Below, piece after piece: positions 1 to 64,000 of a stretch of 64,000 bases of DNA (the first letter of the stretch is position 1; each line of letters begins with the position of its first letter). Source of the stretch: Pleurocapsa minor HA4230-MV1 (GTDB taxonomy: Bacteria; Cyanobacteriota; Cyanobacteriia; Cyanobacteriales; Xenococcaceae); assembly GCA_019359095.1 (NCBI GenBank), contig JAHHHZ010000036.1, positions 248,001-312,000 of the forward strand, read 5' to 3'. The position numbers were made by a program, and so were the translations under genes. Below the pieces are notes generated by a model. That model had not been told where the DNA came from, made no database searches, and worked only from the letters and a program-made list of their open reading frames with translations.

Positions 1-501
1 AATGTTGAAGCTCTTTCAAAAGACTGGGGCTGGAAAATGCTTGCTGATGTTGAAGGAAGCTTAAAAATAACCATAGAAGACAAATTATTTTTTGATGAGG
101 AATCTATTTTGCTTCTTGAGCTAGCATTAGCATTAATGAAATGGGTAGAGATGATTGAATCTGGAAAAATAATTGATTTTTACTATGAATCTATGGATTA
201 TGAAGACAAACCTATTCTTGCAGTTATGTTAAATGACAATAATAGTTGGCGACTTTATTCGATTTGGGAAATTTTTGCCGATACAAATAACTTGTCTCTA
301 AAAGAAATTACTCATAGTGTAAATATATATATAAATGAATTACTATTGCATCTAAAAAATAATTTTGAATTTGATTTTATATCATTTTTGCAATCAGAAA
401 AAGCCTCAAAATCGTCAGACGAATGGAGAAAAAAAGAGTATCAAAATAAAATAGAAGAAAAGAAACAAGAATTAGCCTCAGTTGAGAAAAAAAATAGCTA
501 A
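1..501 (+). CDS. Hypothetical protein, 5' end outside window
   Basis: The reading frame is open from base 1 (NVEALSKDWGWK...) through a possible ATG at 37 to a TAA at 499-501, so the true start probably lies upstream of the window. The visible part is acidic and AT-rich with no signal peptide or membrane segment. It has an IWEIFAD-type hydrophobic core and ends in a highly charged lysine/glutamate-rich helix. I do not recognise the family. Such small acidic proteins are sometimes immunity proteins or contact partners, but nothing here proves that. Confidence 0.6.
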   Translation, partial: NVEALSKDWGWKMLADVEGSLKITIEDKLFFDEESILLLELALALMKWVEMIESGKIIDFYYESMDYEDKPILAVMLNDNNSWRLYSIWEIFADTNNLSLKEITHSVNIYINELLLHLKNNFEFDFISFLQSEKASKSSDEWRKKEYQNKIEEKKQELASVEKKNS

Positions 502-782
502 CTATCAAGATAGAGTTAAGAACTTGTCTAGAGGTAAACTAACGTCTAAAATGATAATTATCATTGATGGTTTTAAAAATCTCAAAAATATATTTCCAGG
601 CTTTTTAGATGATTTAGAAAGATAGGATGATAAAAAATGATTAGCGTCAAATATCTAGTTGATGGCGAAAATAATAATTTGTTGTATGGTCAGTAGTTCT
701 TCCAGTTTTGCGATCGCTTCATCATCAAAATAGTAATTAAAACGAAAGTCCTAGTCTATATTTTACTTACGTTTAAGGTGAA
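502..782. other. Gene-free spacer with decayed coding scraps
   Basis: No intact gene. On the minus strand a short open stretch (about 650-750) reads FNYYFDDEAIAKLEELL and ends quickly, which looks like the tail of a degraded gene. The plus strand has only short AT-rich frames. Confidence 0.35.
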
Positions 783-2231
783 TTAAATCAAGTGCTGTTT
801 TAATAATTTCCCCAAAACCTTAATACCACGATCGATAGTTTCGGGAGAATGGGAAAAGTTTAGGCGCAAGGCATTATATCCTTTTTTTCCTGGGAAAAAG
901 GGCATCCCTGGGTAAACAAAAACATTCTCTGACCATGCTTGATGCGCTAGGGATAAGAGAGAAATTTCAGGTGGTAGCTGTACCCAAAGAAATAAACCAC
1001 CATTGGGGATTGTCCAGGTTGCCTCATCGGGGAAATAGTTGGCTAACCCTTGTAGCATCGCATTACGACTAGATAGATTACTAGATCGCAAATGGTTGAG
1101 ATGATGACGATGTTGTCCTGAAGCTAAATATTCACTTACAATTGCCTGGGAAACCGTGGAAACGTGAAGATCGTGAAACAGTTTCTGCTGTAGTAAAGGA
1201 TGATAGTGTTTTCCCGTAGCTAATAAATAGCCTACTCTTAAACCTGGCATGAGGGTTTTGGAGAAAGTGCCTGTATAAATTACGGTATCGCTACAATCTA
1301 ATGATTTTATTGGTGGGGGTACTGGTGCAAAGTTTAAACCTTCATAGGCATTATCTTCTAATATCAAACATCCGTACTGTTCGGCTAGAACTAATAGTTG
1401 CTGACGATGCTGGAGTGTAGTTGTGATACCTGTCGGGTTGTGCAGAGTAGATACTGTATAGATTAATTTAGGACGATGGCTTTTCAGATACTGCTCTAAA
1501 AGTTCTAGATTCATACCAGAACTTTGCATGGGAATACCAATAATTTTTGCCCCGATATTTTCGATAATATCTAATGTGCCATAGTAAGTTGGACTTTCAG
1601 TTACAATCCAGTCTCCAGGCTGAAGATAATAATTCATTACTAAAGATAATCCTTGTTTTGAACCGTTAGTAATGATTAGATCTTGAGCAGAAACTTCTAA
1701 TCCTAATTGAATTAGCATTTTAGCCGTCTGCTGTCTGAGAATTTCTTGTCCTTGAGGAAAATCATAATTAAATAAGGTTTCGGTAACCTGTTTCATCGCT
1801 CGCCTGGCGTGACGTTGTAAATCTTTTAAACCTGATGAAATAGGAAATCCACTACTAAAATCGATCGCCCCTGGTTTACTTTTTACCTGAACTGAAAGTT
1901 GATAAATTTCCATAAAGGAAATACTCTTATTCTCAGGAATAATTACTTCTTGAATCGGCGCGAAGTTAGATTTAGTCTGTTGACAAATAGTAGCTGGCGG
2001 ATTGATAAAATATCCCGCTCCAGGACGAGCATGAATTAAACCATCTGCTTCTAAGATGCTATAAGCCTCAATTACAGTAAGCTTATTGACTTGAAGAGTT
2101 CTAGCTAAAGTACGAATTGAAGGTAAGCGATCGCCTGCTTTGAAAGTTTCTAATTTGATTAAACGATTCAAGCGATCGCGAATTTGTAGATAAATTGGTT
2201 TGGCTGCCTGACGGTCAATAGGAATCTTCAT
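783..2231 (-). CDS. MocR/PdxR-type transcriptional regulator (GntR wHTH fused to aminotransferase fold)
   Basis: A 482-residue protein. Residues 1-75 are a GntR winged helix (PIYLQIRDRLNRLI, then GDRLPSIRTLARTLQVNKLTV). From about residue 110 it has a type I aminotransferase fold: ITNGSKQGL, the HNPTG motif, LEDNAYEGL, and the PLP lysine in TGTFSKTLMPGLRVGY. This is the MocR architecture, in which the PLP domain acts as sensor rather than enzyme. It is divergent from the EamA transporter at 2426, and MocR proteins often control such a neighbour. Three copies of a 13-bp motif lie between them. The effector is unknown. The start chosen is the ATG before KIPIDRQAAKPIYLQ. Confidence 0.88.
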   Translation of the reverse strand: MKIPIDRQAAKPIYLQIRDRLNRLIKLETFKAGDRLPSIRTLARTLQVNKLTVIEAYSILEADGLIHARPGAGYFINPPATICQQTKSNFAPIQEVIIPENKSISFMEIYQLSVQVKSKPGAIDFSSGFPISSGLKDLQRHARRAMKQVTETLFNYDFPQGQEILRQQTAKMLIQLGLEVSAQDLIITNGSKQGLSLVMNYYLQPGDWIVTESPTYYGTLDIIENIGAKIIGIPMQSSGMNLELLEQYLKSHRPKLIYTVSTLHNPTGITTTLQHRQQLLVLAEQYGCLILEDNAYEGLNFAPVPPPIKSLDCSDTVIYTGTFSKTLMPGLRVGYLLATGKHYHPLLQQKLFHDLHVSTVSQAIVSEYLASGQHRHHLNHLRSSNLSSRNAMLQGLANYFPDEATWTIPNGGLFLWVQLPPEISLLSLAHQAWSENVFVYPGMPFFPGKKGYNALRLNFSHSPETIDRGIKVLGKLLKQHLI

Positions 2232-2281
2232 TTTTTGTCCTCACGTCTTTAGCAATCTTAGGCGATCTAACGAAGATTATA

Positions 2282-2340
2282 CTGGTACAGTTTTGAGTTA
2301 TTTTAACTAGAACAGTTATTAGTTGCCAAAATTGTACTAG
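2282..2340. promoter_or_regulatory. Candidate MocR operator, three 13-bp half-sites
   Basis: Three related sequences lie in the divergent intergenic region: CTGGTACAGTTTT at 2282-2294, CTAGAACAGTTAT at 2307-2319, and CTAGTACAATTTT on the minus strand at 2328-2340. MocR regulators typically bind spaced repeats between their own gene and a divergent target, so these are the natural candidates. The repeats are seen; their binding role is inferred. Confidence 0.5.
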
Positions 2341-2425
2341 CAAAAGTCAGACTTTTCTGTACCTTACCATCGAGTTTCTAATCATTAATACTGTTAATTA
2401 ATTACCCTCTTCGCCTAATTAATTA

Positions 2426-3307
2426 ATGACTATAAGTAAGGAATTATGGGGTTGGTTATACGGTTTTTTAGGAGTACTAATTTTTAGTCTTACTTTACCC
2501 GTTACTCGTATTGCCGTGGCAGAATTAGACCCAGTTTTTGTTGGTTTAGGTCGAGCTGTTATTGCTGGAGGTTTAGCAATAATTTTGCTAACTCTAACTC
2601 GGCAATCCATACCACCTAAGAGGTTTTGGCTTAGATTTGTAGTGGTTGCCGTCGGGGTTGTAGTTGGGTTTCCTCTGCTGACGGCGATCGCGATGAAGAA
2701 TGCTCCCGCATCCTATGGGGCAGTAATTACAGGACTTATGCCCCTTGCTACTGCCTTCTATGGTGTGTGGCGGGGTAAGGAACAGGTTACTAAATCCTTC
2801 TGGCTTTTCGCTCTCATGGGTAGTGGATTAGTCATTATCTTTGCGATGCAGTCGGGGACTAAATCCCTTAGCGCGACAGATTTGGCTCTATTTGGCGCAG
2901 TAGTTTCTGCTGGCGTAGGTTATGGGGAAGGTGCAATTTTAGCTCGTACATTTGGTGCCTGGCAGGTTATTTGTTGGTCACTAGTGCTTTCTCTACCTGC
3001 TCTTTTACCAATTGTATTTAATGCTTTCCCTACTTCGTTTAATTCTATTTCGACTAATGCTTGGCTGGGGTTTTTTTACGTCAGCGTTTTTAGTATGTTT
3101 TTAGGATTTTTTGCCTGGTATCAAGGACTTGTTTGGGGAGGGATTGCTAATGTCGGTCAAATACAGTTGCTTCAACCCTTTCTCACTATTTTAGCATCAG
3201 CAATTTTACTCCATGAAGCCTTAACTAGTCGCACTCTTGGTTTTGCGCTGGGGGTAATTATTTGTGTGGCATTCAGTAAACGTTTTGGTAACTATTTAAA
3301 CTCGTGA
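2426..3307 (+). CDS. EamA (DMT superfamily) transporter
   Basis: A 293-residue integral membrane protein with about ten hydrophobic segments in two repeated halves, the layout of drug/metabolite transporters with two EamA domains. Visible landmarks are GLGRAVIAGGLAIILL in the first half and QIQLLQPFLTILASAILLHE near the end of the second, the latter typical of EamA repeats. The position next to a MocR-type PLP-binding regulator suggests export of an amino acid, an amine or a related metabolite, but the substrate cannot be read from sequence. The stop codon overlaps a GTG that may start a small downstream frame. Confidence 0.88.
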   Translation: MTISKELWGWLYGFLGVLIFSLTLPVTRIAVAELDPVFVGLGRAVIAGGLAIILLTLTRQSIPPKRFWLRFVVVAVGVVVGFPLLTAIAMKNAPASYGAVITGLMPLATAFYGVWRGKEQVTKSFWLFALMGSGLVIIFAMQSGTKSLSATDLALFGAVVSAGVGYGEGAILARTFGAWQVICWSLVLSLPALLPIVFNAFPTSFNSISTNAWLGFFYVSVFSMFLGFFAWYQGLVWGGIANVGQIQLLQPFLTILASAILLHEALTSRTLGFALGVIICVAFSKRFGNYLNS

Positions 3308-3534
3308 AAAACTATATTATTAGGATCATCGAAAGAATTGGCAGGTATTTAGCTAAAAACAGAATAGAGCCTCATATTATCCAAAAAGGCGATCCCGAAG
3401 GGTAGGCGGAGCCTAATCGCTCTGGCAATATTTACTGGCGAGTATATGACCCCAGTTCAAATTCTCATTGTTCTTTTAATTCGGAACAAGAAGTAAAATC
3501 GTGGCTGGATACTCGCTACTATGACATGAGATGA
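3304..3534 (+). pseudogene. Small gene interrupted by a palindromic repeat with in-frame TAG
   Basis: A GTG at 3304 overlaps the stop of the EamA gene. The frame reads MKNYIIRIIERIGRYLAKNR..., meets a TAG at 3403-3405, and continues open in the same frame as RSGNIYWRVYDPSSN...VKSWLDTRYYDMR to a TGA at 3532-3534. The TAG lies inside a palindrome-like insert (about 3389-3420, GCGATCCCGAAGGGTAGG...AATCGC), a type found elsewhere in the window. The simplest reading is a roughly 65-residue protein gene broken by the repeat. The family is not recognised. Confidence 0.55.
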
Positions 3535-3543
3535 GCCGAAACT

Positions 3544-3583
3544 CTATTACCCATTACCCATTACCCATTACCCATTACCTTCA
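3544..3583. repeat. Heptamer tandem repeat (TTACCCA)n
   Basis: About five perfect or near-perfect copies of TTACCCA, the reverse complement of the GGGTAAT heptamer seen elsewhere in the window. This fits the short tandemly repeated repetitive sequences of cyanobacteria. It ends just before the 3' end of trmH. Confidence 0.85.
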
Positions 3584-3586
3584 CTT

Positions 3587-4234
3587 TTAATGCAGTATTT
3601 CCCCTTGTTCACCCAGTTGAGGATATGGTTTCCCCTGACGATGATACATAGCTGCAATATCGGGATAGCCCCATTCAAAAGCAGTTTGCTGGTAAACTTC
3701 TGGAGTTAAACGAACTCGATCATAAAAGCCAGCCTGTAAACGTTGCCGTTGGGCTTCAAATAAGACTACCGCATTAGCCACAGACACATTAAGGGACTGT
3801 ACCATACCCTGCATGGGAATAATAATATGTCCATCCACCAGTTCGGCAGCTTCAGCGGTGACACCCCATCTTTCTGTACCTAAAAGAATCGCTGTTGGCT
3901 TAGTATAGTCAACTTCACGATAGTCTACAGCGATCGCACTTAGATGAGCCGCGTAAACCTGATGCTGCTGCTGTTGGAGATGTTTAATGGCAGTTTTGAT
4001 ATCAGGATGAGAATGTAACTTGACCCATTTTTCGCTTCCTTGAGCAACCTGAGAATAAGTTGGCGTATCAGTATGACGATTTACGGCGTGTACGGCAAAA
4101 ATACCCACCGCGTCACAGGTACGAATAATTGCCGAAAGGTTATGAGGTTTATGGACATCCTCCATTAATACCGTCAGATCGGGCTGTCGTTGAGCCAGAA
4201 CTTGCTTGATTCGTTCATATCTTCTGGGAATCAT
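3587..4234 (-). CDS. trmH: tRNA (guanosine-18-2'-O)-methyltransferase TrmH
   Basis: A 215-residue SPOUT methyltransferase. SPOUT motif 1 is VLMEDVHKPHNLSAIIRTCDAVG with the catalytic arginine in the IRTCDA stretch; motif 2 is AILLGTERWGVTAEAAEL; motif 3 is IIPMQGMVQSLNVSVANAV. These match TrmH, which methylates the 2'-OH of G18 in the tRNA D-loop. The C-terminal helical extension (residues 165-205) is also typical. Monocistronic here, in the same direction as aroC. Confidence 0.9.
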   Translation of the reverse strand: MIPRRYERIKQVLAQRQPDLTVLMEDVHKPHNLSAIIRTCDAVGIFAVHAVNRHTDTPTYSQVAQGSEKWVKLHSHPDIKTAIKHLQQQQHQVYAAHLSAIAVDYREVDYTKPTAILLGTERWGVTAEAAELVDGHIIIPMQGMVQSLNVSVANAVVLFEAQRQRLQAGFYDRVRLTPEVYQQTAFEWGYPDIAAMYHRQGKPYPQLGEQGEILH

Positions 4235-4360
4235 GTATAGCCGTACAAAGTTAGATTAGGACAATTAGGGCGATCGGCTCGTAAGTAGGAAATAGGAAAT
4301 AAAAAATAGTATTTCAAAGATGTCCTAACGTTTTTACGTAGAGCTATAGTTTGAATAGTT

Positions 4361-5455
4361 TTAGATCGATAGCGTCTTGCACTGAGCTTGATTGTATAGC
4401 AGGCGATCGCATAATACCAAAGCTACCATAGCCTCGACCATTGGCACGGCTCTTGGTAATACGCAGGGATCGTGTCTACCTTTGGCAGCTAAAACAGTTT
4501 CTTCTCCACCTTGAGTTACGGTTTTTTGTGATTTACCAATAGTTGCCGTGGGTTTAAACGCCACCCGAATGACAATATTTTCGCCATTGGAAATGCCTCC
4601 TTGTACCCCACCAGAGCGATTGGAAACCGTGCGTGTTGCCCCATGTTCGTCGATGTAAAATTCATCGTTGTGTTCACTTCCTGTCATGGTAGTACCAGCA
4701 AAACCCGAACCGATCTCAAACCCTTTGGTAGCTGGCAGAGACATCACCGCTTTAGCCAGATCTGCTTCTAACTTATCAAAGACAGGATCGCCTAAACCTT
4801 TGGGTACATGTCGCGCCACACATTCAACTACTCCACCTAAAGAATCTTGCTCTTTTCTAGCTTGCTCGATCCGCTCGATCATCACCTGCGCAGATTCGGC
4901 ATTGGGACAACGGACAATATTACTTTCCACTTGTTCTAGGGTGACGGTATCAGAATCAACTTCGGCTTCCAAGTCTTTAATTCGCTTAACATAGCCGACG
5001 ATTTCCACCCCAGCGACTAAGTATAAAATCTTTTTGGCGATCGCACCTGCTGCCACTCGACCAATAGTTTCCCTTGCCGAAGAACGTCCACCACCTTGAT
5101 AATTACGAAAACCATACTTAGCATCATAGGTAGCATCAGCATGGGAAGGACGATACTTGAGCGCCATCTCATCATAATCTTGCGATCGCGCATCTTTATT
5201 ACGCACTAAGATCGAAATTGGTGTCCCAGTAGTCTTACCCTGAAAAACCCCAGACATAATTTCACAGGTATCACTTTCCTTTCTAGGTGTTGTAATCTTA
5301 CTTTGTCCTGGTCTTCGACGATCTAAATCTACCTGTATTTCCTCTGCACTAATTTCTAACTGTGGAGGACAACCATCAATGACTACCCCAACACCTCCAC
5401 CGTGAGATTCACCATAAGTTGTGATGCGAAATATCTGCCCAAAAGTGTTCCCCAT
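4361..5455 (-). CDS. aroC: Chorismate synthase
   Basis: A 364-residue full-length AroC, the last step of the shikimate pathway (5-enolpyruvylshikimate-3-phosphate to chorismate, using reduced FMN). Signatures: [23 protein letters not shown] at the N-terminus with the conserved [21 protein letters not shown], the [30 protein letters not shown] block, and [14 protein letters not shown] near the C-terminus. No oddities. It supplies precursors for aromatic amino acids, plastoquinone and tocopherol. Confidence 0.96.
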
Positions 5456-5735
5456 GATGCCTATTGCGTCGTATTAAAGCGATTTGTATTGTATCGCAAC
5501 TTCAGAGTTATTGTTACTTGGAAATGTGAATAACCAAGTTTTAGCAACAGTATCCAAATTCGCAAACACAAATTGCTTCTAATTTAGATGCGTTTGCCCT
5601 AGTATTTTATTTCTTTGCAAGTCCCTAACTTCATTAGTTATTCAGATTTATTGTTTAGGATACAAAGAAAAGCTTCAAATACACTTTTCTGAAGCTAGCT
5701 CTTCCCTGTATATTCGCTACTTCAAGTCCTTATTC

Positions 5736-6146
5736 ATGTTATCAACAAGAGAGTTACAGTCGATGTGTATTAAAACTCGACGTATTTTACTAATTCATAC
5801 TGACGATGCGATCGCCGAAATGATGTTACTTTGTCTAGAGACTATTGCTGACTGTGAAGTAACGACCGTAAATTCTGGTATTCAAGCAATTGAAAGGGCT
5901 TCAGAAGCAGACGCTATATTACTCGATCTGGATGAAAAAATGCCCGACTTATGTTGGAGAGAAATAGTCCAGAATTTAAAACAAGATTCCTTAACTAATG
6001 CGATTCCTCTAATTCTCTTGACAGCTACGCCCCAATCTCAAGAGCTACTTGAGTTTCAGAAAAATGAAGAACTAAAAGCGATCGCCAAATCCTTCGATCT
6101 GTTAAATTTAGCCAATCAGATTTCTCTCCTACTCAACTGGAACTAA
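5736..6146 (+). CDS. Stand-alone receiver-domain protein just upstream of the far-red cluster
   Basis: A 136-residue single receiver domain. After a short N-terminal tail, ILLIHTDDAIAEMML carries the acidic pair, ILLDLDEKMPDL carries the phosphoacceptor aspartate, LILLTAT carries the conserved Thr region and AIAKSFD the lysine. No output domain follows. The loops are divergent from standard CheY. A second start at 5763 (MCIKTRRILLIHTD) is plausible. It is the last gene before psbA3 and on the same strand, so a role in far-red signalling is possible, though the gene near 21.5 kb fits RfpC better. Confidence 0.75.
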   Translation: MLSTRELQSMCIKTRRILLIHTDDAIAEMMLLCLETIADCEVTTVNSGIQAIERASEADAILLDLDEKMPDLCWREIVQNLKQDSLTNAIPLILLTATPQSQELLEFQKNEELKAIAKSFDLLNLANQISLLLNWN

Positions 6147-6266
6147 TGAAGATGAATTTTAATTTACGGAAACATTCACCTTCTTCATAAGTTTTTCAGA
6201 TTGTTTAGATAATATTTGCGCAACGGATGTAGATTAGTTGCCATCCAGTTGGAATTTTCCCAATGA

Positions 6267-6354
6267 TAACCCCATCGTTTCTGGCCTCGGAAACCGCAAC
6301 GATGGGGCTTTTGTCCCTACCCTTTTAGCAAGGAATTATTAATTATCATACCGC
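6267..6354 (+). promoter_or_regulatory. Conserved-loop hairpin element, copy 1 (before psbA3)
   Basis: A perfect 10-bp stem (CCCCATCGTT / AACGATGGGG, 6270-6279 and 6298-6307) encloses the loop TCTGGCCTCGGAAACCGC. It is followed by CTTTTG and then ACCCTTTTAGCAAGGAATTAT, in which CCTT and AAGG can form a second small hairpin. The same loop and tail recur at 24156-24225 with a different stem sequence. It could be the terminator of the receiver gene, a leader RNA of psbA3, or both. The GGAAAC loop recalls that of cyanobacterial Yfr2-type small RNAs, but I cannot confirm a relation. Confidence 0.6.
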
Positions 6355-6486
6355 ATTTATTAATAACGTTACTTGTTTTAAGGCAAAAGGATAGCTAACA
6401 AATTTCTGTTTCAAACTTTTTTAAGGTTCGTAGTTAACGAACAAAACTTAGTTAATAAATTTTTAGTTGAGAGACAGCAAAAAGCT

Positions 6487-7569
6487 ATGACTACAACAAT
6501 TCAACAACAAGAACAGTTAAGTTTATGGGAGCGTTTTTGTCGGTGGGTTACTAGCACCGAAAATCGACTATATATAGGTTGGTTTGGGGTTTTGATGCTC
6601 CCGTTACTAGGGGTTTCTATTTGCGTTTTTACGATCGCCTTTATTGCTGCCCCTCCAGTTGATATTGATGGTATTCGTGAGCCTGTATCTGGCTCTTTAC
6701 TCTACGGCAATAATATTATTACCGCAGCCGTAGTCCCTACTTCTAATGCTGTAGGATTGCACTTTTATCCAATTTGGGAAGCGGCCTCGATGGACGAATG
6801 GCTATATAATGGTGGCCCGTATCAAATGATTGCTTTTCACTATATTCCTGCTCTTTGCTGCTATTTGGGTCGAGAATGGGAATTAAGCTACCGTTTAGGA
6901 ATGCGTCCTTGGATTTGCGTGGCTTTTAGTGCGCCTTTAGCTGCGACTGTCTCTGTCTTTTTAATCTATCCCATTGGACAGGGAAGTTTTTCTGACGGTT
7001 TACCGATGGGCATTAGCGGTACATTTAATTTTATGTTTGTCTTCCAAGCCGAGCATAATATCTTAATGCACCCATTCCATATGTTAGGTGTGGCTGGGGT
7101 GTTTGGTGGTTCTTTCTTTGCAGCCATGCACGGTTCATTAGTTACATCTTCTTTGATTAAAGAAACCAGTGATAGCGAGTCCCAAAACTATGGTTACAAA
7201 TTTGGTCAAGAAGAAGAAACTTACAACATAGTTGCTGCCCATGGTTATTTCGGTCGCTTGATTTTTCAATACGCTAGCTTCCAAAACAGTCGTAACTTGC
7301 ACTTCTTCTTAGCAGCTTGGCCCGTAGTGTGTATTTGGTTTACTGCTCTAGGTATCTGCATTATGGCATTTAACCTCAATGGTTTTAACTTTAACCAGTC
7401 AATTTTAGACTCTCAGGGAAGAGTGCTTCCTAGTTGGGCAGATGTAATTAATCGCGCCAATTTAGGATTTGAGGTAATGCACGAACGGAATGCTCATAAC
7501 TTTCCCTTAGATTTAGCTTGTGGTGAAGCAACACCTATCGCCTTGAAAGCACCAGTAATTAATAGTTAG
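6487..7569 (+). CDS. psbA3: Far-red photosystem II D1 protein
   Basis: A 360-residue D1, the same length as canonical D1, with five transmembrane helices. Oxygen-evolving ligands are intact: Asp170 in SFSDGLP, Glu189/His190 in FQAEHN, His332/Glu333/His337/Asp342 and the C-terminal Ala344 in [14 protein letters not shown]. It carries a 16-residue C-terminal tail for processing. TyrZ (IYPIGQG) and the P680 histidine (HPFHML) are present. Position 130 is Glu (GREWELS), the high-light-type choice. Its place directly before chlF and psbC2/psbD3/psbB2 marks it as the catalytically competent D1 of far-red PSII rather than a housekeeping copy. Thylakoid membrane. Confidence 0.93.
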
Positions 7570-7584
7570 GGCTTGCTTGGGTCA

Positions 7585-7650
7585 ATGAATGGGTAATGGG
7601 TAATGGGTAATAGGTAATGGGTAATGGGTAATGGGTAATGGGTAATAGTT
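7585..7650. repeat. Heptamer tandem repeat (GGGTAAT)n between psbA3 and chlF
   Basis: About eight units of GGGTAAT/AGGTAAT, followed by imperfect repeats of TACTTGGTACTTGC (about 7668-7691). No gene. The rest of the 177-bp spacer ends with TAAGGAG, the ribosome binding site for chlF. Confidence 0.85.
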
Positions 7651-7746
7651 TTTATGTGTTATTTGCTACTTGGTACTTGCTACTTGGTACTTATTAGTCA
7701 CTGCTAACTAGTCACTGTTCACTGTTTTATAAGGAGCTATCAGTAG

Positions 7747-8880
7747 ATGATACAGCGAGATCGCATACTTAACTCTTCAGCGGAATTAGATTCTCATCTC
7801 AAAACTACTCTCAAAAAGATAGACAACATCAGCTTATGGGAAAGGTTTTGTCGCTGGATTACAAGTACCAATAACCGTATCTATATTGGCTGGTTTGGAG
7901 TGTTAATGATTCCGACAATGCTAACTGCCAGTATTGTTTTTATCATAGCGATCGTCGCTGCACCACCTGTGAATTTAGATCCTTTGGGTTCACCTATTTC
8001 TGGTTCATTATTAGATGGGAATAATCCGATCACAGCAGCAGTTGTGCCAACCTCAGCAGCTATTGGATTGCATTTTTATCCGATTTGGGAGGCTGCTTCC
8101 ATTGATGAGTGGCTCTATAACGGTGGCCCTTATCAATTAATTATTCTGCATTTTATTATTGGCATTATTGCCTATCAAGATCGAGAGTGGGAATTAAGCT
8201 ACCGCTTAGGAATGCGTCCCTGGATTTCTCTGGCTTTTACCGCTCCTGTCGCTGCTGCTGTATCGGTATTGATTATCTATCCTCTGGGACAAGGAGGATT
8301 TTCCGAAGGGATGCCGTTAGGAATTTCAGGTACTTTTTACTTCATGTTTCGATTCCAAGCCGATCACAATATTTTAATGAATCCGTTTCATCAGTTGGGG
8401 GTAATTGGAGTCTTAGGTGGAGCATTACTTTGTGCCGTGCATGGTTCAATTGTCACTTCTACCTTAATTCGCAATACAACTGAACAGGAATCGATTAATG
8501 CAGGCTATAAGCTTGGTCAGAGAAAACCAACCTATAACTTTGGTAAAGCTCAAAATTATCAGCGCAGTATTTGGGGATTGAGTTTTCCTAGTTCGCGATC
8601 GCTCCACTTTTTCTTAGCTGCCTTTCCCGTAGCAGGTATTTGGTCAGCAGCGATCGGGATTGACATTGCTGCTTTTGACTTTGAAGGATTTAATTTTCAA
8701 CAGCCGACGATTGTTCATCAAGGCAAAATTATTCCCACCTGGATGGATGTTGTTCTCGATGCCAATTTGGGTTTGTCAGAAACCACCAAAAAATCAACCA
8801 GTTTACCGATTTTTCCCGACTGGCAAATCAATTCAGAACAAGAAGCCACTAGTTTTCCTAGCGATATAAGGTCGGAGTAA
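7747..8880 (+). CDS. chlF: Chlorophyll f synthase (divergent, 'super-rogue' D1)
   Basis: A 377-residue D1 homologue with a 17-residue longer N-terminus. Water-oxidation ligands are lost: position 170 equivalent is Glu (GGFSEGMP), 189 is Asp (FQADHN), and the C-terminal [13 protein letters not shown] block is absent. TyrZ (IIYPLGQGG), its partner His190 and the chlorophyll-ligand histidine (NPFHQLG) are kept. The QD pair at D1 positions 127-128 (AYQDREWEL, residues 144-145 here) matches the motif reported as diagnostic of ChlF. Known role: light-dependent conversion of chlorophyll a to chlorophyll f. Also called psbA4. Confidence 0.94.
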
Positions 8881-8889
8881 GTGGGAAAA

Positions 8890-8953
8890 GTAATGAGTAA
8901 TGAGTAATGGGTAGCAATCAACAATCAACAATCAATAAATAACAATCAAGCAT
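8890..8953. repeat. Short GAGTAAT and CAATCAA repeats
   Basis: A few copies of GTAATGA(G) followed by AACAATC repeats in the 85-bp chlF-psbC2 spacer. No clear Shine-Dalgarno sequence is visible before psbC2. Confidence 0.7.
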
Positions 8954-8965
8954 TAACAAAAGAAT

Positions 8966-10381
8966 ATGGAAACACCTTTTACTGATTTAACTGTAAATAT
9001 TACTGCCACGGCTGGAGATGATATAAATCCAGTACGAGAAGGAAGAGATCAAGCTTCCACAGGATACGCTTGGTGGGCAGGTAATGCTCGTTTTATTAAC
9101 CTTTCGGGGAAATTTCTAGGAGCGCACGTTGCCCACGCTGGGTTAATTGCCTTTTGGGCAGGGGCAATGCTGCTTTATGAAGTTGCGCACTATGACCCCG
9201 ATCTGCCGATGTTTAGACAAGGCTGCCTGTTGATGCCTCACATTGCTACTCTGGGTTTTGGAGTTGGTGCTGGGGGAGAAGTTATCAGTCTGTTTCCCTT
9301 TATGGCGATCGCCGTTTTGCATTTGATTGGCTCGGCGGTTTTGGGTATTGGCGGACTATATCATTCTCTGCGTGGCCCAAGTAAACTGGCTGGCTTTTTT
9401 GATTTCGATTGGTCAGATAAGGATAAAATCTCCTCGATTCTGGGCTACCATTTGATTGCTTTAGGGGTAGCTGCTCTACTTCTCGTCTGTAAAGCGATGT
9501 TTTGGGGCGGTATTTATGACACTTGGCTACCTGGTGGGGGCGATGTCCGTCTGGTAACGAATCCCACTCTCGATCCAAGAGTGATCTTTGGTTATTTTTT
9601 CCGTAGTCCTCTGGGGGGTGATGGTTGGCTGGTCAGTGTTAACAATCTCGAAGATATAGTCGGTGGTCATATTTGGATGGGCTGTATCTTAATTGCTGGC
9701 GGTATCTGGCACGTTCTGACTGTTCCGTTTAAATGGACTCATAAAGTTTTTGTTTGGTCGGGTGAAGCCTATCTTTCCCAAAGTTTAGGTAATGTGGCAG
9801 GACAGGCATTTATTGCAGCCATGTTTATCTGGTTTAACAATACCGCTTATCCCAGCGAATTCTATGGCCCGACAGTTGCAGAATCTTCTCAAGCCCAGTC
9901 CTTCGTCTTTCTCATGCGAGATCAAGATTTAGGAGCAAATATTGCTAACACTCAAGGCCCTACAGGTTTAGGTAAATACTTACAGCGATCGCCTACTGGA
10001 GAGATTATCTTTGGTGGTGAAACTATGCGCTTTTGGGATTTTCGTGGCCCCTGGCTCGAACCTTTACGGGGAGACCACGGTTTAGATATTGATAAACTAC
10101 GCAACGATGTCCAACCCTGGCAAATACGACGGGCAGCAGACTATATGGTGCAAGCACCTATGGGTTCAATTAACTCCGTAGCTGGTTTAGCCACTGAAAT
10201 CAACGGCTTTAACTTCTTATCACTTCGGACTTGGATGACTGGTTCTCATATTATTCTGGCTTTCTTCTTTCTAGTTGGTCATTGGTGGCACGCAGGTAGG
10301 GCGAGGGCGCAAGCTGCTGGCTTTGAAAGAGGCATCGATCGCAAGGATGAGCCTGTTTTATCGATGGGAGATATTGATTAG
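8966..10381 (+). CDS. psbC2: Far-red photosystem II CP43 antenna protein
   Basis: A 471-residue CP43 with six transmembrane helices carrying chlorophyll-binding histidines ([30 protein letters not shown]). The large lumenal loop contains [20 protein letters not shown], whose Glu and Arg correspond to the E354/R357 pair that contacts the Mn4CaO5 cluster, so this copy should support water oxidation. It serves as the inner antenna of far-red PSII, where chlorophyll f sites are expected. Unlike the usual psbDC overlap, it has its own ATG and psbD3 lies downstream. Confidence 0.93.
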
Positions 10382-10630
10382 TGGGTAGTGGGTAGTAGGT
10401 AGTAGGTAGTAGGTAATGAGTAATGGGTAGTGGTTAGTAGGTAGTAGGTAATGAGTAATGGGTAATGGGTAATGGGTAATCCTTAATCCCTAGCCCCTTG
10501 AAAAGGTAAGTAGGTAGGTTGGGTTAGCGATACAACCACTAAAAGACCTAGAAAGGTCGATATAGAGAGCGTAACCCAACGCATTTAACAATCAACAATC
10601 AACAATCAACAATCAACAACAGAATTTTAG
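10382..10630. repeat. Repeat-filled spacer: heptamers, palindrome and CAATCAA array
   Basis: Three repeat types lie in tandem. At 10382-10481 is a degenerate GGTAGTA/GGTAATG heptamer array starting at the psbC2 stop codon. At 10514-10583 is a hairpin-forming element with arms GTAGGTTGGGTTAGCG and GCGTAACCCAAC. At 10588-10619 are copies of ACAATCA. The GGTTGGGTT element recurs at 15826-15902. Confidence 0.8.
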
Positions 10631-10640
10631 GAGCAAGAAA

Positions 10641-10763
10641 ATGCAGAATTTTCAGAGAGTTTTTAATAGTGTACAAATCATGTCCATCGTAACTTTAACT
10701 ATGGCGATGGCAACCTTAATGTTTATCAGTTTTTTCCTGACAAGTATTCCTAACCAAATATAA
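10641..10763 (+). CDS. Small single-span membrane protein between psbC2 and psbD3
   Basis: Forty residues, starting MQNFQRVFNSVQIMSI and dominated by one hydrophobic segment (residues 12-34, ending FISFFLTSIPNQI). It has a good ribosome binding site (TAGGAG, 8 bases before ATG) and ends 12 bases before psbD3, so co-translation with the D2 gene is likely. It does not clearly match PsbE, F, I, J, K, L, M, T, X or Y. Size and context suggest an accessory low-mass subunit of far-red PSII, which is inference. Confidence 0.55.
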   Translation: MQNFQRVFNSVQIMSIVTLTMAMATLMFISFFLTSIPNQI

Positions 10764-10775
10764 ATCTAAAATTCA

Positions 10776-11834
10776 ATGACTATTGCAATCGATCTTCCAC
10801 AATCAAATATCGGCTGGTTTAGGCAAATTGATGACTGGCTGAAACGCGATCGCTTTGTGTTTATTGGCTGGTCAGGGTTATTACTCTTTCCCTGTTCCTA
10901 TTTAGCGATTGGTGCCTGGTTTACTGGCACTACTTTTGTCAGTGCTTGGTACACCCACGGGTTAGTTAGTTCGTATCTTGAAGGATGCAATGTTTTAACG
11001 GCTGCGGTATCTACTCCAGCAGATAGTATGGGTCATTCTCTCTTATTTCTCTGGGGGCCAGAAGCGAATTGGAATTTTACGCGCTGGTGTCAAATTGGCG
11101 GTTTATGGACGTTTACAGCCTTTCATGGAGTCTTGGGGTTAATCGGCTTTATGCTGCGACAGATAGAAATTGCCCGTCTGATCTCACTACGACCTTATAA
11201 TGCGATCGCTTTTTCTGCTCCCATTGCTATTTTTGTTTCTGTCTTTTTAGTCTATCCCTTGGGACAATCTAGCTGGTTTTTTGCTCCTAGCTTAGGGATA
11301 GCTGGTATCTTTCGCTTTGTGCTGTTTTTCCAGGGTTTCCATAACTATACTCTTAATCCCTTTCACATGATGGGAGTTGCAGGAGTTTTAGGAGGGGCTT
11401 TGCTCTGTGCCATTCATGGGGCAACGGTACAAAACACTTTATTCAAAGATGCCCAAGCTTTTAATACTTTTGGCGCATTTAGTCCCACTCAAGCAGAAGA
11501 AACCTATTCAATGGTTACTGCTAACCGCTTTTGGTCACAGATTTTTGGGATTGCTTTCTCTAACAAACGCTGGCTACATTTCTTTATGTTGTTTGTACCT
11601 GTAACTGGCTTGTGGATGAGTGCTATAGGCATGATTGGTTTAGCTTTTAACCTGCGAGCCTATGATTTTATCTCTCAAGAGTTACGAGCAGCCGAAGACC
11701 CTGGTTTTGAGACTTTCTACACCAAAAATATTTTACTCAATGAAGGTTTGCGAGCTTGGATGGCACCCCAAGATCAGCCCCATGAAAGCTTTCAGTTTCC
11801 AGACGAAGTATTACCACGGGGTAATGCGCAGTAA
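10776..11834 (+). CDS. psbD3: Far-red photosystem II D2 protein
   Basis: A 352-residue full-length D2. TyrD is in [12 protein letters not shown]; the chlorophyll and iron ligands are in [25 protein letters not shown] and [19 protein letters not shown]; the C-terminus is [12 protein letters not shown], close to canonical. D2 pairs with D1 to bind P680, pheophytin, plastoquinone A and non-heme iron. It is preceded by a 40-codon ORF and followed by two more small membrane ORFs. The final codons (GGTAATGCGCAGTAA) run straight into a heptamer array. Confidence 0.94.
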
Positions 11835-11936
11835 CAAGTAACAAGTAACAAGTAACGAGTAACGAGTAATGGGTAATGAGTAATGAGTAATGAGTAATGA
11901 GTAACAAGTAACGAGTAACGAGTAATGGGTAATGGG
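11832..11936. repeat. Heptamer array after psbD3
   Basis: About fourteen heptamers of the types AAGTAAC, GAGTAAC, GAGTAAT and GGGTAAT, starting at the psbD3 stop codon. On the minus strand this creates a spurious repetitive ORF. Confidence 0.85.
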
Positions 11937-11969
11937 TTCTTGATCAATACATTTAGGGAGATATAAGAG

Positions 11970-12092
11970 ATGGTTTTTAGATATGCAATGATTTTGCCAA
12001 TTGTCTTACCAATGTTGTTAATGGCTGCTGTAGCTATTTTTTCAGCCATAACAGTTATTACGGATATCGCTTCTAGCGATCGCACACTTTAG
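11970..12092 (+). CDS. Small single-span membrane protein after psbD3
   Basis: Forty residues, MVFRYAMILPIVLPMLLMAA..., with one hydrophobic helix and a short polar end (SSDRTL). The ribosome binding site AGGGAG lies 9 bases before ATG. Its N-terminus (RYAMILPIVLP) resembles that of the next small ORF at 12166 (RYAIAFPVVYA), suggesting the two are related. The last codons include a HIP1 site. The family is unrecognised; a low-mass photosystem subunit is the best guess from context. Confidence 0.5.
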   Translation: MVFRYAMILPIVLPMLLMAAVAIFSAITVITDIASSDRTL

Positions 12093-12165
12093 ATAATTAA
12101 TCACATTAGTAATTACCTTTTGACTTTTGACTTTTGACTTTTAAAAAGTAATTGGAGGTTCGAGA

Positions 12166-12306
12166 ATGCTGAAAGTTGTTAGATATGCGATCGCTTTTCC
12201 CGTAGTTTATGCAATCATAGCTGCGTCTTTCTCAGTCATGGTAATCGTTTTAGACTATTGCTTTCCTGGCTCGTTAGATGGTACGTATCTCAAGCTTTTT
12301 TTCTAA
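12166..12306 (+). CDS. PsaJ-like small membrane protein inside the PSII block
   Basis: Forty-six residues with ribosome binding site GGAGG 7 bases before ATG. It aligns without gaps, end to end, with PsaJ2 of this window (30920-31060): identities include Y7, P12, V13, I27, L29, Y31, F33, P34, G35, G39, T40 and Y41, with YCFPGSLDGTY against YFFPGLQYGTY. By my count 13 of 46 positions are identical. It is therefore likely a PsaJ homologue or a subunit of common descent, placed just before psbB2. Its N-terminus also resembles the ORF at 11970. Confidence 0.6.
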   Translation: MLKVVRYAIAFPVVYAIIAASFSVMVIVLDYCFPGSLDGTYLKLFF

Positions 12307-12484
12307 CATTTTTGGACATTGGTGAATGCGTAATGTTTTGCTTTTCTACCTGTGAATAACAGTTATTAAAAAGCTAAAAGCTAAGAGCTAACGGCTAATA
12401 GCTACGAACAGTAACATTTTGTACGTCATTACTTAAATAAGCAACGTCAATTTTTGTTTTGTATTTAATATAAGGAGATCACCA

Positions 12485-14038
12485 ATGGGTTTACCTTGGT
12501 ATCGCGTCCATACGGTGGTGTTAAACGACCCAGGGCGATTAATATCCGTTCATTTAATGCACAATGCTCTTTGTGCTGGCTTTGCTGGTTCAATGCTGTT
12601 GTTTGAACTGGCTTTATATGACCCTAGTGACCCCGTACTTAACCCGATGTGGCGACAAGGTTGTTTCTTAATGCCGTTTGTGGCGCGATTAGGAGTAACC
12701 AATTCTTGGCAGGGTTGGAGTATCACGGGGGAAAGCTTTAGTGATCCTGGGTTTTGGACTTTTGAAACTGTAGCGATCGCTCATATTATTTTTTCGGGAC
12801 TACAGTTTTTAGCTGCTTGTTGGCATTGGGTTAACTGGGATTTAGTTACTTTCTTTGATGAAGAAACTGGCGAATCAACCTTAGATTTACCCAGAATATT
12901 TGGCATTCATCTTTTATTAGCGGGTTTACTTTGCTTTGGTTTTGGTGCTTTTCATCTAACTGGTATTTTTGGGCCAGGAATGTGGGTATCAGACCCCTAT
13001 GGACTAACGGGACATATGCAGGGAGTTGCGCCTGTTTGGGACGCATCGGGATTTGACCCCTATAATCCTGGTGGGGTAGTTGCCCATCATATTGCAGCAG
13101 GCATTGTGGGCATTATTGGCGGACTATTTCACATTGTGGTGCGTCCTTCCGAAGAACTGTATAAGTTATTGAGGATGGGTAATATCGAAGGTGCATTAGC
13201 TAGCGGTCTGGCAGTCTTCTTTTTTGCTGGTTTTGTCGCTAGTGCTTCGATGTGGTACGGTACAGCAACCACTCCCGTCGAACTCTGGGGGCCAACTCGT
13301 TTTCAGTGGGATAAAGGCTACTATCAACAGGAAATAGAACATCGAGTCGAAAATAATCTAGCTGCGGGGGATAGTCTATCGCAAGCTTGGTCAAAAATTC
13401 CTGAAAAGTTACTGTTTTACGATTACATTGGCAATAATCCTGCTAAGGGTGGTCTATTCCGCTATGGTCGGATGGTTGATGGGGATGGTTTACCTCTAGC
13501 TTGGCTGGGTCATCCAGTTTTTCAAGATGGTGAGGGAAGAGAGTTAACTGTCCGACGCATGAATAGCTTCTTTGAAACTTTCCCAACGGTTTTAACCGAT
13601 CGAGATAACATCGTTCGTGCTGATATTCCTTTCCGTCGAACTGAAGCGGAAAATAGCTTTGAGCAAACAGGAGTCACAGTTAGTTTCTACGGCGGACTAT
13701 TAAATGGTCAAACCTTTAACAACCCTGTCGAAGTCAAGAAATATGCTCGCCAAGCAGTCTTGGGAGAAGCTTTTGAATTCGATACCGAAACCTATGATTC
13801 CGATGGCGTATTCCGTACCAGTAATCGCGGTTTCTTTGCCTATTTCCACGCCTGTTTTGCTTTACTTTGGTTTTTTGGTCATATTTGGCACGGCACTCGC
13901 GCCATATTCAGCGATGTCTTTTCGGGTATCAATATCGAACTAGAAGAACAAGTCGAGTTTGGCGTTTGGACAAAAGTTGGCGATGTTACCAGTCGGAAGC
14001 AGCCAGAACTTGTACCGCTACCAGGAAGTAATGAGTAG
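12485..14038 (+). CDS. psbB2: Far-red photosystem II CP47 antenna protein
   Basis: A 517-residue CP47 starting [37 protein letters not shown], as in canonical PsbB. It has six membrane helices with paired histidines ([33 protein letters not shown]) and the long lumenal loop ([41 protein letters not shown]). It is the inner antenna on the D2 side and likely binds chlorophyll f in the far-red enzyme. The ribosome binding site AAGGAG lies before ATG. The last codons (AGTAATGAGTAG) are themselves heptamer-like and continue into a repeat array. Confidence 0.94.
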
Positions 14039-14085
14039 TGGGTAATGGGTAATGGGTAATGGGTAATAGGTAATGGGTATTGATT
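14030..14085. repeat. Heptamer array at the psbB2 stop codon
   Basis: About six GGGTAAT-type units. The first unit overlaps the psbB2 termination codon. Confidence 0.8.
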
Positions 14086-14193
14086 TTCTGCCTATTTCTA
14101 ACTAGAAACTTAACTTATGCCGAAGTCTACTAACCACTAACTACTAACAGCCATAACAGATCAACCTAGGTCAAATAATTGGAATGACTAAAA

Positions 14194-14418
14194 ATGACAC
14201 AATCCAAATTTGCCTCGAAAAAAACTGCCCCCCTACAGTATTTCTTTAAACCAATTAACTCCGAAGCAGGAAAAGTTACTCGTGGTTGGGGGACAACACC
14301 ACTGATGGCAGGAATCATCTTGTTGTTTGTTTTATTTCTGCTGATCATTGTCCAGATTGTTAATTCTTCGATTCTACTGGAGGGGATGAACGTAGATTGG
14401 ACGAGTTTGAAGTACTAA
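14194..14418 (+). CDS. psbH2: Far-red photosystem II PsbH subunit
   Basis: Seventy-four residues. The family core is clear: [28 protein letters not shown], then one transmembrane helix ([22 protein letters not shown]) and the end VDWTSLKY. It is a few residues longer at the N-terminus than usual cyanobacterial PsbH (about 64-67). PsbH packs beside CP47 and helps stabilise PSII and the QB region. Placed after psbB2 as in canonical genomes. Confidence 0.92.
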
Positions 14419-14439
14419 CCATTAACCATTAACAAAACT

Positions 14440-14580
14440 ATGCCACCAATATTTTTTGCCTATGGTGAAGGACAATTTGCCACTACTGCTACAGGAATCG
14501 CCTCTGGATTGCTAATGCTAGCCATACTTCTGATCCTTTTAGGAGTTTATGCCAGTCAAACCTATCCAAGCGATCCGTAG
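14440..14580 (+). CDS. Small membrane protein after psbH2, end formed by a repeat
   Basis: Forty-six residues, 21 bases after psbH2: MPPIFFAYGEGQFATTATGIASG, then a hydrophobic helix (LLMLAILLILLGVY) and ASQTYPSDP. No strong Shine-Dalgarno sequence is visible. The pattern TAT...GLL...G.Y......PS is faintly like PsbN, whose gene usually neighbours psbH, but the match is weak. The last codons and the TAG lie in a palindromic repeat (14573-14600, GCGATCCGTAGGGTACGCGC...), so the original protein may have been longer. Confidence 0.5.
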   Translation: MPPIFFAYGEGQFATTATGIASGLLMLAILLILLGVYASQTYPSDP

Positions 14581-14645
14581 GGTACGCGCAGCGTAATCGC
14601 CAATAAATAAATTAGCCAATAAATTACATTTACAGGAGAAGAATC

Positions 14646-15122
14646 ATGAGTATGATTGCTGAATTAATTCTAAATGCCGATAGTGAAGCTCGTTATCTTG
14701 GCCCCAAAGAAATTCATATTTTCCAAGATTTTCTGAAAACTGGGGAACAACGGCTAAAAATCGCCAATTTCTTGGCTGCAAATGAACAAAAGATTGTTCG
14801 CAATGGCACTAATAAATTTTGGGAACGTTGTCCTGTCACTCCTAGTAATAGTGGTGTCGAAAGGAAGACTAATTCCTGTATGCGAGATCAAGGGTGGTAC
14901 GTTCGCCTCATTGCCTATTCTGTCTTGGCAGGTAGCGAAAAACCCCTCGAAGAAATTGGCACGATTGGTATTAAAGAAATGTACAACTCTCTAGAAATAC
15001 CAATTCGTAATATTGCTGAGTGTATGCAATGCCTCAAGGAAGAAACTGTAGCAATGATGGATGAAGAAGATGCTATGGAAGTCGCACCTTATTTTGACTT
15101 CATTATTCAATCGCTTTCATAA
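14646..15122 (+). CDS. Far-red allophycocyanin alpha subunit, ApcD-like (first of three)
   Basis: 158 residues of the phycobiliprotein globin fold. It starts MSMIAELILNADSEARYLGPKEI and has the bilin-binding cysteine in RKTNSCMRDQGWYVRLIAYSVLAG, then EMYNSLEIPIRN and PYFDFIIQSLS. The SCxRDQGWY form (rather than CLRDLDYY of ApcA) places it in the ApcD-like group; FaRLiP clusters carry several (ApcD2, ApcD3, ApcD5). It would assemble with the ApcB-like beta chain into red-shifted core cylinders. Which number it carries needs a tree. Ribosome binding site AGGAG. Confidence 0.88.
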   Translation: MSMIAELILNADSEARYLGPKEIHIFQDFLKTGEQRLKIANFLAANEQKIVRNGTNKFWERCPVTPSNSGVERKTNSCMRDQGWYVRLIAYSVLAGSEKPLEEIGTIGIKEMYNSLEIPIRNIAECMQCLKEETVAMMDEEDAMEVAPYFDFIIQSLS

Positions 15123-15222
15123 AGGAGCTTCGCTCCCAGCTATAAGCTCTAAGCCATAAGCTATAAGCTTCTTAAATTACCAAGAATTTAGCTCATACAT
15201 AAAACAATCAGGAGATAAAATC

Positions 15223-15708
15223 ATGCAAGACCTTATTACTTCTACAATCAATACTTTTGATGTTCGCGCTCAATATCCAGATAGTGATGCGATGAATCGA
15301 TTAGAAAACTATTTTAAAAGTGGCGATTTACGTGCCAAAGCCTCTCTGGCTATTAGTGCTAATGCTAAATCGATCATTACGAAAGCGGTAGCTAAGTCGT
15401 TGATGTATACCGATATTACTGCTCCTGGAGGCAATATGTATACTTGCCGTCGTTATGCAGCCTGTATTCGGGACTTGGAATACTATCTTCGTTATGCTAC
15501 CTATGCGATGCTAGCTGGTGATCCTTCGATTCTCGATGAACGCATCCTCAATGGTTTACGAGAAACTTATAACTCTCTGGGAGTTCCCATTGGCGGTACA
15601 GTGCGCTCAATTCAAGCAATGAAAGAAGTTACTGCGGATTTGGTAGGTACGGAAGCTGGTAAAGAAATGGGTGTCTATTTTGACTATATTTGTTCTGGCT
15701 TAAGTTGA
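15223..15708 (+). CDS. apcB2: Far-red allophycocyanin beta subunit
   Basis: 161 residues. It starts [31 protein letters not shown] as in ApcB. It has the [30 protein letters not shown] segment with the bilin cysteine (ACIRD) and the beta-specific Asn ahead of it, and ends [10 protein letters not shown]. It is the only beta chain in this cluster, so all three ApcD-like alphas and the ApcE2 alpha-like domain probably share it. Named apcB2 after FaRLiP usage; a copy number beyond apcB is certain only from context. Confidence 0.87.
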
Positions 15709-16066
15709 ACGTCTGCAATACTTTTTGGATCAGTAAGGTGGGGTGTGCCTCGCCCTACTACTCCCTACTTACAACCAACAATTAATACCAATTTTCAATA
15801 GTAAGTGGAGAGATAAAATCAAATTGTAGGTTGGGTTGAGGCACGAAACCCAACGATTAAAAGATTTTGTTGGGTTTCACGCTTGGTTCTACCCAACCTA
15901 CTAGCGCGTCCACTCTAACTTGTTGGGTTGAAATAATTAAAATCGGTAGTGCGAGGCACACCCCACACTACTTAAATGAACCCAATATTTTAGTCTAGAC
16001 ACGCTACTACCAAGTCTCTTATTACTTTTGAGAAATGGTATAACAATCAACAATTAATAGTTAACA
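15709..16066. repeat. Gene-free spacer holding a nested inverted repeat
   Basis: No gene. The outer arms are GTGGGGTGTGCCTCGCCCTA (about 15738-15758) and its inverted partner GTAGTGCGAGGCACACCCCA (15946-15965). Inside them lie a second pair: GTAGGTTGGGTTGAGGCACG (from 15826) and its inverted partner ending GGTTCTACCCAACCTAC (15868-15902). The whole could fold into a long hairpin and looks like a non-coding mobile or MITE-like element, possibly one inserted within another. The inner family is also at 10514-10583. Confidence 0.7.
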
Positions 16067-16543
16067 ATGAGCATTATTACCCGTTCTATTGCTAGTGCGG
16101 ATCGTGAAGCACGCTATCTGAGTCTGGGAGAGTTAAGAGCGATCGCAGATTTTTATCAAGGTGGACAGGATCGGCTGCGTCTAGCTCAAATTTTAGTCGC
16201 TAATGAAGAGGCGATCATAGAAAAAGGTAGTCAGAGATTTTGGTCGCGATATCCTAATACTCCCAGTAATACTGGCAATCCGACTTTTAGAGCTTCTTGT
16301 CTACGAGATCAAGGCTGGTATCTGCGTCTAATTACTTATGCGCTCGTCTTGGGTGATACAGAACCAATCGAGAAAATAGGGATTAAAGGTGTAAAAGAGA
16401 TGTATGAGTCGCTGGAAATTCCCCTGAAAAACTTGGCTGAATGTATGCGTTGTCTCAAAGAAGTAACTACCGAAATGCTCGGTATTCAAGATGCGAATGC
16501 GATCGCTCCTTATTTTGATTACGTTATTCAAGGATTTCAGTGA
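16067..16543 (+). CDS. Far-red allophycocyanin alpha subunit, ApcD-like (second of three)
   Basis: 158 residues: MSIITRSIASADREARYLSLGELRAI, bilin cysteine in FRASCLRDQGWYLRLITYALVLGD, EMYESLEIPLKNLAECMRCLKE, and PYFDYVIQGFQ. It is more ApcA-like at the N-terminus than its neighbours but shares the RDQGWY motif. Core phycobilisome alpha chain for far-red absorption. It is separated from apcB2 by the nested inverted repeat. The start codon is preceded by TAGTTAACA with no strong ribosome binding site. Confidence 0.87.
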   Translation: MSIITRSIASADREARYLSLGELRAIADFYQGGQDRLRLAQILVANEEAIIEKGSQRFWSRYPNTPSNTGNPTFRASCLRDQGWYLRLITYALVLGDTEPIEKIGIKGVKEMYESLEIPLKNLAECMRCLKEVTTEMLGIQDANAIAPYFDYVIQGFQ

Positions 16544-16798
16544 AAATAAAGGGCTTTGCCCTAGCTATTAGCTCTTAGCCGTTAGCTTTTAGCTCGATCA
16601 AACATAGTCTTGAACTATGCCTGATCGTAGACACCGTAAAGACAGTGGGGTCTTAAACCCAATCGCGCTTTTAGAAGTTAAACCAAGGCTAAAAGCGCAG
16701 CGCTTCGCGCAGATCGTCGTCTTACGACGACTGGGACGCGGTAGCGTCCGCAGCTGACAGCTAAAAGCTTTTTTGATAAATAATATTAGGTAAAACAA
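16544..16798. other. Spacer before apcE2 with inverted repeats
   Basis: No gene. It contains AGCTATTAGCTCTTAGC-type repeats and a GC-rich hairpin region (about 16700-16760: GTCGTCTTACGACGAC and GACGCGGTAGCGTCC). These resemble dispersed palindromes seen elsewhere rather than a specific regulator site. Confidence 0.5.
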
Positions 16799-19111
16799 AT
16801 GAATGTTAATACAGGCGGTGGTAGTCCCGTTGTTCATCCTCAAAGATATCAAACCACACCCCTTGCCGTAATTTCTCAGGCAGAGCAACAGGATCGTAAT
16901 TTAAAAGTAAGTGAACTTAATCGACTCGCTGATTATTTTAATTCTGGTACTAAGTTATTAGAAATTGTTAATAGGATTAGTCAAAACGCCGATGCTATTG
17001 TAGCTGCTGGAGGCGATCGCATTTTCTATGGTGGTAATGCGATGGATTATCTGGAAAAGCCTCAACAATTGGTCGATCTACCAGGCTACACTAAACCGAT
17101 AACTGTTACTCAGGCTGCCGTTGCTAAAGCCAAGGTTACTCAGAACAAAAGTAAAAGCCAAAATTTCCAGAATTTCCCGAATTTGCAGCCTCGTTCGTTA
17201 ATTAGTGGTCGTACCTTTAACTTTGTCGAACTGTTACTAGAAGCAGTTTACAGGATGCAGGCGACGGGTAGAGAACCATTACCAGGGGGTTTTAAGCCGA
17301 TTAATATCTCTCGTTATGGTACGAAAAGAATGAAGCGATCGATGCGAGATTTGGGTTGGTTTTTGCGCTACATTACTTATGCGATCGTCGCTGGCAATGA
17401 GAGTATTTTAACTGTTAATACCAAGGGGTTACGGGGGGTAATTCCTGAAGATGTGACGGTAGCTACTATTGTTGCTCTCCAAGAGATGTGTTGGAAGTCT
17501 TTGACTTATTTTCCTGAAGATCGGGAGGCGAAAGAGATCGTTAGATATTATTTTGATGTCTTAATCAAAGCCTATGAAGTCGAAAAGCCTGCGGTGAGAC
17601 TGAGAGAAGGAGTATCTAATGACCAGCAAGGCTTACAACTACCCCAAAGTTATTTTTTGGCTGCGGAATCACGACCTAAATTTGCGCTGAAATCTAATAC
17701 GTCGGTGACAGAAAAACAAGCTGTAATTAAAGCAGCTTACCGACAGATATTTGAATGCGACATCAATCGCACCTATGGCATGGCTTTCAAAGAATTAGAA
17801 TCTCAGGTTACAGGTGGCAACATTTCGATGAAAGAGTTTATCCGTAGCCTGGGTAAAACTCGTCTCTATCGCCGATTATTCTATGAACCGTACACTATTT
17901 CTAGAGTTATCGAACTAGCATTTCCTCACTTTTTAGGTCGAGGTTTGAGTTCAATGGAAGAGTTTCAAGATTACTTTGAAATTATCTCCCGTGGTGGTTT
18001 GTCAGCTTTAATTGATGCTTTAATCAACTCGGCTGAATATGCCGATTATTTCGGTGAAGAAACCGTCCCCTATGTAAGAGGTTTAGGTCAAGAAGCTCAG
18101 GAATGTCGTAACTGGGGAGCGCAATTAGACCAATTTAAATATAGTGCTGTCGTTCGTAAAATACCTCAATTTGTGACTCTGTTTGGTAACTATCAACAGC
18201 CTTTACCAAACCAGCATCCTTACGGTGTTGGCAACGATCCTCTAGAAACTCAGTTTGGGGCAGTTTTTCCCAGCGAAACACGCGATCGCTACGCTCAACC
18301 GACACTTTTTGGTAAAGATAATCAGCGTCTATTGATTAACTCTAATTTAAGTAATCAAAATGTAACTAACAGTTTAGTTCCAGAAACAATTTTGAAGCTG
18401 AACAATAGTGATCGTGAACATCGACAACGAAATGTTAATCTCTCACATCATTCTGTTACAGCTATCATCAAAGGATCTTATCGACAGGTTTTGGGACGAG
18501 AACCTTATTCTGGTCAACATTTAACCGTAGCGGAAACTAAACTTAAAAACGGTGAAATTACAGTCCGCGAATTTGTACGTCAATTAGCTAAATCTACTTG
18601 GTTTCGTAGTTTATATTGGGACAAACTTTATATTACAAAAGCGATCGAGTACATTCATCGGCGTTTATTAGGTCGCCCTACTTATGGACGCTTGGAAATG
18701 AATCAGTATTACGATCTCTGTTCTAAACAAGGTTTTTATGCTCTAATTGATGAAATTTTAGACAGCGATGAATATCTAGCAACTTTTGGTGAAGATACAG
18801 TCCCCTATGAACGCTATCTTACCCCTAAAGGCTGGGCAAAGCGATCGCTCCCAGAACCAATTAATTGGTCACAAGCACAATTATCACGTCAAACTACCGC
18901 AGGAGAAGTTGTAGCTCAAAAAATTAGAGAAGATCGAGCGCGACTGACTAAATTGGCTGCCGAAAATAATGGCAGTAGCGTAACCAAAACAACTCCTGTA
19001 AAACAAACTATTTTGGCAACAGCTAACGAAGATAGTCAATCTCAGACAGTTACAAACTCTAATTCAATTCCAGTTGAACCCGAACCAGAAAAGCTAAAAG
19101 CTGATAGCTAA
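16799..19111 (+). CDS. apcE2: Far-red core-membrane linker ApcE2
   Basis: 770 residues, shorter than ordinary ApcE. Residues 15-260 form the alpha-phycobiliprotein-like domain with its loop insertion (about 75-140). At the place where canonical ApcE carries the bilin cysteine (EKACS..AT), this protein reads VIPEDV (residues 214-219), so the phycocyanobilin should bind non-covalently and red-shifted, as reported for ApcE2. Two linker (Rep) domains follow, about 300-425 (KQAVIKAAYRQIFECDI) and 550-675 (SVTAIIKGSYRQVLGREP), which implies a two-cylinder core. The end is a low-complexity tail. It anchors the core to far-red PSII. Confidence 0.94.
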   Translation: MNVNTGGGSPVVHPQRYQTTPLAVISQAEQQDRNLKVSELNRLADYFNSGTKLLEIVNRISQNADAIVAAGGDRIFYGGNAMDYLEKPQQLVDLPGYTKPITVTQAAVAKAKVTQNKSKSQNFQNFPNLQPRSLISGRTFNFVELLLEAVYRMQATGREPLPGGFKPINISRYGTKRMKRSMRDLGWFLRYITYAIVAGNESILTVNTKGLRGVIPEDVTVATIVALQEMCWKSLTYFPEDREAKEIVRYYFDVLIKAYEVEKPAVRLREGVSNDQQGLQLPQSYFLAAESRPKFALKSNTSVTEKQAVIKAAYRQIFECDINRTYGMAFKELESQVTGGNISMKEFIRSLGKTRLYRRLFYEPYTISRVIELAFPHFLGRGLSSMEEFQDYFEIISRGGLSALIDALINSAEYADYFGEETVPYVRGLGQEAQECRNWGAQLDQFKYSAVVRKIPQFVTLFGNYQQPLPNQHPYGVGNDPLETQFGAVFPSETRDRYAQPTLFGKDNQRLLINSNLSNQNVTNSLVPETILKLNNSDREHRQRNVNLSHHSVTAIIKGSYRQVLGREPYSGQHLTVAETKLKNGEITVREFVRQLAKSTWFRSLYWDKLYITKAIEYIHRRLLGRPTYGRLEMNQYYDLCSKQGFYALIDEILDSDEYLATFGEDTVPYERYLTPKGWAKRSLPEPINWSQAQLSRQTTAGEVVAQKIREDRARLTKLAAENNGSSVTKTTPVKQTILATANEDSQSQTVTNSNSIPVEPEPEKLKADS

Positions 19112-19168
19112 AAGCTAATAGCTTAAAACTAATAAACAAACAACGTAAAATCGTAACTCTTCGCCAAT

Positions 19169-19690
19169 ATGAGTATAGTTAAACAAGTGATTCTTAATGC
19201 CGATGAAGAACTTCGCTATCCCAGCCTCAGCGAGATTCATCTCTTACAAAACTTTTGTCATACGGGAGCAAATAGAATTCGGATTGCCAGGATTCTTGCC
19301 GACAATGAAACTAGACTGGTGCAACGGGGTTCTCGTAAATTCTGGAAAAAATGCCCAGTTACTCCTAGTAATAGCGGAAATCTGCGCAAGACTAACTCTT
19401 GTCAGCGCGATCAAGGCTGGTATATCCGTTTAATTGCCTATTGCGTTTTAGCTGGTAACAATCAGCCATTGGATGATATTGGTATCCTGGGGATGAGAGA
19501 AATGTATCAGTCCCTTGGTATTCCTTTAGGTAATTGGGTCGAAGCCTTGCGTTGTTTAAAAGAAGAAGCGATCGCTTTACTTGACGCTCAAGATGCGATC
19601 GAGGTTATTCCCTATTTTGACCATCTTATTCAAGCTCTCGCTAATCCTGGGCCTCCCTATCGGATTAATGACGGTTCGGTGGAATATTAA
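19169..19690 (+). CDS. Far-red allophycocyanin alpha subunit, ApcD-like (third of three)
   Basis: 173 residues. MSIVKQVILNADEELRYPSLSEIHLLQNFCHTGANRIRIARIL is the most ApcD-like start of the three. Bilin cysteine in RKTNSCQRDQGWYIRLIAYCVLAG, then EMYQSLGIPLGNW and PYFDHLIQAL. It has a 13-residue extension at the C-terminus (NPGPPYRINDGSVEY) absent from the others, which could affect stacking in the core or contact with the membrane. Follows apcE2 by 57 bases; probably co-transcribed. Confidence 0.87.
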   Translation: MSIVKQVILNADEELRYPSLSEIHLLQNFCHTGANRIRIARILADNETRLVQRGSRKFWKKCPVTPSNSGNLRKTNSCQRDQGWYIRLIAYCVLAGNNQPLDDIGILGMREMYQSLGIPLGNWVEALRCLKEEAIALLDAQDAIEVIPYFDHLIQALANPGPPYRINDGSVEY

Positions 19691-19824
19691 TAAGGAATAA
19701 CTTGAACAACAGGCTTTCTTCCCCCTATTGAAAGTCTTTTCAGCCACTATCGAACATATCAACTTTTCTTGGTGCAAGAGGTGCAAAATGTTAGTTAAAA
19801 TCAAATTTTAACCAGAAGTTAGCA

Positions 19825-19998
19825 ATGGATGCTCAGAAAAGCGATCGCCTGACATTGCCAAAAATTGACAGCAATTCGCTATCAGCAGATTCAATGCGAT
19901 CTATCGGCGATCAACCCATCCTAACTTGGGAAGAACCCGATTTTGAAAAGTTCGATCTGTGTATGGAAGTCACCGCCTACGTTTACCATTGGCAATGA
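19825..19998 (+). CDS. PqqA-like precursor peptide
   Basis: Fifty-seven residues ending ILTWEEPDFEKFDLCMEVTAYVYHWQ. The W.xP.F...x..E(V)T.Y pattern matches PqqA, whose conserved Glu and Tyr (E-V-T-x-Y) are cross-linked to make pyrroloquinoline quinone. The N-terminal 30 residues are longer than in typical PqqA (about 23-30 in total). The stop overlaps the ATG of a PQQ-type sugar dehydrogenase (ATGA). No pqqB, C, D or E gene is in the window. It may be a PQQ precursor or a related ribosomally made peptide. Confidence 0.6.
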   Translation: MDAQKSDRLTLPKIDSNSLSADSMRSIGDQPILTWEEPDFEKFDLCMEVTAYVYHWQ

Positions 19999-21248
19999 GA
20001 AAAACAAGAACCAATCGCCTAATTCAAGGGCTAGGAAGCGCGATCGTCCTATTAATTTTTGCCAGTTGTTCTCAGTTACAAAACTTGCCCAACGCCTCCA
20101 CTAATGCCGAAAATACAAGTTCCCCAGTAGCTACAAATACACCATCGAACGCCCCCGTTGTTCCTACTGGCGATGTTGCTGCTGCTAGCAGCTTCTCAAA
20201 AACAACTTTAGTAGAAGGCTTAGAACACCCTTGGAGCATTGCTTGGCTAACCGATGGCGCAATGTTGATTACCGAACGACCAGGGCGACTACGCATCGTT
20301 CGCAACGGAACCCTCGATCCAACCCCAATTACTGGAGTACCAAAAGTTTTAGCCGTCGGTCAAGGCGGTTTGATGGATGTCTCGTTGCATCCTAACTTTG
20401 CCCAAAATCGCTTTATCTATCTCACCTATTCTCATGGAAGCGAAGATGCAAACCGCACGCGCGTCGCACGAGCAAGGTTTGACGGCAAAGCTTTAAACGA
20501 CCTAAAAGTCATATTTGAGGCTACTCAGCCTAAATCAGGCGACCAGCATTTTGGTTCGCGTATTACTTGGCTACCTGACGGGACAATGTTGATAGCTATT
20601 GGTGATGGTGGTAACCCACCCATCTCTCTCAACGACAATTTGATTCGCAAACAAGCACAAAACCTCAATAGTCGTCTCGGTAAGATCGTGCGAATTAATG
20701 ATGATGGTTCTATCCCCAAAGACAATCCCTTTGCCACAAATGCTAATGCCGATCGAGCGATTTGGAGTTACGGACATCGTAATATTCAAGGACTAGCCTT
20801 AGATCCGACTTCCCAGCGAGTATGGGCAACCGAACATGGTTCGCGCGGTGGGGACGAACTCAACCAGCCCCAAGCAGGGAAAAATTACGGTTGGCCTGTC
20901 GTTACCTACAGCGAAGAATACACTGGTGGGGAAATCTCCAACGAGCGATCGCGTCCTGGGATGGAAGACCCAAAAGTTGTCTGGACACCAGCAACCGCCC
21001 CTTCAGGACTGGCATTTTATACGGGCGATCGCTTTGGACAATGGAAAGGCGATCTCTTCGCAGGTGGACTAATTTCGCAGGATGTTCGCCGTATCGATTT
21101 AGACGAATCGGGTAATGTGGTAGGTCAAGATGCGATCGATATCGGTCAGCGTGTGCGCGATGTGCGCCAAGGGCCAGACGGATTGTTGTACGTTCTCACA
21201 GACGAACAAAATGGGCAGTTAATTAGTCTCGAACCTACTGGAGGTTAA
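19995..21248 (+). CDS. PQQ-dependent aldose sugar dehydrogenase, lipoprotein (GSDH family)
   Basis: 417 residues from the ATG that overlaps the PqqA-like stop; an earlier ATG at 19959 would overlap that gene. A lipoprotein signal peptide (VLLIFASC, lipobox Cys) is followed by a linker, then the six-bladed glucose/sorbosone dehydrogenase propeller: LEHPWSIAWLTDGAMLITERPG, GQGGLMDVSLHPNF, GDQHFGSRITWLPDGTMLIAIGDGG, WATEHGSRGGDELN, APSGLAFYTGDRF, RDVRQGPDGLLYVLTDE. The family oxidises aldoses with PQQ and passes electrons on. It acts at the membrane face of the periplasm. Confidence 0.88.
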   Translation: MRKTRTNRLIQGLGSAIVLLIFASCSQLQNLPNASTNAENTSSPVATNTPSNAPVVPTGDVAAASSFSKTTLVEGLEHPWSIAWLTDGAMLITERPGRLRIVRNGTLDPTPITGVPKVLAVGQGGLMDVSLHPNFAQNRFIYLTYSHGSEDANRTRVARARFDGKALNDLKVIFEATQPKSGDQHFGSRITWLPDGTMLIAIGDGGNPPISLNDNLIRKQAQNLNSRLGKIVRINDDGSIPKDNPFATNANADRAIWSYGHRNIQGLALDPTSQRVWATEHGSRGGDELNQPQAGKNYGWPVVTYSEEYTGGEISNERSRPGMEDPKVVWTPATAPSGLAFYTGDRFGQWKGDLFAGGLISQDVRRIDLDESGNVVGQDAIDIGQRVRDVRQGPDGLLYVLTDEQNGQLISLEPTGG

Positions 21249-21272
21249 ATTTAATTTTATTTGACTGAAAAA

Positions 21273-21298
21273 AGTATTAAGTCAAAAGAGTTAATACT
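21273..21298. terminator. Possible bidirectional terminator
   Basis: An 8-bp perfect inverted repeat, AGTATTAA ... TTAATACT, with a 10-base loop between the convergent dehydrogenase and receiver genes. It is AT-rich, so the strength is uncertain. Confidence 0.4.
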
Positions 21299-21324
21299 CC
21301 GCCACTCCAAATACCACAGTACTT

Positions 21325-21693
21325 CTAACTAAGAACTTGAGCGATGCGATTTGAGAGTTCAAAAGGATCGTAGGGTTTGGTAATTACTCCTGACACTTGT
21401 AACCGAGTAAATTGACGTTGTTCGGCTGGATGGGCTTTGGCGGTGAGAAACATGACTGGAATGTCTCTAGTTACGGTATTAGCTTGTAATTCTTTTAAAG
21501 TTTCTAAACCATCCATATCTGGCATCATAACATCCAGTAAGATTAGATCGGGTTGTTCGGCGATCGCTTCGACTAATCCCGTTCTGCCTGAATTGGCGGT
21601 TACAATTTGCCAATTACCAACAATTTCTAAGCAAAGTTGGGTGGCTTCTCTGATATCGTCATCATCATCGATAATTAAAATTTTTTTAGTCAT
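21325..21693 (-). CDS. rfpC: CheY-like single receiver, RfpC candidate
   Basis: 122 residues, a classical receiver domain: ILIIDDDDDIREATQ (acidic pocket), LILLDVMMPDMDG (phosphoacceptor Asp), VMFLTAKAHP (Thr/Ser), GVITKPYDPFEL (Lys). No output domain, so it would relay phosphate. In FaRLiP systems RfpC is a small CheY-like shuttle between the phytochrome kinase RfpA and the DNA-binding RfpB. The position next to an RfpB-like gene and inside the cluster supports this name. Confidence 0.65.
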   Translation of the reverse strand: MTKKILIIDDDDDIREATQLCLEIVGNWQIVTANSGRTGLVEAIAEQPDLILLDVMMPDMDGLETLKELQANTVTRDIPVMFLTAKAHPAEQRQFTRLQVSGVITKPYDPFELSNRIAQVLS

Positions 21694-21812
21694 TCTAAAT
21701 CTAAAATGTCGTCAAGAAGACTGTATTTCCATTGCCGTTAAATATTCAGCATGACAAGGAGCGACAGTGCGAAATTGAATATATTCACCATCATGATCTT
21801 TAACTAAGGCAT

Positions 21813-23666
21813 TTATGCCACCAAGCTGGTGAGTAATTGACCACGATTGAGGTGATTAAATATTTTAGGAACTAATTGTGAGGAAGTTTGGGTTTTACTA
21901 ATACAATCATTACCACCTGCTCTTAAAATTTCCTGAACAGTACTAAGGTCGTTGTGAATTGTCAAAAACAAAATTGGTAACTCTCGCCAACGACAGTCAT
22001 TTCGCAGTAGTTGACATAGCTCAATCCCATTCAAGTAAGGCATTGCCACATCTAAGATGAGTAGATCTGGCTTCAATTTAGGGATTATCTGCCACAGATC
22101 TAGGGAATTGTCTAAGACAGTTAAGTCGATCTTGAGGGGGTTTAATAAATTTTTGATCACCGCCAGGATCTGTGGGTCATCATCTACTACTAAAATTTTG
22201 GCAACTTTCTGCTGAGATTGTTGTAAAGCTTTAACAATTGATTTGGTGGCTTGGATATCCAAACTAGCTCGCTGGAGCAAGATGTGATGATTGAGACGGG
22301 CGATTTTTAGCCGTAAAGAAGTTATGCCTTTAAGCTTTGCTGCCTCTTCTTCACAGTCGGTAAACAGAATTGTTGGTAAAGGTAATCTCTCCTCAAAGAT
22401 TTGAGCAAATTCATCTATGGTTTTAACCGTAGAGTTAGCCAGAAAAAATTCCCAGATCAGAGCATCGAGATTAGTCATCGCTAAAGCCTTTTTTAGAGAT
22501 GTCGGCTCTTTTACCAGTTTGAAACTCATGTCGAGCGCAGTCATTTCGGCAACCAGTTGCTGTACTAGTTTGGGATGATTATCTACCGCCAATATTACAG
22601 GTCGATTTTGATGTACTGGGTTTAATTGTGGCTCAACATCAGGTTTTAAGGATGTTTTAAAAGCTGCCAATAGCTCTGAAAATTCCCTTGCTCGATCTAC
22701 CTTTGAGCCGATTTTTAATAATTGTTCCATCTCCAATGCCAGACGAGAACCTTGAGCAAAGCCAAAAACCCCCAATCCTCCTGCTAGCTTATGAGCAGCC
22801 CTTTGTGCCTGTTCTAAAAGCTGACTTTCTAAATTACCTGCTAGCCAAGCATGATTAGCTTGTTCGAGAATTGCCAAGCGATCGCTATTTACATGCTCAA
22901 ACTTTTGCCAGACTGCTGTTAATTCTTGCGTAATTTGTTGACACAATAATTGTTCTGTTTGCTGTTCTATTTTCTCAGAATCAGCTTCTTTATTTAATGG
23001 CTTCAGACGATAACCAATACCATAAACAGTTTCGATAAAATCAGCCTTAGCACCTACTTGTTTTAGCTTGCGCCGTAAATCTTTAATATGAGCAGCGATC
23101 GCATTTTCGCTTGGAGCTTCTTCTATATCCCATAAACGCTCTAGGATCGTTTCTCTTGTCAAGACGCGATCGTCACTACGTAAAAAAAGCTCTAATAAAC
23201 GATATTCTTTGGGAGTTAAAGTTAATTTTTTTCGATCATATGTTACTTCATGATTACTAGAATTTAAACTTAGTTTTCTCCATTGTAAAATTTGTGGTGT
23301 AAGAGAACTTTTACGCCGTAGTAAAACGCGAATACGAGCTAATAATTCAGTAACTTCAAAAGGTTTAACTACATAATCATCTGCTCCTGCATCTAAGCCA
23401 ATGACTTTTTTACTATTAGAATTTTGAGCAGTTAATAATAATACAGGAGTTTGATTACCCGCAGAACGCAATCTTTTACATAATTCAATTCCATTTAGTT
23501 TGGGTAAAATAATATCGAGCAAAATCAAGTCATAATCATAAGCTTCGATAAACTCCCAAGCTAATTCACCTTCATCAGCATGATCGACAATATAATGGCG
23601 ATCGCGCAGGATATTTTCTAAAGCTTGAGCAATAATTTGATCATCTTCAACTAATAAAATTTTCAT
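21813..23666 (-). CDS. rfpB: RfpB-like multidomain response regulator
   Basis: 617 residues. Domains in order: receiver 1-120 (LILLDIILPKLNG, KPFEV); OmpR/PhoB winged helix 125-225 (ALTPKEYRLLELF-like LTLTPKEYRLLELFLR, GIGYRLKP); Hpt-like helical domain about 240-340 (RAAHKLAGGLGVFG with the candidate phospho-His); a degenerate receiver about 350-470 whose aspartate site reads LDALIWEF; and a complete receiver 490-610 (KILVVDDDP, LLILDVAMPYLNG). RfpB is described as a DNA-binding regulator with two receivers around a winged helix, which this fits. It is the likely activator of the flanking operons. Confidence 0.7.
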   Translation of the reverse strand: MKILLVEDDQIIAQALENILRDRHYIVDHADEGELAWEFIEAYDYDLILLDIILPKLNGIELCKRLRSAGNQTPVLLLTAQNSNSKKVIGLDAGADDYVVKPFEVTELLARIRVLLRRKSSLTPQILQWRKLSLNSSNHEVTYDRKKLTLTPKEYRLLELFLRSDDRVLTRETILERLWDIEEAPSENAIAAHIKDLRRKLKQVGAKADFIETVYGIGYRLKPLNKEADSEKIEQQTEQLLCQQITQELTAVWQKFEHVNSDRLAILEQANHAWLAGNLESQLLEQAQRAAHKLAGGLGVFGFAQGSRLALEMEQLLKIGSKVDRAREFSELLAAFKTSLKPDVEPQLNPVHQNRPVILAVDNHPKLVQQLVAEMTALDMSFKLVKEPTSLKKALAMTNLDALIWEFFLANSTVKTIDEFAQIFEERLPLPTILFTDCEEEAAKLKGITSLRLKIARLNHHILLQRASLDIQATKSIVKALQQSQQKVAKILVVDDDPQILAVIKNLLNPLKIDLTVLDNSLDLWQIIPKLKPDLLILDVAMPYLNGIELCQLLRNDCRWRELPILFLTIHNDLSTVQEILRAGGNDCISKTQTSSQLVPKIFNHLNRGQLLTSLVA

Positions 23667-24150
23667 TTATCTACAAATTTAAATTTTTTTGTCAGGATCT
23701 AGTTTTTATAATAAATTCACTAACAATTATCTAATTTTATTTATTATTCTTAATTAAGATTACTTTTATTTCTACCTAAATATTTTTAGATTTTTTAAGC
23801 ATTTTACAAATATTTACTATTTAAAGATATTTACCTACTATTTTAGTTGATTGTTCATTTTATTTTTTCTATAAAGAGCATATACACATATCAATAGTAT
23901 TAATAATCATTAATCAGGATCGATAAAGTAAGCTAGTTAGTATTTTTTCAATTGAATTATAAAGTTTTGTAAAAACAATAGGCTTATTTTATAATTTTTT
24001 ATTTTCTGTTGCTATAAGTTTAAGTAGAGTAATTTGTATATTGCTACCAACAATATTTTGTAGTATTTGGTATATTTCCCAAATCATAAACATTAAGTAA
24101 TCAAACAAGTAATCAAACGAGCTTTGTTTGGTTAATGCCAAAATTATTAA
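23667..24150. other. AT-rich gene-free spacer between rfpB and the psaA2 leader
   Basis: Extremely AT-rich with many TTTTAT and AATAAT tracts and no credible ORF. It should hold the divergent promoters of rfpB and of the 24226 ORF/psaA2 transcript. I could not define a -10/-35 pair with confidence. Confidence 0.5.
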
Positions 24151-24225
24151 AATCGACTTATTGCCTCTGGCCTCGGAAACCGCAGCAATAATCGATATTT
24201 ACCCTTTTAGTAAGGAGTTATCGTT
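24151..24225 (+). promoter_or_regulatory. Conserved-loop hairpin element, copy 2 (upstream of psaA2)
   Basis: The stem ATCGA(C)TTATTGC pairs with GCAATAATCGAT around the loop CTCTGGCCTCGGAAACCGC. It is followed by ACCCTTTTAGTAAGGAGTTAT, in which CCTT can pair with AAGG and cover the Shine-Dalgarno AAGGAG of the next ORF. Loop and tail match copy 1 at 6267-6354, while the stem sequences differ but still pair. That pattern is what selection on an RNA structure leaves. The function is unknown. Confidence 0.65.
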
Positions 24226-24348
24226 ATGAGATTCCACAACGCAGATTTAGTACGTTCTAGTCGAATTAATTCAGTTTTAGCCAGAAATAAGCTGAAGAAA
24301 AAGCGTAATTACGGCTCTGCCTCCCTACAACGCAAACGGTTTCAATAA
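24226..24348 (+). CDS. Short basic ORF in the psaA2 leader
   Basis: Forty residues: MRFHNADLVRSSRINSVLAR..., with about a dozen Lys/Arg and a cluster NKLKKKR near residue 25. A strong AAGGAG lies 9 bases before ATG. No membrane segment. It does not match a photosystem subunit that I know. It may be a real small nucleic-acid-binding or regulatory protein, or a leader ORF whose translation reports on the preceding hairpin. About 270 bases separate it from psaA2. Confidence 0.45.
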   Translation: MRFHNADLVRSSRINSVLARNKLKKKRNYGSASLQRKRFQ

Positions 24349-24619
24349 TTAAATAATCAATATCCAAAATACATTCAATTGTCCTTGGTCATTTGTAATT
24401 GCTATTAAACAACGAATGACTAATGATTAATTACCATTGGCGACAAGTTCAGCTTAATTATTTTTAGCCTACAGATTAAGTCTAATTTGATTGCAATCAC
24501 TTTTTAAAGAGTCTTAGTCTATCAAAAATATTTCCCCAGCTAATGGCTAATAACTAATAGCTGATAGCTATAAACCGAACTTGTCATGAATTACTAATGA
24601 CTAATAAAGGAGAATATAA
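24349..24619. other. 5' leader region of psaA2
   Basis: No gene. It includes AATGACTAATGATTAATTACC and AGCTAATGGCTAATAACTAATAGC repeats and ends in TAAAGGAG, a good ribosome binding site for psaA2. Confidence 0.5.
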
Positions 24620-26950
24620 ATGACAATTAGCCCTTCCGAATCGGAGCAAAAGGCGAAAGTTGTCGTAGATACTAATCCCGTACCTACTTCTTTGGAAAAG
24701 TGGGCAAACCCAGGGCATTTTGACCGTACTTTGTCGAGAGGGCCTAAAACTACTACTTGGATTTGGAATCTACACGCTAACGCTCATGATTTTGACACTC
24801 ACACTAGCGACTTAGAAGATATTTCGCGCAAAATATTTTCGGCACACTTTGGACATTTAGCGGTAGTTTTTGTTTGGCTGAGTGGGATGTACTTTCACGG
24901 TGCCAAGTTTTCTAACTATACCGCTTGGTTAGCAAACCCGACTAACATCAAACCCAGCGCGCAGGTAGTTTGGCCGATCTTTGGTCAAGATATTCTCAAC
25001 GGCGATATGGGTGGTGGTTTTCATGGAATCCAGATCACTTCTGGTTTATTTCAACTCTGGCGTGCTGCTGGTTTTACCAATGAGTTCCAGCTTTATTGTA
25101 CTGCGATCGGCGGTTTGGTAATGGCTGCTCTGATGATCTTTGCTGGCTGGTTTCATTATCACGTCCGCGCCCCGAAACTAGAATGGTTTCAGAATGTTGA
25201 GTCGATGATGAATCATCACTTAGCTGGCTTGCTAGGTTTGGGTTCACTGGGCTGGGCGGGACACCAAATTCATGTGGCATTACCAATTAATAAACTCTTG
25301 GATGCAGGAATTGCGCCTGAAGATATCCCTCTACCTCATGAATTTATTGATGCTAGTAAGATGGCGGAACTTTATCCTAGTTTTGCCGAAGGATTACGAC
25401 CTTTCTTTACCTTAAATTGGGGAGTCTATTCTGATTTTCTAACTTTTAAAGGCGGTTTGAATCCTGTTACGGGTGGCTTGTGGTTATCCGATACCGCCCA
25501 TCACCATCTAGCACTAGCAGTAGTCTTAATCATTGCAGGGCATATGTACCGTACCAATTGGGGTATCGGTCATAGCATGAAGGAAATACTAGAAGCTCAT
25601 AAAGGGCCATTTACAGGTCAAGGACATAAAGGTCTGTATGAAATTCTAACTACTTCCTGGCACGCTCAACTAGCGATCAATCTAGCAATGTTAGGCTCTC
25701 TGAGCATTATCGTGGCGCATCATATGTATGCAATGCCACCCTATCCCTATTTGGCGACGGACTATGCGACCAGCCTATCTTTATTTACCCATCATGTTTG
25801 GATTGGCGGATTTCTGATTGTCGGTGCTGCTGCTCATGCTGCGATCTTTATGGTGCGGGATTATGACCCAGCCGAAAACGTCAACAACTTATTAGATCGA
25901 GTGCTTCGTCACCGCGATACGATTATTTCTCATTTGGTTTGGGTATGTCAGTTTTTAGGCTTCCACAGCTTTGCTATCTATTGTCATAACGATACGATGC
26001 GGGCTTTTGGTCGTCCCCAAGATATGTTTTCCGATACGGGAATTCAGTTACAACCAGTCTTTGCTCAGTGGATTCAACACATCCATACTATGGCGGTTGG
26101 TAATTCCGCTTTGGAAGCTGCTCAACCGTTAGGGAATGTCTTTGGTGGTTTAAATAATATTGTCTTAGGAGGATTGGGAACTACTGCACCTGGTTTGAGT
26201 GAACCTGTCAGTTATGCCTTTGGTGGCGGAGTGTTAGCTGTAGGCGGTAAGGTAGCAATGATGCCGATTACCTTGGGTACGGCAGACTTTTTGATTCATC
26301 ACATCCATGCTTTTACCATTCACGTTACGGTGTTGGTACTGCTCAAAGGCGTGTTGTATGCTCGCAGTTCTCGTTTAATTCCCGATAAAGCAAATTTGGG
26401 TTTCCGCTTTCCCTGTGATGGGCCAGGACGAGGAGGTACTTGTCAGGTATCAGCCTGGGATCATGTTTTTCTCGGTCTGTTTTGGATGTATAACTCCCTA
26501 TCAATCGTTATTTTCCACTTCTTCTGGAAGATGCAGTCCGATGTTTGGGGGCTAGTAGACGCAGACGGAACGATCAATCACATTACCGCTGGAAATTTTG
26601 CCACCAGCTCGATTACCAATAACGGTTGGCTACGAGACTTTCTTTGGGCGCAAGCTTCCCAAGTAATTACTTCCTACAATAGTTCGCTTTCTGCTTACGG
26701 CATCATGTTTTTAGCAGGACACTTTGTCTTTGCTTTTAGCCTCATGTTCTTGTTTAGTGGTCGTGGCTATTGGCAAGAACTGATCGAATCAATTGTTTGG
26801 GCGCACAACAAGCTCAAAATTACTCCTGCTATTCAACCCCGCGCCCTTAGTATTACTCAAGGTCGGGCTGTTGGAGTGGCTCATTACCTACTAGGGGGAA
26901 TTGTCACCACCTGGGCATTCTTCTTAGCAAGGATGACAGCACTCGGTTAG
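24620..26950 (+). CDS. psaA2: Far-red photosystem I core protein PsaA2
   Basis: 776 residues, slightly longer than canonical PsaA (about 750). Eleven transmembrane helices are expected; many HH and H-rich chlorophyll sites are visible (LNHHLAG-like [46 protein letters not shown]). The FX iron-sulfur segment [19 protein letters not shown] has both cysteines, and the phylloquinone site [21 protein letters not shown] is intact. An added stretch around residues 495-550 ([21 protein letters not shown]...) accounts for some extra length. It forms the P700 heterodimer with PsaB2 and likely binds chlorophyll f. Confidence 0.95.
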
Positions 26951-26970
26951 ATATTTGTCCTTTGTTATCA

Positions 26971-27022
26971 GGTAGGGGCGATTCTCCTTCGGAGATGCTA
27001 CGCAAACGCGAATCGCCCCTAC
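26971..27022. repeat. Palindromic interspersed repeat between psaA2 and psaB2
   Basis: GTAGGGGCGATT at one end and AATCGCCCCTAC at the other, with CTCCTTCGGAGATGCTACGC between. Same general type as repeats at 3389, 14573 and 31130. In the psaA2-psaB2 spacer it may act as an mRNA processing or stability hairpin. Confidence 0.7.
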
Positions 27023-27062
27023 TACGAAATTAATCATAATCTTCAAAAATTAAGCAACTATT

Positions 27063-29294
27063 ATGGCTACTAAATTTCCTAAATTTAGCCAAGACCTTGC
27101 TCAAGATCCAACTACCCGACGTATTTGGTACGGAATTGCCACAGCGCATGATTTTGAACTACATGACGGTATGAATGAAGAGAATCTTTATCAAAAGATT
27201 TTTGCTTCTCACTTTGGTCATATTGCCATTATCTTTCTGTGGACATCGGGACTACTATTTCATGTGGCTTGGCAAGGCAACTTTGAACAATGGATTCAAG
27301 ATCCCCTCAATATTTCGCCCATAGCTCACGCTATTTGGGATCCGCAATTTGGCCCTGGGGCGGTTGAAGCTTTTACCCAAGCTGGTGCTTCTAATCCTGT
27401 TAATATTTGCTATTCAGGTGTTTATCACTGGTGGTATACCATCGGGATGCGCTCTAATAATGAGCTATACATGGGATCGATATTTCTCATGTTCCTGGCA
27501 ACAGTCATGTTATTTGCTGGGTGGCTACATCTACAGCCTAAATTCCGTCCCAGTTTAGCTTGGTTTAAAAATGCTGAGTCCCGACTCAATCACCATTTAG
27601 CTGGTCTATTTGGTGTTAGTTCCTTAGCTTGGGCTGGTCACTTAATCCACGTCGCAATTCCCGAATCTCGCGGACAACACGTAGGTTGGAATAACTTTTT
27701 AAGTACCCCACCTCATCCCGCAGGTCTAGGAGCATTCTTTAGTGGTAATTGGGGCGCATATGCCCAAAATCCCGATACTCCAGGACATATCTTTGGTACT
27801 TCGGAAGGTGCTGGAACAGCCATTTTGACCTTTTTAGGTGGTTTCCATCCCCAAACCGAGTCTTTGTGGCTGACAGATATGGCTCATCACCATCTGGCGA
27901 TCGCCGTTATTTTTATTATTGCAGGACATATGTACCGTACTAATTTCGGTATTGGTCACAATATCAAAGAGATGACAGAAGCTTTAGCTGGCCCTGGTTG
28001 GGATGGTTTCTTTATTGCCCCCAGGACTGGTCGGGGACATAAAGGTATTTACGACACTTACAATAATTCACTGCATTTTCAATTGGGCTGGCATTTGGCT
28101 TGTCTAGGGGTAATTACCTCTTTAGTAGCACAGCATATGTATTCGATGCCTCCCTATGCTTTTATTGCCAAAGATTTTACTACCACTGCTGCCTTGTATA
28201 CCCATCATCAGTATATTGCTGGCTTCCTAATGGTTGGTGCATTCGCTCATGGGGCAATATTTTTAATACGAGATTACGACCCAGAATTGAATCGGGATAA
28301 TGTCTTAGCCAGAGTATTAGATCACAAAGAGGCAATTATCTCTCACCTCAGTTGGGTATCTTTGTTCCTCGGTTTTCATACTCTTGCCTTATATGTCCAT
28401 AATGATGTGGAGGTAGCTTTTGGGGCAGCCGAAAAGCAAATTTTAATCGAGCCTGTATTTGCGCAATGGATTCAAGCAGTTCATGGTAAAGCACTATACG
28501 GTCTCAGCACCTTACTTTCTAATCCTGATAGTATTGCTTCTACTGCTTGGCCTAATCATGCTAATGTCTGGCTACCTGGTTGGTTAGAGGCGATTAACAA
28601 CGGTACTAATTCGCTGTTTCTCACGATTGGCCCTGGAGATTTCTTAGTTCATCATGCGATCGCTTTAGGTCTTCATGTTACTACTTTAATCTTAGTTAAA
28701 GGTGCATTGGATGCCCGTGGCTCTAAATTAATGCCCGACAAAAAAGACTTTGGCTATGCTTTCCCCTGTGATGGCCCTGGACGAGGAGGTACTTGCGATA
28801 TCTCAGCTTGGGATTCTTTCTATCTAGCTACCTTCTGGATGCTCAATACTTTGGGTTGGATTACCTTTTACTGGCACTGGAAACATCTGGCAGTTTGGCA
28901 GGGTAATGTCGCCCAGTTTAATGAAGGTTCTACCTATCTAATGGGATGGTTTAGAGACTATCTTTGGGGAAATTCTGCCCAGTTAATCAATGGTTACAAT
29001 CCTTACGGAACAAATAATTTAGCCATCTGGGCTTGGATCTTCCTCTTCGGACACCTAGTCTGGGCGGTTAGCTTTATGTTCTTGATCACCTGGCGCGGTT
29101 ATTGGCAAGAGCTAATCGAAACCCTAATGTGGGCGCATGAACACACTCCATTATCCTTTGGTTATCCCAAAGATAAGCCTGTCGCGCTGTCGATTGTACA
29201 AGCTCGCTTGGTAGGATTGACCCATTTTGCGGTTGGCTACATTGCCACCTATGGAGCATTTTTGATTGCTTCGACAGCGGGTAAATTTGGTTAG
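27063..29294 (+). CDS. psaB2: Far-red photosystem I core protein PsaB2
   Basis: 743 residues, canonical length. FX segment [21 protein letters not shown] with both cysteines; quinone-site region [21 protein letters not shown]; many chlorophyll histidines ([41 protein letters not shown]). The loop after GHNIKEM reads [20 protein letters not shown], unlike the usual cyanobacterial sequence there (an acidic DAK..-type stretch as I remember it). Such a loop is a candidate far-red-specific chlorophyll environment. Partner of PsaA2; the pair is probably co-transcribed. Confidence 0.95.
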
Positions 29295-29340
29295 CACATA
29301 TAACCCAAAGAGCTTAGAACTTATAGCTCTTTGATCGAGT

Positions 29341-29405
29341 TTGGGGGATTCTCCTCTCCCAAAATAGACCATACCCGATCGCAAACAGGGCATACGGTCG
29401 GGTTT
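29341..29405 (+). terminator. Tandem terminator-like hairpins after psaB2
   Basis: TTGGGGGATTCTCCTCTCCCAA folds into one hairpin, and CCCGATCGC...CGGTCGGG followed by TTT forms a second, GC-rich one. Together they could end or attenuate the psaA2B2 transcript before psaL2. Confidence 0.55.
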
Positions 29406-29442
29406 CCTCACAATTTATTACTAAATAATTTAATTAAACAAA

Positions 29443-30012
29443 ATGACTCAAACAAAAACCCCTGATTTTTCCCAAGCCTATGCTGAAGAAGAATTAATCA
29501 AACCCTATAAAGGCGATCCTTGCTGGGGTAATCTATCTACTCCAGTTAATGACTCAGATTTAGTCAAATTATTTATTCACAACTTACCCGCCTATCGTGA
29601 AGGCTTAAGTCCTTTTATGCGCGGATTAGAAATTGGTATGGCTCATGGTTACTTCTTAATTGGCCCTGAAATTGTGGTTGGGCCATTGCGCGAAACTAGT
29701 CACGGCGCAAATCTCAGTGGAGTCATTACCGCTATTTATATTACCGCTTCGGCAGTTTTAGGTATTTCTATTTTTGCCCTTGCCACTTTTCAAGGTGATC
29801 CTAGAGGTGCTTATAATTCTAATTCTCAAGACGCTCTTAGACCTCTGAGAAAAAAAGAAGACTGGTTTCAACTTGGTGGTGGAATATTTTTGGGTGCAAT
29901 GGGAGGTGCGGTATTTGCCTACGCTTTGCTCGAAAACTTTGACGATTTAGATGCAATTTTACGGGGAGCAGTTAATGTTAGTCAACATCTAACTCCTTGG
30001 ATTTGGGGATAG
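29443..30012 (+). CDS. psaL2: Far-red photosystem I subunit PsaL2
   Basis: 189 residues: the N-terminal stromal part KPYKGDPCWGNLSTPVNDSDLVKLFIHNLPAYREGLSPFMRGLEIGMAHGYFLIGPE is typical of PsaL, followed by two or three membrane helices (GVITAIYITASAVLGISIF; GGGIFLGAMGGAVFAYALLE). PsaL forms the trimer or tetramer interface of PSI, so this variant may set the oligomeric state of far-red PSI. It is about 30 residues longer than PsaL of many species; the extra part lies at the N-terminus and in the loop RGAYNSNSQDALRPLRKK. Confidence 0.93.
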   Translation: MTQTKTPDFSQAYAEEELIKPYKGDPCWGNLSTPVNDSDLVKLFIHNLPAYREGLSPFMRGLEIGMAHGYFLIGPEIVVGPLRETSHGANLSGVITAIYITASAVLGISIFALATFQGDPRGAYNSNSQDALRPLRKKEDWFQLGGGIFLGAMGGAVFAYALLENFDDLDAILRGAVNVSQHLTPWIWG

Positions 30013-30170
30013 TAATTAGGTAGGAGGTAATAGGTAGTAGGTAATGGGTAATAGGTAATAGGTAATAGGTAATGGGTAATAGGTAATAGGTAATAGGTAA
30101 TAGGTAATAGGTAATAGGTAATAGGTAATAGGTAATAGGTAATAGGTAATAGGTAATAGGTAATAGGTGA
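30011..30170. repeat. Long heptamer array (GGTAATA)n
   Basis: About twenty units of GGTAATA with a few GGTAATG variants, the longest and most regular heptamer array in the window. It begins at the psaL2 stop codon and ends about 45 bases before psaI2. On the minus strand it creates repetitive YYLLPIT ORFs that should not be annotated. Confidence 0.92.
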
Positions 30171-30216
30171 CAACTAATAACTAACAACTAACAACTAAAT
30201 AACAAAGAGGATTATT

Positions 30217-30366
30217 ATGACAGACATGACACAAATGACAGGCTCTTATGCGGTTTCTTGGTTGCCTTGGATTTTTATTCCCTTGATTACTTATATTCTT
30301 CCTTTTCCTGTATTCGCGCTCTTATTTCTTTGGATTGAAAAAGAAGGAGCAGAAAAAGAAGTTTAA
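30217..30366 (+). CDS. psaI2: Far-red photosystem I subunit PsaI2
   Basis: Forty-nine residues: MTDMTQMTGSYAVSWLPWIF, then IPLITYILPFPVFALLFLWIEKEGA. SxLPWIxxPLxxxxxP and the FLxIE end are the PsaI signature. It is a single-helix subunit near PsaL that helps hold the PSI oligomer together. Ribosome binding site AAAGAGG. Placed between psaL2 and psaF2. Confidence 0.88.
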   Translation: MTDMTQMTGSYAVSWLPWIFIPLITYILPFPVFALLFLWIEKEGAEKEV

Positions 30367-30396
30367 AGTTCCAATTAAATTACTAATAGTAAAACA

Positions 30397-30876
30397 ATGA
30401 AGATCAAAATCTTAGCTCTAATTTTAGCGATCGCCCTTTGGTTTGGTACTCCACAGACCGCGACCGCAAATGGCATTTTAGTCAAGTGTAAAGACTCCCC
30501 TGCTTATAGGGAGAAGGTTGCTAGTTATCCTAATAACTATTACTTTAACGAACCCGATCGCGCTTATTCTGAATATCTATCCTGTGGTGAAGATGGCTTA
30601 CCTCATTTAGTTATTAGTTTCCGAAATGCTGTTGATATTGCGATCGCTTTTAGTATCTTTTTCTATATTGCAGGTTTCATTGGTTGGTCGGGACGTGCTT
30701 ATTTACAAAAAATTTCTCAGCAAAAATCCCAAGAACAGTCAGAAATATTTATCGATTTATCTCTAGCAATTCCATCTTTAATCCAAGGTTTACTTTGGCC
30801 TGTCTTGGCAGTCAAAGAATTAACCAGTGGACAATTGACTGCTCAAGAGAATGAGATTTATGTTTCACCTCGATAG
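30397..30876 (+). CDS. psaF2: Far-red photosystem I subunit PsaF2
   Basis: 159 residues. A cleavable signal peptide (MKIKILALILAIALWFGTPQTATA) leads to a lumenal domain with two cysteines (LVKCKDSP, YLSCGEDGLPH), then hydrophobic helices (DIAIAFSIFFYIAGFIGWSGRAYL and SLIQGLLWPVLAVKELTSG). This is the complete PsaF plan. PsaF lies at the PSI periphery beside PsaJ and in some systems docks the electron donor. Confidence 0.93.
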   Translation: MKIKILALILAIALWFGTPQTATANGILVKCKDSPAYREKVASYPNNYYFNEPDRAYSEYLSCGEDGLPHLVISFRNAVDIAIAFSIFFYIAGFIGWSGRAYLQKISQQKSQEQSEIFIDLSLAIPSLIQGLLWPVLAVKELTSGQLTAQENEIYVSPR

Positions 30877-30919
30877 TTTAATTGACTTCAAAGCAACACA
30901 CAAACCTAATTAAAAAGTC

Positions 30920-31060
30920 ATGCAATATTTCATCAAATATTTAACCAGCGCACCCGTCGCAGCTACTCTTGTCTTAGTCATAGTCGCGATTATTTTTATC
31001 GAATTAAATTATTTTTTTCCTGGATTACAATATGGAACCTATTTTCATGCTTTGCCATAA
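30920..31060 (+). CDS. psaJ2: Far-red photosystem I subunit PsaJ2
   Basis: Forty-six residues: MQYFIKYLTSAPVAATLVLV, then IVAIIFIELNYFFPGLQYGTYFHALP. The YLxxAPVxA start and IELNxFxP segment are the PsaJ signature. It is a single-helix subunit next to PsaF and the last gene of the far-red cluster. It aligns without gaps to the small ORF at 12166. Confidence 0.9.
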   Translation: MQYFIKYLTSAPVAATLVLVIVAIIFIELNYFFPGLQYGTYFHALP

Positions 31061-31451
31061 GTGAAGTCCAATTAAATAGGAGAACGAAAAAAAGTAGGGG
31101 AGAACATACTCCCTAAAATTTTAGAGCAGTGCGATCTCGAAGAGATCCACTTCGCGGTGCGCATCTCACAATTAATCCATCTAAAACTCTTGGAGGTGAA
31201 ATTAAAAGAAGTCATTACAAGCAAAGCAATATCGATCAATGATGCAAACTGCTGGTCGAGCATCTATGTTTAAATGTTTGAGAATCTGTAACTCTACATC
31301 CATTGCCCTCTCTACCTTACAACCAACAACAACTTTTTTGATTGTAGTTTAATTCTCGGAAAGTGACAAAAAAGGGTTGCAGCTTATAGCTTATAGCTTT
31401 TAGCTTAAAATGTAGAGATTAGGAATATAAATAACTAACAGTAGTTTGATT
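31061..31451. other. Gene-free spacer after the far-red cluster
   Basis: No gene. A palindromic repeat (about 31128-31168, GTGCGATCTCGAAGAGATCC...GGTGCGCATCTCAC) of the dispersed type is present, and AGCTTATAGCTTATAGC repeats lie at 31380-31407. The rest is unremarkable. Confidence 0.5.
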
Positions 31452-32633
31452 ATGCAATATCGTCGCTTTGGTCGCACAGAGTTACAGATGCCCGTTTTTT
31501 CCTGTGGAGGAATGAGATATCAATATAAGTGGCAAGATCTTCCTCAGTCTGACATCCCCGCAGCCAACCAGCGTAATTTAGAAGCCACTATTCGTCGTTC
31601 ATGGGAACTGGGAATTAATCATATTGAAACTGCTAGGGGTTATGGTACTTCGGAGATGCAGCTAGGACAGATTTTACCTCAGCTACCAAGAGAACAACTA
31701 ATCTTCCAAACCAAAGTCTCTCCCCAAAGCGATCCTGTAGATTTTCGTCGCCAATTTAAACAGTCTCTCAACTTCTGCCAGCTAGATTATGTCGATCTGT
31801 TAGGCATCCACGGCATCAATAATGAAGAAACTTTCCACGATAGTATGCGCCCTGGTGGATGTCTCGATGAAGCTAAAAAACTGAAGGCATCAGGAAAAGT
31901 AAGACACATCGGTTTTTCAACCCACGGCTCAACGGAAATTATTACCAAAGCGATCGCCACAGGGGAGTTTGACTATGTAAATCTGCACTGGTACTACATC
32001 AATCAGTGGAACTGGTCAGCCATTGAAGCAGCCCAAGATCAGGATATGGGTGTATTTATTATCTCTCCCGCTGATAAAGGAGGACATCTTTATAATCCGC
32101 CACCAAAACTAGTGGAATTATGCCAGCCTCTTAGTCCAATGGTGTTCAATAACTTATTTTGCTTATCTCATCCTCAAGTTCATACCCTTAGCTTAGGTGC
32201 AGCTAAACCTTCAGATTTTGATGAACACCTCAAAGTCTTACCTCTGCTAGACAAAGCAGACGAGATCTTACCCCCAATTTTAGAGCGTTTGGAACAAGAA
32301 GCGATCGCCGTACTGGGTAAAGACTGGTTTAGTAATTGGAAAGTCGGGCTACCTAACTACGAGCAAACTCCTGGCAATGTTAATCTACCCGTAATTCTTT
32401 GGCTGCGTAATTTAGCTTTGGCTTACGACATGATTGAATATGGTCAGGCTCGTTATAACCTTTTAACTAATGGTGGTCATTGGTTTCCTGGCGCAAAAGC
32501 CGATCAAGTAGCTCAGCTAAATCTCCAAGCCTGTTTAACGAATAGTCCTTATGCCGAAAAGATTCCCGATTTATTAATGGAAACCGACAGGCTACTTGGT
32601 GGCGCACCTGTTCAACGTCTTTCTCAAAGTTGA
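31452..32633 (+). CDS. Aldo/keto reductase with C-terminal extension
   Basis: 393 residues from ATG 31452; a TTG two codons earlier is less likely. The first 260 residues are an AKR barrel: MQYRRFGRTELQMPVFSCGGMRY, GINHIETARGYGTSEMQLG (catalytic Tyr), LIFQTKVSP (Lys), LLGIHGIN (His) and VRHIGFSTHG. The remaining 130 residues are helical (LERLEQEAIAVLGKDWFSNWKVGLP), where related AKR proteins have a ferredoxin-like cysteine cluster. No such cluster is seen here. The substrate is unknown. Confidence 0.87.
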   Translation: MQYRRFGRTELQMPVFSCGGMRYQYKWQDLPQSDIPAANQRNLEATIRRSWELGINHIETARGYGTSEMQLGQILPQLPREQLIFQTKVSPQSDPVDFRRQFKQSLNFCQLDYVDLLGIHGINNEETFHDSMRPGGCLDEAKKLKASGKVRHIGFSTHGSTEIITKAIATGEFDYVNLHWYYINQWNWSAIEAAQDQDMGVFIISPADKGGHLYNPPPKLVELCQPLSPMVFNNLFCLSHPQVHTLSLGAAKPSDFDEHLKVLPLLDKADEILPPILERLEQEAIAVLGKDWFSNWKVGLPNYEQTPGNVNLPVILWLRNLALAYDMIEYGQARYNLLTNGGHWFPGAKADQVAQLNLQACLTNSPYAEKIPDLLMETDRLLGGAPVQRLSQS

Positions 32634-32748
32634 ATGTTGAATAATAGGCGATTAACTATCGGCACACAGAATAGCGATCGCACATTCTTAATAGTGATGC
32701 TACTTGAGAAGAAGATCAAAATTTATTAATGTAACGTTATACAGCGTT

Positions 32749-33165
32749 TTACAGTTTAGGACGAACTTCAAAAGCAAGTTGTGAACGGTAAAAACAAACA
32801 TCGAATTCCCAAAAAAAATTCATCCGACCCAGTAGTAAGGGAGCATCATCAGACAAGCTCCATGCAAAAACTAATTGCACTGGATCAAAATTGCTAATCT
32901 GTGCAGAAACGAGTAAACCTCTCGCCTCAACCGCAGCTAAATTGCCAGCGAGAGTCACAGAAACTGTTTGTTCTTCCCATACCGCACCAAGCTGAAGTCC
33001 GACGCTGAAAGGTAGGACGTTAACACTTGCGCCTGTATCCAAAAGGGCTGAAACCTCCACCGCTGAACCCCGGTATGTCAGGGAAAGCGGTAGTTGAGGC
33101 AAGGCATCGGAAACACCGAAAGTATCAAACCCTTCCACAAAGTTGAATCGCTGGGCATTATGCAT
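32749..33165 (-). CDS. Retropepsin-like aspartic protease (clan AA)
   Basis: 138 residues. The single-domain retropepsin fold is shown by VSALLDTGASVNVLPFSVG (active-site DTGA) and DAPLLLGRMNFFWEFDV (second hydrophobic-hydrophobic-Gly motif). Such proteins work as dimers. No signal peptide. The start overlaps the end of the 33158 gene by 8 bases, so the two are co-translated. Small two-gene units of this kind are common in cyanobacteria; their function is not established. Confidence 0.75.
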   Translation of the reverse strand: MHNAQRFNFVEGFDTFGVSDALPQLPLSLTYRGSAVEVSALLDTGASVNVLPFSVGLQLGAVWEEQTVSVTLAGNLAAVEARGLLVSAQISNFDPVQLVFAWSLSDDAPLLLGRMNFFWEFDVCFYRSQLAFEVRPKL

Positions 33166-33373
33166 TGTGTGCCCTTTGATCCGATTTGAGAAGTTGGCTG
33201 AGTTTGTGAGCCGCTTCGTGAGAATTGAGAGGCGACCAAAGGGAATATGTTGCTCCAGCTTGAAGCGTCGGCTCTTCTTCTTGCGCTAGCTCTGCAATCA
33301 GAAATTGCATGACTTTCAATTTTTCCGCACGCGGTAGCCCTCTTAGCGTTGGGAATAGGTCTGCTGTAGTCAT
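33158..33373 (-). CDS. Small hypothetical protein paired with the aspartic protease
   Basis: 71 residues: MTTADLFPTLRGLPRAEKLKVMQFLIAELAQEE followed by an extended region ending YSLWSPLNSHEAAHKLSQLLKSDQ. The N-terminal helix pair resembles small antitoxin-like or adaptor proteins. It overlaps the retropepsin gene downstream, which suggests a partner or substrate relation. I do not recognise the family with certainty. Confidence 0.65.
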   Translation of the reverse strand: MTTADLFPTLRGLPRAEKLKVMQFLIAELAQEEEPTLQAGATYSLWSPLNSHEAAHKLSQLLKSDQRAHNA

Positions 33374-33677
33374 AGGACAAAAAAAATAAGTAACTTCTCT
33401 ATTTTCTCATAACCACCCCAACATCATAATTTTCTAATTTTCCTGCCAGAAGAGTTAATTATTTGCGTTTCTCCATGAACACGAACGACAATGTTCCGTA
33501 GATCCTCGTGGTGGAATTATTCGCCGCCATTATCTCCAGATGTCTTTGATTAGCTACGCGATCGCCCTAAACTAAAAACTAGCTTAAAGACAATGCGATA
33601 CTTGCTATTGTTACTTCAGGATATTTAACGACTGCCCATATACAATAGAAAGGCTTCTTTCGCTATAGATATAATAA
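33374..33677. other. Spacer before the M16-like gene
   Basis: About 300 bases without a gene. It contains a HIP1-like site and short AT-rich tracts only. Promoters of both neighbours must lie here, but none stands out. Confidence 0.4.
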
Positions 33678-35138
33678 ATGAGTAAAAAAATACTTTCTTG
33701 GTTAGGGCTGGCATTATTTACAGTTTTATTATCATTCACTGTGCGGTCAAATGCGATCGCCGATACTCCCAAACATTATACAGATTTAGAATTTGAGCCT
33801 CTACCAGAAATTGAGCTACCTGACTATCAAAGATACGAACTAGATAACGGGATGGTGGTCTATCTGGTGGAAGATCGAGATTTACCTTTGGTTAGCGGTA
33901 CGGCAATTATTCGGACTGGTTCGCGCTTTGAACCTGATAATAAAGTCGGTCTAGCTAAGTTGACGGGAACAGTAATGCGCAGTGGCGGTACAGAAAACCA
34001 TCCCGCAGCCGAGTTAAATACAATCTTGGAGCAAAAAGCTGCTAGCATCGAAACTAGTATCGAAGATAGTTTTGGTAGTGCTAATTTTAGTACCCTCACC
34101 GAAGATTTAGAGACGGTATTTCCTTTATTTACCGAAGTGTTGCGTCAACCAGCCTTTACTCCTCAGCAATTGGCGATCGCTAAAAATCAACAGCAGGGTT
34201 CAATTGCCCGCCGTAACGACGATCCTGCTGCAATTGCCGAGCGTGAATTTAATAAAGTTCTTTATGGTAAAACTAGTCCCTATGCTCGCACGATTGAGTA
34301 TGACACCCTCAATAATATCTCTCGCCAAGATGCGATCGATTTTTATCAAACTTATGTTCGTCCTGAAAATATAATTTTGGGTATTGTCGGCGATTTTACG
34401 AGCGATCAGATGATCGAACGAGTAGAGAATGCTTTTGGTGATTGGCAGGTAGATACTCCCACAGTAGCTTTAGAAGCACCAGCAGCAACTCAACAATATA
34501 AGCAAGGAATCTTTGCGATAGAGCGTCCTCAACAGACTCAAAGCAACATTCTCTTGGGTCATATTGGCGGTCGGTTTGATAGTCCTGACTATCCAACTCT
34601 CAGTGTTTTAAATGGTGTTCTCAACGGGTTTGGTGGACGGTTATTTAACCAAGTGCGATCGCGTCAGGGTCTGGCATATAGTGTTTATGGTGCTTGGAGT
34701 CCTAACTACGACTATGACGGGATGTTTATTGCGGGAGGGCAAACTCAAACCAATAGTACCGTTCCTTTTATTCAATCAGTAATCAACGAGATTAAAAAGT
34801 TGCGTAACGAGCTAGTTACAGAGCAAGAGCTGGCAAATGCTAAGGAGTCAATACTTAATTCTTTTGTGTTTAACTTCCAAAATCCCAGCCAAACTATATC
34901 TCGACTAATGCGTTACGAATATTTTGATTACCCTGAAGATTTTATTTTTAAATATCAGGATGAAGTTCAAAATACAACCAGAGAAGATATCTTAGAAGTT
35001 GCTCAGGAATACCTACAGCCCGATCGGCTAGTGACTCTAGTTGTGGGTAATGTTAAAGCGATGAATCCTCCTCTAAGTAATTTAGAGCAAGAAGTTAGCC
35101 TGGTTGATGTTTCTATTCCCCAACCAGCCAAAAGTTAA
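33678..35138 (+). CDS. M16-family peptidase homologue lacking the zinc motif
   Basis: 486 residues with a signal peptide (LGLALFTVLLSFTVRSNAIA). Two M16 half-domains are present: YELDNGMVVYLVEDRDLPLVSGTAIIRTGSRFEP and, in the second half, ILLGHIGG...LNGVLNGFGGRLFNQVRSRQGLAYSVYGAW, which keeps the R...Y substrate-binding pair. Where active enzymes have HxxEH, this one reads GLAKLTGTVM, so it should be the non-catalytic partner of an M16 heterodimer. The active partner is not in the window. Periplasmic or lumenal. Confidence 0.85.
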   Translation: MSKKILSWLGLALFTVLLSFTVRSNAIADTPKHYTDLEFEPLPEIELPDYQRYELDNGMVVYLVEDRDLPLVSGTAIIRTGSRFEPDNKVGLAKLTGTVMRSGGTENHPAAELNTILEQKAASIETSIEDSFGSANFSTLTEDLETVFPLFTEVLRQPAFTPQQLAIAKNQQQGSIARRNDDPAAIAEREFNKVLYGKTSPYARTIEYDTLNNISRQDAIDFYQTYVRPENIILGIVGDFTSDQMIERVENAFGDWQVDTPTVALEAPAATQQYKQGIFAIERPQQTQSNILLGHIGGRFDSPDYPTLSVLNGVLNGFGGRLFNQVRSRQGLAYSVYGAWSPNYDYDGMFIAGGQTQTNSTVPFIQSVINEIKKLRNELVTEQELANAKESILNSFVFNFQNPSQTISRLMRYEYFDYPEDFIFKYQDEVQNTTREDILEVAQEYLQPDRLVTLVVGNVKAMNPPLSNLEQEVSLVDVSIPQPAKS

Positions 35139-35168
35139 TCTAAATTGCTTTGGTATGGGCGAACATTA

Positions 35169-35194
35169 AGGGCGAACAGCCGTTCGCCCCTACT
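35169..35194. terminator. Hairpin between convergent genes
   Basis: GGGCGAACAGCCGTTCGCCC is a strong GC-rich inverted repeat just after the M16-like gene and facing the NDH-2 gene. No long T-run follows, so it may be a repeat unit as well as a terminator. Confidence 0.45.
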
Positions 35195-35221
35195 ACATCA
35201 TATTAACCATCTGTATTCATG

Positions 35222-36595
35222 TTATGCAGACACTGATACTGGCTCTGGTTTTGACTCAGGCGCAGATTTTTTGTCCTCTTGGGGACTCTCAATTTCTAAC
35301 TGTAAAGAAGGATTGATGGTAATTAAACGCGCTCCTCTTCCTTGAGTAAAATAATTCCAAGCCCACTGAATCATCACGATCAGCTTGTTATCAAACTCGA
35401 TCAGGTAGTAGATATGAGCAAACACCCAAATAATCCAGGCGATAAAGCCAGAGAATCGAGCAAAATTGAGATCGACCACGGCTTTGTTTTGACCAATTAC
35501 CGCCATGCTACCTAGATCTTGATAGCTAAAGGGTTTAACCTTAACGCCAATTACTCTTTTAGCAATTAAATCCGCTACATATTCTCCTTCCTTCATCGCC
35601 ACAGGGGCAACTCCAGGCAAAGGACGTCCTTGATGGGGGAAGTTAGCTAGATCGCCAATAACAAACACATCAGGATAGGCTTTGATGCTCAAGTCAGACT
35701 CAACCACAACTCTACCAGCACGGTCTAATTCTGCTCCTGTGCGATCTGCCAACACTTTACCCATAAACGATGCTCTTACTCCCGCAGCCCAAAGAATTGT
35801 ATGGGCATTGACGGTTTGGGTTGTTTCACCTTGACGATAGGTTACAGAATTATCAGCAATGTTGGTAACTAAAGTCTTGGTTTGAACATCTACACCTAAT
35901 TTTTCCAAGGATTTCTGGGCTTGGACGGAACACTCTTCAGGATAGGGTGGCAAAATCCGTTCCATACCTTCAAACAACAACACTTTTGCTTGAGTAGTAT
36001 CAATGTCGCGAAAGTCATCTTTGACTGATTGATGAGCAATTTCGGCGATCGCTCCAGCTAATTCTACTCCAGTCGGCCCACCACCAACAACTACAAAGGT
36101 TAATAACGCTTGACGCTTTTCTGGATCAGGTTCTTTCTCGGCTGCTTCAAACGCTGTAAAGATGCGACGACGCATTTCTAAGGCATCTTCTACGGTTTTT
36201 AAGCCTGGAGCGTCATCCTGCCACTGATCGTTGCCGAAGTAGTGATGACTGACACCTGTTGCTACTACCAAAGCATCATAATTTAATGCCTCTCGATTTT
36301 CTAAATAAACTTTCTTGGCATCAGGATCGATATCTACAACCTGATCTAATAAAACCTGAGTATTCTTATGCTTGCTCAAGATCACCCGTAAAGGAGAAGC
36401 AATATCAGCAGGAGACAAAGTACCTGTCGCCACTTGATACAGCAAAGGTTGAAATAAATGAAAATTACGCTTGTCAATTAAGGTCACTTTAACGGGGGCA
36501 TCCTTTAAAGATTTAGCTGCATAAAGTCCGCCAAAACCACCGCCGACTATTACTACATGAGGAAGGGCTGTCTGCTCGGTTTGAGTGTTTTTCAT
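35222..36595 (-). CDS. Type II NAD(P)H dehydrogenase (NDH-2)
   Basis: 457 residues. N-terminal FAD site HVVIVGGGFGGLYAAKSL; NAD(P)H site TFVVVGGGPTGVELAGAIAE; the FAD-binding DVFVIGDLANFPHQGRPLPGVAPVAMKEG; and a C-terminal membrane-associated part (FSGFIAWIIWVFAHIYYLIEFDNKLIVMIQWAWNYFTQGRG), which is normal for NDH-2. It passes electrons from NAD(P)H to plastoquinone without pumping protons. A long Pro/Ser/Glu tail (SPQEDKKSAPESKPEPVSVSA) ends it. Confidence 0.92.
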   Translation of the reverse strand: MKNTQTEQTALPHVVIVGGGFGGLYAAKSLKDAPVKVTLIDKRNFHLFQPLLYQVATGTLSPADIASPLRVILSKHKNTQVLLDQVVDIDPDAKKVYLENREALNYDALVVATGVSHHYFGNDQWQDDAPGLKTVEDALEMRRRIFTAFEAAEKEPDPEKRQALLTFVVVGGGPTGVELAGAIAEIAHQSVKDDFRDIDTTQAKVLLFEGMERILPPYPEECSVQAQKSLEKLGVDVQTKTLVTNIADNSVTYRQGETTQTVNAHTILWAAGVRASFMGKVLADRTGAELDRAGRVVVESDLSIKAYPDVFVIGDLANFPHQGRPLPGVAPVAMKEGEYVADLIAKRVIGVKVKPFSYQDLGSMAVIGQNKAVVDLNFARFSGFIAWIIWVFAHIYYLIEFDNKLIVMIQWAWNYFTQGRGARLITINPSLQLEIESPQEDKKSAPESKPEPVSVSA

Positions 36596-36933
36596 AGAAA
36601 AAAGAAGGAATTTAGGATTAGTATTAATGCTCTTAATAAACTTGCTTATAGATGAACAACTAGATGAATTGAAAATTCTTTTCTTGCAATTATATACTAA
36701 TATTAATTTTTGTAAATTAGCATCAAGGATCTATTTTTTTATTTTTGAGATGCATGATTTTTTTTAGGTGTCAATCCTATATTTAGCTTTTTAAAATTGA
36801 CAATGATGTAGCCAGAACAACAAAATCTCGACATATGTTACGAATCAAACAAATAAAAGTAAGTAATCACTGCAAATAATTATTAGGGACAAGGGAAAAT
36901 CTCAGCTAGTTGCTAGTTACCAGTTACTCAATG
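36596..36933. other. AT-rich gene-free spacer
   Basis: About 340 bases, strongly AT-rich, no credible ORF or conserved structure. It should contain the NDH-2 promoter. Confidence 0.4.
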
Positions 36934-37485
36934 CTAGAAATGATTGTCACTTTTGTTATCAAAATGCAATCTTCCTGCCCCTAAATACATGCCACGAGCT
37001 TTTTCTCCTGTAGGGTAAGCTGTGACACCGAATAAATATACTCCACCATAGTCAGGATTACTTTCAGGCTTCAAGCCAATCGTCACGCTGTTACCTGGAG
37101 GGATTGGCTGCTCAAGCTCAACTGTAATCTTTTCTGTCGCTTCATCTATTGTAGCGATCGCCTGTACAGGCTCTGCTTTATCGTGATGATTGCCTAAATA
37201 CACCTCAGTTTCTTCGGGTTCAAATTTAACCTCATCTCCCCCACTGCGTTGCTGGATTACTACCTTTTGTAATGATTCACCAATATCATTTGGTAATTCT
37301 AGATCGAAATAATATCTTGCCTGTCTAACTCTAACTCCGTTAAAAGTAGTGTGAGCATCTTTCAACAATAATCCTGCTTCAAAAGAAACCGTGCCGTCAG
37401 GAGCTTGAACTCCTTGAGCGGGAAGCTTAATTGTACTACCTAAAGCGATCGCCACTAACCAGTATGTCCACCGATAAAATCTCAT
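36934..37485 (-). CDS. DUF2808 family secreted protein
   Basis: 183 residues with an N-terminal signal (YWLVAIALGSTIKLPAQGVQA). The DUF2808 features are a beta-rich core with FNGVRVRQARYYFDLELPNDIGESLQKVVIQQ, ETEVYLGNHH and IPPGNSVTIGLKPESNPDYGGVYLFGVTAYP, ending GMYLGAGRLHFD. It is a cyanobacterial family of exported proteins without known function. Monocistronic. Confidence 0.8.
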   Translation of the reverse strand: MRFYRWTYWLVAIALGSTIKLPAQGVQAPDGTVSFEAGLLLKDAHTTFNGVRVRQARYYFDLELPNDIGESLQKVVIQQRSGGDEVKFEPEETEVYLGNHHDKAEPVQAIATIDEATEKITVELEQPIPPGNSVTIGLKPESNPDYGGVYLFGVTAYPTGEKARGMYLGAGRLHFDNKSDNHF

Positions 37486-37612
37486 AATCCTAGATAATAA
37501 TAACTAGCAAAAAAATAGGTTTCCCTAGTCATCCTAGCTATTTCAAACTTTTTCAGTACTCCTGTAAAATTAATTTTTGCTTAAACCAAAGCTAATTTAT
37601 ATCAGGCTAATT

Positions 37613-38404
37613 ATGTTTCTGTTTATATCTAAATTACTACCTTTATTTATCTATCCTTTGGGACTATCATGCCTGTTAATCCTGTATGCTTTATGGTTGT
37701 CTTACCGACGTTCCCGTAAAGCTTATTTACCGATTTTACTAGCATTAATTATTTTAGCGATCGCGGGTAATATCCAAGTAGGCAACCATCTGATTGCATC
37801 TTTAGAAAGAAAATATTTACCCTTAGCAACACCACCCCAAGTAGATGCGATCGTCATTTTAGGCGGTGGTACCAGAAATAATGAATCTCCCCGAATTATG
37901 CCCGATTTAAGCGATCGCGGCGATCGTCTATTATATGGAGCAAAACTATATCAGGATGGTGCTGCGCCTAAGATTGTGCTTTCAGGAGGAAGAATTCAAT
38001 GGTACGGCGGAGAATCGAGCGAGGCAGAAAGTATGGCAACTATTTTAGAATTATTCGGCATTCCGCGTGCTGACATGATCCTAGAATCTCGCTCTTTAAA
38101 CACTCATGACAATGCAATCTTCACTAAAAAAATTTTACAACGAGAGAAGCTAAAACGAATTTTACTTGTAACCTCGGCTGCACATATGCCCAGAGCGATC
38201 GCCATTTTTCATAAAGCAAAGATTGAGGCGATCCCCGCACCAGCGGATTTTATGGTCAGCGATCGCAATTTAATTGAAAGTAGATATAGTAAAGAGTCGC
38301 GAATTCTCAGTTTAATTCCCACTTCCGAAAGTCTAGACTTCACCACCCAAGCCTTAAGAGAATATATTGGCATTTTTATTTATCGTCTTAGGGGATGGTT
38401 GTAA
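37613..38404 (+). CDS. YdcF/SanA family protein (DUF218)
   Basis: 263 residues from ATG 37613; a TTG 12 codons earlier is an alternative. Two N-terminal membrane helices (LPLFIYPLGLSCLLILYAL and LPILLALIILAIAGNI) precede the DUF218 domain: VDAIVILGGGTRN, DRLLYGAKLYQDGAAPKIVLSGG, ESMATILELFGIPRADMILESRSLNTHDNA, RILLVTSAAHMPRAIAIFHK. The family (ElyC, SanA, YdcF) takes part in envelope or peptidoglycan homeostasis. Confidence 0.85.
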   Translation: MFLFISKLLPLFIYPLGLSCLLILYALWLSYRRSRKAYLPILLALIILAIAGNIQVGNHLIASLERKYLPLATPPQVDAIVILGGGTRNNESPRIMPDLSDRGDRLLYGAKLYQDGAAPKIVLSGGRIQWYGGESSEAESMATILELFGIPRADMILESRSLNTHDNAIFTKKILQREKLKRILLVTSAAHMPRAIAIFHKAKIEAIPAPADFMVSDRNLIESRYSKESRILSLIPTSESLDFTTQALREYIGIFIYRLRGWL

Positions 38405-38571
38405 TGACTAATTATTGAATTAGTGATTGAGCAAACAATTTCGTACCATTTTTAAGTATTTTGCCACTTCTTTTTTTGTTCAGGTGTCGTATTGCTATTT
38501 TTTTTACTACCATGAATTACTTTTATATTTGATTTGGGTATTATTATTTTAAAGTTTAATAGCAATATAAA

Positions 38572-40176
38572 TTGATCTGTATGTTGATAACAAAATTCAA
38601 AATAATTCATTATTTTTTAATTTTATCCATTGCGATATTAAGCACAAAAACAATTTTAGTCAATGCTCAAAATACCACAACAAATATTCAAGAAATAGAA
38701 GCCAAAAATTTAATTAATTTACTGGCAAAAACAGAAAAATCTTATTTTAATGAATTAAGACGATTTACTAATAGCTTTAAAGAACTAAATAATTATAATC
38801 TAGATGGCTATGATATTTTAAAATTAACACAGTCTAGTGAATCTTATAAATATAAACTTGAGATATTTAACAATGGCAATCTAGTTCAAACAATAGCCAC
38901 TCCAATTAATAAAATAGGATTAAAAACTTATACAGGAGCATTATCATTTAATAACAATGTCTTGAATTCAATTGTTTGTGAAAGCAAAACTAATCTTCAG
39001 GTTATTGTAGGTAAAATTGAATTAGTTAAAGGTCAACTTAATTGCCCTAGAGGATTTAAGATTGTCTTGCAGGATGTAGAAGAAAAAGCAATTAACAACG
39101 TTATTCTATTCAATAGCTTACAGCAAGGTTATTTCTTTTTATTTACTAAATTTGCCGAAAATCAAAGCGATCTGGCAAAGCATCAGCCTATTTATCCTGA
39201 CAATACTTATTATGAGTATGAGATCGATCTTCGAGAAAATGGTAAATTAGCGCAAGTAGTAGCCCAGTCAAAGCTCGACAATTTCAAAAGTTACATTGGT
39301 GGAATAGCCTATCTTGATGGTTTTTTTTAATCAGTCGTTTGCGCCAGTGAACAGCCAATTTCAGATATTCGAGAATTAATTACATTAGTAGACGGTGAAT
39401 TTGCTTGTCCTCTTGGATTTAGAATTGTATTATCTGATGTACAACAACAAGCACGAAATATTGTTGATATTTCAAGAAATCTGCAAAAAATCTTTTTTCT
39501 AAAAAATTCAAGTTTTGCTAAAGATAAAAACGATCTGCAATTTTTTCCTTTTTCTATGCCCTTAACCAAATATTATGATTACTCAATCAATATTCTAGAA
39601 AATGGTAAATTAGCTGAAACAGTAACTACTCCCAAATCTGATAATTTAAAAAGTTATATCAGTGGCATATTTCATCTCAATGGTTTTTCTTTTCGCTCAA
39701 TTCTTTGTGTCAGCAAACAATCAACAAAAAATATTTCACAATCTATTAAACTAGTTGACGGTAAATTTGCTTGTCCTACTGGATTTGAAGTTGCACCACA
39801 TAGAGATGTAGAAAATGAAGCGCAAGAAACTATTAGTAGCATATTATGGCAAAATTATTTCAAGGTTACACAAAATTCTCTCAATAATCAAAATAATTTT
39901 GCAGAGCTGATACTCCTTTCAAATACCTATTACAATTACAAAAGCGATCTTCTAGAAGAAGATAAATTATTTCAGGTAATAGCGACTCCGAAGTTTGATA
40001 CTCTAAAAAGCTATATTAGCGCCCAAAAAGTCAATCTCAATCTTAATGACGGTTTTCAATCAATCGTTTGCGCCAGCGAACAACCAACAAAAGATACTTC
40101 AAAATCAATTAAATTAGTTGATGGTAAACTTTATTGTCCTACTAGTTTTGAAATGGTGTTTTCTGAAAATGAATGA
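38572..40176 (+). pseudogene. Tandem-repeat pilin-like secreted protein with an in-frame stop
   Basis: The frame runs from 38572 to 40176 with a single TAA at 39328-39330. A signal peptide (IIHYFLILSIAILSTKTILVNA) is followed by four repeats of about 125 residues, each with the pattern YFxxxxxFAxxxxDL...YxYxIxxxxNGKLxQxxATPKxDxLKSYIxG and two cysteines (IVC and CP). This is like the globular head of cyanobacterial type IV pilin-like proteins but without a prepilin cleavage site. In repeat 4 the matching codon is CAA (GGTTTTCAATCAATCG), so the stop is a CAA-to-TAA change. The second half has an ATG at 39556. Confidence 0.65.
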
Positions 40177-40417
40177 AACATCTTAAGTGCTGTGCAGGCA
40201 ACAAAGTTATTTACTTGAAACCAAAAATTTCGCCAAGTTTATCTAGCAATTCAAGATGAAAATAATAAGTTGTTTATTTGGCTCCAACTCCACCAAAAGT
40301 AGTGCCAGTATCTAGCAGTAATAATCCTAATTTAAAATCTACTGTGGCATAAATTAACCTATTTTGTACTTAAAACCTACTTTCTTTGGGCAAATTTTGT
40401 TAAGTTGCATAAAGAAT
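40177..40417. other. Spacer after the pilin-like gene
   Basis: AT-rich with a few short frames. 40177-40350 looks like decayed coding sequence but no family can be named. Confidence 0.35.
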
Positions 40418-42241
40418 ATGTCAACTACAATCCTCATGACTGTGCGTAACGCTAAATCATCAAAACACCCGTTAACTCGACTGTTGCATTATGGAGATAA
40501 ATATCAAAAAATAGTCTGGCAAGCCACAATCTGTTCAATTCTCAATAAACTGTTCGATCTTGCGCCTCCCGCTATCATTGGTGCAGCAGTAGATGTGGTG
40601 GTTCAGAAACAAGATTCGATCGTGGCGCGATTTGGGATTACTGATATTTTTCAACAGCTTTTGGTGTTGTCAATTTTATCGGCAATTATTTGGGGTTTAG
40701 AATCAGTATTTGAATACGCCTTTACTCGGCTATGGCGTAACCTGGCTCAAGATGTGCAGCACGATATTCGTCTGGATGCCTACAGTCATGTACAAAATTT
40801 AGAATCAGCCTACTTTGAGGAACGCAGTACAGGAGCATTGCTATCAGTTCTCAACGACGATATTAACCAACTGGAAAGATTTTTAGACGTTGGGGCAAAT
40901 GAAATTATTCATGTTCTAACTACAGTAGTAATCATTGGTGGCTCATTTTTTGTCTTGACTCCCGATATCGCCTGGATGGCAATTGCACCAATTCCGATTA
41001 TTGTTTGGGGTGCGATCGCTTTTCAAGGATGGCTTGCCCCTAGATATGCGGAAGTGCGAGAACGAGTTAGTACCCTCAATTCTCGATTAGCCAATAACCT
41101 CAGCGGGATTACCACGATCAAAAGTTTTACTACTGAAGCCTATGAAATCGAACGTCTGGCTAAAGATAGTAACGCCTATCGACAGAGTAATCATAAAGCG
41201 ATCGCTCTTTCTGCTGCGTTTATTCCCTTAATTCGCTTGGTAATTCTGGCTGGCTTTACAGGCATCTTGCTCTATGGTGGGACGCAGGCTGCATCTGGCG
41301 CTTTAGCGATAGGTACTTATAGTGTGCTGGTATTTCTCACCCAAAGATTACTTTGGCCATTAACCCATTTGGGACAGACTTTTGACCTCTATCAACGAGC
41401 AATGGCTTCTATCGATCGCGTGATGGATTTATTAGACACTCCCATTGCCATCCATTCAGGAGAAAAATCTTTACCTCTAGCGACGATCGAGGGTGCAGTA
41501 AATCTCAACAATATTACCTTTGCCTACAACCAGAGAGAGCCAGTAATTAAAAATCTTTCCCTTGATATACCCGCAGGTCAAACTATTGCGATCGTCGGTG
41601 CTACGGGTTCGGGTAAAAGTACTCTAGTTAAGCTTCTGCTGCGACTATATGAGGTGCAGTCAGGGGAAATCACTTTAGATGGTCAAAACATCAAAGATAT
41701 CGTCTTGTGGGATCTGCGTCGTGCTGTCGGTTTAGTTAGCCAAGATGTCTTCTTATTCCACGGTACGGTGAGAGAAAACATCAGCTATGGTTCTCCTGAT
41801 GCTACCATTAGCCAAATCCAAGAAGCGGCTCGAATTGCTGAAGCTGCTCAGTTTATCGAGGAACTACCCGAAGGCTATGACACCATTGTGGGGGAAAGAG
41901 GACAGAAACTATCTGGGGGACAAAAACAGCGCATTGCGATCGCCCGAGCCGTATTAAAAGATCCGCCAATCCTCGTCTTAGACGAAGCAACCTCTGCCGT
42001 CGATAACGAAACCGAAGCTGCGATCGCTCGTTCTTTAGAAAAAATTACGCAAAATAGAACCACCATTGCGATCGCTCACCGTCTCTCCACCATTAGACAT
42101 TCTGACTGCATCTATGTGATGAATTATGGTCAACTGATTGAAAGAGGAACTCATGAAGAACTATTAGCCCAAGATGGCGTTTATGCTGGCTTATGGCAGG
42201 TACAGACAGGAGCGAAAAGAGACAAAATACAGATCGCTTAA
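40418..42241 (+). CDS. ABC transporter, fused permease and ATPase (MsbA-type exporter)
   Basis: 607 residues from ATG 40418; upstream TTG is less likely. Six-helix permease domain (about 20-330: [70 protein letters not shown]), then a nucleotide-binding domain: Walker [10 protein letters not shown], signature [14 protein letters not shown], Walker [13 protein letters not shown], His switch AIAHRLS. As a half-transporter it should homodimerise and export lipid, peptide or drug substrates. The substrate is unclear. Confidence 0.92.
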
Positions 42242-42248
42242 CTATTAA

Positions 42249-42578
42249 CTAATTCTGATGTCGGCTGCGGATTGTCTCGGCGATCGCTTTAAGCCAAGTT
42301 TCGGTAATCATTTCCTTAGATAGCTGAAAGACACAATAGCCGTGTTGTTGGGCTAAATTTAGCTTTTCATAGTCTCGCATCAGGCTTTTTCCTGTACTAT
42401 GTCCGCCTTTGTGCCAAATTTGTCCATTAATCTCAATTGCGACTTTGGCAGCAAAGTTTACATAATCGAATTTAAAGCGACGTTGAGGAATTAGCCGTAC
42501 TTCTGTTTCTAAATCTAAGTCAGGAAAAAGCTCTTCCCACATGAGATCGAACTCAAATTCCAGGCTACTAATACTCAT
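42249..42578 (-). CDS. DUF559-like PD-(D/E)XK nuclease-fold protein
   Basis: 109 residues. The core F(K)FDYVNFAAKVAIEINGQIWHKGGHSTGKSLMRDYEKLNLAQQHGYCVFQLS matches the small Vsr-like DUF559 fold: Asp in FDYV, Glu in AIEINGQ, His/Gly in the WH(K)GGH loop, and Phe-Gln-Leu in the last strand. Catalytic activity is possible but unproven. No methylase or helicase is nearby. Convergent with the ABC gene, whose stop is 7 bases away. Confidence 0.75.
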   Translation of the reverse strand: MSISSLEFEFDLMWEELFPDLDLETEVRLIPQRRFKFDYVNFAAKVAIEINGQIWHKGGHSTGKSLMRDYEKLNLAQQHGYCVFQLSKEMITETWLKAIAETIRSRHQN

Positions 42579-42702
42579 TGGTTAAGCTAACTGTTCTGTT
42601 CTGTTCTTTTTTACTGAAGATAACCTGATTTTAAGCGATTGACCAACACAAATTCGATCGACCTCATCTACTTTTTCATTTATACCGACAAAGCAAAAAA
42701 AT

Positions 42703-43503
42703 ATGTCACAGCTTTGGATCTCAACTGAAGGACACCAACCAGTCGTTGCAGTAGCTCTTCATGATGGTCATGATGTACGCTCAGAAGTAAAACAATTACT
42801 GGCTATTAGCCCAGATGAGCGCCAGCGAGAAGAAGACCCCTTTACGGCTGTTTGGACAGATATTGCCGAAACAAGACTGGTTGTTTTGCGATCGCGTTTT
42901 GAAATCGATCTCAATCGTCCCCGCCATCAGGCTATTTACCTCCAGCCCGAAGATGCCTGGGGATTAAAGGTTTGGCAATCACAACTCCCCCCAGACTTAA
43001 TTGAACGGTCTTTAGCCGAGTACGATGCCTTCTATACTCAAGTTGGGCAAATTTGCCGAACCTTAGAGCAACGTTACGGGCGCTTTGTTATTTACGATCT
43101 ACATACTTACAATCACTACCGTCAAGGAATGCAAGCTCTCCCAGCTAGGGAAATAGACAATCCAGAGATTAATTTAGGTACAGGATCTCTCAACCGAGAA
43201 TATTGGCACCCTGTAGTCGAGCGATTTATTCACGACATGAGAGGGTTTGATTTTTTGGGTAGACAGTTAGATATTCGAGAAAACGTTAAGTTTCAAGGAG
43301 GATATTTTGCTGAATGGGTTCACCAGCATTTTCCTGATTCTGCCTGTGTATTAGCTATTGAAGTCAAAAAGTTTTTTATGAACGAATGGACGCACCAGCT
43401 AGACTTAGCCAAGTTGTCAGCCGTACATCAGGCTTTGAAGGGTTCTGTTGCGGGAGTAATAGAAGAATTACAGTACTTAGCTAGAATTGCATCTTCATCT
43501 TGA
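42703..43503 (+). CDS. N-formylglutamate amidohydrolase family protein
   Basis: 266 residues, FGase domain: VVAVALHDGHDVRSEV (metal-site His-Asp-Gly-His region), FEIDLNRPRHQAIY (substrate Arg and Asn), RFVIYDLHTYNH (Asp-Leu-His), and FQGGYFAEWVHQHFPDSACVLAIEVKKFFMNEWT. The family hydrolyses N-formyl-glutamate or similar formylated amino acids. The downstream response regulator gene begins within 40 bases, so they may be co-transcribed. Confidence 0.8.
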   Translation: MSQLWISTEGHQPVVAVALHDGHDVRSEVKQLLAISPDERQREEDPFTAVWTDIAETRLVVLRSRFEIDLNRPRHQAIYLQPEDAWGLKVWQSQLPPDLIERSLAEYDAFYTQVGQICRTLEQRYGRFVIYDLHTYNHYRQGMQALPAREIDNPEINLGTGSLNREYWHPVVERFIHDMRGFDFLGRQLDIRENVKFQGGYFAEWVHQHFPDSACVLAIEVKKFFMNEWTHQLDLAKLSAVHQALKGSVAGVIEELQYLARIASSS

Positions 43504-43541
43504 AAATTGGTATAAATAAATACCCTACACAAACAATAGAA

Positions 43542-44219
43542 ATGAAAATTCTCTTGGTGGATGATGAAACTGAATTAAGCGATCCTTTGAGTCGAATTTT
43601 GTTACAAGAAGGTTATCAGGTAGATATTGCTAATGATGGTGCAGCAGGAATGAACTTAGCTCTGCAAAACCAATATGATCTACTGATTCTAGATTGGATG
43701 TTACCCCATCAGTCGGGAATCGAAATCTGTCAATCAGTGCGATCGCAGCTCATTTCCACTCCCGTATTATTGTTAACCGCTAAAGATACATTAGACGATC
43801 GCGTTGATGGTTTGGATGCAGGAGCCGATGACTATCTGGTTAAGCCGTTTGAACTTAGGGAATTAATGGCTAGAGTACGGGCTTTATTGCGTCGCTCGAC
43901 TTTGGAAACTCCCCAAGGCGATCGCTTAAAAGTGGCAGATCTCGAATTAGATCTGGAAAATCAAATGGTATATCGTCAGGATCGAGCGATTAATCTTTCG
44001 GAAAAAGAAATCAAGTTACTAACCTACTTTATGCAGCACCCAGACAGATTATTAGCCCACGAAGAAATCTATCGCTATCTTTGGCCAGCCGATGAGCAAC
44101 CTAGTAGCAATGTGCTAGCTGCATTAGTGAGACTATTACGACGCAAGATTGAAATTAAACAGCAAACGCAATTAATTCATACCGTATACGGCAAAGGTTA
44201 TCGTTTTGGCATCAATTAA
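43542..44219 (+). CDS. OmpR-family response regulator, RppA-like
   Basis: 225 residues from ATG 43542; a TTG at 43500 overlapping the previous stop is less likely. Receiver domain: ILLVDDETELSDPLSRIL, LLILDWMLPHQSG (Asp), LLLTAKDTLDDRVDGLDAGADDYLVKPFELRELMARVRALLRR; then winged helix ending HTVYGKGYRFGIN. The DETELSDPLSR and DWMLPxQSG wording resembles RppA, a cyanobacterial redox regulator of photosynthesis genes. The partner kinase is not adjacent. Confidence 0.87.
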   Translation: MKILLVDDETELSDPLSRILLQEGYQVDIANDGAAGMNLALQNQYDLLILDWMLPHQSGIEICQSVRSQLISTPVLLLTAKDTLDDRVDGLDAGADDYLVKPFELRELMARVRALLRRSTLETPQGDRLKVADLELDLENQMVYRQDRAINLSEKEIKLLTYFMQHPDRLLAHEEIYRYLWPADEQPSSNVLAALVRLLRRKIEIKQQTQLIHTVYGKGYRFGIN

Positions 44220-44225
44220 TTTCTT

Positions 44226-45248
44226 TTAAAACCTAAGTGGTAAGCTATCTTCCTGGTGGCACTGTAGCTCAGTTGCTTTAGCTTCAGCCTGCATTTTGGC
44301 AACTAACTGCCGATCTTGCTCTGACAGGTTAGATTGAACTGAATCTTCAAGCTCAACTGATTTCAGCGATTTTAGTTGTTTTGACAGTTCTAAAGTTTTT
44401 TCGATGGGAATTGCCAAGCTAGAGCGAGTAATTAATTCCTGTAGTGCTGGACATAGCTCTGAACCATCTTGATAAATTTCTGGAGATTCCCACAGAGGAT
44501 AAGCATGTTTGCCGTTAATCCCAATTACTTCTGCTTGAGAATTGAATAATGGGCCGCCACTCATACCTTTTTTTACATCATTGGTGTAGCCAATCTGATA
44601 GCCTTCGGTCAAAGGTTGGTTGAGGATAATTGCTACTCTACCTAGTTTTAAACTTAATTTTCGCGGCCCAAAGATGTTAGATTGCGCCCACACAGCAGAA
44701 GTTTGTGGCAAACTTAGTTCTTGATTGGGGAAGCCCGCTGCAAATACAGATTCGCCCACTTCTAGCTTGGAAGAACTGCCGATTTTGGCTGTCTGATAGT
44801 CGGTATCGGCTTTGAACTTGAGCATGGCTAGATCGTATTGCTCCCCAGAAATACTCATCTGAGTAATTACTTCTGCACGATAAGTACTGCCGTCAACAGT
44901 TTCAATCGTGTAGGGCGGTTCTCCTGCCCGCAGAACGTGCTGGTTCGTAATTACTAGATATTCTTGGTTATTCTGATGCACGATAAAGCCAGAACCTAAA
45001 AAATCTTGATTTAAGATTCTGACACTAATATCTGATGCTACCTGGCTAATTTTAGTGGCTAACCGCTGGGGAGAAGCCGAGGCGATCGTTACTTTAAAGC
45101 GATCGCTATCTCCAGACAAAAACACCCCTGTACAGATAAGACAAAAGATTATCTTGGCTATTTGGGATGTTGAATTGAAAATAAAATAATTACGAACCCT
45201 ATTTGCTATGTCTTGGTTTACATAACCCTTACGGGGTAGCCATTTCAT
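44226..45248 (-). CDS. Trypsin-like serine protease, secreted
   Basis: 340 residues. An N-terminal membrane/signal segment (IAKIIFCLICTGVFLSG) is followed by an S1 protease domain: LVITNQHVLRAG (His), QYDLAMLKFKAD (Asp), KKGMSGGPLFNSQAEVIGING (Ser). No PDZ domain; the C-terminal 60 residues are helical. It is a chymotrypsin-fold endopeptidase of the HtrA/serine endopeptidase type found in cyanobacteria, probably envelope located. Confidence 0.85.
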   Translation of the reverse strand: MKWLPRKGYVNQDIANRVRNYFIFNSTSQIAKIIFCLICTGVFLSGDSDRFKVTIASASPQRLATKISQVASDISVRILNQDFLGSGFIVHQNNQEYLVITNQHVLRAGEPPYTIETVDGSTYRAEVITQMSISGEQYDLAMLKFKADTDYQTAKIGSSSKLEVGESVFAAGFPNQELSLPQTSAVWAQSNIFGPRKLSLKLGRVAIILNQPLTEGYQIGYTNDVKKGMSGGPLFNSQAEVIGINGKHAYPLWESPEIYQDGSELCPALQELITRSSLAIPIEKTLELSKQLKSLKSVELEDSVQSNLSEQDRQLVAKMQAEAKATELQCHQEDSLPLRF

Positions 45249-45288
45249 TCATTAAAAAATCTAGCATGAGTACTTCGCAAGGCAAGAC

Positions 45289-45825
45289 TTATTTTTCTAC
45301 TGGTACTTTTTCGAGGAATTTGTTCATATCGACATAAAATTCGCCGTCAGAGTAGAATCCAGGGTCATCCGCACTAAGGGTTAGAGTTTCGCCACTAACG
45401 CTACGACGGAAATCTACTAGCTTAACTAGTACTCCTTCAGGATCGGTTTCTGGCTTGAGAGTAATTAGCACATTTTCGTCTGGACAGTCACCACCACGAG
45501 CATTAGCTACACATAGGACGGGTAGATTGTTGACGTTGCCTGTGCGGATAAACTTCAAATTACCTTGATCGAGAAATTTTTGAAATCTACTAGATACCGC
45601 AGAACATCTTTTTTGGGGAGTCCAATCGGGAGAAAATTCATTTTCCCAGTTGATTAGTTTTACTCTACCTCTAGGGGTGTTAACAAAAGTGTTCCAGCTG
45701 TTGTTTAGTTGAGCGCAATAATAGGTATTAGTATTTTTAGTCTGGGCTTCGGCAGGGTTGAAGACTGCGCTACCAATAATCACACCAAGCCCAGCAAATA
45801 TGCCAGCCAATGTTTTAATTTTCAT
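45289..45825 (-). CDS. COP23 domain protein
   Basis: 178 residues from ATG 45825, which gives a clean signal peptide (MKIKTLAGIFAGLGVIIGSAVF); an earlier in-frame ATG adds 11 residues. The mature part has four cysteines (YYCAQLNN, KRCSAVSSRFQKF, VLCVANARGGDCP) and the pattern TPRGRVKLINWENEFSPDWTPQKRC typical of COP23, a circadian-oscillating cyanobacterial protein family. Exported; function unknown. Confidence 0.8.
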   Translation of the reverse strand: MKIKTLAGIFAGLGVIIGSAVFNPAEAQTKNTNTYYCAQLNNSWNTFVNTPRGRVKLINWENEFSPDWTPQKRCSAVSSRFQKFLDQGNLKFIRTGNVNNLPVLCVANARGGDCPDENVLITLKPETDPEGVLVKLVDFRRSVSGETLTLSADDPGFYSDGEFYVDMNKFLEKVPVEK

Positions 45826-45997
45826 GATACTTTCTGAGATATTATGAGCCGTTAACAAAATAAACTACATGTTCACTCCACCGTAATTCTAACTGAAGTT
45901 GTCCGATCACAGACATTTATCTCGGTTTCAACTAGCAAGATTTACAGTAAGTTCATAATGTAGCCACAAAATGTACAATTGTCGAAGATTAGGTAAA

Positions 45998-47062
45998 TTA
46001 TTGGGCTAAGGTTTTCGGTTTAACCAGCTTGGCTTCAATCATCTGGCGGTTTAGATTGTGTCCAATTAGGACTAATTTAGTTTGTCGAGATTCATCTGCT
46101 ATCCACAGGCGATCGTAAAAAGTATCAAAGCGATTTCCCACCCCCTGTAAGACCAAGCGCATTGGCTTATTTGGCACGTTGACAAAACCCTTGACGCGAT
46201 AAATTTCTTGTTCGGCTACGAGTTCTTTAAGTTGTTGAATTAATGCTTGAGGTTCAAATGATTGGTCTAAAATTAATTCGATCGCATTAATCTCCTCATC
46301 ATGCTCGTGTTCTGCTTCATGATCGTGGTGGGAATGACGGTTATCAAGGTCATCTTCTACGGCAGCATTAAACCCTAAAAGCAGATCGGGGTTGATTAAC
46401 CCGTCTTTGACTGTGACAATCTTCACCCCAGGTTGCAACTCATGCTTCAGCCAATTTGTTACTTTAGTTAAGGTTTCTCGATCTACTAGATCGGTTTTGG
46501 TGAGCAAGACTAGATCTGCACAGGCTAACTGATCCTCGAATAGCTCTTCAATGGGAGTTTCGTGATCGAGATTAGGATCGGCTTCTCTTTGAGACTCTAA
46601 AGCAGCTAAATCACCAACTAAATTACCCATGCCCAAGGCATGACAATCGACTACCGTTACTACCCCATCTACCGTAGCGCTGTTGCGAATTGCTGGCCAC
46701 CCAAATGCCTGAATTAAGGGTTTTGGTAAAGCTAATCCTGAAGTTTCAATCAGCAGACAGTCTATTTGCTCTCGACGCTGGAGCAATTCCTGCATGATCG
46801 GATAAAACTCTTCTTGAACAGTGCAGCAGAGGCAACCGTTGGTCAATTCGACAATATTACTTTGGGTACTACTTTGGGGATTTGATTCATCGTCACAAAT
46901 CTGACACGATCGCAATAAATCTCCATCAATGCCAACTTCGCCAAACTCATTGACCAATACCGCGATCCGTTTGCCCTGATTATTTTGTAGTAGATGACGT
47001 ACTAGAGTGGTTTTGCCTGCCCCAAGAAAGCCTGAAATTACGGTTACGGGTATTTTGTGCAT
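45998..47062 (-). CDS. CobW-family metallochaperone GTPase
   Basis: 354 residues. P-loop SGFLGAGKTTLVRHLL; metal-binding CxCC in TNGCLCCTVQEEF; Walker B LLIETSGLALP; NKxD-like LLTKTDLVD; a His/Asp/Glu-rich linker (DNRHSHHDHEAEHEHDEE); C-terminal CobW_C domain. COG0523 GTPases deliver Zn, Co or Fe. Here it follows hupE downstream of a B12 riboswitch, which points to cobalt and cobalamin rather than zinc. Probably co-transcribed with hupE (46-base gap). Confidence 0.88.
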   Translation of the reverse strand: MHKIPVTVISGFLGAGKTTLVRHLLQNNQGKRIAVLVNEFGEVGIDGDLLRSCQICDDESNPQSSTQSNIVELTNGCLCCTVQEEFYPIMQELLQRREQIDCLLIETSGLALPKPLIQAFGWPAIRNSATVDGVVTVVDCHALGMGNLVGDLAALESQREADPNLDHETPIEELFEDQLACADLVLLTKTDLVDRETLTKVTNWLKHELQPGVKIVTVKDGLINPDLLLGFNAAVEDDLDNRHSHHDHEAEHEHDEEINAIELILDQSFEPQALIQQLKELVAEQEIYRVKGFVNVPNKPMRLVLQGVGNRFDTFYDRLWIADESRQTKLVLIGHNLNRQMIEAKLVKPKTLAQ

Positions 47063-47108
47063 GATTATTCTGGTTTTTTGCCGTTAATAACTTAATAATT
47101 AAGAGAAT

Positions 47109-47753
47109 TTAACCTAAGACGATGTTGGACAAAAAAGTAAACCCAACACCACAGACGGTAAAGCCAACAAAGCGTAGCCAGAGAATTGATTTATTTGGCT
47201 GATTGAGTACTCTTTTACCCAGATAGAAAGCGATCGCAGCGATCCCTAACTGAATTAAGCAAAAACCCAGGAGATATGCACCCAAAGCGCTAGTTTCCGC
47301 CCCGACAATGGATTCACCGTAAGCATAGCCATGAAAAATACCCGCGATCGCACTAATTACAGCCAACAGCAACCAGTTAACCTGATTTTTTTGGGCTAAA
47401 AAGATCCCGATTAGCAATACTGAAGCCGAAATAATTAGTTCAGGAGTAGGAAGATTAATATTTTGCAGATGAATTCCCGTACCCACCGCCGTAGCGATCA
47501 CAAACGCAGTCGGTATCATCATCCCTAAGTTGCTACTTAAAGCTGCCAATAAGCCGATGGCAATCACAAATGCTAAATGGTCGATGCCGATTACTGGATG
47601 AGCTAAACCAGATATAAAACCTGCCCCAAAAGTAATAGGTAGCGTACCTCCCATAGCATGATGGGCTAGAGCAGGAGTCGCATTAAATAAAAGATTAATA
47701 CTCAAGAAAACAGTAGAAACCAAACCAAAAGCGATCGCTTTATTCTTATTCAT
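47109..47753 (-). CDS. hupE: HupE/UreJ-family metal permease, probably cobalt
   Basis: 214 residues with a signal-like first helix, then HHAMGGTLPITFGAGFISGLAHPVIGIDHLAFVIAIG, the His-containing HupE signature (HP.xGxDHL), and five to six further membrane helices. HupE proteins carry nickel or cobalt. The B12 riboswitch just upstream on the same strand is the mark of the cobalt type. Confidence 0.85.
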   Translation of the reverse strand: MNKNKAIAFGLVSTVFLSINLLFNATPALAHHAMGGTLPITFGAGFISGLAHPVIGIDHLAFVIAIGLLAALSSNLGMMIPTAFVIATAVGTGIHLQNINLPTPELIISASVLLIGIFLAQKNQVNWLLLAVISAIAGIFHGYAYGESIVGAETSALGAYLLGFCLIQLGIAAIAFYLGKRVLNQPNKSILWLRFVGFTVCGVGFTFLSNIVLG

Positions 47754-48004
47754 AAATTACCAAGTTTTGGATTAAATCAGCCGAAAAATAACCGAGATTG
47801 CAGCAAGATGCACCAAGTCAAGATACTACCAGTTGGCAGCGTCCAGCATTATGTGCTTAATTCGCGTCACCACCACCAACTTTGTAACGTTAAGCTGGTA
47901 ATCGAAGCTATAAATAAGCAGAAATTGCGTAGAGTAATTAAACTGCCACAGGAGTTAACGGAAACTAGCATCATCTGTACCTCGCAGATCTAAAAAAAGC
48001 TAAT

Positions 48005-48165
48005 GTATAAGACCATCGGTGGGCATTCTGACTTTGGAGGTTGCTGAGGGCTAACTCCTTACAGTTGCGGGACAGTGCCAGATTTTCACTGGGCTTCCCC
48101 CCTTACGTTTGCACAGATCTGTACAAAACCGACTGATATTTATGGTGAGGCAATATTACCACTAA
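48005..48165 (-). promoter_or_regulatory. Cobalamin (B12) riboswitch
   Basis: Reading the minus strand: GGGAAGCCCAGTGAAAATC, then GGCACTGTCCCGCAACTGTA (the B12 box, with CCCGCAACTGTAA), then AGTCAGAATGCCCACCGATG. These are the core segments of the cobalamin aptamer in the right order. It lies about 250 bases upstream of hupE and should reduce hupE-cobW expression when B12 is plentiful. The outer limits are approximate; the start of the expression platform is probably near 47990. Confidence 0.9.
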
Positions 48166-48287
48166 TAGTGTCACTACTGGATCATCTAGCATCGAGGCGT
48201 AAAATTAAGACTTGAAACTACTTGAGTTTGGGGTTTAAAGTCTTGGTATAATCTGCTTTAAAGCAAATCTTAAATAATTGCAGAGAA

Positions 48288-49529
48288 ATGGCAGACTGGC
48301 AGATAGTTGAGGGTGGCATCACTGCACCAAAAGGATTTATTGCAGCAGGCATCTCCGCAGGATTAAAATCCACAGGGGCAAAAGACTTAGCGCTGATTTT
48401 ATCTCAATCAGATGCGATCGCCGCAGGGGTGTTTACAACTTCTCAGGTACGTGCTGCCTGCGTTGATTATTGTCGTCAGTGTCTTCAACTCAAAGCTAGT
48501 GCCAGAGCGATCTTATGTAATGCGGGACAGGCTAATGCTGCCACAGGAGAAGCTGGTTGGGAAGATGCTCAAGAGAGCGCTAGACTACTAGCTCAAGAAC
48601 TGAATATCGATCCTAATGCTGTTTTGTTGGCTTCTACAGGGGTAATTGGCCAAAGAATCAAGATGGAGCAGCTACGTCAAGGAATTTTACCTTTAGTGAG
48701 AGCAGCGAGTGAAAATGGTGGGACTGATGCAGCTAAGGCGATCGTTACCACTGACCTAGTTACCAAAGAAATTGCTTTAGAAAGCATGATTGAAGGTCGT
48801 CCTGTCCGTATTGGAGGAATTGCTAAAGGTTCAGGCATGATCGCCCCTAATATGGCAACAATGCTGGGGTTTATTACTTGTGACGCTGCCGTATCGACTG
48901 GTTTATGGCATCAAATGTTAAAACGTGCCGTAGATCAAAGCTTTAATCAGATTACTGTCGATGGTGATACCAGTACTAATGACTGTGTGCTGGCGCTAGC
49001 TAATGGACAGTCCCGTACTACCGCAATCACCGAAAATAGTCCCAACGCTCAAAAGTTAGAAAGAATGTTGACGGCAGTTTGTCAATATTTAGCCAAAGCG
49101 ATCGCCCGTGACGGCGAAGGAGCAACCTGCCTAATTGAAGTCCAAGTATCAGGCGCACCCGATAATCAAGCAGCATCTCAAGTAGCCAAAACTATTGTTG
49201 GCTCATCTTTAGTGAAGGCAGCCGTATTTGGTCGCGATCCTAACTGGGGTAGAATTGCCGCAGCAGCGGGTAGAGCAGGAGTTAAGTTTCATCAGGACGA
49301 GCTAAATATTAAGCTGGGAGATCTTGTCTTGATGCGGAATGGACAACCTCAAGAGTTTGATCGCAATGCTGCGAGTAATTATCTCAAAGCAGCAGCAGCA
49401 GGAGAATATTTGCAACACGATACTGTCTTAATTTCCGTTGAGATTGGTTTAGGTGCTGGTAAAAGCATCGCTTGGGGTTGTGACTTGACTTATAAATACG
49501 TGGAAATTAACGCAGAGTACACAACTTGA
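48288..49529 (+). CDS. argJ: Bifunctional ornithine acetyltransferase / N-acetylglutamate synthase
   Basis: 413 residues. GITAPKGFIAAGISAGLK at the start; the autocleavage/nucleophile segment KGSGMIAPNMATMLGF with the Thr in ATML; DGDTSTNDCVL; ARDGEGATCLIEV; FGRDPNWGRIAAAAGRAG; C-terminus GCDLTYKYVEINAEYTT. ArgJ cleaves itself into two chains and moves the acetyl group from acetylornithine to glutamate in arginine synthesis. Divergent from the riboswitch. Confidence 0.95.
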   Translation: MADWQIVEGGITAPKGFIAAGISAGLKSTGAKDLALILSQSDAIAAGVFTTSQVRAACVDYCRQCLQLKASARAILCNAGQANAATGEAGWEDAQESARLLAQELNIDPNAVLLASTGVIGQRIKMEQLRQGILPLVRAASENGGTDAAKAIVTTDLVTKEIALESMIEGRPVRIGGIAKGSGMIAPNMATMLGFITCDAAVSTGLWHQMLKRAVDQSFNQITVDGDTSTNDCVLALANGQSRTTAITENSPNAQKLERMLTAVCQYLAKAIARDGEGATCLIEVQVSGAPDNQAASQVAKTIVGSSLVKAAVFGRDPNWGRIAAAAGRAGVKFHQDELNIKLGDLVLMRNGQPQEFDRNAASNYLKAAAAGEYLQHDTVLISVEIGLGAGKSIAWGCDLTYKYVEINAEYTT

Positions 49530-49934
49530 ACTGTTTTAGTTCCTAGTACATAACTGATGTTACGCACCTGCTAATTTACTCTATGGCTTTTACTTGGGGA
49601 CTTGCCCTAAAGGATATGCGAAGCGGTATCTCCAACTATGCGACTTGTCCTAAAGGATACTGCTCCGCATATGCCGCTTAGTTCGGTAGACAAGTGCTTT
49701 AGCACTAGCTTCGCGTCGGGGACTTGGGGCAATAATTATCTCCCTATCTCCCTATCTCCCTACATAATTGTAATTACTAAATTTTCTCTGCGTAACGTCA
49801 GTACATAATTAAAATAGTTGTAAAGGTCTAATTTAAAAGTTTAATTTAGTTGAGCATTAAGTAATTAATCTTTATTAAAGCGCTCACTAAGAATGATTAT
49901 GCTGATAATAAGCTGATTTTTGTCGCTATTTAAT
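49530..49934. repeat. Repeat-bearing spacer after argJ
   Basis: No gene. It holds palindromic repeats of the dispersed type (CCTAAAGGATATGCGAAGCGG and CCTAAAGGATACTGCTCCGC, about 49605-49690) and a TCTCCCTATCTCCCTATCTCCC array (49739-49761). Confidence 0.6.
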
Positions 49935-50024
49935 CATTCAGCTAGAGCAGTAGATTGTGGCGCAACTATTTTAGACCTCATGGGTGCAAAAGTCCCCGAT
50001 CATTTAGATGCCAACTCTTTCTAA
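49935..50024 (+). pseudogene. Sulfatase-like gene remnant
   Basis: A 29-codon open stretch ending in TAA reads HSARAVDCGATILDLMGAKV, then PDHLDANSF. The pattern D.(A)PTILDL.G...PDH.DG.S is characteristic of sulfatase/alkaline-phosphatase superfamily enzymes near their C-terminal third. Too short and isolated to be functional. Confidence 0.4.
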
Positions 50025-50072
50025 TCAATCTGTGATCTGTGTCTTTCAAGATTATTTACAGCAATCAAACCC

Positions 50073-50590
50073 ATGAATGTTCAAGTCTCCGTTATTATTC
50101 CCGCGTATAACACGGAAAAGTATATCGCTAAAGCCATTAATTCTGCTTTGTTTCAGACGTTGACTAACATTGAAGTGATTGTAGTTAATGATTGCTCCAC
50201 AGATAACATGCTACAAGTGGTTCAAGCTATTAAAGAACCTCGGCTTAAACTGATCTCCAACAGTCAGAATTTGGGTGTATTGGACGGATGCAAGAAGAAT
50301 GTGAGGCGATAGAGCGATTTTTTCAAAATACCGCATATATTGACCAAAATCCTCAAGTAGCAGCAGCATTAAGGCTTAAAAAGCGAGAAACCCAGGTCTG
50401 GCTCAATTATTACCTCGCGATCGAACCTTTGAAGCAGGGGAGAACATTAATCTGCATCCAGAGAATCTTGTCTCATCCTGAAGTGATCAAACATTCACTC
50501 TTTAATCTACCTCGGTTAATTGCTCGTCGCTATCAAAATTTCTGGATGAGCCGACAGGTTAACTATCACAAAAGTGTGTTCAAAGTTTAG
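50073..50590 (+). pseudogene. Family 2 glycosyltransferase, internally deleted
   Basis: 50073-50312 encodes a clear GT2 N-terminus ([39 protein letters not shown] with the DxS motif, [10 protein letters not shown]) and then goes off frame at [11 protein letters not shown] second frame, 50288-50590, resembles the C-terminal helical part of such enzymes (LKKRETQVWLNYYLAIEPLKQGR, LSHPEVIKHSLFNLPRLIARRYQ). The catalytic middle is missing, so this is a deletion/frameshift pseudogene. Confidence 0.7.
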
Positions 50591-50787
50591 TAAGGGCAAA
50601 AGGTTGTTTGCCCCTACTACCTATATGCGAAGCGGTATACCACAAGGGTACAATGTGCCACGGCACTAGCTGACGCGAAGCTAACCCTTTAGGGTCGCGT
50701 CGTCCTTTAGGACTACCTACTACCTACTACCTGCTACCTACGAGCCGATTAATATTAATGTCCCAATTTAATTTTGTACGACTATAA
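50591..50787. repeat. Palindromic repeats between pseudogene and FKBP gene
   Basis: GGGCAAAAGGTTGTTTGCCC forms a hairpin (about 50594-50613). TATATGCGAAGCGGTATACC and GGTCGCGTCGTCCTTTAGGAC are further members of the dispersed palindromic families. Confidence 0.6.
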
Positions 50788-51327
50788 CTAGCCACCAACT
50801 TTTAATAATTCCACATCAAAAATTAAGGTTGCATTCGGCGGAATTACTCCACCCGCGCCTCTGGCACCATAACCTAATTCTGGAGGAATAATTAGAGTGC
50901 GTCTTTCGCCTACTTTCATCTCCGCAACTCCTTCATCCCAGCCTTTAATTACTTGACCAACACCCAGCTTAAAAGAAAAAGGACGATTGCGATCGCGGGA
51001 ACTATCAAACTTGCTGCCGTCTTCTAAAGTGCCTGTGTAGTGAACGGTAACGTTTTCTCCTGTTTGGGGGGATGCACCATCACCCTCTTTAACGACAATA
51101 TATTTTAAGCCTGAGTCTGTTGTAGTAGCGTTTGATAAATCCATAGATTCCTCGGATGAAATGTTGTTTTGAGCGATTAACTGCGAGTTTGTACTAGGCT
51201 GCTGTAGCTCAGATGCGATCGCCGTTGCTGAACCGCCTCCCCTCAAAGCAGAAAAGATTAGTACCGATCCACAGAGGAGAACGACAGCAATACTAATCAA
51301 GATTTCGTTACTCAATTTTTTGACCAC
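50788..51327 (-). CDS. FKBP-type peptidyl-prolyl isomerase
   Basis: 179 residues. An N-terminal membrane anchor or signal ([20 protein letters not shown]) and a linker precede the FKBP domain: [109 protein letters not shown]. The active-site residues (Y, F, D, W, Y) are all present. It folds proteins in the periplasm or thylakoid lumen. Confidence 0.92.
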
Positions 51328-51419
51328 CTGTTACTATATCCTGTTTTAAAATTACTAAAATTGCTCCAGAGATATTGTACAAGTTAACCACGATCTCCCT
51401 GTCATCTTTTGGGCTATTT

Positions 51420-52493
51420 TTAGCCTAAATTTTCCGACAATTGCGGTTTTTCAGGCTGGAGAATGATGATATTGTCGCCAATTATCGGATTACGAGCGAT
51501 TAAAGTTCCTAGTCGATCTTTTAGCTCTAGTTTTTGGAAACTGAGTCCACGAGAACGCTGTAGAATCTCATTTCCTAAGCTTTTTTGACGCAGTTCATCC
51601 AGTTCATACCAGTTATCAGTCACCTCAACTAAAAGACTACTTTCAGGTAAATTAACTTGAATATTCTTAATAAACTCACTCGGCTCATCTTGAGCCAGCT
51701 CTCCTAACTTAGTTTTTAAGGTGGCAATAAAATTTTGTTCGGGAGTAAAGTTCAACTCTGGTTTAATTGTGACCAGTTTGAGATTTTTTGGCTTTCCAGG
51801 AGACGTTAATTCAGGAGGAATAATAGTTTTGACTACATCTTCGATTGGTTCAGCGATCGGTTCTATTTCAGCAGGAAAGTCGCTGACGTTAGTATTATCA
51901 GAAATATTATCAGAGTTATTTGAGTTCTCAGTCCCATTGATGGAGGGGGTTACTGGAGACTGCTCGGGAATTGGATCTGGATCAACGGCAACTTTTGGTG
52001 TGGGTTCGGCTTGGGGGAATAAATTAGCTATTACTGGAGGTTTCCAAAGCCAAAAGACTGTGACAATGGCGATCGCGATCGCTGTAACGCCAATCACAAT
52101 TAAACCAATATTGTTCTTCTTTTGAACTCTCGATACGGGAGTTTTGGCTGCTGGAGCTTTAGCAGGGGATCTTTTAGTCGTTTTTTGAGCTGCTGGCTCT
52201 GGAATGGGATCAGCTGGTTGAGTCGTGAAGACAGGTTCGCTTTGAGATACCTTAACCTCAGCAGGGGGAGTAACAGCATCTTCTAATGCTTGGGTTGTGG
52301 TCAATAAAGTATTAATGGAGTCAGAAGAAGGCATCTTGGCTGAATCCTCGCTAATTCTTTTAATAGTTTCTTCCAGTCGGTCAATACTATCGTTTAACAG
52401 CGCAATTGTTTCGGTTTTAGACAAAGGAGGGCTGATATTTGACTCAGATTTGGGATCTAAGTTTGGTTGTGTTTGATTTTCTGCTGATTCCAT
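51420..52493 (-). CDS. Hypothetical single-span membrane protein
   Basis: 357 residues. The N-terminal 130 are hydrophilic with a coiled-coil-like helix (ETIALLNDSIDRLEETIKRISEDSA) and a Pro/Ala/Lys tract. One membrane helix (NNIGLIVIGVTAIAIAIVTVFWLWK) follows, then a Pro/Glu/Asn-rich linker. The C-terminal 110 residues form a folded domain (LNFTPEQNFIATLKTKLGELAQDEPSEFIKNIQVNLPESSLLVEVTDNWYEL). It looks like a conserved cyanobacterial envelope protein. No function is assigned. Confidence 0.7.
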   Translation of the reverse strand: MESAENQTQPNLDPKSESNISPPLSKTETIALLNDSIDRLEETIKRISEDSAKMPSSDSINTLLTTTQALEDAVTPPAEVKVSQSEPVFTTQPADPIPEPAAQKTTKRSPAKAPAAKTPVSRVQKKNNIGLIVIGVTAIAIAIVTVFWLWKPPVIANLFPQAEPTPKVAVDPDPIPEQSPVTPSINGTENSNNSDNISDNTNVSDFPAEIEPIAEPIEDVVKTIIPPELTSPGKPKNLKLVTIKPELNFTPEQNFIATLKTKLGELAQDEPSEFIKNIQVNLPESSLLVEVTDNWYELDELRQKSLGNEILQRSRGLSFQKLELKDRLGTLIARNPIIGDNIIILQPEKPQLSENLG

Positions 52494-52685
52494 TTGACTG
52501 TACTATTCGATCGGGATTAATATTTCTCAAGTTACTGCATTTATGAATAAATACCACTAAATGACAGTTTTTCGCGCTACCCTATATTGAAATTGAATTG
52601 AGAATTGAAATTGAACAATTAAATTCCTCTCTATTTTATCTAAGTCAGAGATTACCGTTGGTCAAAAAAACTTAACCCTAAGCGA

Positions 52686-53825
52686 GTGAAACAGATTCCC
52701 CCAGTTGATTTAACCCGACAATATCAATTAATTAAAGCAGAAGCTAACTCGGCTGTCCTCAAAATCCTTAATTCTGGTCGATATATAGGCGGAGAGGCGA
52801 TCGCTACTTTTGAAAGAGAATTTGCTAATTATCTGGGAGTCAGAGAATGCGTTAGCTGTAATTCTGGCACAGATGCCCTTTTTCTCGCACTACGGGCTTT
52901 AAATATTGGCTCAACAATTGGCTCAACAGACGAAGTAATTACCACCCCCTTTAGTTTTTTTGCGACGGCGGAAGTGATTACCAGAGTGGGAGCAAAGCCA
53001 GTATTTGTGGATATCGATCCTGATACTTTTAATTTTGATTTAGCTCAGATTGAACAGGCGATTACACCCCAAACCAAGGCAATTATGCCAGTTCATCTTT
53101 TTGGTCAGCCTGTCAACATGAATGAATTAATGGCGATCGCCAAGGCGCATCAGCTATACGTCATTGAAGATTGCGCTCAGGCTGCGGGTGCTGCTTGGGG
53201 AGATCGGAAGATCGGCAGTATTGGTGATGTGGGTTGTTTTAGCTTTTTCCCCACCAAAAATTTAGGTGCTTGTGGTGACGGCGGGGCAATTACCACTAAT
53301 AATCCAGCGATCGCCAAACAGATGAGAATTCTCAAAGAACATGGTTCTCCTGAGCGTTATCGTCATGATTTTGTGGGCATCAATAGCCGTATTGACGCAG
53401 TACAGGCAGTGATCCTGAGTGTCAAGCTACCGTATCTCGATTATTGGAACGAACAACGTAACCAAGCAGCTCAGTACTATCAGAAGCTCTTACAGCATGT
53501 CAATCTTAAACTACCTCAAGCATTACCTGGGGGCATCAGCGTTTGGAATCAATATACCGTTTGTGTCAGCTCATCACCTCAGAGTAATAATCGGCAACTG
53601 CTTCAGGAGAAATTACAGCAAAAAGGGATTATTTCGATGATCTATTATCCGATTCCCCTACATTTACAGCCTGTATATCAAGATTTAGGCTATCAAAAAG
53701 GACAGCTCCCCGCCGTGGAACAAGCTGCCCTAGAAGTATTGTCTTTGCCCATGTTTCCTGGGATTACCCCAGCCGAACAAGAGCAGGTGGTTTATGCGCT
53801 TAAAGATTGTTTGTCAGAAATTTAA
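52686..53825 (+). CDS. DegT/DnrJ/EryC1 sugar aminotransferase
   Basis: 379 residues; the start is GTG (KQIPPVDLTRQYQLIKAEA). PLP-dependent fold: YLGVRECVSCNSGTDALFLALRAL, AVEDCAQAAGA-type YVIEDCAQAAGAAWGDRKIGSIGDVGCFSFFPTKNLGACGDGGAI (Lys in PTKN binds PLP), and HDFVGINSRIDAVQAVIL. The family transaminates nucleotide-linked keto sugars for surface polysaccharides. No other sugar genes are intact nearby. Confidence 0.9.
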   Translation: MKQIPPVDLTRQYQLIKAEANSAVLKILNSGRYIGGEAIATFEREFANYLGVRECVSCNSGTDALFLALRALNIGSTIGSTDEVITTPFSFFATAEVITRVGAKPVFVDIDPDTFNFDLAQIEQAITPQTKAIMPVHLFGQPVNMNELMAIAKAHQLYVIEDCAQAAGAAWGDRKIGSIGDVGCFSFFPTKNLGACGDGGAITTNNPAIAKQMRILKEHGSPERYRHDFVGINSRIDAVQAVILSVKLPYLDYWNEQRNQAAQYYQKLLQHVNLKLPQALPGGISVWNQYTVCVSSSPQSNNRQLLQEKLQQKGIISMIYYPIPLHLQPVYQDLGYQKGQLPAVEQAALEVLSLPMFPGITPAEQEQVVYALKDCLSEI

Positions 53826-53832
53826 GCTGTAT

Positions 53833-54576
53833 TTAGCCCACTGATACCTGGCTGCCAGAGAGGGCTTCAACCAAGCTACGAACGACAGCTACCATAGCCA
53901 CTTCACTATTTAGCTGGTTAATCGCTGAACCGACTCCTACTCCCGATGCTCCAGCAGCGATCGCCATTGGCACAGTGACGCTAGATAAACCAGAGGCACA
54001 AAGTACAGGAATATTTACTGCCTGAGAAATACTGTAAGCAGCAGCCAAGGTGGGGGCTGCTTTTTCAATTAAGCCTCTCACTCCAGGATTGCCAGGTTGA
54101 ATGCTCGTTCCTCCCTCAGTTTGAATCAGATCGGCACCAGCTTGTACCAACTGTTCTGCTAGCTGAACCTGCTCATCTAAAGCCAAAATATGTGGGACAG
54201 TGACTGAAAGAGTTACTGTCGGCAACAATGAACGAGTCTGTTGCGTTAATTCTAAAACTTCAGCGGCTTCAAATCTTCTGCCCTGACTGTAAAAACTGTC
54301 GAAATTACCAATTTCAATGAGATCGGCACCAGCATTGACGGCACTGACAAATAATTCTGGCTCAACCGCAGAGACACAGATTGGTAAGTTGGTTAAATTA
54401 CGAATCGCTTCCACCAATTGAGGTTGAGCAGCAATATCGACGAAAGTTGCACCGCCAGCTTCGGCAGCTTTAACGACTGCTGTTACCTGTTGGTGGTCAA
54501 AGTTATTTAAGCCGCTAATCACCTTGAGAGCATTTTTCCGAGTTAAGGCTTGAGCTAGCTGAGGATGGATGGTCAT
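53833..54576 (-). CDS. ycf23: Ycf23/DUF561 family protein
   Basis: 247 residues, TIM-barrel-like: NALKVISGLNNFDHQQVTAVVKAAEAGGATFVDIAA, LPICVSAVEPELFVSAVNAGADLIEIGNFDSFY, QTEGGTSIQPGNPG, IPVLCASGLSSVTVPMAIAAGASGVGVGSAIN. This is the DUF561 family, known as Ycf23 in some plastid genomes. Function is not established; the barrel resembles thiazole- or tryptophan-type enzymes. Convergent with the aminotransferase. Confidence 0.85.
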   Translation of the reverse strand: MTIHPQLAQALTRKNALKVISGLNNFDHQQVTAVVKAAEAGGATFVDIAAQPQLVEAIRNLTNLPICVSAVEPELFVSAVNAGADLIEIGNFDSFYSQGRRFEAAEVLELTQQTRSLLPTVTLSVTVPHILALDEQVQLAEQLVQAGADLIQTEGGTSIQPGNPGVRGLIEKAAPTLAAAYSISQAVNIPVLCASGLSSVTVPMAIAAGASGVGVGSAINQLNSEVAMVAVVRSLVEALSGSQVSVG

Positions 54577-54697
54577 ATTTACTTTTTGAAATTTTTAAGT
54601 CTGAACTGTAATTAAGTTCTAGTCTAATTATTTTAAGCTGAGGCTTGACACCAAAATAAAATAAGCAGAGGGAATTAATCTAAAACTAAGAGATTAA

Positions 54698-54862
54698 TTA
54701 GGAGATTTTCGACGGCAGTTCAGTTAACTGCTTGCGCTGCGTTAAAACGTTTAGTTTTTGTAGTAGCATATCCACTTCAGCTTCTAGATGAAGATATTTA
54801 ACCTGCTGATTTGTCTGATAGTGTGTGGTTTTTGGGGTTGGATTAGATAAAACTGTAGCCAT
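54698..54862 (-). CDS. Small hypothetical protein with a predicted coiled coil
   Basis: Fifty-four residues: MATVLSNPTPKTTHYQTNQQ, then VKYLHLEAEVDMLLQKLNVL and a polar end. Residues 20-45 show a heptad-like spacing of leucines (L24, L26, V30, L33, L34, L37, L40), consistent with a short coiled coil. It stands alone between ycf23 and gshA, with AT-rich flanks. Similar short proteins occur in cyanobacteria. Function unknown; codon use looks ordinary, which supports it being real. Confidence 0.5.
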   Translation of the reverse strand: MATVLSNPTPKTTHYQTNQQVKYLHLEAEVDMLLQKLNVLTQRKQLTELPSKIS

Positions 54863-55119
54863 AAATAACTTATTTTTAATTTTGTTTGATTATGCGATTT
54901 GAAATCATAACTTAAGAAAAGCACATTCTAGACAGCATAATCTTTAGATTTCCTTTAGATTGTGATAATTTATACTGCTAATCATATGTGTATCAACAGA
55001 TACATAGCAATTATTGAAATTTTTTATCTTTGGTTCTTACTTAAGTAAGTTTCTCTTGTTGCGTTATTTAAGAGAAAATAAAGCGAAAGGTTTTTCGTAG
55101 CAATATTTGCGCAAAAAAG

Positions 55120-56277
55120 ATGAGTTTACTATCTAAAGGCTTTGAAGTTGAAATGTACACTGGCACGCCAGAAGGAAAAATTGTTGGTTTGTCAGATAAA
55201 ATCGTTCAAGCTTTAGATGGTTTTGTCCGCGAGCCTGATAGTCGTAACGTAGAATATACCACCGCTCCTTATTGTGGCTACGATCGCCTGCTCTGTGCCT
55301 TATTAAAGCCCAGACAATCCTTAAGAGGCTATCTGCAAACGTTAGGTGATTATACCCTCATTCCTGGTAGTACCATGTCCCTGGGAGGAAGCGATCGCTT
55401 TTGGCGTTCCGATCCTAATAATCCTTATCACGATTATATTGAGCAGACTTACGGTACTAACGTTGTAACTGCCAGTATTCATATTAATATTGGCATTGAA
55501 GATCCCGAAATCTTGATGCAGGCTTGTCGTTTAGTTAGGGTAGAAGCACCTCTATATTTAGCCCTGAGCGCCTCTTCTCCTTTTATTGATGGTCAAGTAA
55601 CAGGGAGTCACTCAACACGGTGGCAAATGTTCCCCAAAACCCCGCAAAACGTACCATTATTTGAAAGTCATAGTCACTTTATCCGCTGGACAGAAGAGCA
55701 GCTAGTTGCCAAAACCATGCGTAATGTGCGCCATCTCTGGAGTGCAGTGCGTCCCAATGGCGATCGCCGTCCTTATAATCTCAACCGTTTAGAACTAAGA
55801 ATTTGCGATCTCGTAGTCGATCCTCTGGCTTTACTGGCAATCACTGCTTTATTAGAAGCCAGAATCATGCAGATGATTGATGATCCTCAACTCGATCCAC
55901 TACAACAAAGTAATTTATCCACTTACGATTTACAGTCAGAATTAATGGCACTAACTGACGAAAATGAAGTATTAGCTGCCCGCTCTAGTTTAGACGCTGA
56001 ACTACGCCATTGGCAGGATGGTAGGAAGATTCTGGCTCGGGATTGGATTACAGAAATTTATGACGAAGTTTATCCCACTGCCAAAAAACGCGGTTTTAGC
56101 TGCTTCCTTTCTCCTTTGAAAAAAATTCTCCGTCAAGGAAACAGCGCCCAACAATGGCTAAAACTATACGAACAGGGAATGTCGCCCGTAGATATTATTC
56201 AACAAGATATCCAAAACATTGCTCGGCAAGAAAGAGATCTCGATTATGCCGTTTGTCCACAAGCCCTAATTGCCTGA
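55120..56277 (+). CDS. gshA: Cyanobacterial-type glutamate-cysteine ligase
   Basis: 385 residues. It starts LLSKGFEVEMYTGTPEGKIVGLSD, with REPDSRNVEYTTAPYCGYDRLLC, TYGTNVVTASIHINIGIEDPE, FESHSHFIRWTEEQL and NRLELRICDLVVDPLALL. These match the GCS2-like family used by cyanobacteria for the first step of glutathione synthesis (gamma-glutamylcysteine from Glu and Cys with ATP). Length is normal. Confidence 0.9.
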   Translation: MSLLSKGFEVEMYTGTPEGKIVGLSDKIVQALDGFVREPDSRNVEYTTAPYCGYDRLLCALLKPRQSLRGYLQTLGDYTLIPGSTMSLGGSDRFWRSDPNNPYHDYIEQTYGTNVVTASIHINIGIEDPEILMQACRLVRVEAPLYLALSASSPFIDGQVTGSHSTRWQMFPKTPQNVPLFESHSHFIRWTEEQLVAKTMRNVRHLWSAVRPNGDRRPYNLNRLELRICDLVVDPLALLAITALLEARIMQMIDDPQLDPLQQSNLSTYDLQSELMALTDENEVLAARSSLDAELRHWQDGRKILARDWITEIYDEVYPTAKKRGFSCFLSPLKKILRQGNSAQQWLKLYEQGMSPVDIIQQDIQNIARQERDLDYAVCPQALIA

Positions 56278-56280
56278 TAG

Positions 56281-56345
56281 ATTAGTAATTACTGATTACT
56301 GATTACTGATTACTGATTACTAATTACTGTTCACTGTTCATTGAT
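56281..56345. repeat. Heptamer repeat (GATTACT)n between gshA and trmL
   Basis: Five or six GATTACT/AATTACT units followed by GTTCACTGTTCATTG. Another heptamer array placed directly after a stop codon. Confidence 0.8.
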
Positions 56346-56349
56346 TTAA

Positions 56350-56805
56350 ATGGTTCGTGTTGTCCTCGTTAATCCCGAAATTCCCCCTAATACGGGCAAT
56401 ATTGCCCGTAGCTGCGCTGCTACCAAGACTGAATTACATCTAGTTGCACCTCTAGGATTTGAAATCAGCGATCGCCATCTTAAAAGAGCAGGTTTAGATT
56501 ATTGGCCGCTCGTAAAACTCCACTATCATGAAAACTTGGCGGCTTTTTGGCAAGAGCATCAGCAAAGAGGAGGTAGACTGATTGCTTTTAGTGTCAGGGG
56601 TACAAAAAATTATCTTGATTGCCAATATCAAGAAACAGACTGGCTGGTATTTGGTAAAGAAACTGCGGGCTTGCCTCCAGAAGTAACTGCTGCCTGCGAT
56701 CAAATAGTCCGTATTGATATTGCTGAACCAAAGGTACGCAGCTTAAATCTTTCTGTTAGTGTCTCCGTTGGCTTATTTGAAGCAATTAGACAGTCAACAC
56801 ATTAA
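56350..56805 (+). CDS. trmL: tRNA (cytidine/uridine-34-2'-O)-methyltransferase TrmL
   Basis: 151 residues, a minimal SPOUT protein: RVVLVNPEIPPNTGNIARSCAAT (motif 1 with the NTGNIAR), LVFGKETAGLPPEV (motif 2) and RIDIAEPKVRSLNLSVSVSVGLFEAIRQ (motif 3). TrmL methylates the wobble nucleotide of two leucine tRNAs. Start ATG follows the heptamer array by four bases, with no clear ribosome binding site. Confidence 0.9.
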   Translation: MVRVVLVNPEIPPNTGNIARSCAATKTELHLVAPLGFEISDRHLKRAGLDYWPLVKLHYHENLAAFWQEHQQRGGRLIAFSVRGTKNYLDCQYQETDWLVFGKETAGLPPEVTAACDQIVRIDIAEPKVRSLNLSVSVSVGLFEAIRQSTH

Positions 56806-57002
56806 CCGAATTTTGACCAATTAACTGTATTCTTGCTCGTACTACACTTGTTTAGAATCTCGTTTTAGGTTAATTTACTCTAAAAATAAGCTCTAATCAT
56901 CAAGGCAACTAATTAGCAAAGTGAAACAAATGACCCAGACTTTGCCAAATCTGCCTGAAAAAAAATGCTGTATTCTTTCTAAAATCAGACACCAATCTTG
57001 AT

Positions 57003-58319
57003 ATGGTTAAACTTGCTAATAATACATACTTCCAACTAGGTGTCTTTATGTCATCGGTAATGGTGGTGCAAACAATGGGCCAAAATCAATTGACTCATGC
57101 TATAGAGTTCGATCGCCCCTTAATTGAACAATTATCCATTACTAAACCAGGCGTTGATTCAGTTCAATCACAGCAACAGCTTACATCTCTCCCGCAAATT
57201 TTCAACCTACTTGCTTTTCAGTTCAAATCTCACTTAGGATTTTCAACGCAGTTAGATAATCCTCAACCTGCTAGTACGGTTCTTTTAGCTCAATCAAAAC
57301 GAACGAATCCTGCCTCAAACAATCAAGAATCATACCTGGCGAATGCCCAAACCCAACCCCAACCTCCGTCGCTAATTTATCATCAAGTAAAGCAAGGAGA
57401 TACCATCACCAAAATTGCTAGTGAATATCAAGTATCGAGAAACGAGCTAATTAAACTTAATCAGATTCCCAATTCAAATGTTATTTTTGTCGATCAAAGA
57501 TTACAAATTCCGACTACAGCGATTCAAAATAATCAAAATAATACCTTAAATTCTAGCAATTCGGCGATCGCTAATTTAGCTCCCACAACTAATTCTCGCA
57601 CTTTGCCTCAGCCAAAGAGTAACCAAACAAATATTGTTCCATCTGCCGACGAAGATCCCTACATCGCTAATCTCAGAGCAGAAATAGACCAACTGCGCGC
57701 ACAGTATAAACAGGAACAGGAACAAAAAGTAAATGGTAATGTAAAAACAGCTAGTTTAGTTTCCGTAACTGACCAACAGTTGGAATCAAAAGCAAAATCT
57801 AATCCTGCACAAATATCTACTACTGCTAAATTAAATTCACCTTTGCCACAGCGCAATATAAAATCCAATTTAATCAAACAAAATCTGATTGCTTTAAAAC
57901 TGCCTCCTTTATCTAACCCAGACGCATATCTACCCAATACTTTTGACGGCTATGCTTGGCCTGCTGAGGGAGTAGTAACCTCTGGCTATGGATGGCGTTG
58001 GGGAAGAATGCATCAAGGAATTGATATTGCTGCACCCATTGGTACACCTATTGTAGCAGCAGCAGCGGGAACAGTAATTGGTGTTGGATGGCACGATGGC
58101 TACGGCAACACTGTTAAGCTAGAGCATTTAGACGGCAGCGTTACTTTGTACGGTCACAATGACCGAAATTTAGTTACTCATGGTCAGCAAGTCGAGAAAG
58201 GGGAGCAGATAGCCGAAATGGGTAATACTGGCTTTAGTACGGGTTCTCATCTCCATTTTGAAATTCATTTAAGAGATCAACAGATAGTCGATCCTATAAC
58301 CTTACTTAGTGAGAGATAG
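57003..58319 (+). CDS. LysM and M23 metallopeptidase domain protein
   Basis: 438 residues. A hydrophobic N-terminus (signal-like), then LysM at about 128-172 (YHQVKQGDTITKIASEYQVSRNELIKLNQIPNSNVIFVDQRLQIP), an Asn/Gln-rich linker with a coiled coil (IANLRAEIDQLRAQYKQEQEQK), then M23: GYGWRWGRMHQGIDIAAPIGTPIVAAAAGTV, YGNTVKLEHLDGSVTLYGHN and GSHLHFEIHL. The zinc ligands HxxxD and HxH are intact. It should cleave or bind peptidoglycan, as in cell separation or envelope maintenance. Confidence 0.9.
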   Translation: MVKLANNTYFQLGVFMSSVMVVQTMGQNQLTHAIEFDRPLIEQLSITKPGVDSVQSQQQLTSLPQIFNLLAFQFKSHLGFSTQLDNPQPASTVLLAQSKRTNPASNNQESYLANAQTQPQPPSLIYHQVKQGDTITKIASEYQVSRNELIKLNQIPNSNVIFVDQRLQIPTTAIQNNQNNTLNSSNSAIANLAPTTNSRTLPQPKSNQTNIVPSADEDPYIANLRAEIDQLRAQYKQEQEQKVNGNVKTASLVSVTDQQLESKAKSNPAQISTTAKLNSPLPQRNIKSNLIKQNLIALKLPPLSNPDAYLPNTFDGYAWPAEGVVTSGYGWRWGRMHQGIDIAAPIGTPIVAAAAGTVIGVGWHDGYGNTVKLEHLDGSVTLYGHNDRNLVTHGQQVEKGEQIAEMGNTGFSTGSHLHFEIHLRDQQIVDPITLLSER

Positions 58320-58376
58320 TTTAGTTGTCGATTTTCTTGTGAGTGGCGATCGCCCATCTGAACTCAAATTGACGTT

Positions 58377-59360
58377 TTAATAAATATGAATATTAAAGCT
58401 AAATGTGATTTCCAGAGCTTTTAAGGGAAAATCGGCAGGTAAAGGAGCGAACGGGACTGAATTTTGCACCGCCTCTAAAGCTTCTCGATCTGCTTCATCA
58501 GAGCCAGAACCTTGAGATACTTGAAGTCCAGTAACTTGACCATTCTTTTCAATGTTAAAAGTTAACACAGTAGTACGATCGTCTTGTCGAAAAGCAGGAT
58601 TCCAGTTAGGCTTTACCTTTCCCTCCATTTCAGCCAGATATTCACTGAGATCGAGACCTTTTAAAGCTGCTAGCTGTTCGGGATTTAAAACACTATTGTA
58701 TTTAAGAGCTTCTGGACTAAAAAATGCGTCTCCACCACTAGCAAGGGTTTTTTCAAAATTTCCTCCTAATAAATCACCTGCACTGGTACTCACACCGTCT
58801 GGGTTTGCAGGTTTGTTGGGCTGATTAGACTCAGGAATAGGTGGGCTTTTGGGCGGTAAGCTCGTGGCTACTGAATCGCTTTTGGGTGGCGTTGCTACAG
58901 GTTTTGGTTGAGGCGCAGGAATTGTTGCTGATTTTGGAGTTGAAGCACTATCTGAGCCTGATAGGACTGGGGTTTGGTCTTTAACCGTAGGTATTGGTTC
59001 GGGGGTGGGTTGGGGAATCGGTTGTGGAGCAGGAGCAGGACTTGGTTCTGGTTGAGGGGGCGTTGGTGGCGTAACTGCTGTAGGTTCTGGGGGTGCTGCT
59101 CGATCGCCACTTTGATCTTCAGTGATAGTCTCTGCCGACTCTTTGGGAACAACTGTAAATTCAATTGGTTTGAGATCGCTTTTTTCTGGTGTAACAGTTT
59201 GAAGACTTTGATATCGTGCAAAAAAAAGTAATCCTAAACCATGAATCAAAACAGAAATTAAAATGGGCCATAGTAGATCCTGGTGATTTAAACCAGGGCG
59301 AACTACAGTTACTTGTTGATTATCTTGCTTTGCTGACTTTAGATCTACCATGATTGACAA
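58377..59360 (-). CDS. TonB-like energy-transducing protein
   Basis: 327 residues. One N-terminal membrane helix (LLWPILISVLIHGLGLLFFA) with the SVLIHG.L typical of TonB, a long Pro-rich and Glu/Gln-rich region (residues 85-195), and a C-terminal TonB domain (VKPNWNPAFRQDDRTTVLTFNIEKNGQVTGLQVSQGSGSDEADREALEAVQNSVPFAPLP). It couples inner-membrane energy to outer-membrane receptors. No exbB, exbD or receptor gene is adjacent. A second possible start lies 3 codons inside (MVDLKSAKQ). Confidence 0.88.
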   Translation of the reverse strand: MSIMVDLKSAKQDNQQVTVVRPGLNHQDLLWPILISVLIHGLGLLFFARYQSLQTVTPEKSDLKPIEFTVVPKESAETITEDQSGDRAAPPEPTAVTPPTPPQPEPSPAPAPQPIPQPTPEPIPTVKDQTPVLSGSDSASTPKSATIPAPQPKPVATPPKSDSVATSLPPKSPPIPESNQPNKPANPDGVSTSAGDLLGGNFEKTLASGGDAFFSPEALKYNSVLNPEQLAALKGLDLSEYLAEMEGKVKPNWNPAFRQDDRTTVLTFNIEKNGQVTGLQVSQGSGSDEADREALEAVQNSVPFAPLPADFPLKALEITFSFNIHIY

Positions 59361-59562
59361 CTATCCTCCGCAACTGAAAATCTTACAGGCAATTGTACCT
59401 ACATCCAACCTTAACAAATTGGGATTTTAAAGACTTTACTTTCACTGACGATTTCAATCAATTTTCCGTAAATCCCCCTCTAGTTAGATTTATTGTACCT
59501 ACTTTAGTCAGTAGCATTGATTAGTTACTAGACGACTGGTCTACTACGAATTAAGCAAATCT

Positions 59563-60309
59563 ATGTCTAAAATGTCTGAAATAGCAGAAAAAGTAGTCAT
59601 TATTACTGGAGCAAGCAGTGGTTTAGGCGAAGCTACGGCGCGCCGATTAGCCAAAAATGGAGCGAAGCTAATGCTGGCAGCTAGAAGAGAAGATCGCCTG
59701 AAAGATTTAGTAGCCGATCTTCAAAAAGACGGTGGTGTCGCTAAATATCAGGTAACAGACATTAGCGATCGCTCTCAAGTAGAGCAATTGGTTCAGGCAA
59801 CCAAAGAAGCTTATGGAAAAATAGATGTTTTAGTTAATAATGCAGGCTTGATGCCTTTATCACCTTTGGCAGCAGCGAAGGTAGATGAATGGGAAAAAAT
59901 GATTGATGTCAATATTAAGGGGGTACTTTACGGAGTGGCTGCGGTCATGCCACTCATGCTGCAACAAGGATCGGGACACATCATCAATCTTTCTTCAGTA
60001 GCAGGACACAAAGTATTTCCTGGGAGTGCAGTCTACTGTGCTACTAAGTTTGCTGTTAAAGCAATTTCTGAAGGCATTAGGCTTGAATCTGAGGGCAAAA
60101 TCCGTTCGACAAATATATCGCCTGGTGCATTGGCAACTGAGCTAGCCAGTACTATTACTCATGAAGAATCAGCCGAGATGGTCAAACAGTTGACTAATGT
60201 AGCAATTGATCCAGATGCGATCGCCCGCGCCATTACCTTTGCGATCGAGCAACCAGGGGATGTTGATGTTAATGAGATGATCATTCGTCCAACTAAGCAA
60301 GAACTATAA
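59563..60309 (+). CDS. Short-chain dehydrogenase/reductase
   Basis: 248 residues, classical [23 protein letters not shown] (nucleotide loop), [15 protein letters not shown] (NNAG), [30 protein letters not shown] (Ser, Tyr, Lys catalytic triad) and [14 protein letters not shown]. Such enzymes act on many alcohols and ketones with NAD(P)H. It starts a run of five same-strand genes with redox or detoxification themes. Confidence 0.92.
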
Positions 60310-60351
60310 CAATAAAGCATTAAATAATTAGGTAAAAATTAAGCAAAAATC

Positions 60352-60906
60352 ATGTCACAAGAATTAAATAACAAAAAAATTGCCATTCTAGTCGCTGATG
60401 GTTTTGAACAGGTTGAATTAACCAAGCCCAAAGAAGCTTTTGAAGAGGCAGGGGCGCAAACTCAGATCATTTCCCTCAATAGCAATCGCGTTCAAGGATG
60501 GAATCATTTTGATCAAGCAGACTTTTTTGCTGTAGATGTTCCTTTAGAAAAGGCTCAAGCTGCTGACTATGATGCCTTGCTGCTGCCTGGTGGAGTAGCC
60601 AATCCCGACCAGTTACGCACTAACGACAAAGCGGTACAGTTTGTCAAATCATTCTTTGATGCTGGCAAACCCGTCGCTGCTATCTGCCATGCACTATGGA
60701 CTCTAATTGAGGCTGATGTAGTTAAAGGGCGTAATCTTACCTCTTGGCCTTCGCTCAAAACCGATCTTAAAAATGCAGGGGCGAACTGGATTGACCAGGA
60801 AGTAGTCGAAGATAATGGTTTGATAACTAGCCGTAACCCTGATGACATCCCTGCTTTTAATGCCAAGGCGATTGAATTATTTGCTAAACAACCAGCAGCT
60901 AAATAG
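60352..60906 (+). CDS. DJ-1/PfpI family protein
   Basis: 184 residues: KIAILVADGFEQVELTKPKEAFEEAGAQTQIIS, YDALLLPGGVANPDQLRTN, and the nucleophile elbow GKPVAAICHALWTLIEAD with Cys-His. The sequence VEDNGLITSRNPDDIPAFNAKAIELF is typical of the PfpI/YhbO subgroup, which counters glycation and other stress. Gap to the SDR gene 42 bases, so an operon is likely. Confidence 0.9.
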   Translation: MSQELNNKKIAILVADGFEQVELTKPKEAFEEAGAQTQIISLNSNRVQGWNHFDQADFFAVDVPLEKAQAADYDALLLPGGVANPDQLRTNDKAVQFVKSFFDAGKPVAAICHALWTLIEADVVKGRNLTSWPSLKTDLKNAGANWIDQEVVEDNGLITSRNPDDIPAFNAKAIELFAKQPAAK

Positions 60907-60968
60907 ATCAAAACTGTCGGCGCAATGGCGCAACTAGCCCAGCAAATTGAACTAATTTTTAAATACCA

Positions 60969-61601
60969 ATGCCTAATATCACTCTTTACGGTACACCTGT
61001 AAGTACCTATGTCCGTACGACTCGTTTGTTACTAGCAGAAGCTAATATCGACTATGACTTAAAAGATATTGGTATTTTTAACGGTGACAACAAAACACAA
61101 AGCTATTTAAGCAAGCATCCCTTTGGTAAAGTCCCCACGCTGGAAATAGATGGTCAAACAATCTACGAAACAGCCGCAATTACCTACTACATCAATCAAA
61201 AACTGGCTCAGGGTAAGTTTAGTCCACCCGATCTTTTGATGCAGACACGGATGCATCAGATCATGGCGATTATAGATAGCTATCTTTATGCTCCTGCGAT
61301 TGGCACAATTGTGATTCAGAATCTAATTGTACCTACTCAAGGTGGGACAACTGACCAGCAAGCAGTAGAAGGAGCGATCGCGCCAACGCAAAAAGCTCTA
61401 AAAGCAATTGAAGACTTAGTTGTCGGGACTCCTTTTCTAGTTGGCAGCATGATTAGTATTGCCGATTTTTATCTAATTCCCATTTTTGTTTATTTAGCAA
61501 AAACGCCCCAATTTAAGGCGCTAACAGAAAACACCCCCAAGCTCAATGTATGGTTGAACGAAGTAAAGATGCTTGCTAGTGTTCAACAAATTTGTGCCTA
61601 G
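60969..61601 (+). CDS. Glutathione S-transferase family protein
   Basis: 210 residues. The N-terminal thioredoxin-like half is LYGTPVSTYVRTTRLLLAEANIDYDLKDIG, PFGKVPTLEIDGQTIYETAAITYYINQK, with Ser/Thr at the active-site position and the cis-Pro loop KVPTL. The C-terminal half is helical (FLVGSMISIADFYLIPIFVYL). It would use glutathione, whose synthesis gene gshA lies nearby in this window. Confidence 0.9.
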   Translation: MPNITLYGTPVSTYVRTTRLLLAEANIDYDLKDIGIFNGDNKTQSYLSKHPFGKVPTLEIDGQTIYETAAITYYINQKLAQGKFSPPDLLMQTRMHQIMAIIDSYLYAPAIGTIVIQNLIVPTQGGTTDQQAVEGAIAPTQKALKAIEDLVVGTPFLVGSMISIADFYLIPIFVYLAKTPQFKALTENTPKLNVWLNEVKMLASVQQICA

Positions 61602-61629
61602 ATCTTAGGAACGAGTAATTAAGACCTTT

Positions 61630-62094
61630 ATGCAATTAAGACTCAAAGATTTAGAAATTAGTAGCCCTGTATTTTCTCCTTTGGGCAACATTCCCCAACG
61701 TTATACTAGCGATGGTGAAAATATATCTCCTGCCTTACAGTGGCGTAAAATACCCCCCGAAACCAAAGAGTTAGCCTTAATCTGTCACGACCCAGATGCA
61801 CCTTTACCTTGGGGATTTACTCACTGGGTTGTCTACAATATTCCTGCCGACATTACCGAGATTGCCGAAGCTGGAGGAGATCTCTTTACCGCAGGGGTGA
61901 ACAGTTCTGGCAACAAGGGTTATACAGGGCCTGCTCCCCCACCAGGACACGGCGTGCATCATTACTATTTTTGGCTATATGCTCTCGATCGTTCCCTCGA
62001 ACTCCAGGCAGCTTTAAATCGAGAGCAATTACTTGAGGCGATCGCCGATCATATTACAGCTCAAGCCAGATTGGTAGGCACTTACCAACGTTAA
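61630..62094 (+). CDS. YbhB/YbcL (PEBP) family protein
   Basis: 154 residues: PQRYTSDGENISPALQWRKIPPETKELALICHDPDAPLPWGFTHWVVYNIPADITEI, then NSSGNKGYTGPAPPPGHGVHHYYFWLYALD. These are the hallmark DPDAP and GxxGYxGPxPPxGHGxHxYxF motifs of phosphatidylethanolamine-binding-like proteins. No signal peptide. Role unknown; a ligand pocket is expected. Confidence 0.9.
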   Translation: MQLRLKDLEISSPVFSPLGNIPQRYTSDGENISPALQWRKIPPETKELALICHDPDAPLPWGFTHWVVYNIPADITEIAEAGGDLFTAGVNSSGNKGYTGPAPPPGHGVHHYYFWLYALDRSLELQAALNREQLLEAIADHITAQARLVGTYQR

Positions 62095-62264
62095 AACTGT
62101 TAAAACCGCGAAGCTTTAAGCCATAAGCCATAAGCTTACATATTAGGGGATTTAACCCTCACTATGTCTTATTCTACCATGTGCAAAGTGGAGGAATTAA
62201 ATCAGGCTTAAAGCTTAGAGCTGAGAGCTTTTGTTAAAACTATTGTTCTCAATCAGATTAATTA

Positions 62265-63374
62265 TTGACTATGACTATCACCAACATGCCTCACCTCCTC
62301 AGTTCTTTTCAACTAAAAGATTTATCGTTAAAAAACCGTGTGGTAATGGCTCCGATGACTCGCGGACGTGCGGGTGAAGAGAAAACAGCCAACGCTTTGA
62401 TGGCGAAGTATTATGCTCAACGTGCAGGTGCAGGCTTGATTATCTCTGAAGGTACGGCAATTTCTCAACAAGGCTATGGCTGGACAAATAGTCCAGGAAT
62501 TTACACTCCTGAGCAAACTATAGCCTGGAAACAGGTAGTAGATGCGGTACATGAGCAGGGGTCAAAAATCTTTTTACAACTATGGCATACAGGTAGAGCT
62601 TCCCACAGCAGTTTCCAATTAAATAATCAACTGCCGATAGCTCCTTCCGCGATCGAGATTGAAGGTGGTGAGGCGCATACTCCTAGTGGTAAACAGCCAT
62701 ATGAAACACCTAGAGCTTTAGCAACAGCTGAAATAGCTTTAGTAGTAGAAGAATATCGCCAAGCAGCAGCCAACGCTAAAGAGGCGGGTTTTGATGGTGT
62801 CGAGATACATGCTGCCAACGGCTATTTAATCGATGAATTTTTACAGTCTAAAACCAATCATCGCACCGATCGATATGGTGGCAGTATTGCCAATCGCTAT
62901 CGTTTTTTACAAGAAGTAGTCGAAACAGTCTTAACTGTTTGGGATGCTGGACGTGTCGGAGTTAGGCTTTCTCCTAATGGTAGTTTTAACGATATGGGTT
63001 CACCAGATTACCGCGAGTCTTTCACCTATATCGCTCAACAATTAAACGGCTATCAATTAGCATATCTGCACCTACTAGATGGTTTGGCTTTTGGCTTCCA
63101 TGAATTAGGTGAGCCAATGACCATTGCAGAATTCAGAAAAATTTATGCTGGAGTTTTAATTGGTAACTGTGGTTACGATCGCACAGATGCGGAAAAAGCG
63201 ATCGCCTCTGGAGATGCAGATTTAGTTGCCTTTGGTAGACCATATATCAGTAACCCTGATTTAGCAGCTCGTTTTGCCCATAATTGGGAACTTAATCCCG
63301 ATGCAGAGATGAATGTTTGGTATTCCCCTGGTGCAGAAGGTTATACGAATTTTCCTGCTTATCAACCAGTGTAG
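62265..63374 (+). CDS. Old Yellow Enzyme-type ene-reductase (NemA-like)
   Basis: 369 residues, FMN-binding barrel: LKNRVVMAPMTRGRAG, AGLIISEGTAISQQGYGWTNSPGIY, IFLQLWHTGRASH (substrate-site HxG), GFDGVEIHAANGYLIDEFLQSKTNHRTDRYGGSIANRYRFLQEV, IGNCGYDRTDAEKAI, DLVAFGRPYISNPDL. The family reduces activated C=C bonds with NAD(P)H. It closes the same-strand run beginning at 59563. Confidence 0.93.
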   Translation: MTMTITNMPHLLSSFQLKDLSLKNRVVMAPMTRGRAGEEKTANALMAKYYAQRAGAGLIISEGTAISQQGYGWTNSPGIYTPEQTIAWKQVVDAVHEQGSKIFLQLWHTGRASHSSFQLNNQLPIAPSAIEIEGGEAHTPSGKQPYETPRALATAEIALVVEEYRQAAANAKEAGFDGVEIHAANGYLIDEFLQSKTNHRTDRYGGSIANRYRFLQEVVETVLTVWDAGRVGVRLSPNGSFNDMGSPDYRESFTYIAQQLNGYQLAYLHLLDGLAFGFHELGEPMTIAEFRKIYAGVLIGNCGYDRTDAEKAIASGDADLVAFGRPYISNPDLAARFAHNWELNPDAEMNVWYSPGAEGYTNFPAYQPV

Positions 63375-63463
63375 TGATTACTAATTACTGATTGCCCATT
63401 ACTCGTTACTCGTTACCCATTACCCATTACCCATTACCCATTACCCATTACCCATTACCCATT
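63372..63463. repeat. Heptamer array (TTACCCA)n after the OYE gene
   Basis: About eleven heptamers, starting as GATTACT-like and ending as a uniform TTACCCA array. The array leads directly into the C-terminal codons of the minus-strand gene, whose last residues (MGNG) are read from it. Confidence 0.9.
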
Positions 63464-64000
63464 GAGGATGTCTGTTGATTAGCAAGTGGATCGAGATCGA
63501 GATATTGAGTTGTGGCATGAACTAAAGGTAATAATGCTCCTGCTTGCTCTGTGCCATTAACTCCTAAGTCGCTATGACAGAGAAATATTTTCTCGGTCGC
63601 TCTAGCCATAACGTCCCGCAAAATTCGCTCTAAACGTTCTCGATCCATAGCATATTCGTCTTCGGGCATCCAGGTTCTTCCTGTCCACTGCTTGAGGAAT
63701 AATGGCGCAGCAAACAGGGTGGCTGCACCACCTTGTGACCAAAGGGGAGAGCTGACATCTAACCAAAATTGCCAACGATGGGACGATCGCTCTTGACGAT
63801 ATTGAAAGACAGTTGCTAGGGTCACGGCTTCTCTTTTGGGCGAAAATTGGCGTAACGGTCGAGGATTAGCGGTAATTGTCCCTCTGCGTAATAATTGGAT
63901 AAACTGGGCGACAGTGGCAGTCTGGGTTTGAAAGCTCGGCTCGTTTTGTCTCAGTCTGCGGTCTACTTCCCAGAAATGTTGGGCAGTTTCCATTAATTCT
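63448..64000 (-). CDS. Partial gene, possible helicase-like C-terminal part
   Basis: The frame is open to the window edge, so the true start may lie outside; an ATG is at 63993. The visible 181 residues include FWLDVSSPLWSQGGAATLFAAPLFLKQW, MDRERLERILRDVMARATEKIFLCHSDLGVNGTEQAGALLPLVHA. The last part resembles the end of cyanobacterial superfamily I helicase/recombinase-like proteins, but I am not sure. The stop region is built from heptamer repeat. Confidence 0.45.
   Translation of the reverse strand, partial: ELMETAQHFWEVDRRLRQNEPSFQTQTATVAQFIQLLRRGTITANPRPLRQFSPKREAVTLATVFQYRQERSSHRWQFWLDVSSPLWSQGGAATLFAAPLFLKQWTGRTWMPEDEYAMDRERLERILRDVMARATEKIFLCHSDLGVNGTEQAGALLPLVHATTQYLDLDPLANQQTSSMGNG

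Follow-up and report, generated by a model that had tools for sequence, protein, structure and literature searches.

A candidate leader RNA family before far-red photosynthesis genes in Pleurocapsa minor and its relatives

Far-red acclimation is described as a transcriptional programme under RfpA, RfpB and RfpC. In the 64,000-nucleotide stretch of the Pleurocapsa minor HA4230-MV1 genome analysed here (the window), two hairpins with a common loop and differing stems lie ahead of psbA3 and psaA2, which raises the question of whether these genes carry a control element at the RNA level as well. An earlier note on this DNA had described the pair, with their common loop and tail and their differing but still pairing stems, and both copies were found by direct reading of the window.

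Two copies of a hairpin and their neighbouring genes

Both copies lie on the forward strand, as do all features given below. Copy 1 is made up of a 5' arm, CCCCATCGTT (6270–6279), a loop, TCTGGCCTCGGAAACCGC (6280–6297), which includes a possible CGG-AAA-CCG mini-hairpin, and a 3' arm, AACGATGGGG (6298–6307), followed by a conserved tail, ACCCTTTTAGCAAGGAATTATT (6319–6340), with a Shine-Dalgarno-like AAGGA at 6330–6334. The corresponding parts of copy 2 are the 5' arm TCGA-c-TTATTGC (24153–24164), the loop CTCTGGCCTCGGAAACCGCA (24165–24184), the 3' arm GCAATAA-TCGA (24185–24195) and the tail TACCCTTTTAGTAAGGAGTTA (24200–24220) with the Shine-Dalgarno sequence AAGGAG (24212–24217). All four arms were read directly, and their stems covary in relatives. 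By the same direct reading, TCTGGCCTCGGAAACCGC is present within both hairpins, and both are followed by ACCCTTTTAG(C/T)AAGGA(A/G)TTAT. The 16-base loop core, TGGCCTCGGAAACCGC, has two exact sites in the window, and four when up to three mismatches are allowed (0.20 expected). These two are the only exact sites in the 5.6 Mb genome, which has one additional site at two mismatches. When the copies were folded singly, their stability was not unusual (z ≈ −1.2 for each), and the evidence for the element therefore comes from relatives, in which it is strong.

The first full gene 3' of copy 1 is psbA3, encoding the D1 protein (6487–7569; TIGR01151), and that 3' of copy 2 is psaA2 (24620–26950), which the tree places in the far-red clade of PsaA. 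The ORF directly behind these copies is neither psbA3 nor psaA2, and the link to the two genes is therefore indirect: the start codon that follows the element belongs to a short ORF, a response-regulator gene or chlF. Short ORFs follow the psbA3 copies of relatives and the psaA2 copy of the window, where the ORF encodes 40 amino acids (24226–24348; MRFHNADLVRSSRINSVLAR...). By eye, it resembles the N-terminus of a 225–234-residue protein found at the same place behind the psaA2 copies of two relatives, G001 and G018; this is the product of the response-regulator gene, its receiver domain having been tested in the G018 protein. Behind the psbA3 copy of the window, ATC (6345–6347) stands at the position of the ATG that opens an ORF of 11–26 amino acids in four relatives (G016, G017, G018 and G022), so that the start codon has been lost. 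Through the two copies, PSII and PSI might be brought under joint control.

The window also contains chlF (7747–8880), a psbA-like gene that scored 520.8 bits, under the psbA cut-off of 596. A remnant of its leader, AAGGAGCTATCAGTAGATG (7731–7749), lacks the hairpin and lies downstream of an array of 7-base repeats (7588–7646); the chlF gene of G017 retains the leader hairpin that the window gene has lost. Upstream of copy 1 lies a putative promoter-like DNA box, TTCTTCATAAGTTTTTCA (6181–6198), with two mismatches to TTCTTCATTAGTTCTTCA, a box drawn up by eye. Allowing up to five mismatches, the latter occurs upstream of 24 of 34 chlF genes. The box may have a promoter role.

Stem covariation and distribution in relatives

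The stem was assessed in 22 copies (20 distinct) from an alignment anchored on the loop only. In all, 145 of 160 cells were paired and seven of the eight pairs were altered on both sides, a result reached by none of 20,000 shuffles. The 11 copies from the window's own family gave 79 paired cells out of 88 (1 of 20,000 shuffles). Divided by site, the test was weak or moderate: the result was reached by 982 of 20,000 shuffles for the psbA3 copies, 312 for the psaA2 copies of family f1 and 2804 for the chlF copies. In a 23-copy alignment, 91.7% of the cells were paired, compared to at most 48.3% when it was slid. The inner pair of this alignment is C:G in 15 copies, A:U in four and G:C in two, with one unpaired and one gap. 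In the three f32 copies (G.G) and in the chlF copy of G342 (C.U), the inner pair is broken. A 15-base core is identical in all 16 copies that families f1 and f8 have at psbA3 and psaA2. These results support a structured RNA element whose core is invariant and whose stem changes are compensated. Like cis-regulatory leader RNAs in general, it combines such a conserved structure with a fixed place before start codons beside related genes: an ATG lies 3–14 bases 3' of AGGA in 30 of 31 copies, the sole exception being the psbA3 copy of the window.

Copies in other genomes were collected by pattern and model searches. A scan of the window's family with up to two mismatches gave matches in 16 of 27 genomes, and a reversed control pattern matched about as often; only exact or one-mismatch matches, those with stem and tail, were kept (six genomes). 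A first model scan of 388 whole genomes, at E ≤ 0.1 per genome, found 11 genomes where about 39 were expected; a later scan at E ≤ 0.02 found 14 where about eight were expected. To be accepted, a weak model hit had to lie before chlF, psbA3 or psaA. Of the 11 genomes from the first scan, six were treated as chance, as was G100 from the later one (in G138, one of the six, the hit lies behind, not before, a psbA gene). In G559 and G501, a hit located between psbA3 and apcD was omitted as a possible psbA3 terminator. Model R3 found the element beside far-red genes in two genomes, G342 and G373, from outside the set used for building it. A scan of the genome contigs with RfpB was swamped by response-regulator domains, and its 80 loci were excluded from the evidence. 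As RfpB has too many paralogues, it was replaced as the FaRLiP marker by apcD, which gave a good separation: the best identity was at least 69% among 31 of the 388 genomes, except for G629 (64%), and no more than 54% in 21 genomes of the window's family.

In relatives, the loop and tail are found before psbA3 and before psaA2, but their most widespread place is immediately 5' of chlF, which encodes chlorophyll f synthase. Within the window's family the element is present in six of 27 genomes, always adjoining one of these three genes, and no far-red apcD was found in the 21 element-free genomes (best identity 54%). Four genomes (G017, G303, G315 and G342) have three copies apiece, at psbA3, chlF and psaA2. 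In family f48, the element lies directly 5' of five of the eight chlF genes examined. Reading 39 chlF leaders by eye, we found a homologous hairpin clearly in 12 and probably in two; ten of these 14 outdo at least 59 of 60 shuffles, as do the unrelated hairpins in the chlF leaders of G022 and G570. Most chlF leaders examined have no clear hairpin, and a homologous one was seen in none of the 11 from family f45. The most widespread site, the chlF leader, lay beyond the view of the earlier note. The element is likely to have started out in the leader of the operon that contains chlF (chlF-psaA2-psaB2 in family f48), and the copies at psbA3 and psaA2, which occur in two families, were probably derived from that one.

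Three genomes without far-red apcD (G182, G113 and G194) have the element before a second psaA, which is of the ordinary type in the two that were placed in the tree (G182 and G113). G456 and G373 also have the element without far-red apcD, yet beside chlF-, rfpB- and psaA2-like genes. In G212, two hits (L291 and L296) lie before two small look-alike ORFs.

Comparison with known RNAs

A search of Rfam at gathering and at lax scores gave no relevant match for either copy, including the psaA and PhotoRC models that the earlier note had singled out, and nothing relevant at the loci of five relatives, where one group II intron was matched. The earlier note is borne out as regards a structured RNA that is tied to far-red genes, and this RNA has no counterpart in Rfam. 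The psaA RNA (RF01752) is a structured RNA that may lie in the 5' UTR of cyanobacterial psaAB operons; its description (PMC2864571) gives it three hairpins, often with UNCG tetraloops, and places none upstream of other psa genes. In contrast, we counted within the element a single hairpin, whose loop is long and constant, and a weak one in the tail, and its most widespread place is before chlF. The RF01752 covariance model had no match at the gathering score or in a lax search of 24100–24620. Other cyanobacterial or marine RNAs tied to photosynthesis genes are PhotoRC-I (RF01716), PhotoRC-II (RF01717) and psbNH (RF01753), the genes associated with the PhotoRC RNAs being probably psbA, according to PMC2864571. 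Their covariance models, through which alone the structures were compared, had no match in the window at gathering or lax scores. The Downstream-peptide (RF01704) and glnA (RF01739) RNAs are short cyanobacterial leader RNAs, like the element, and the former precede ORFs of 17–100 amino acids without known family, as described in PMC2864571, resembling the short ORFs found here. The genes of the element, however, are those of far-red photosynthesis, and neither model matched at gathering or lax scores.

In our literature search, which had subscription journals and preprints outside its scope, we met no account of a leader, a riboswitch or another RNA element in far-red clusters. A transcriptome paper (PMC6424891) contains none of the terms untranslated, post-transcriptional and small RNA, and the single mention of a riboswitch in PMC10830646 is a reference on the glutamine riboswitch. 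Non-coding RNA control of psbA is suggested in general terms in PMC9740203. The leader RNA family before far-red genes is apparently undescribed.

Possible action of the leader

Our favoured reading, with a probability of about two in three, is that both copies are members of a seemingly new family of leader RNAs that would act in cis, on translation or on the stability of the mRNA. This reading builds on the observed sequence, covariation, place at start codons and association with far-red genes. The leader consists of a hairpin of about 8–11 bp with the loop UGGCCU[C/A]GGAAACC[G/U] in most copies, likely containing the inner CGG-AAA-CCG mini-hairpin; a pyrimidine-rich linker able to pair with the Shine-Dalgarno sequence; and AAGGA(G), with the start codon 3–14 nt further on. 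Transcription, presumably running through the element, would be turned on upstream of the leader, which would then set ribosome loading on the mRNA, mRNA lifetime or both, while the constant loop might be read by a factor in trans (a protein, small RNA or small molecule). The position of the element in front of far-red genes, including chlF, suggests a layer of RNA control on light acclimation.

The ribosome-binding site had been proposed to be hidden by a mini-hairpin (CCTT/AAGG) in the tail. This hairpin is possible in both copies and forms part of the best fold of each when the short stretch is folded, but is absent from that of copy 2 with its following ORF. A 4-base anti-Shine-Dalgarno sequence is present in 20 of 23 linkers (10.3 expected), but the predicted accessibility of the Shine-Dalgarno sequence was 0.27, compared to 0.30 in linker shuffles, and lower in 19 of 28 cases. 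Hiding of the site by the element is weakly supported by these figures, the accessibility being hardly different from that of the shuffles. A loop–tail pseudoknot was rejected, as it amounted to a single 3-column helix (loop CCU with Shine-Dalgarno AGG), 93% paired and with no double changes.

A possible version of this reading is that the hairpin and a loaded ribosome shield the long photosystem mRNAs from decay, with no switch; since this is a special case of the leader reading, the odds of the two overlap. The place just before the start codon fits such a stabilizer, as do the lack of clear selection for hiding the Shine-Dalgarno sequence and the often dispensable look of the ORF directly behind. 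A plain stabilizer, however, has no need of a constant 15-base core. More doubtful is a switch in which the loop would bind a metabolite of the pigment pathway as an aptamer, or be recognized by a dedicated factor, gating chlF translation post-transcriptionally. Pairing of the loop CCU with the Shine-Dalgarno AGG could mark its off state, and chlorophyll f and far-red photosystems would be produced only in cells able to use them.

It is unlikely that the psbA3 and psaA2 copies are functionless pieces of leader left by duplication and rearrangement of the chlF start region. Only ORFs of 11–86 amino acids follow the psbA3 copies of relatives, some with chlF-like starts by eye, and loss of the ATG in the window would fit such a relic. 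In three f32 genomes, the ORF that follows the element is slightly similar to the start of ChlF (ranks 2–4 of 3003 against a ChlF profile), but ChlF ancestry was rejected for it: the E-values of 0.23–1.1 are not significant, and of 3000 decoys, each made by shuffling the G113 protein, one had a higher score than all three. The core, however, is identical in the 16 f1 and f8 copies despite changed stems and ORFs, and compensating stem changes are not expected of decay.

A DNA operator framed by a palindrome, to which RfpB or some other regulator would bind, is improbable. A DNA motif could account for the constant core and the loci are RfpB-linked, but the stem sequence is free to vary so long as pairing holds, the position is tied to the start codon in all copies but one, and many chlF genes, as well as psbA3, have a promoter-like box of their own further upstream. 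An intrinsic terminator of the preceding gene is least probable of all: copy 1 is rich in G+C, with CTTTTGT after it, but there is no clear U run behind copy 2 or the f48 and f56 hairpins, spacing to the start codon is constant and the core invariant. An antisense small RNA was rejected, as the reverse-strand core was not found in the genome with up to two mismatches, a search that short seeds would escape. CsrA-regulated leaders have GGA in the hairpin loop and in the Shine-Dalgarno sequence, as does the element; however, the three aligned f56 copies do not keep the loop GGA, and a CsrA target was rejected, as CsrA was not found in the genome (the same search was positive in three of 14 control genomes).

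With a leader common to chlF, psbA3 and psaA2, far-red acclimation would gain a post-transcriptional layer. Engineered chlorophyll f strains, which use foreign promoters such as Ptac (PMC11424453), may lack the chlF leader, which could matter there.

The leader hairpin and its covarying stem

Both copies of the hairpin described in the earlier note, upstream of psbA3 (window ≈6267–6354) and psaA2 (≈24151–24225), were confirmed by direct reading, and the 16-base loop core TGGCCTCGGAAACCGC, said to be invariant, is exact in both. A whole-genome pattern search found no third exact occurrence in the 5.6 Mb genome. (The gene names chlF, rfpB, rfpC, psbA3 and psaA2 are presumed here from family matches and from FaRLiP naming.) The fold stability of each single copy was unremarkable (z ≈ −1.2), and the case must therefore rest on relatives.

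Twenty-two copies were aligned on the loop alone, without gaps and with no structure presupposed. One helix emerged, in which 15–20 of the 22 copies pair at ten consecutive positions; neighbouring registers pair only at scattered positions. The proposed compensatory changes were borne out: with eight stem pairs scored in 20 distinct copies, pairing was seen in 145 of 160 cells, compared to a shuffle mean of 122.6 (sd 3.9; 0 of 20,000 shuffles), with both-sided changes at seven of the eight pairs. For the 11 copies from the window's family, 79 of 88 cells were paired (1 of 20,000 shuffles). The test was weaker in smaller subsets, where the observed pairing was reached by 312 of 20,000 shuffles for the psaA2 copies of family f1, 982 for the psbA3 copies and 2804 for the chlF copies; in the latter two the stems vary little within each subset. 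When 23 copies were aligned, 91.7% of cells were paired, versus at most 48.3% with slid partners. The loop likely contains an inner mini-hairpin, the outer pair of which is C:G in 15 copies, A:U in four, G:C in two, unpaired in one and gapped in one. This structure is considered likely rather than proved because the outer pair is broken by G.G in three copies of family f32 and by C.U in the chlF copy of genome G342.

Distribution among relatives and absence from most chlF leaders

Core copies, exact or with one mismatch, were found in six of the 27 genomes of the window's family, adjoining psbA3, psaA2 or chlF in all six. Far-red apcD, a marker of the far-red (FaRLiP) cluster, is present in five of these (the window's, G016, G017, G018 and G022; 91–100% identity) and absent from the remaining 21 of the 27 (best identity 54%). 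The sixth, G001, has psaA2, psaB2, psaL2 and rfpB without far-red apcD (best match 47%). Across 388 genomes belonging to the class, a search model built from 13 copies placed the element immediately 5′ of chlF in a second family, f48 (G501, G663, G456 and G559), and G655 of that family was added when 39 selected genomes were scanned at a laxer setting. G456 carries psaA2 and an rfpB-like gene in addition to chlF, and no far-red apcD (best 44%). Three copies apiece, 5′ of psbA3, chlF and psaA2, are present in G017 and in G303, G315 and G342 of family f8. Diverged yet recognisable chlF leader hairpins occur in family f56 (G555, G567, G629 and G561) and probably in G167, G212 and G373; that of G212 was identified by eye, the script having selected a different hairpin. 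Whole-genome match lists include chance matches (11 genomes found versus about 39 expected at the cut-off in one scan, and 14 versus about 8 in the other), and only matches 5′ of photosystem genes were accepted. Two small, look-alike proteins of G212 without a Pfam match are each preceded by a leader hairpin (locus L291, ≈1500–1570, minus strand; locus L296, ≈1490–1570, plus strand) that has a GCGATCGC stem and a loop resembling AGCCU.GGAAA.

By our reading, the homologous hairpin is clear in 12 and probable in two of 39 chlF leaders, and it was found in none of the 11 from family f45. In a test of 60 shuffles per leader, 12 of the 39 have a hairpin that no more than one shuffle equals: ten from the 14 read as homologous, plus the unrelated hairpins of G022 and G570. 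G017, G501 and G561 were counted as homologous though 19, 3 and 5 of the 60 shuffles match. The window's chlF leader has kept the SD part alone, behind a 7-base repeat array. Since so few of the 39 leaders have the homologous hairpin, the element is dispensable. Heptamer tandem repeats (e.g., AATGGGT) are found in several far-red intergenic gaps of the window (7588–7646, 10379–10478, 11830–11934 and 14028–14079), and one array occupies the place of the chlF leader hairpin in relatives.

Position at the translation start and identity of the element

An ATG lies 3–14 bases 3′ of AGGA in 30 of 31 copies, the sole exception being the window psbA3 copy, with ATC at that position. The ORF directly 3′ is chlF in 12 of the 31 and short (11–126 aa) in 16. 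Two psaA2 copies (G001 and G018) are directly followed by a gene of 225–234 aa, the receiver domain having been tested in the G018 protein; the 40-aa ORF 3′ of the window psaA2 copy resembles, by eye, the start of this protein. From the placement of the ATG and the ORFs directly behind, it follows that the element is a translation-start region. The suggested link to psbA3 and psaA2 thus runs via the intervening ORF or the whole mRNA. The idea that the tail hides the ribosome binding site has weak support: a 4-base anti-SD sequence occurs in 20 of 23 linkers versus 10.3 expected, but predicted SD accessibility is barely below that of linker shuffles (0.27 versus 0.30; lower in 19 of 28).

Neither copy was matched by an Rfam family. 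Among published RNAs, those nearest in kind are the psaA, PhotoRC and Downstream-peptide RNAs (PMC2864571); none of them fits. CsrA was not found in the window's genome. We consider it about two-thirds probable that the element represents a new family within a known general kind, the leader RNAs, and probably acts through a factor that would read the constant loop and so affect translation or stability of chlF-type mRNAs. Confidence in this reading is reduced by the chlF leader counts and the weak subset stem tests. Coordination of PSII and PSI, as envisaged in the earlier note, is possible: G017, G303, G315 and G342 each carry related loops on chlF, psbA3 and psaA2, with a divergent UGGCC part in the chlF loops of G303 and G315.

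Origin, upstream DNA and other features of the window

In the f48 genomes, chlF, psaA2 and psaB2 follow in that order behind a single element, and the simplest history would be a chlF-operon leader copied later to psbA3 and psaA2. In three f32 genomes, G182, G113 and G194 (loci L297, L298 and L299), the element is followed by an ORF of 109–126 aa and psaA. For apcD, G182 and G113 reach 49% at best, and the incomplete G194 has no listed match. In G113 this psaA is a second one; in the drafts G182 and G194 it is the sole psaA listed. In a tree that took in the G182 and G113 genes, the partial G194 gene being left out, both fall in the ordinary PsaA clade, beside G113's other psaA and outside the far-red clade. 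A decayed ChlF start is one possible origin of the ORF; its ChlF-profile score was not significant. These cases either weaken a strict far-red link or mark a lost cluster, of which the psaA behind the leader is possibly a relic.

A DNA box, TTCTTCAT.AGTTCTTCA, lies upstream of psbA3 (window 6181–6198). It was composed by eye from some of the sequences later scored, and with ≤5 mismatches it occurs 48–375 bases upstream of 24 of 34 chlF genes tested; 23 of these matches are each equalled by no more than 1 of 200 shuffles. All seven psbA3 copies tested have it (2–4 mismatches), and seven psaA2 copies from families f1 and f8 lack it (best match 6–7 mismatches). Downstream of the box there is often a T-rich run together with a −10-like CCTA..CT or TAATAT. 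The box is perhaps a far-red promoter and possibly an RfpB site.

Also upstream of psbA3, a 136-aa receiver-domain protein (5736–6146; 33.3 bits), which adjoins an rfpC-like gene in relatives, is possibly a further regulator. A strong Rfam match to IsrR (9410–9596, minus strand; 135.5 bits), antisense to psbC2, may reflect psbC/isiA coding homology alone or a real antisense RNA. Rfam also matched a cobalamin riboswitch at 48001–48148 on the minus strand (52 bits).
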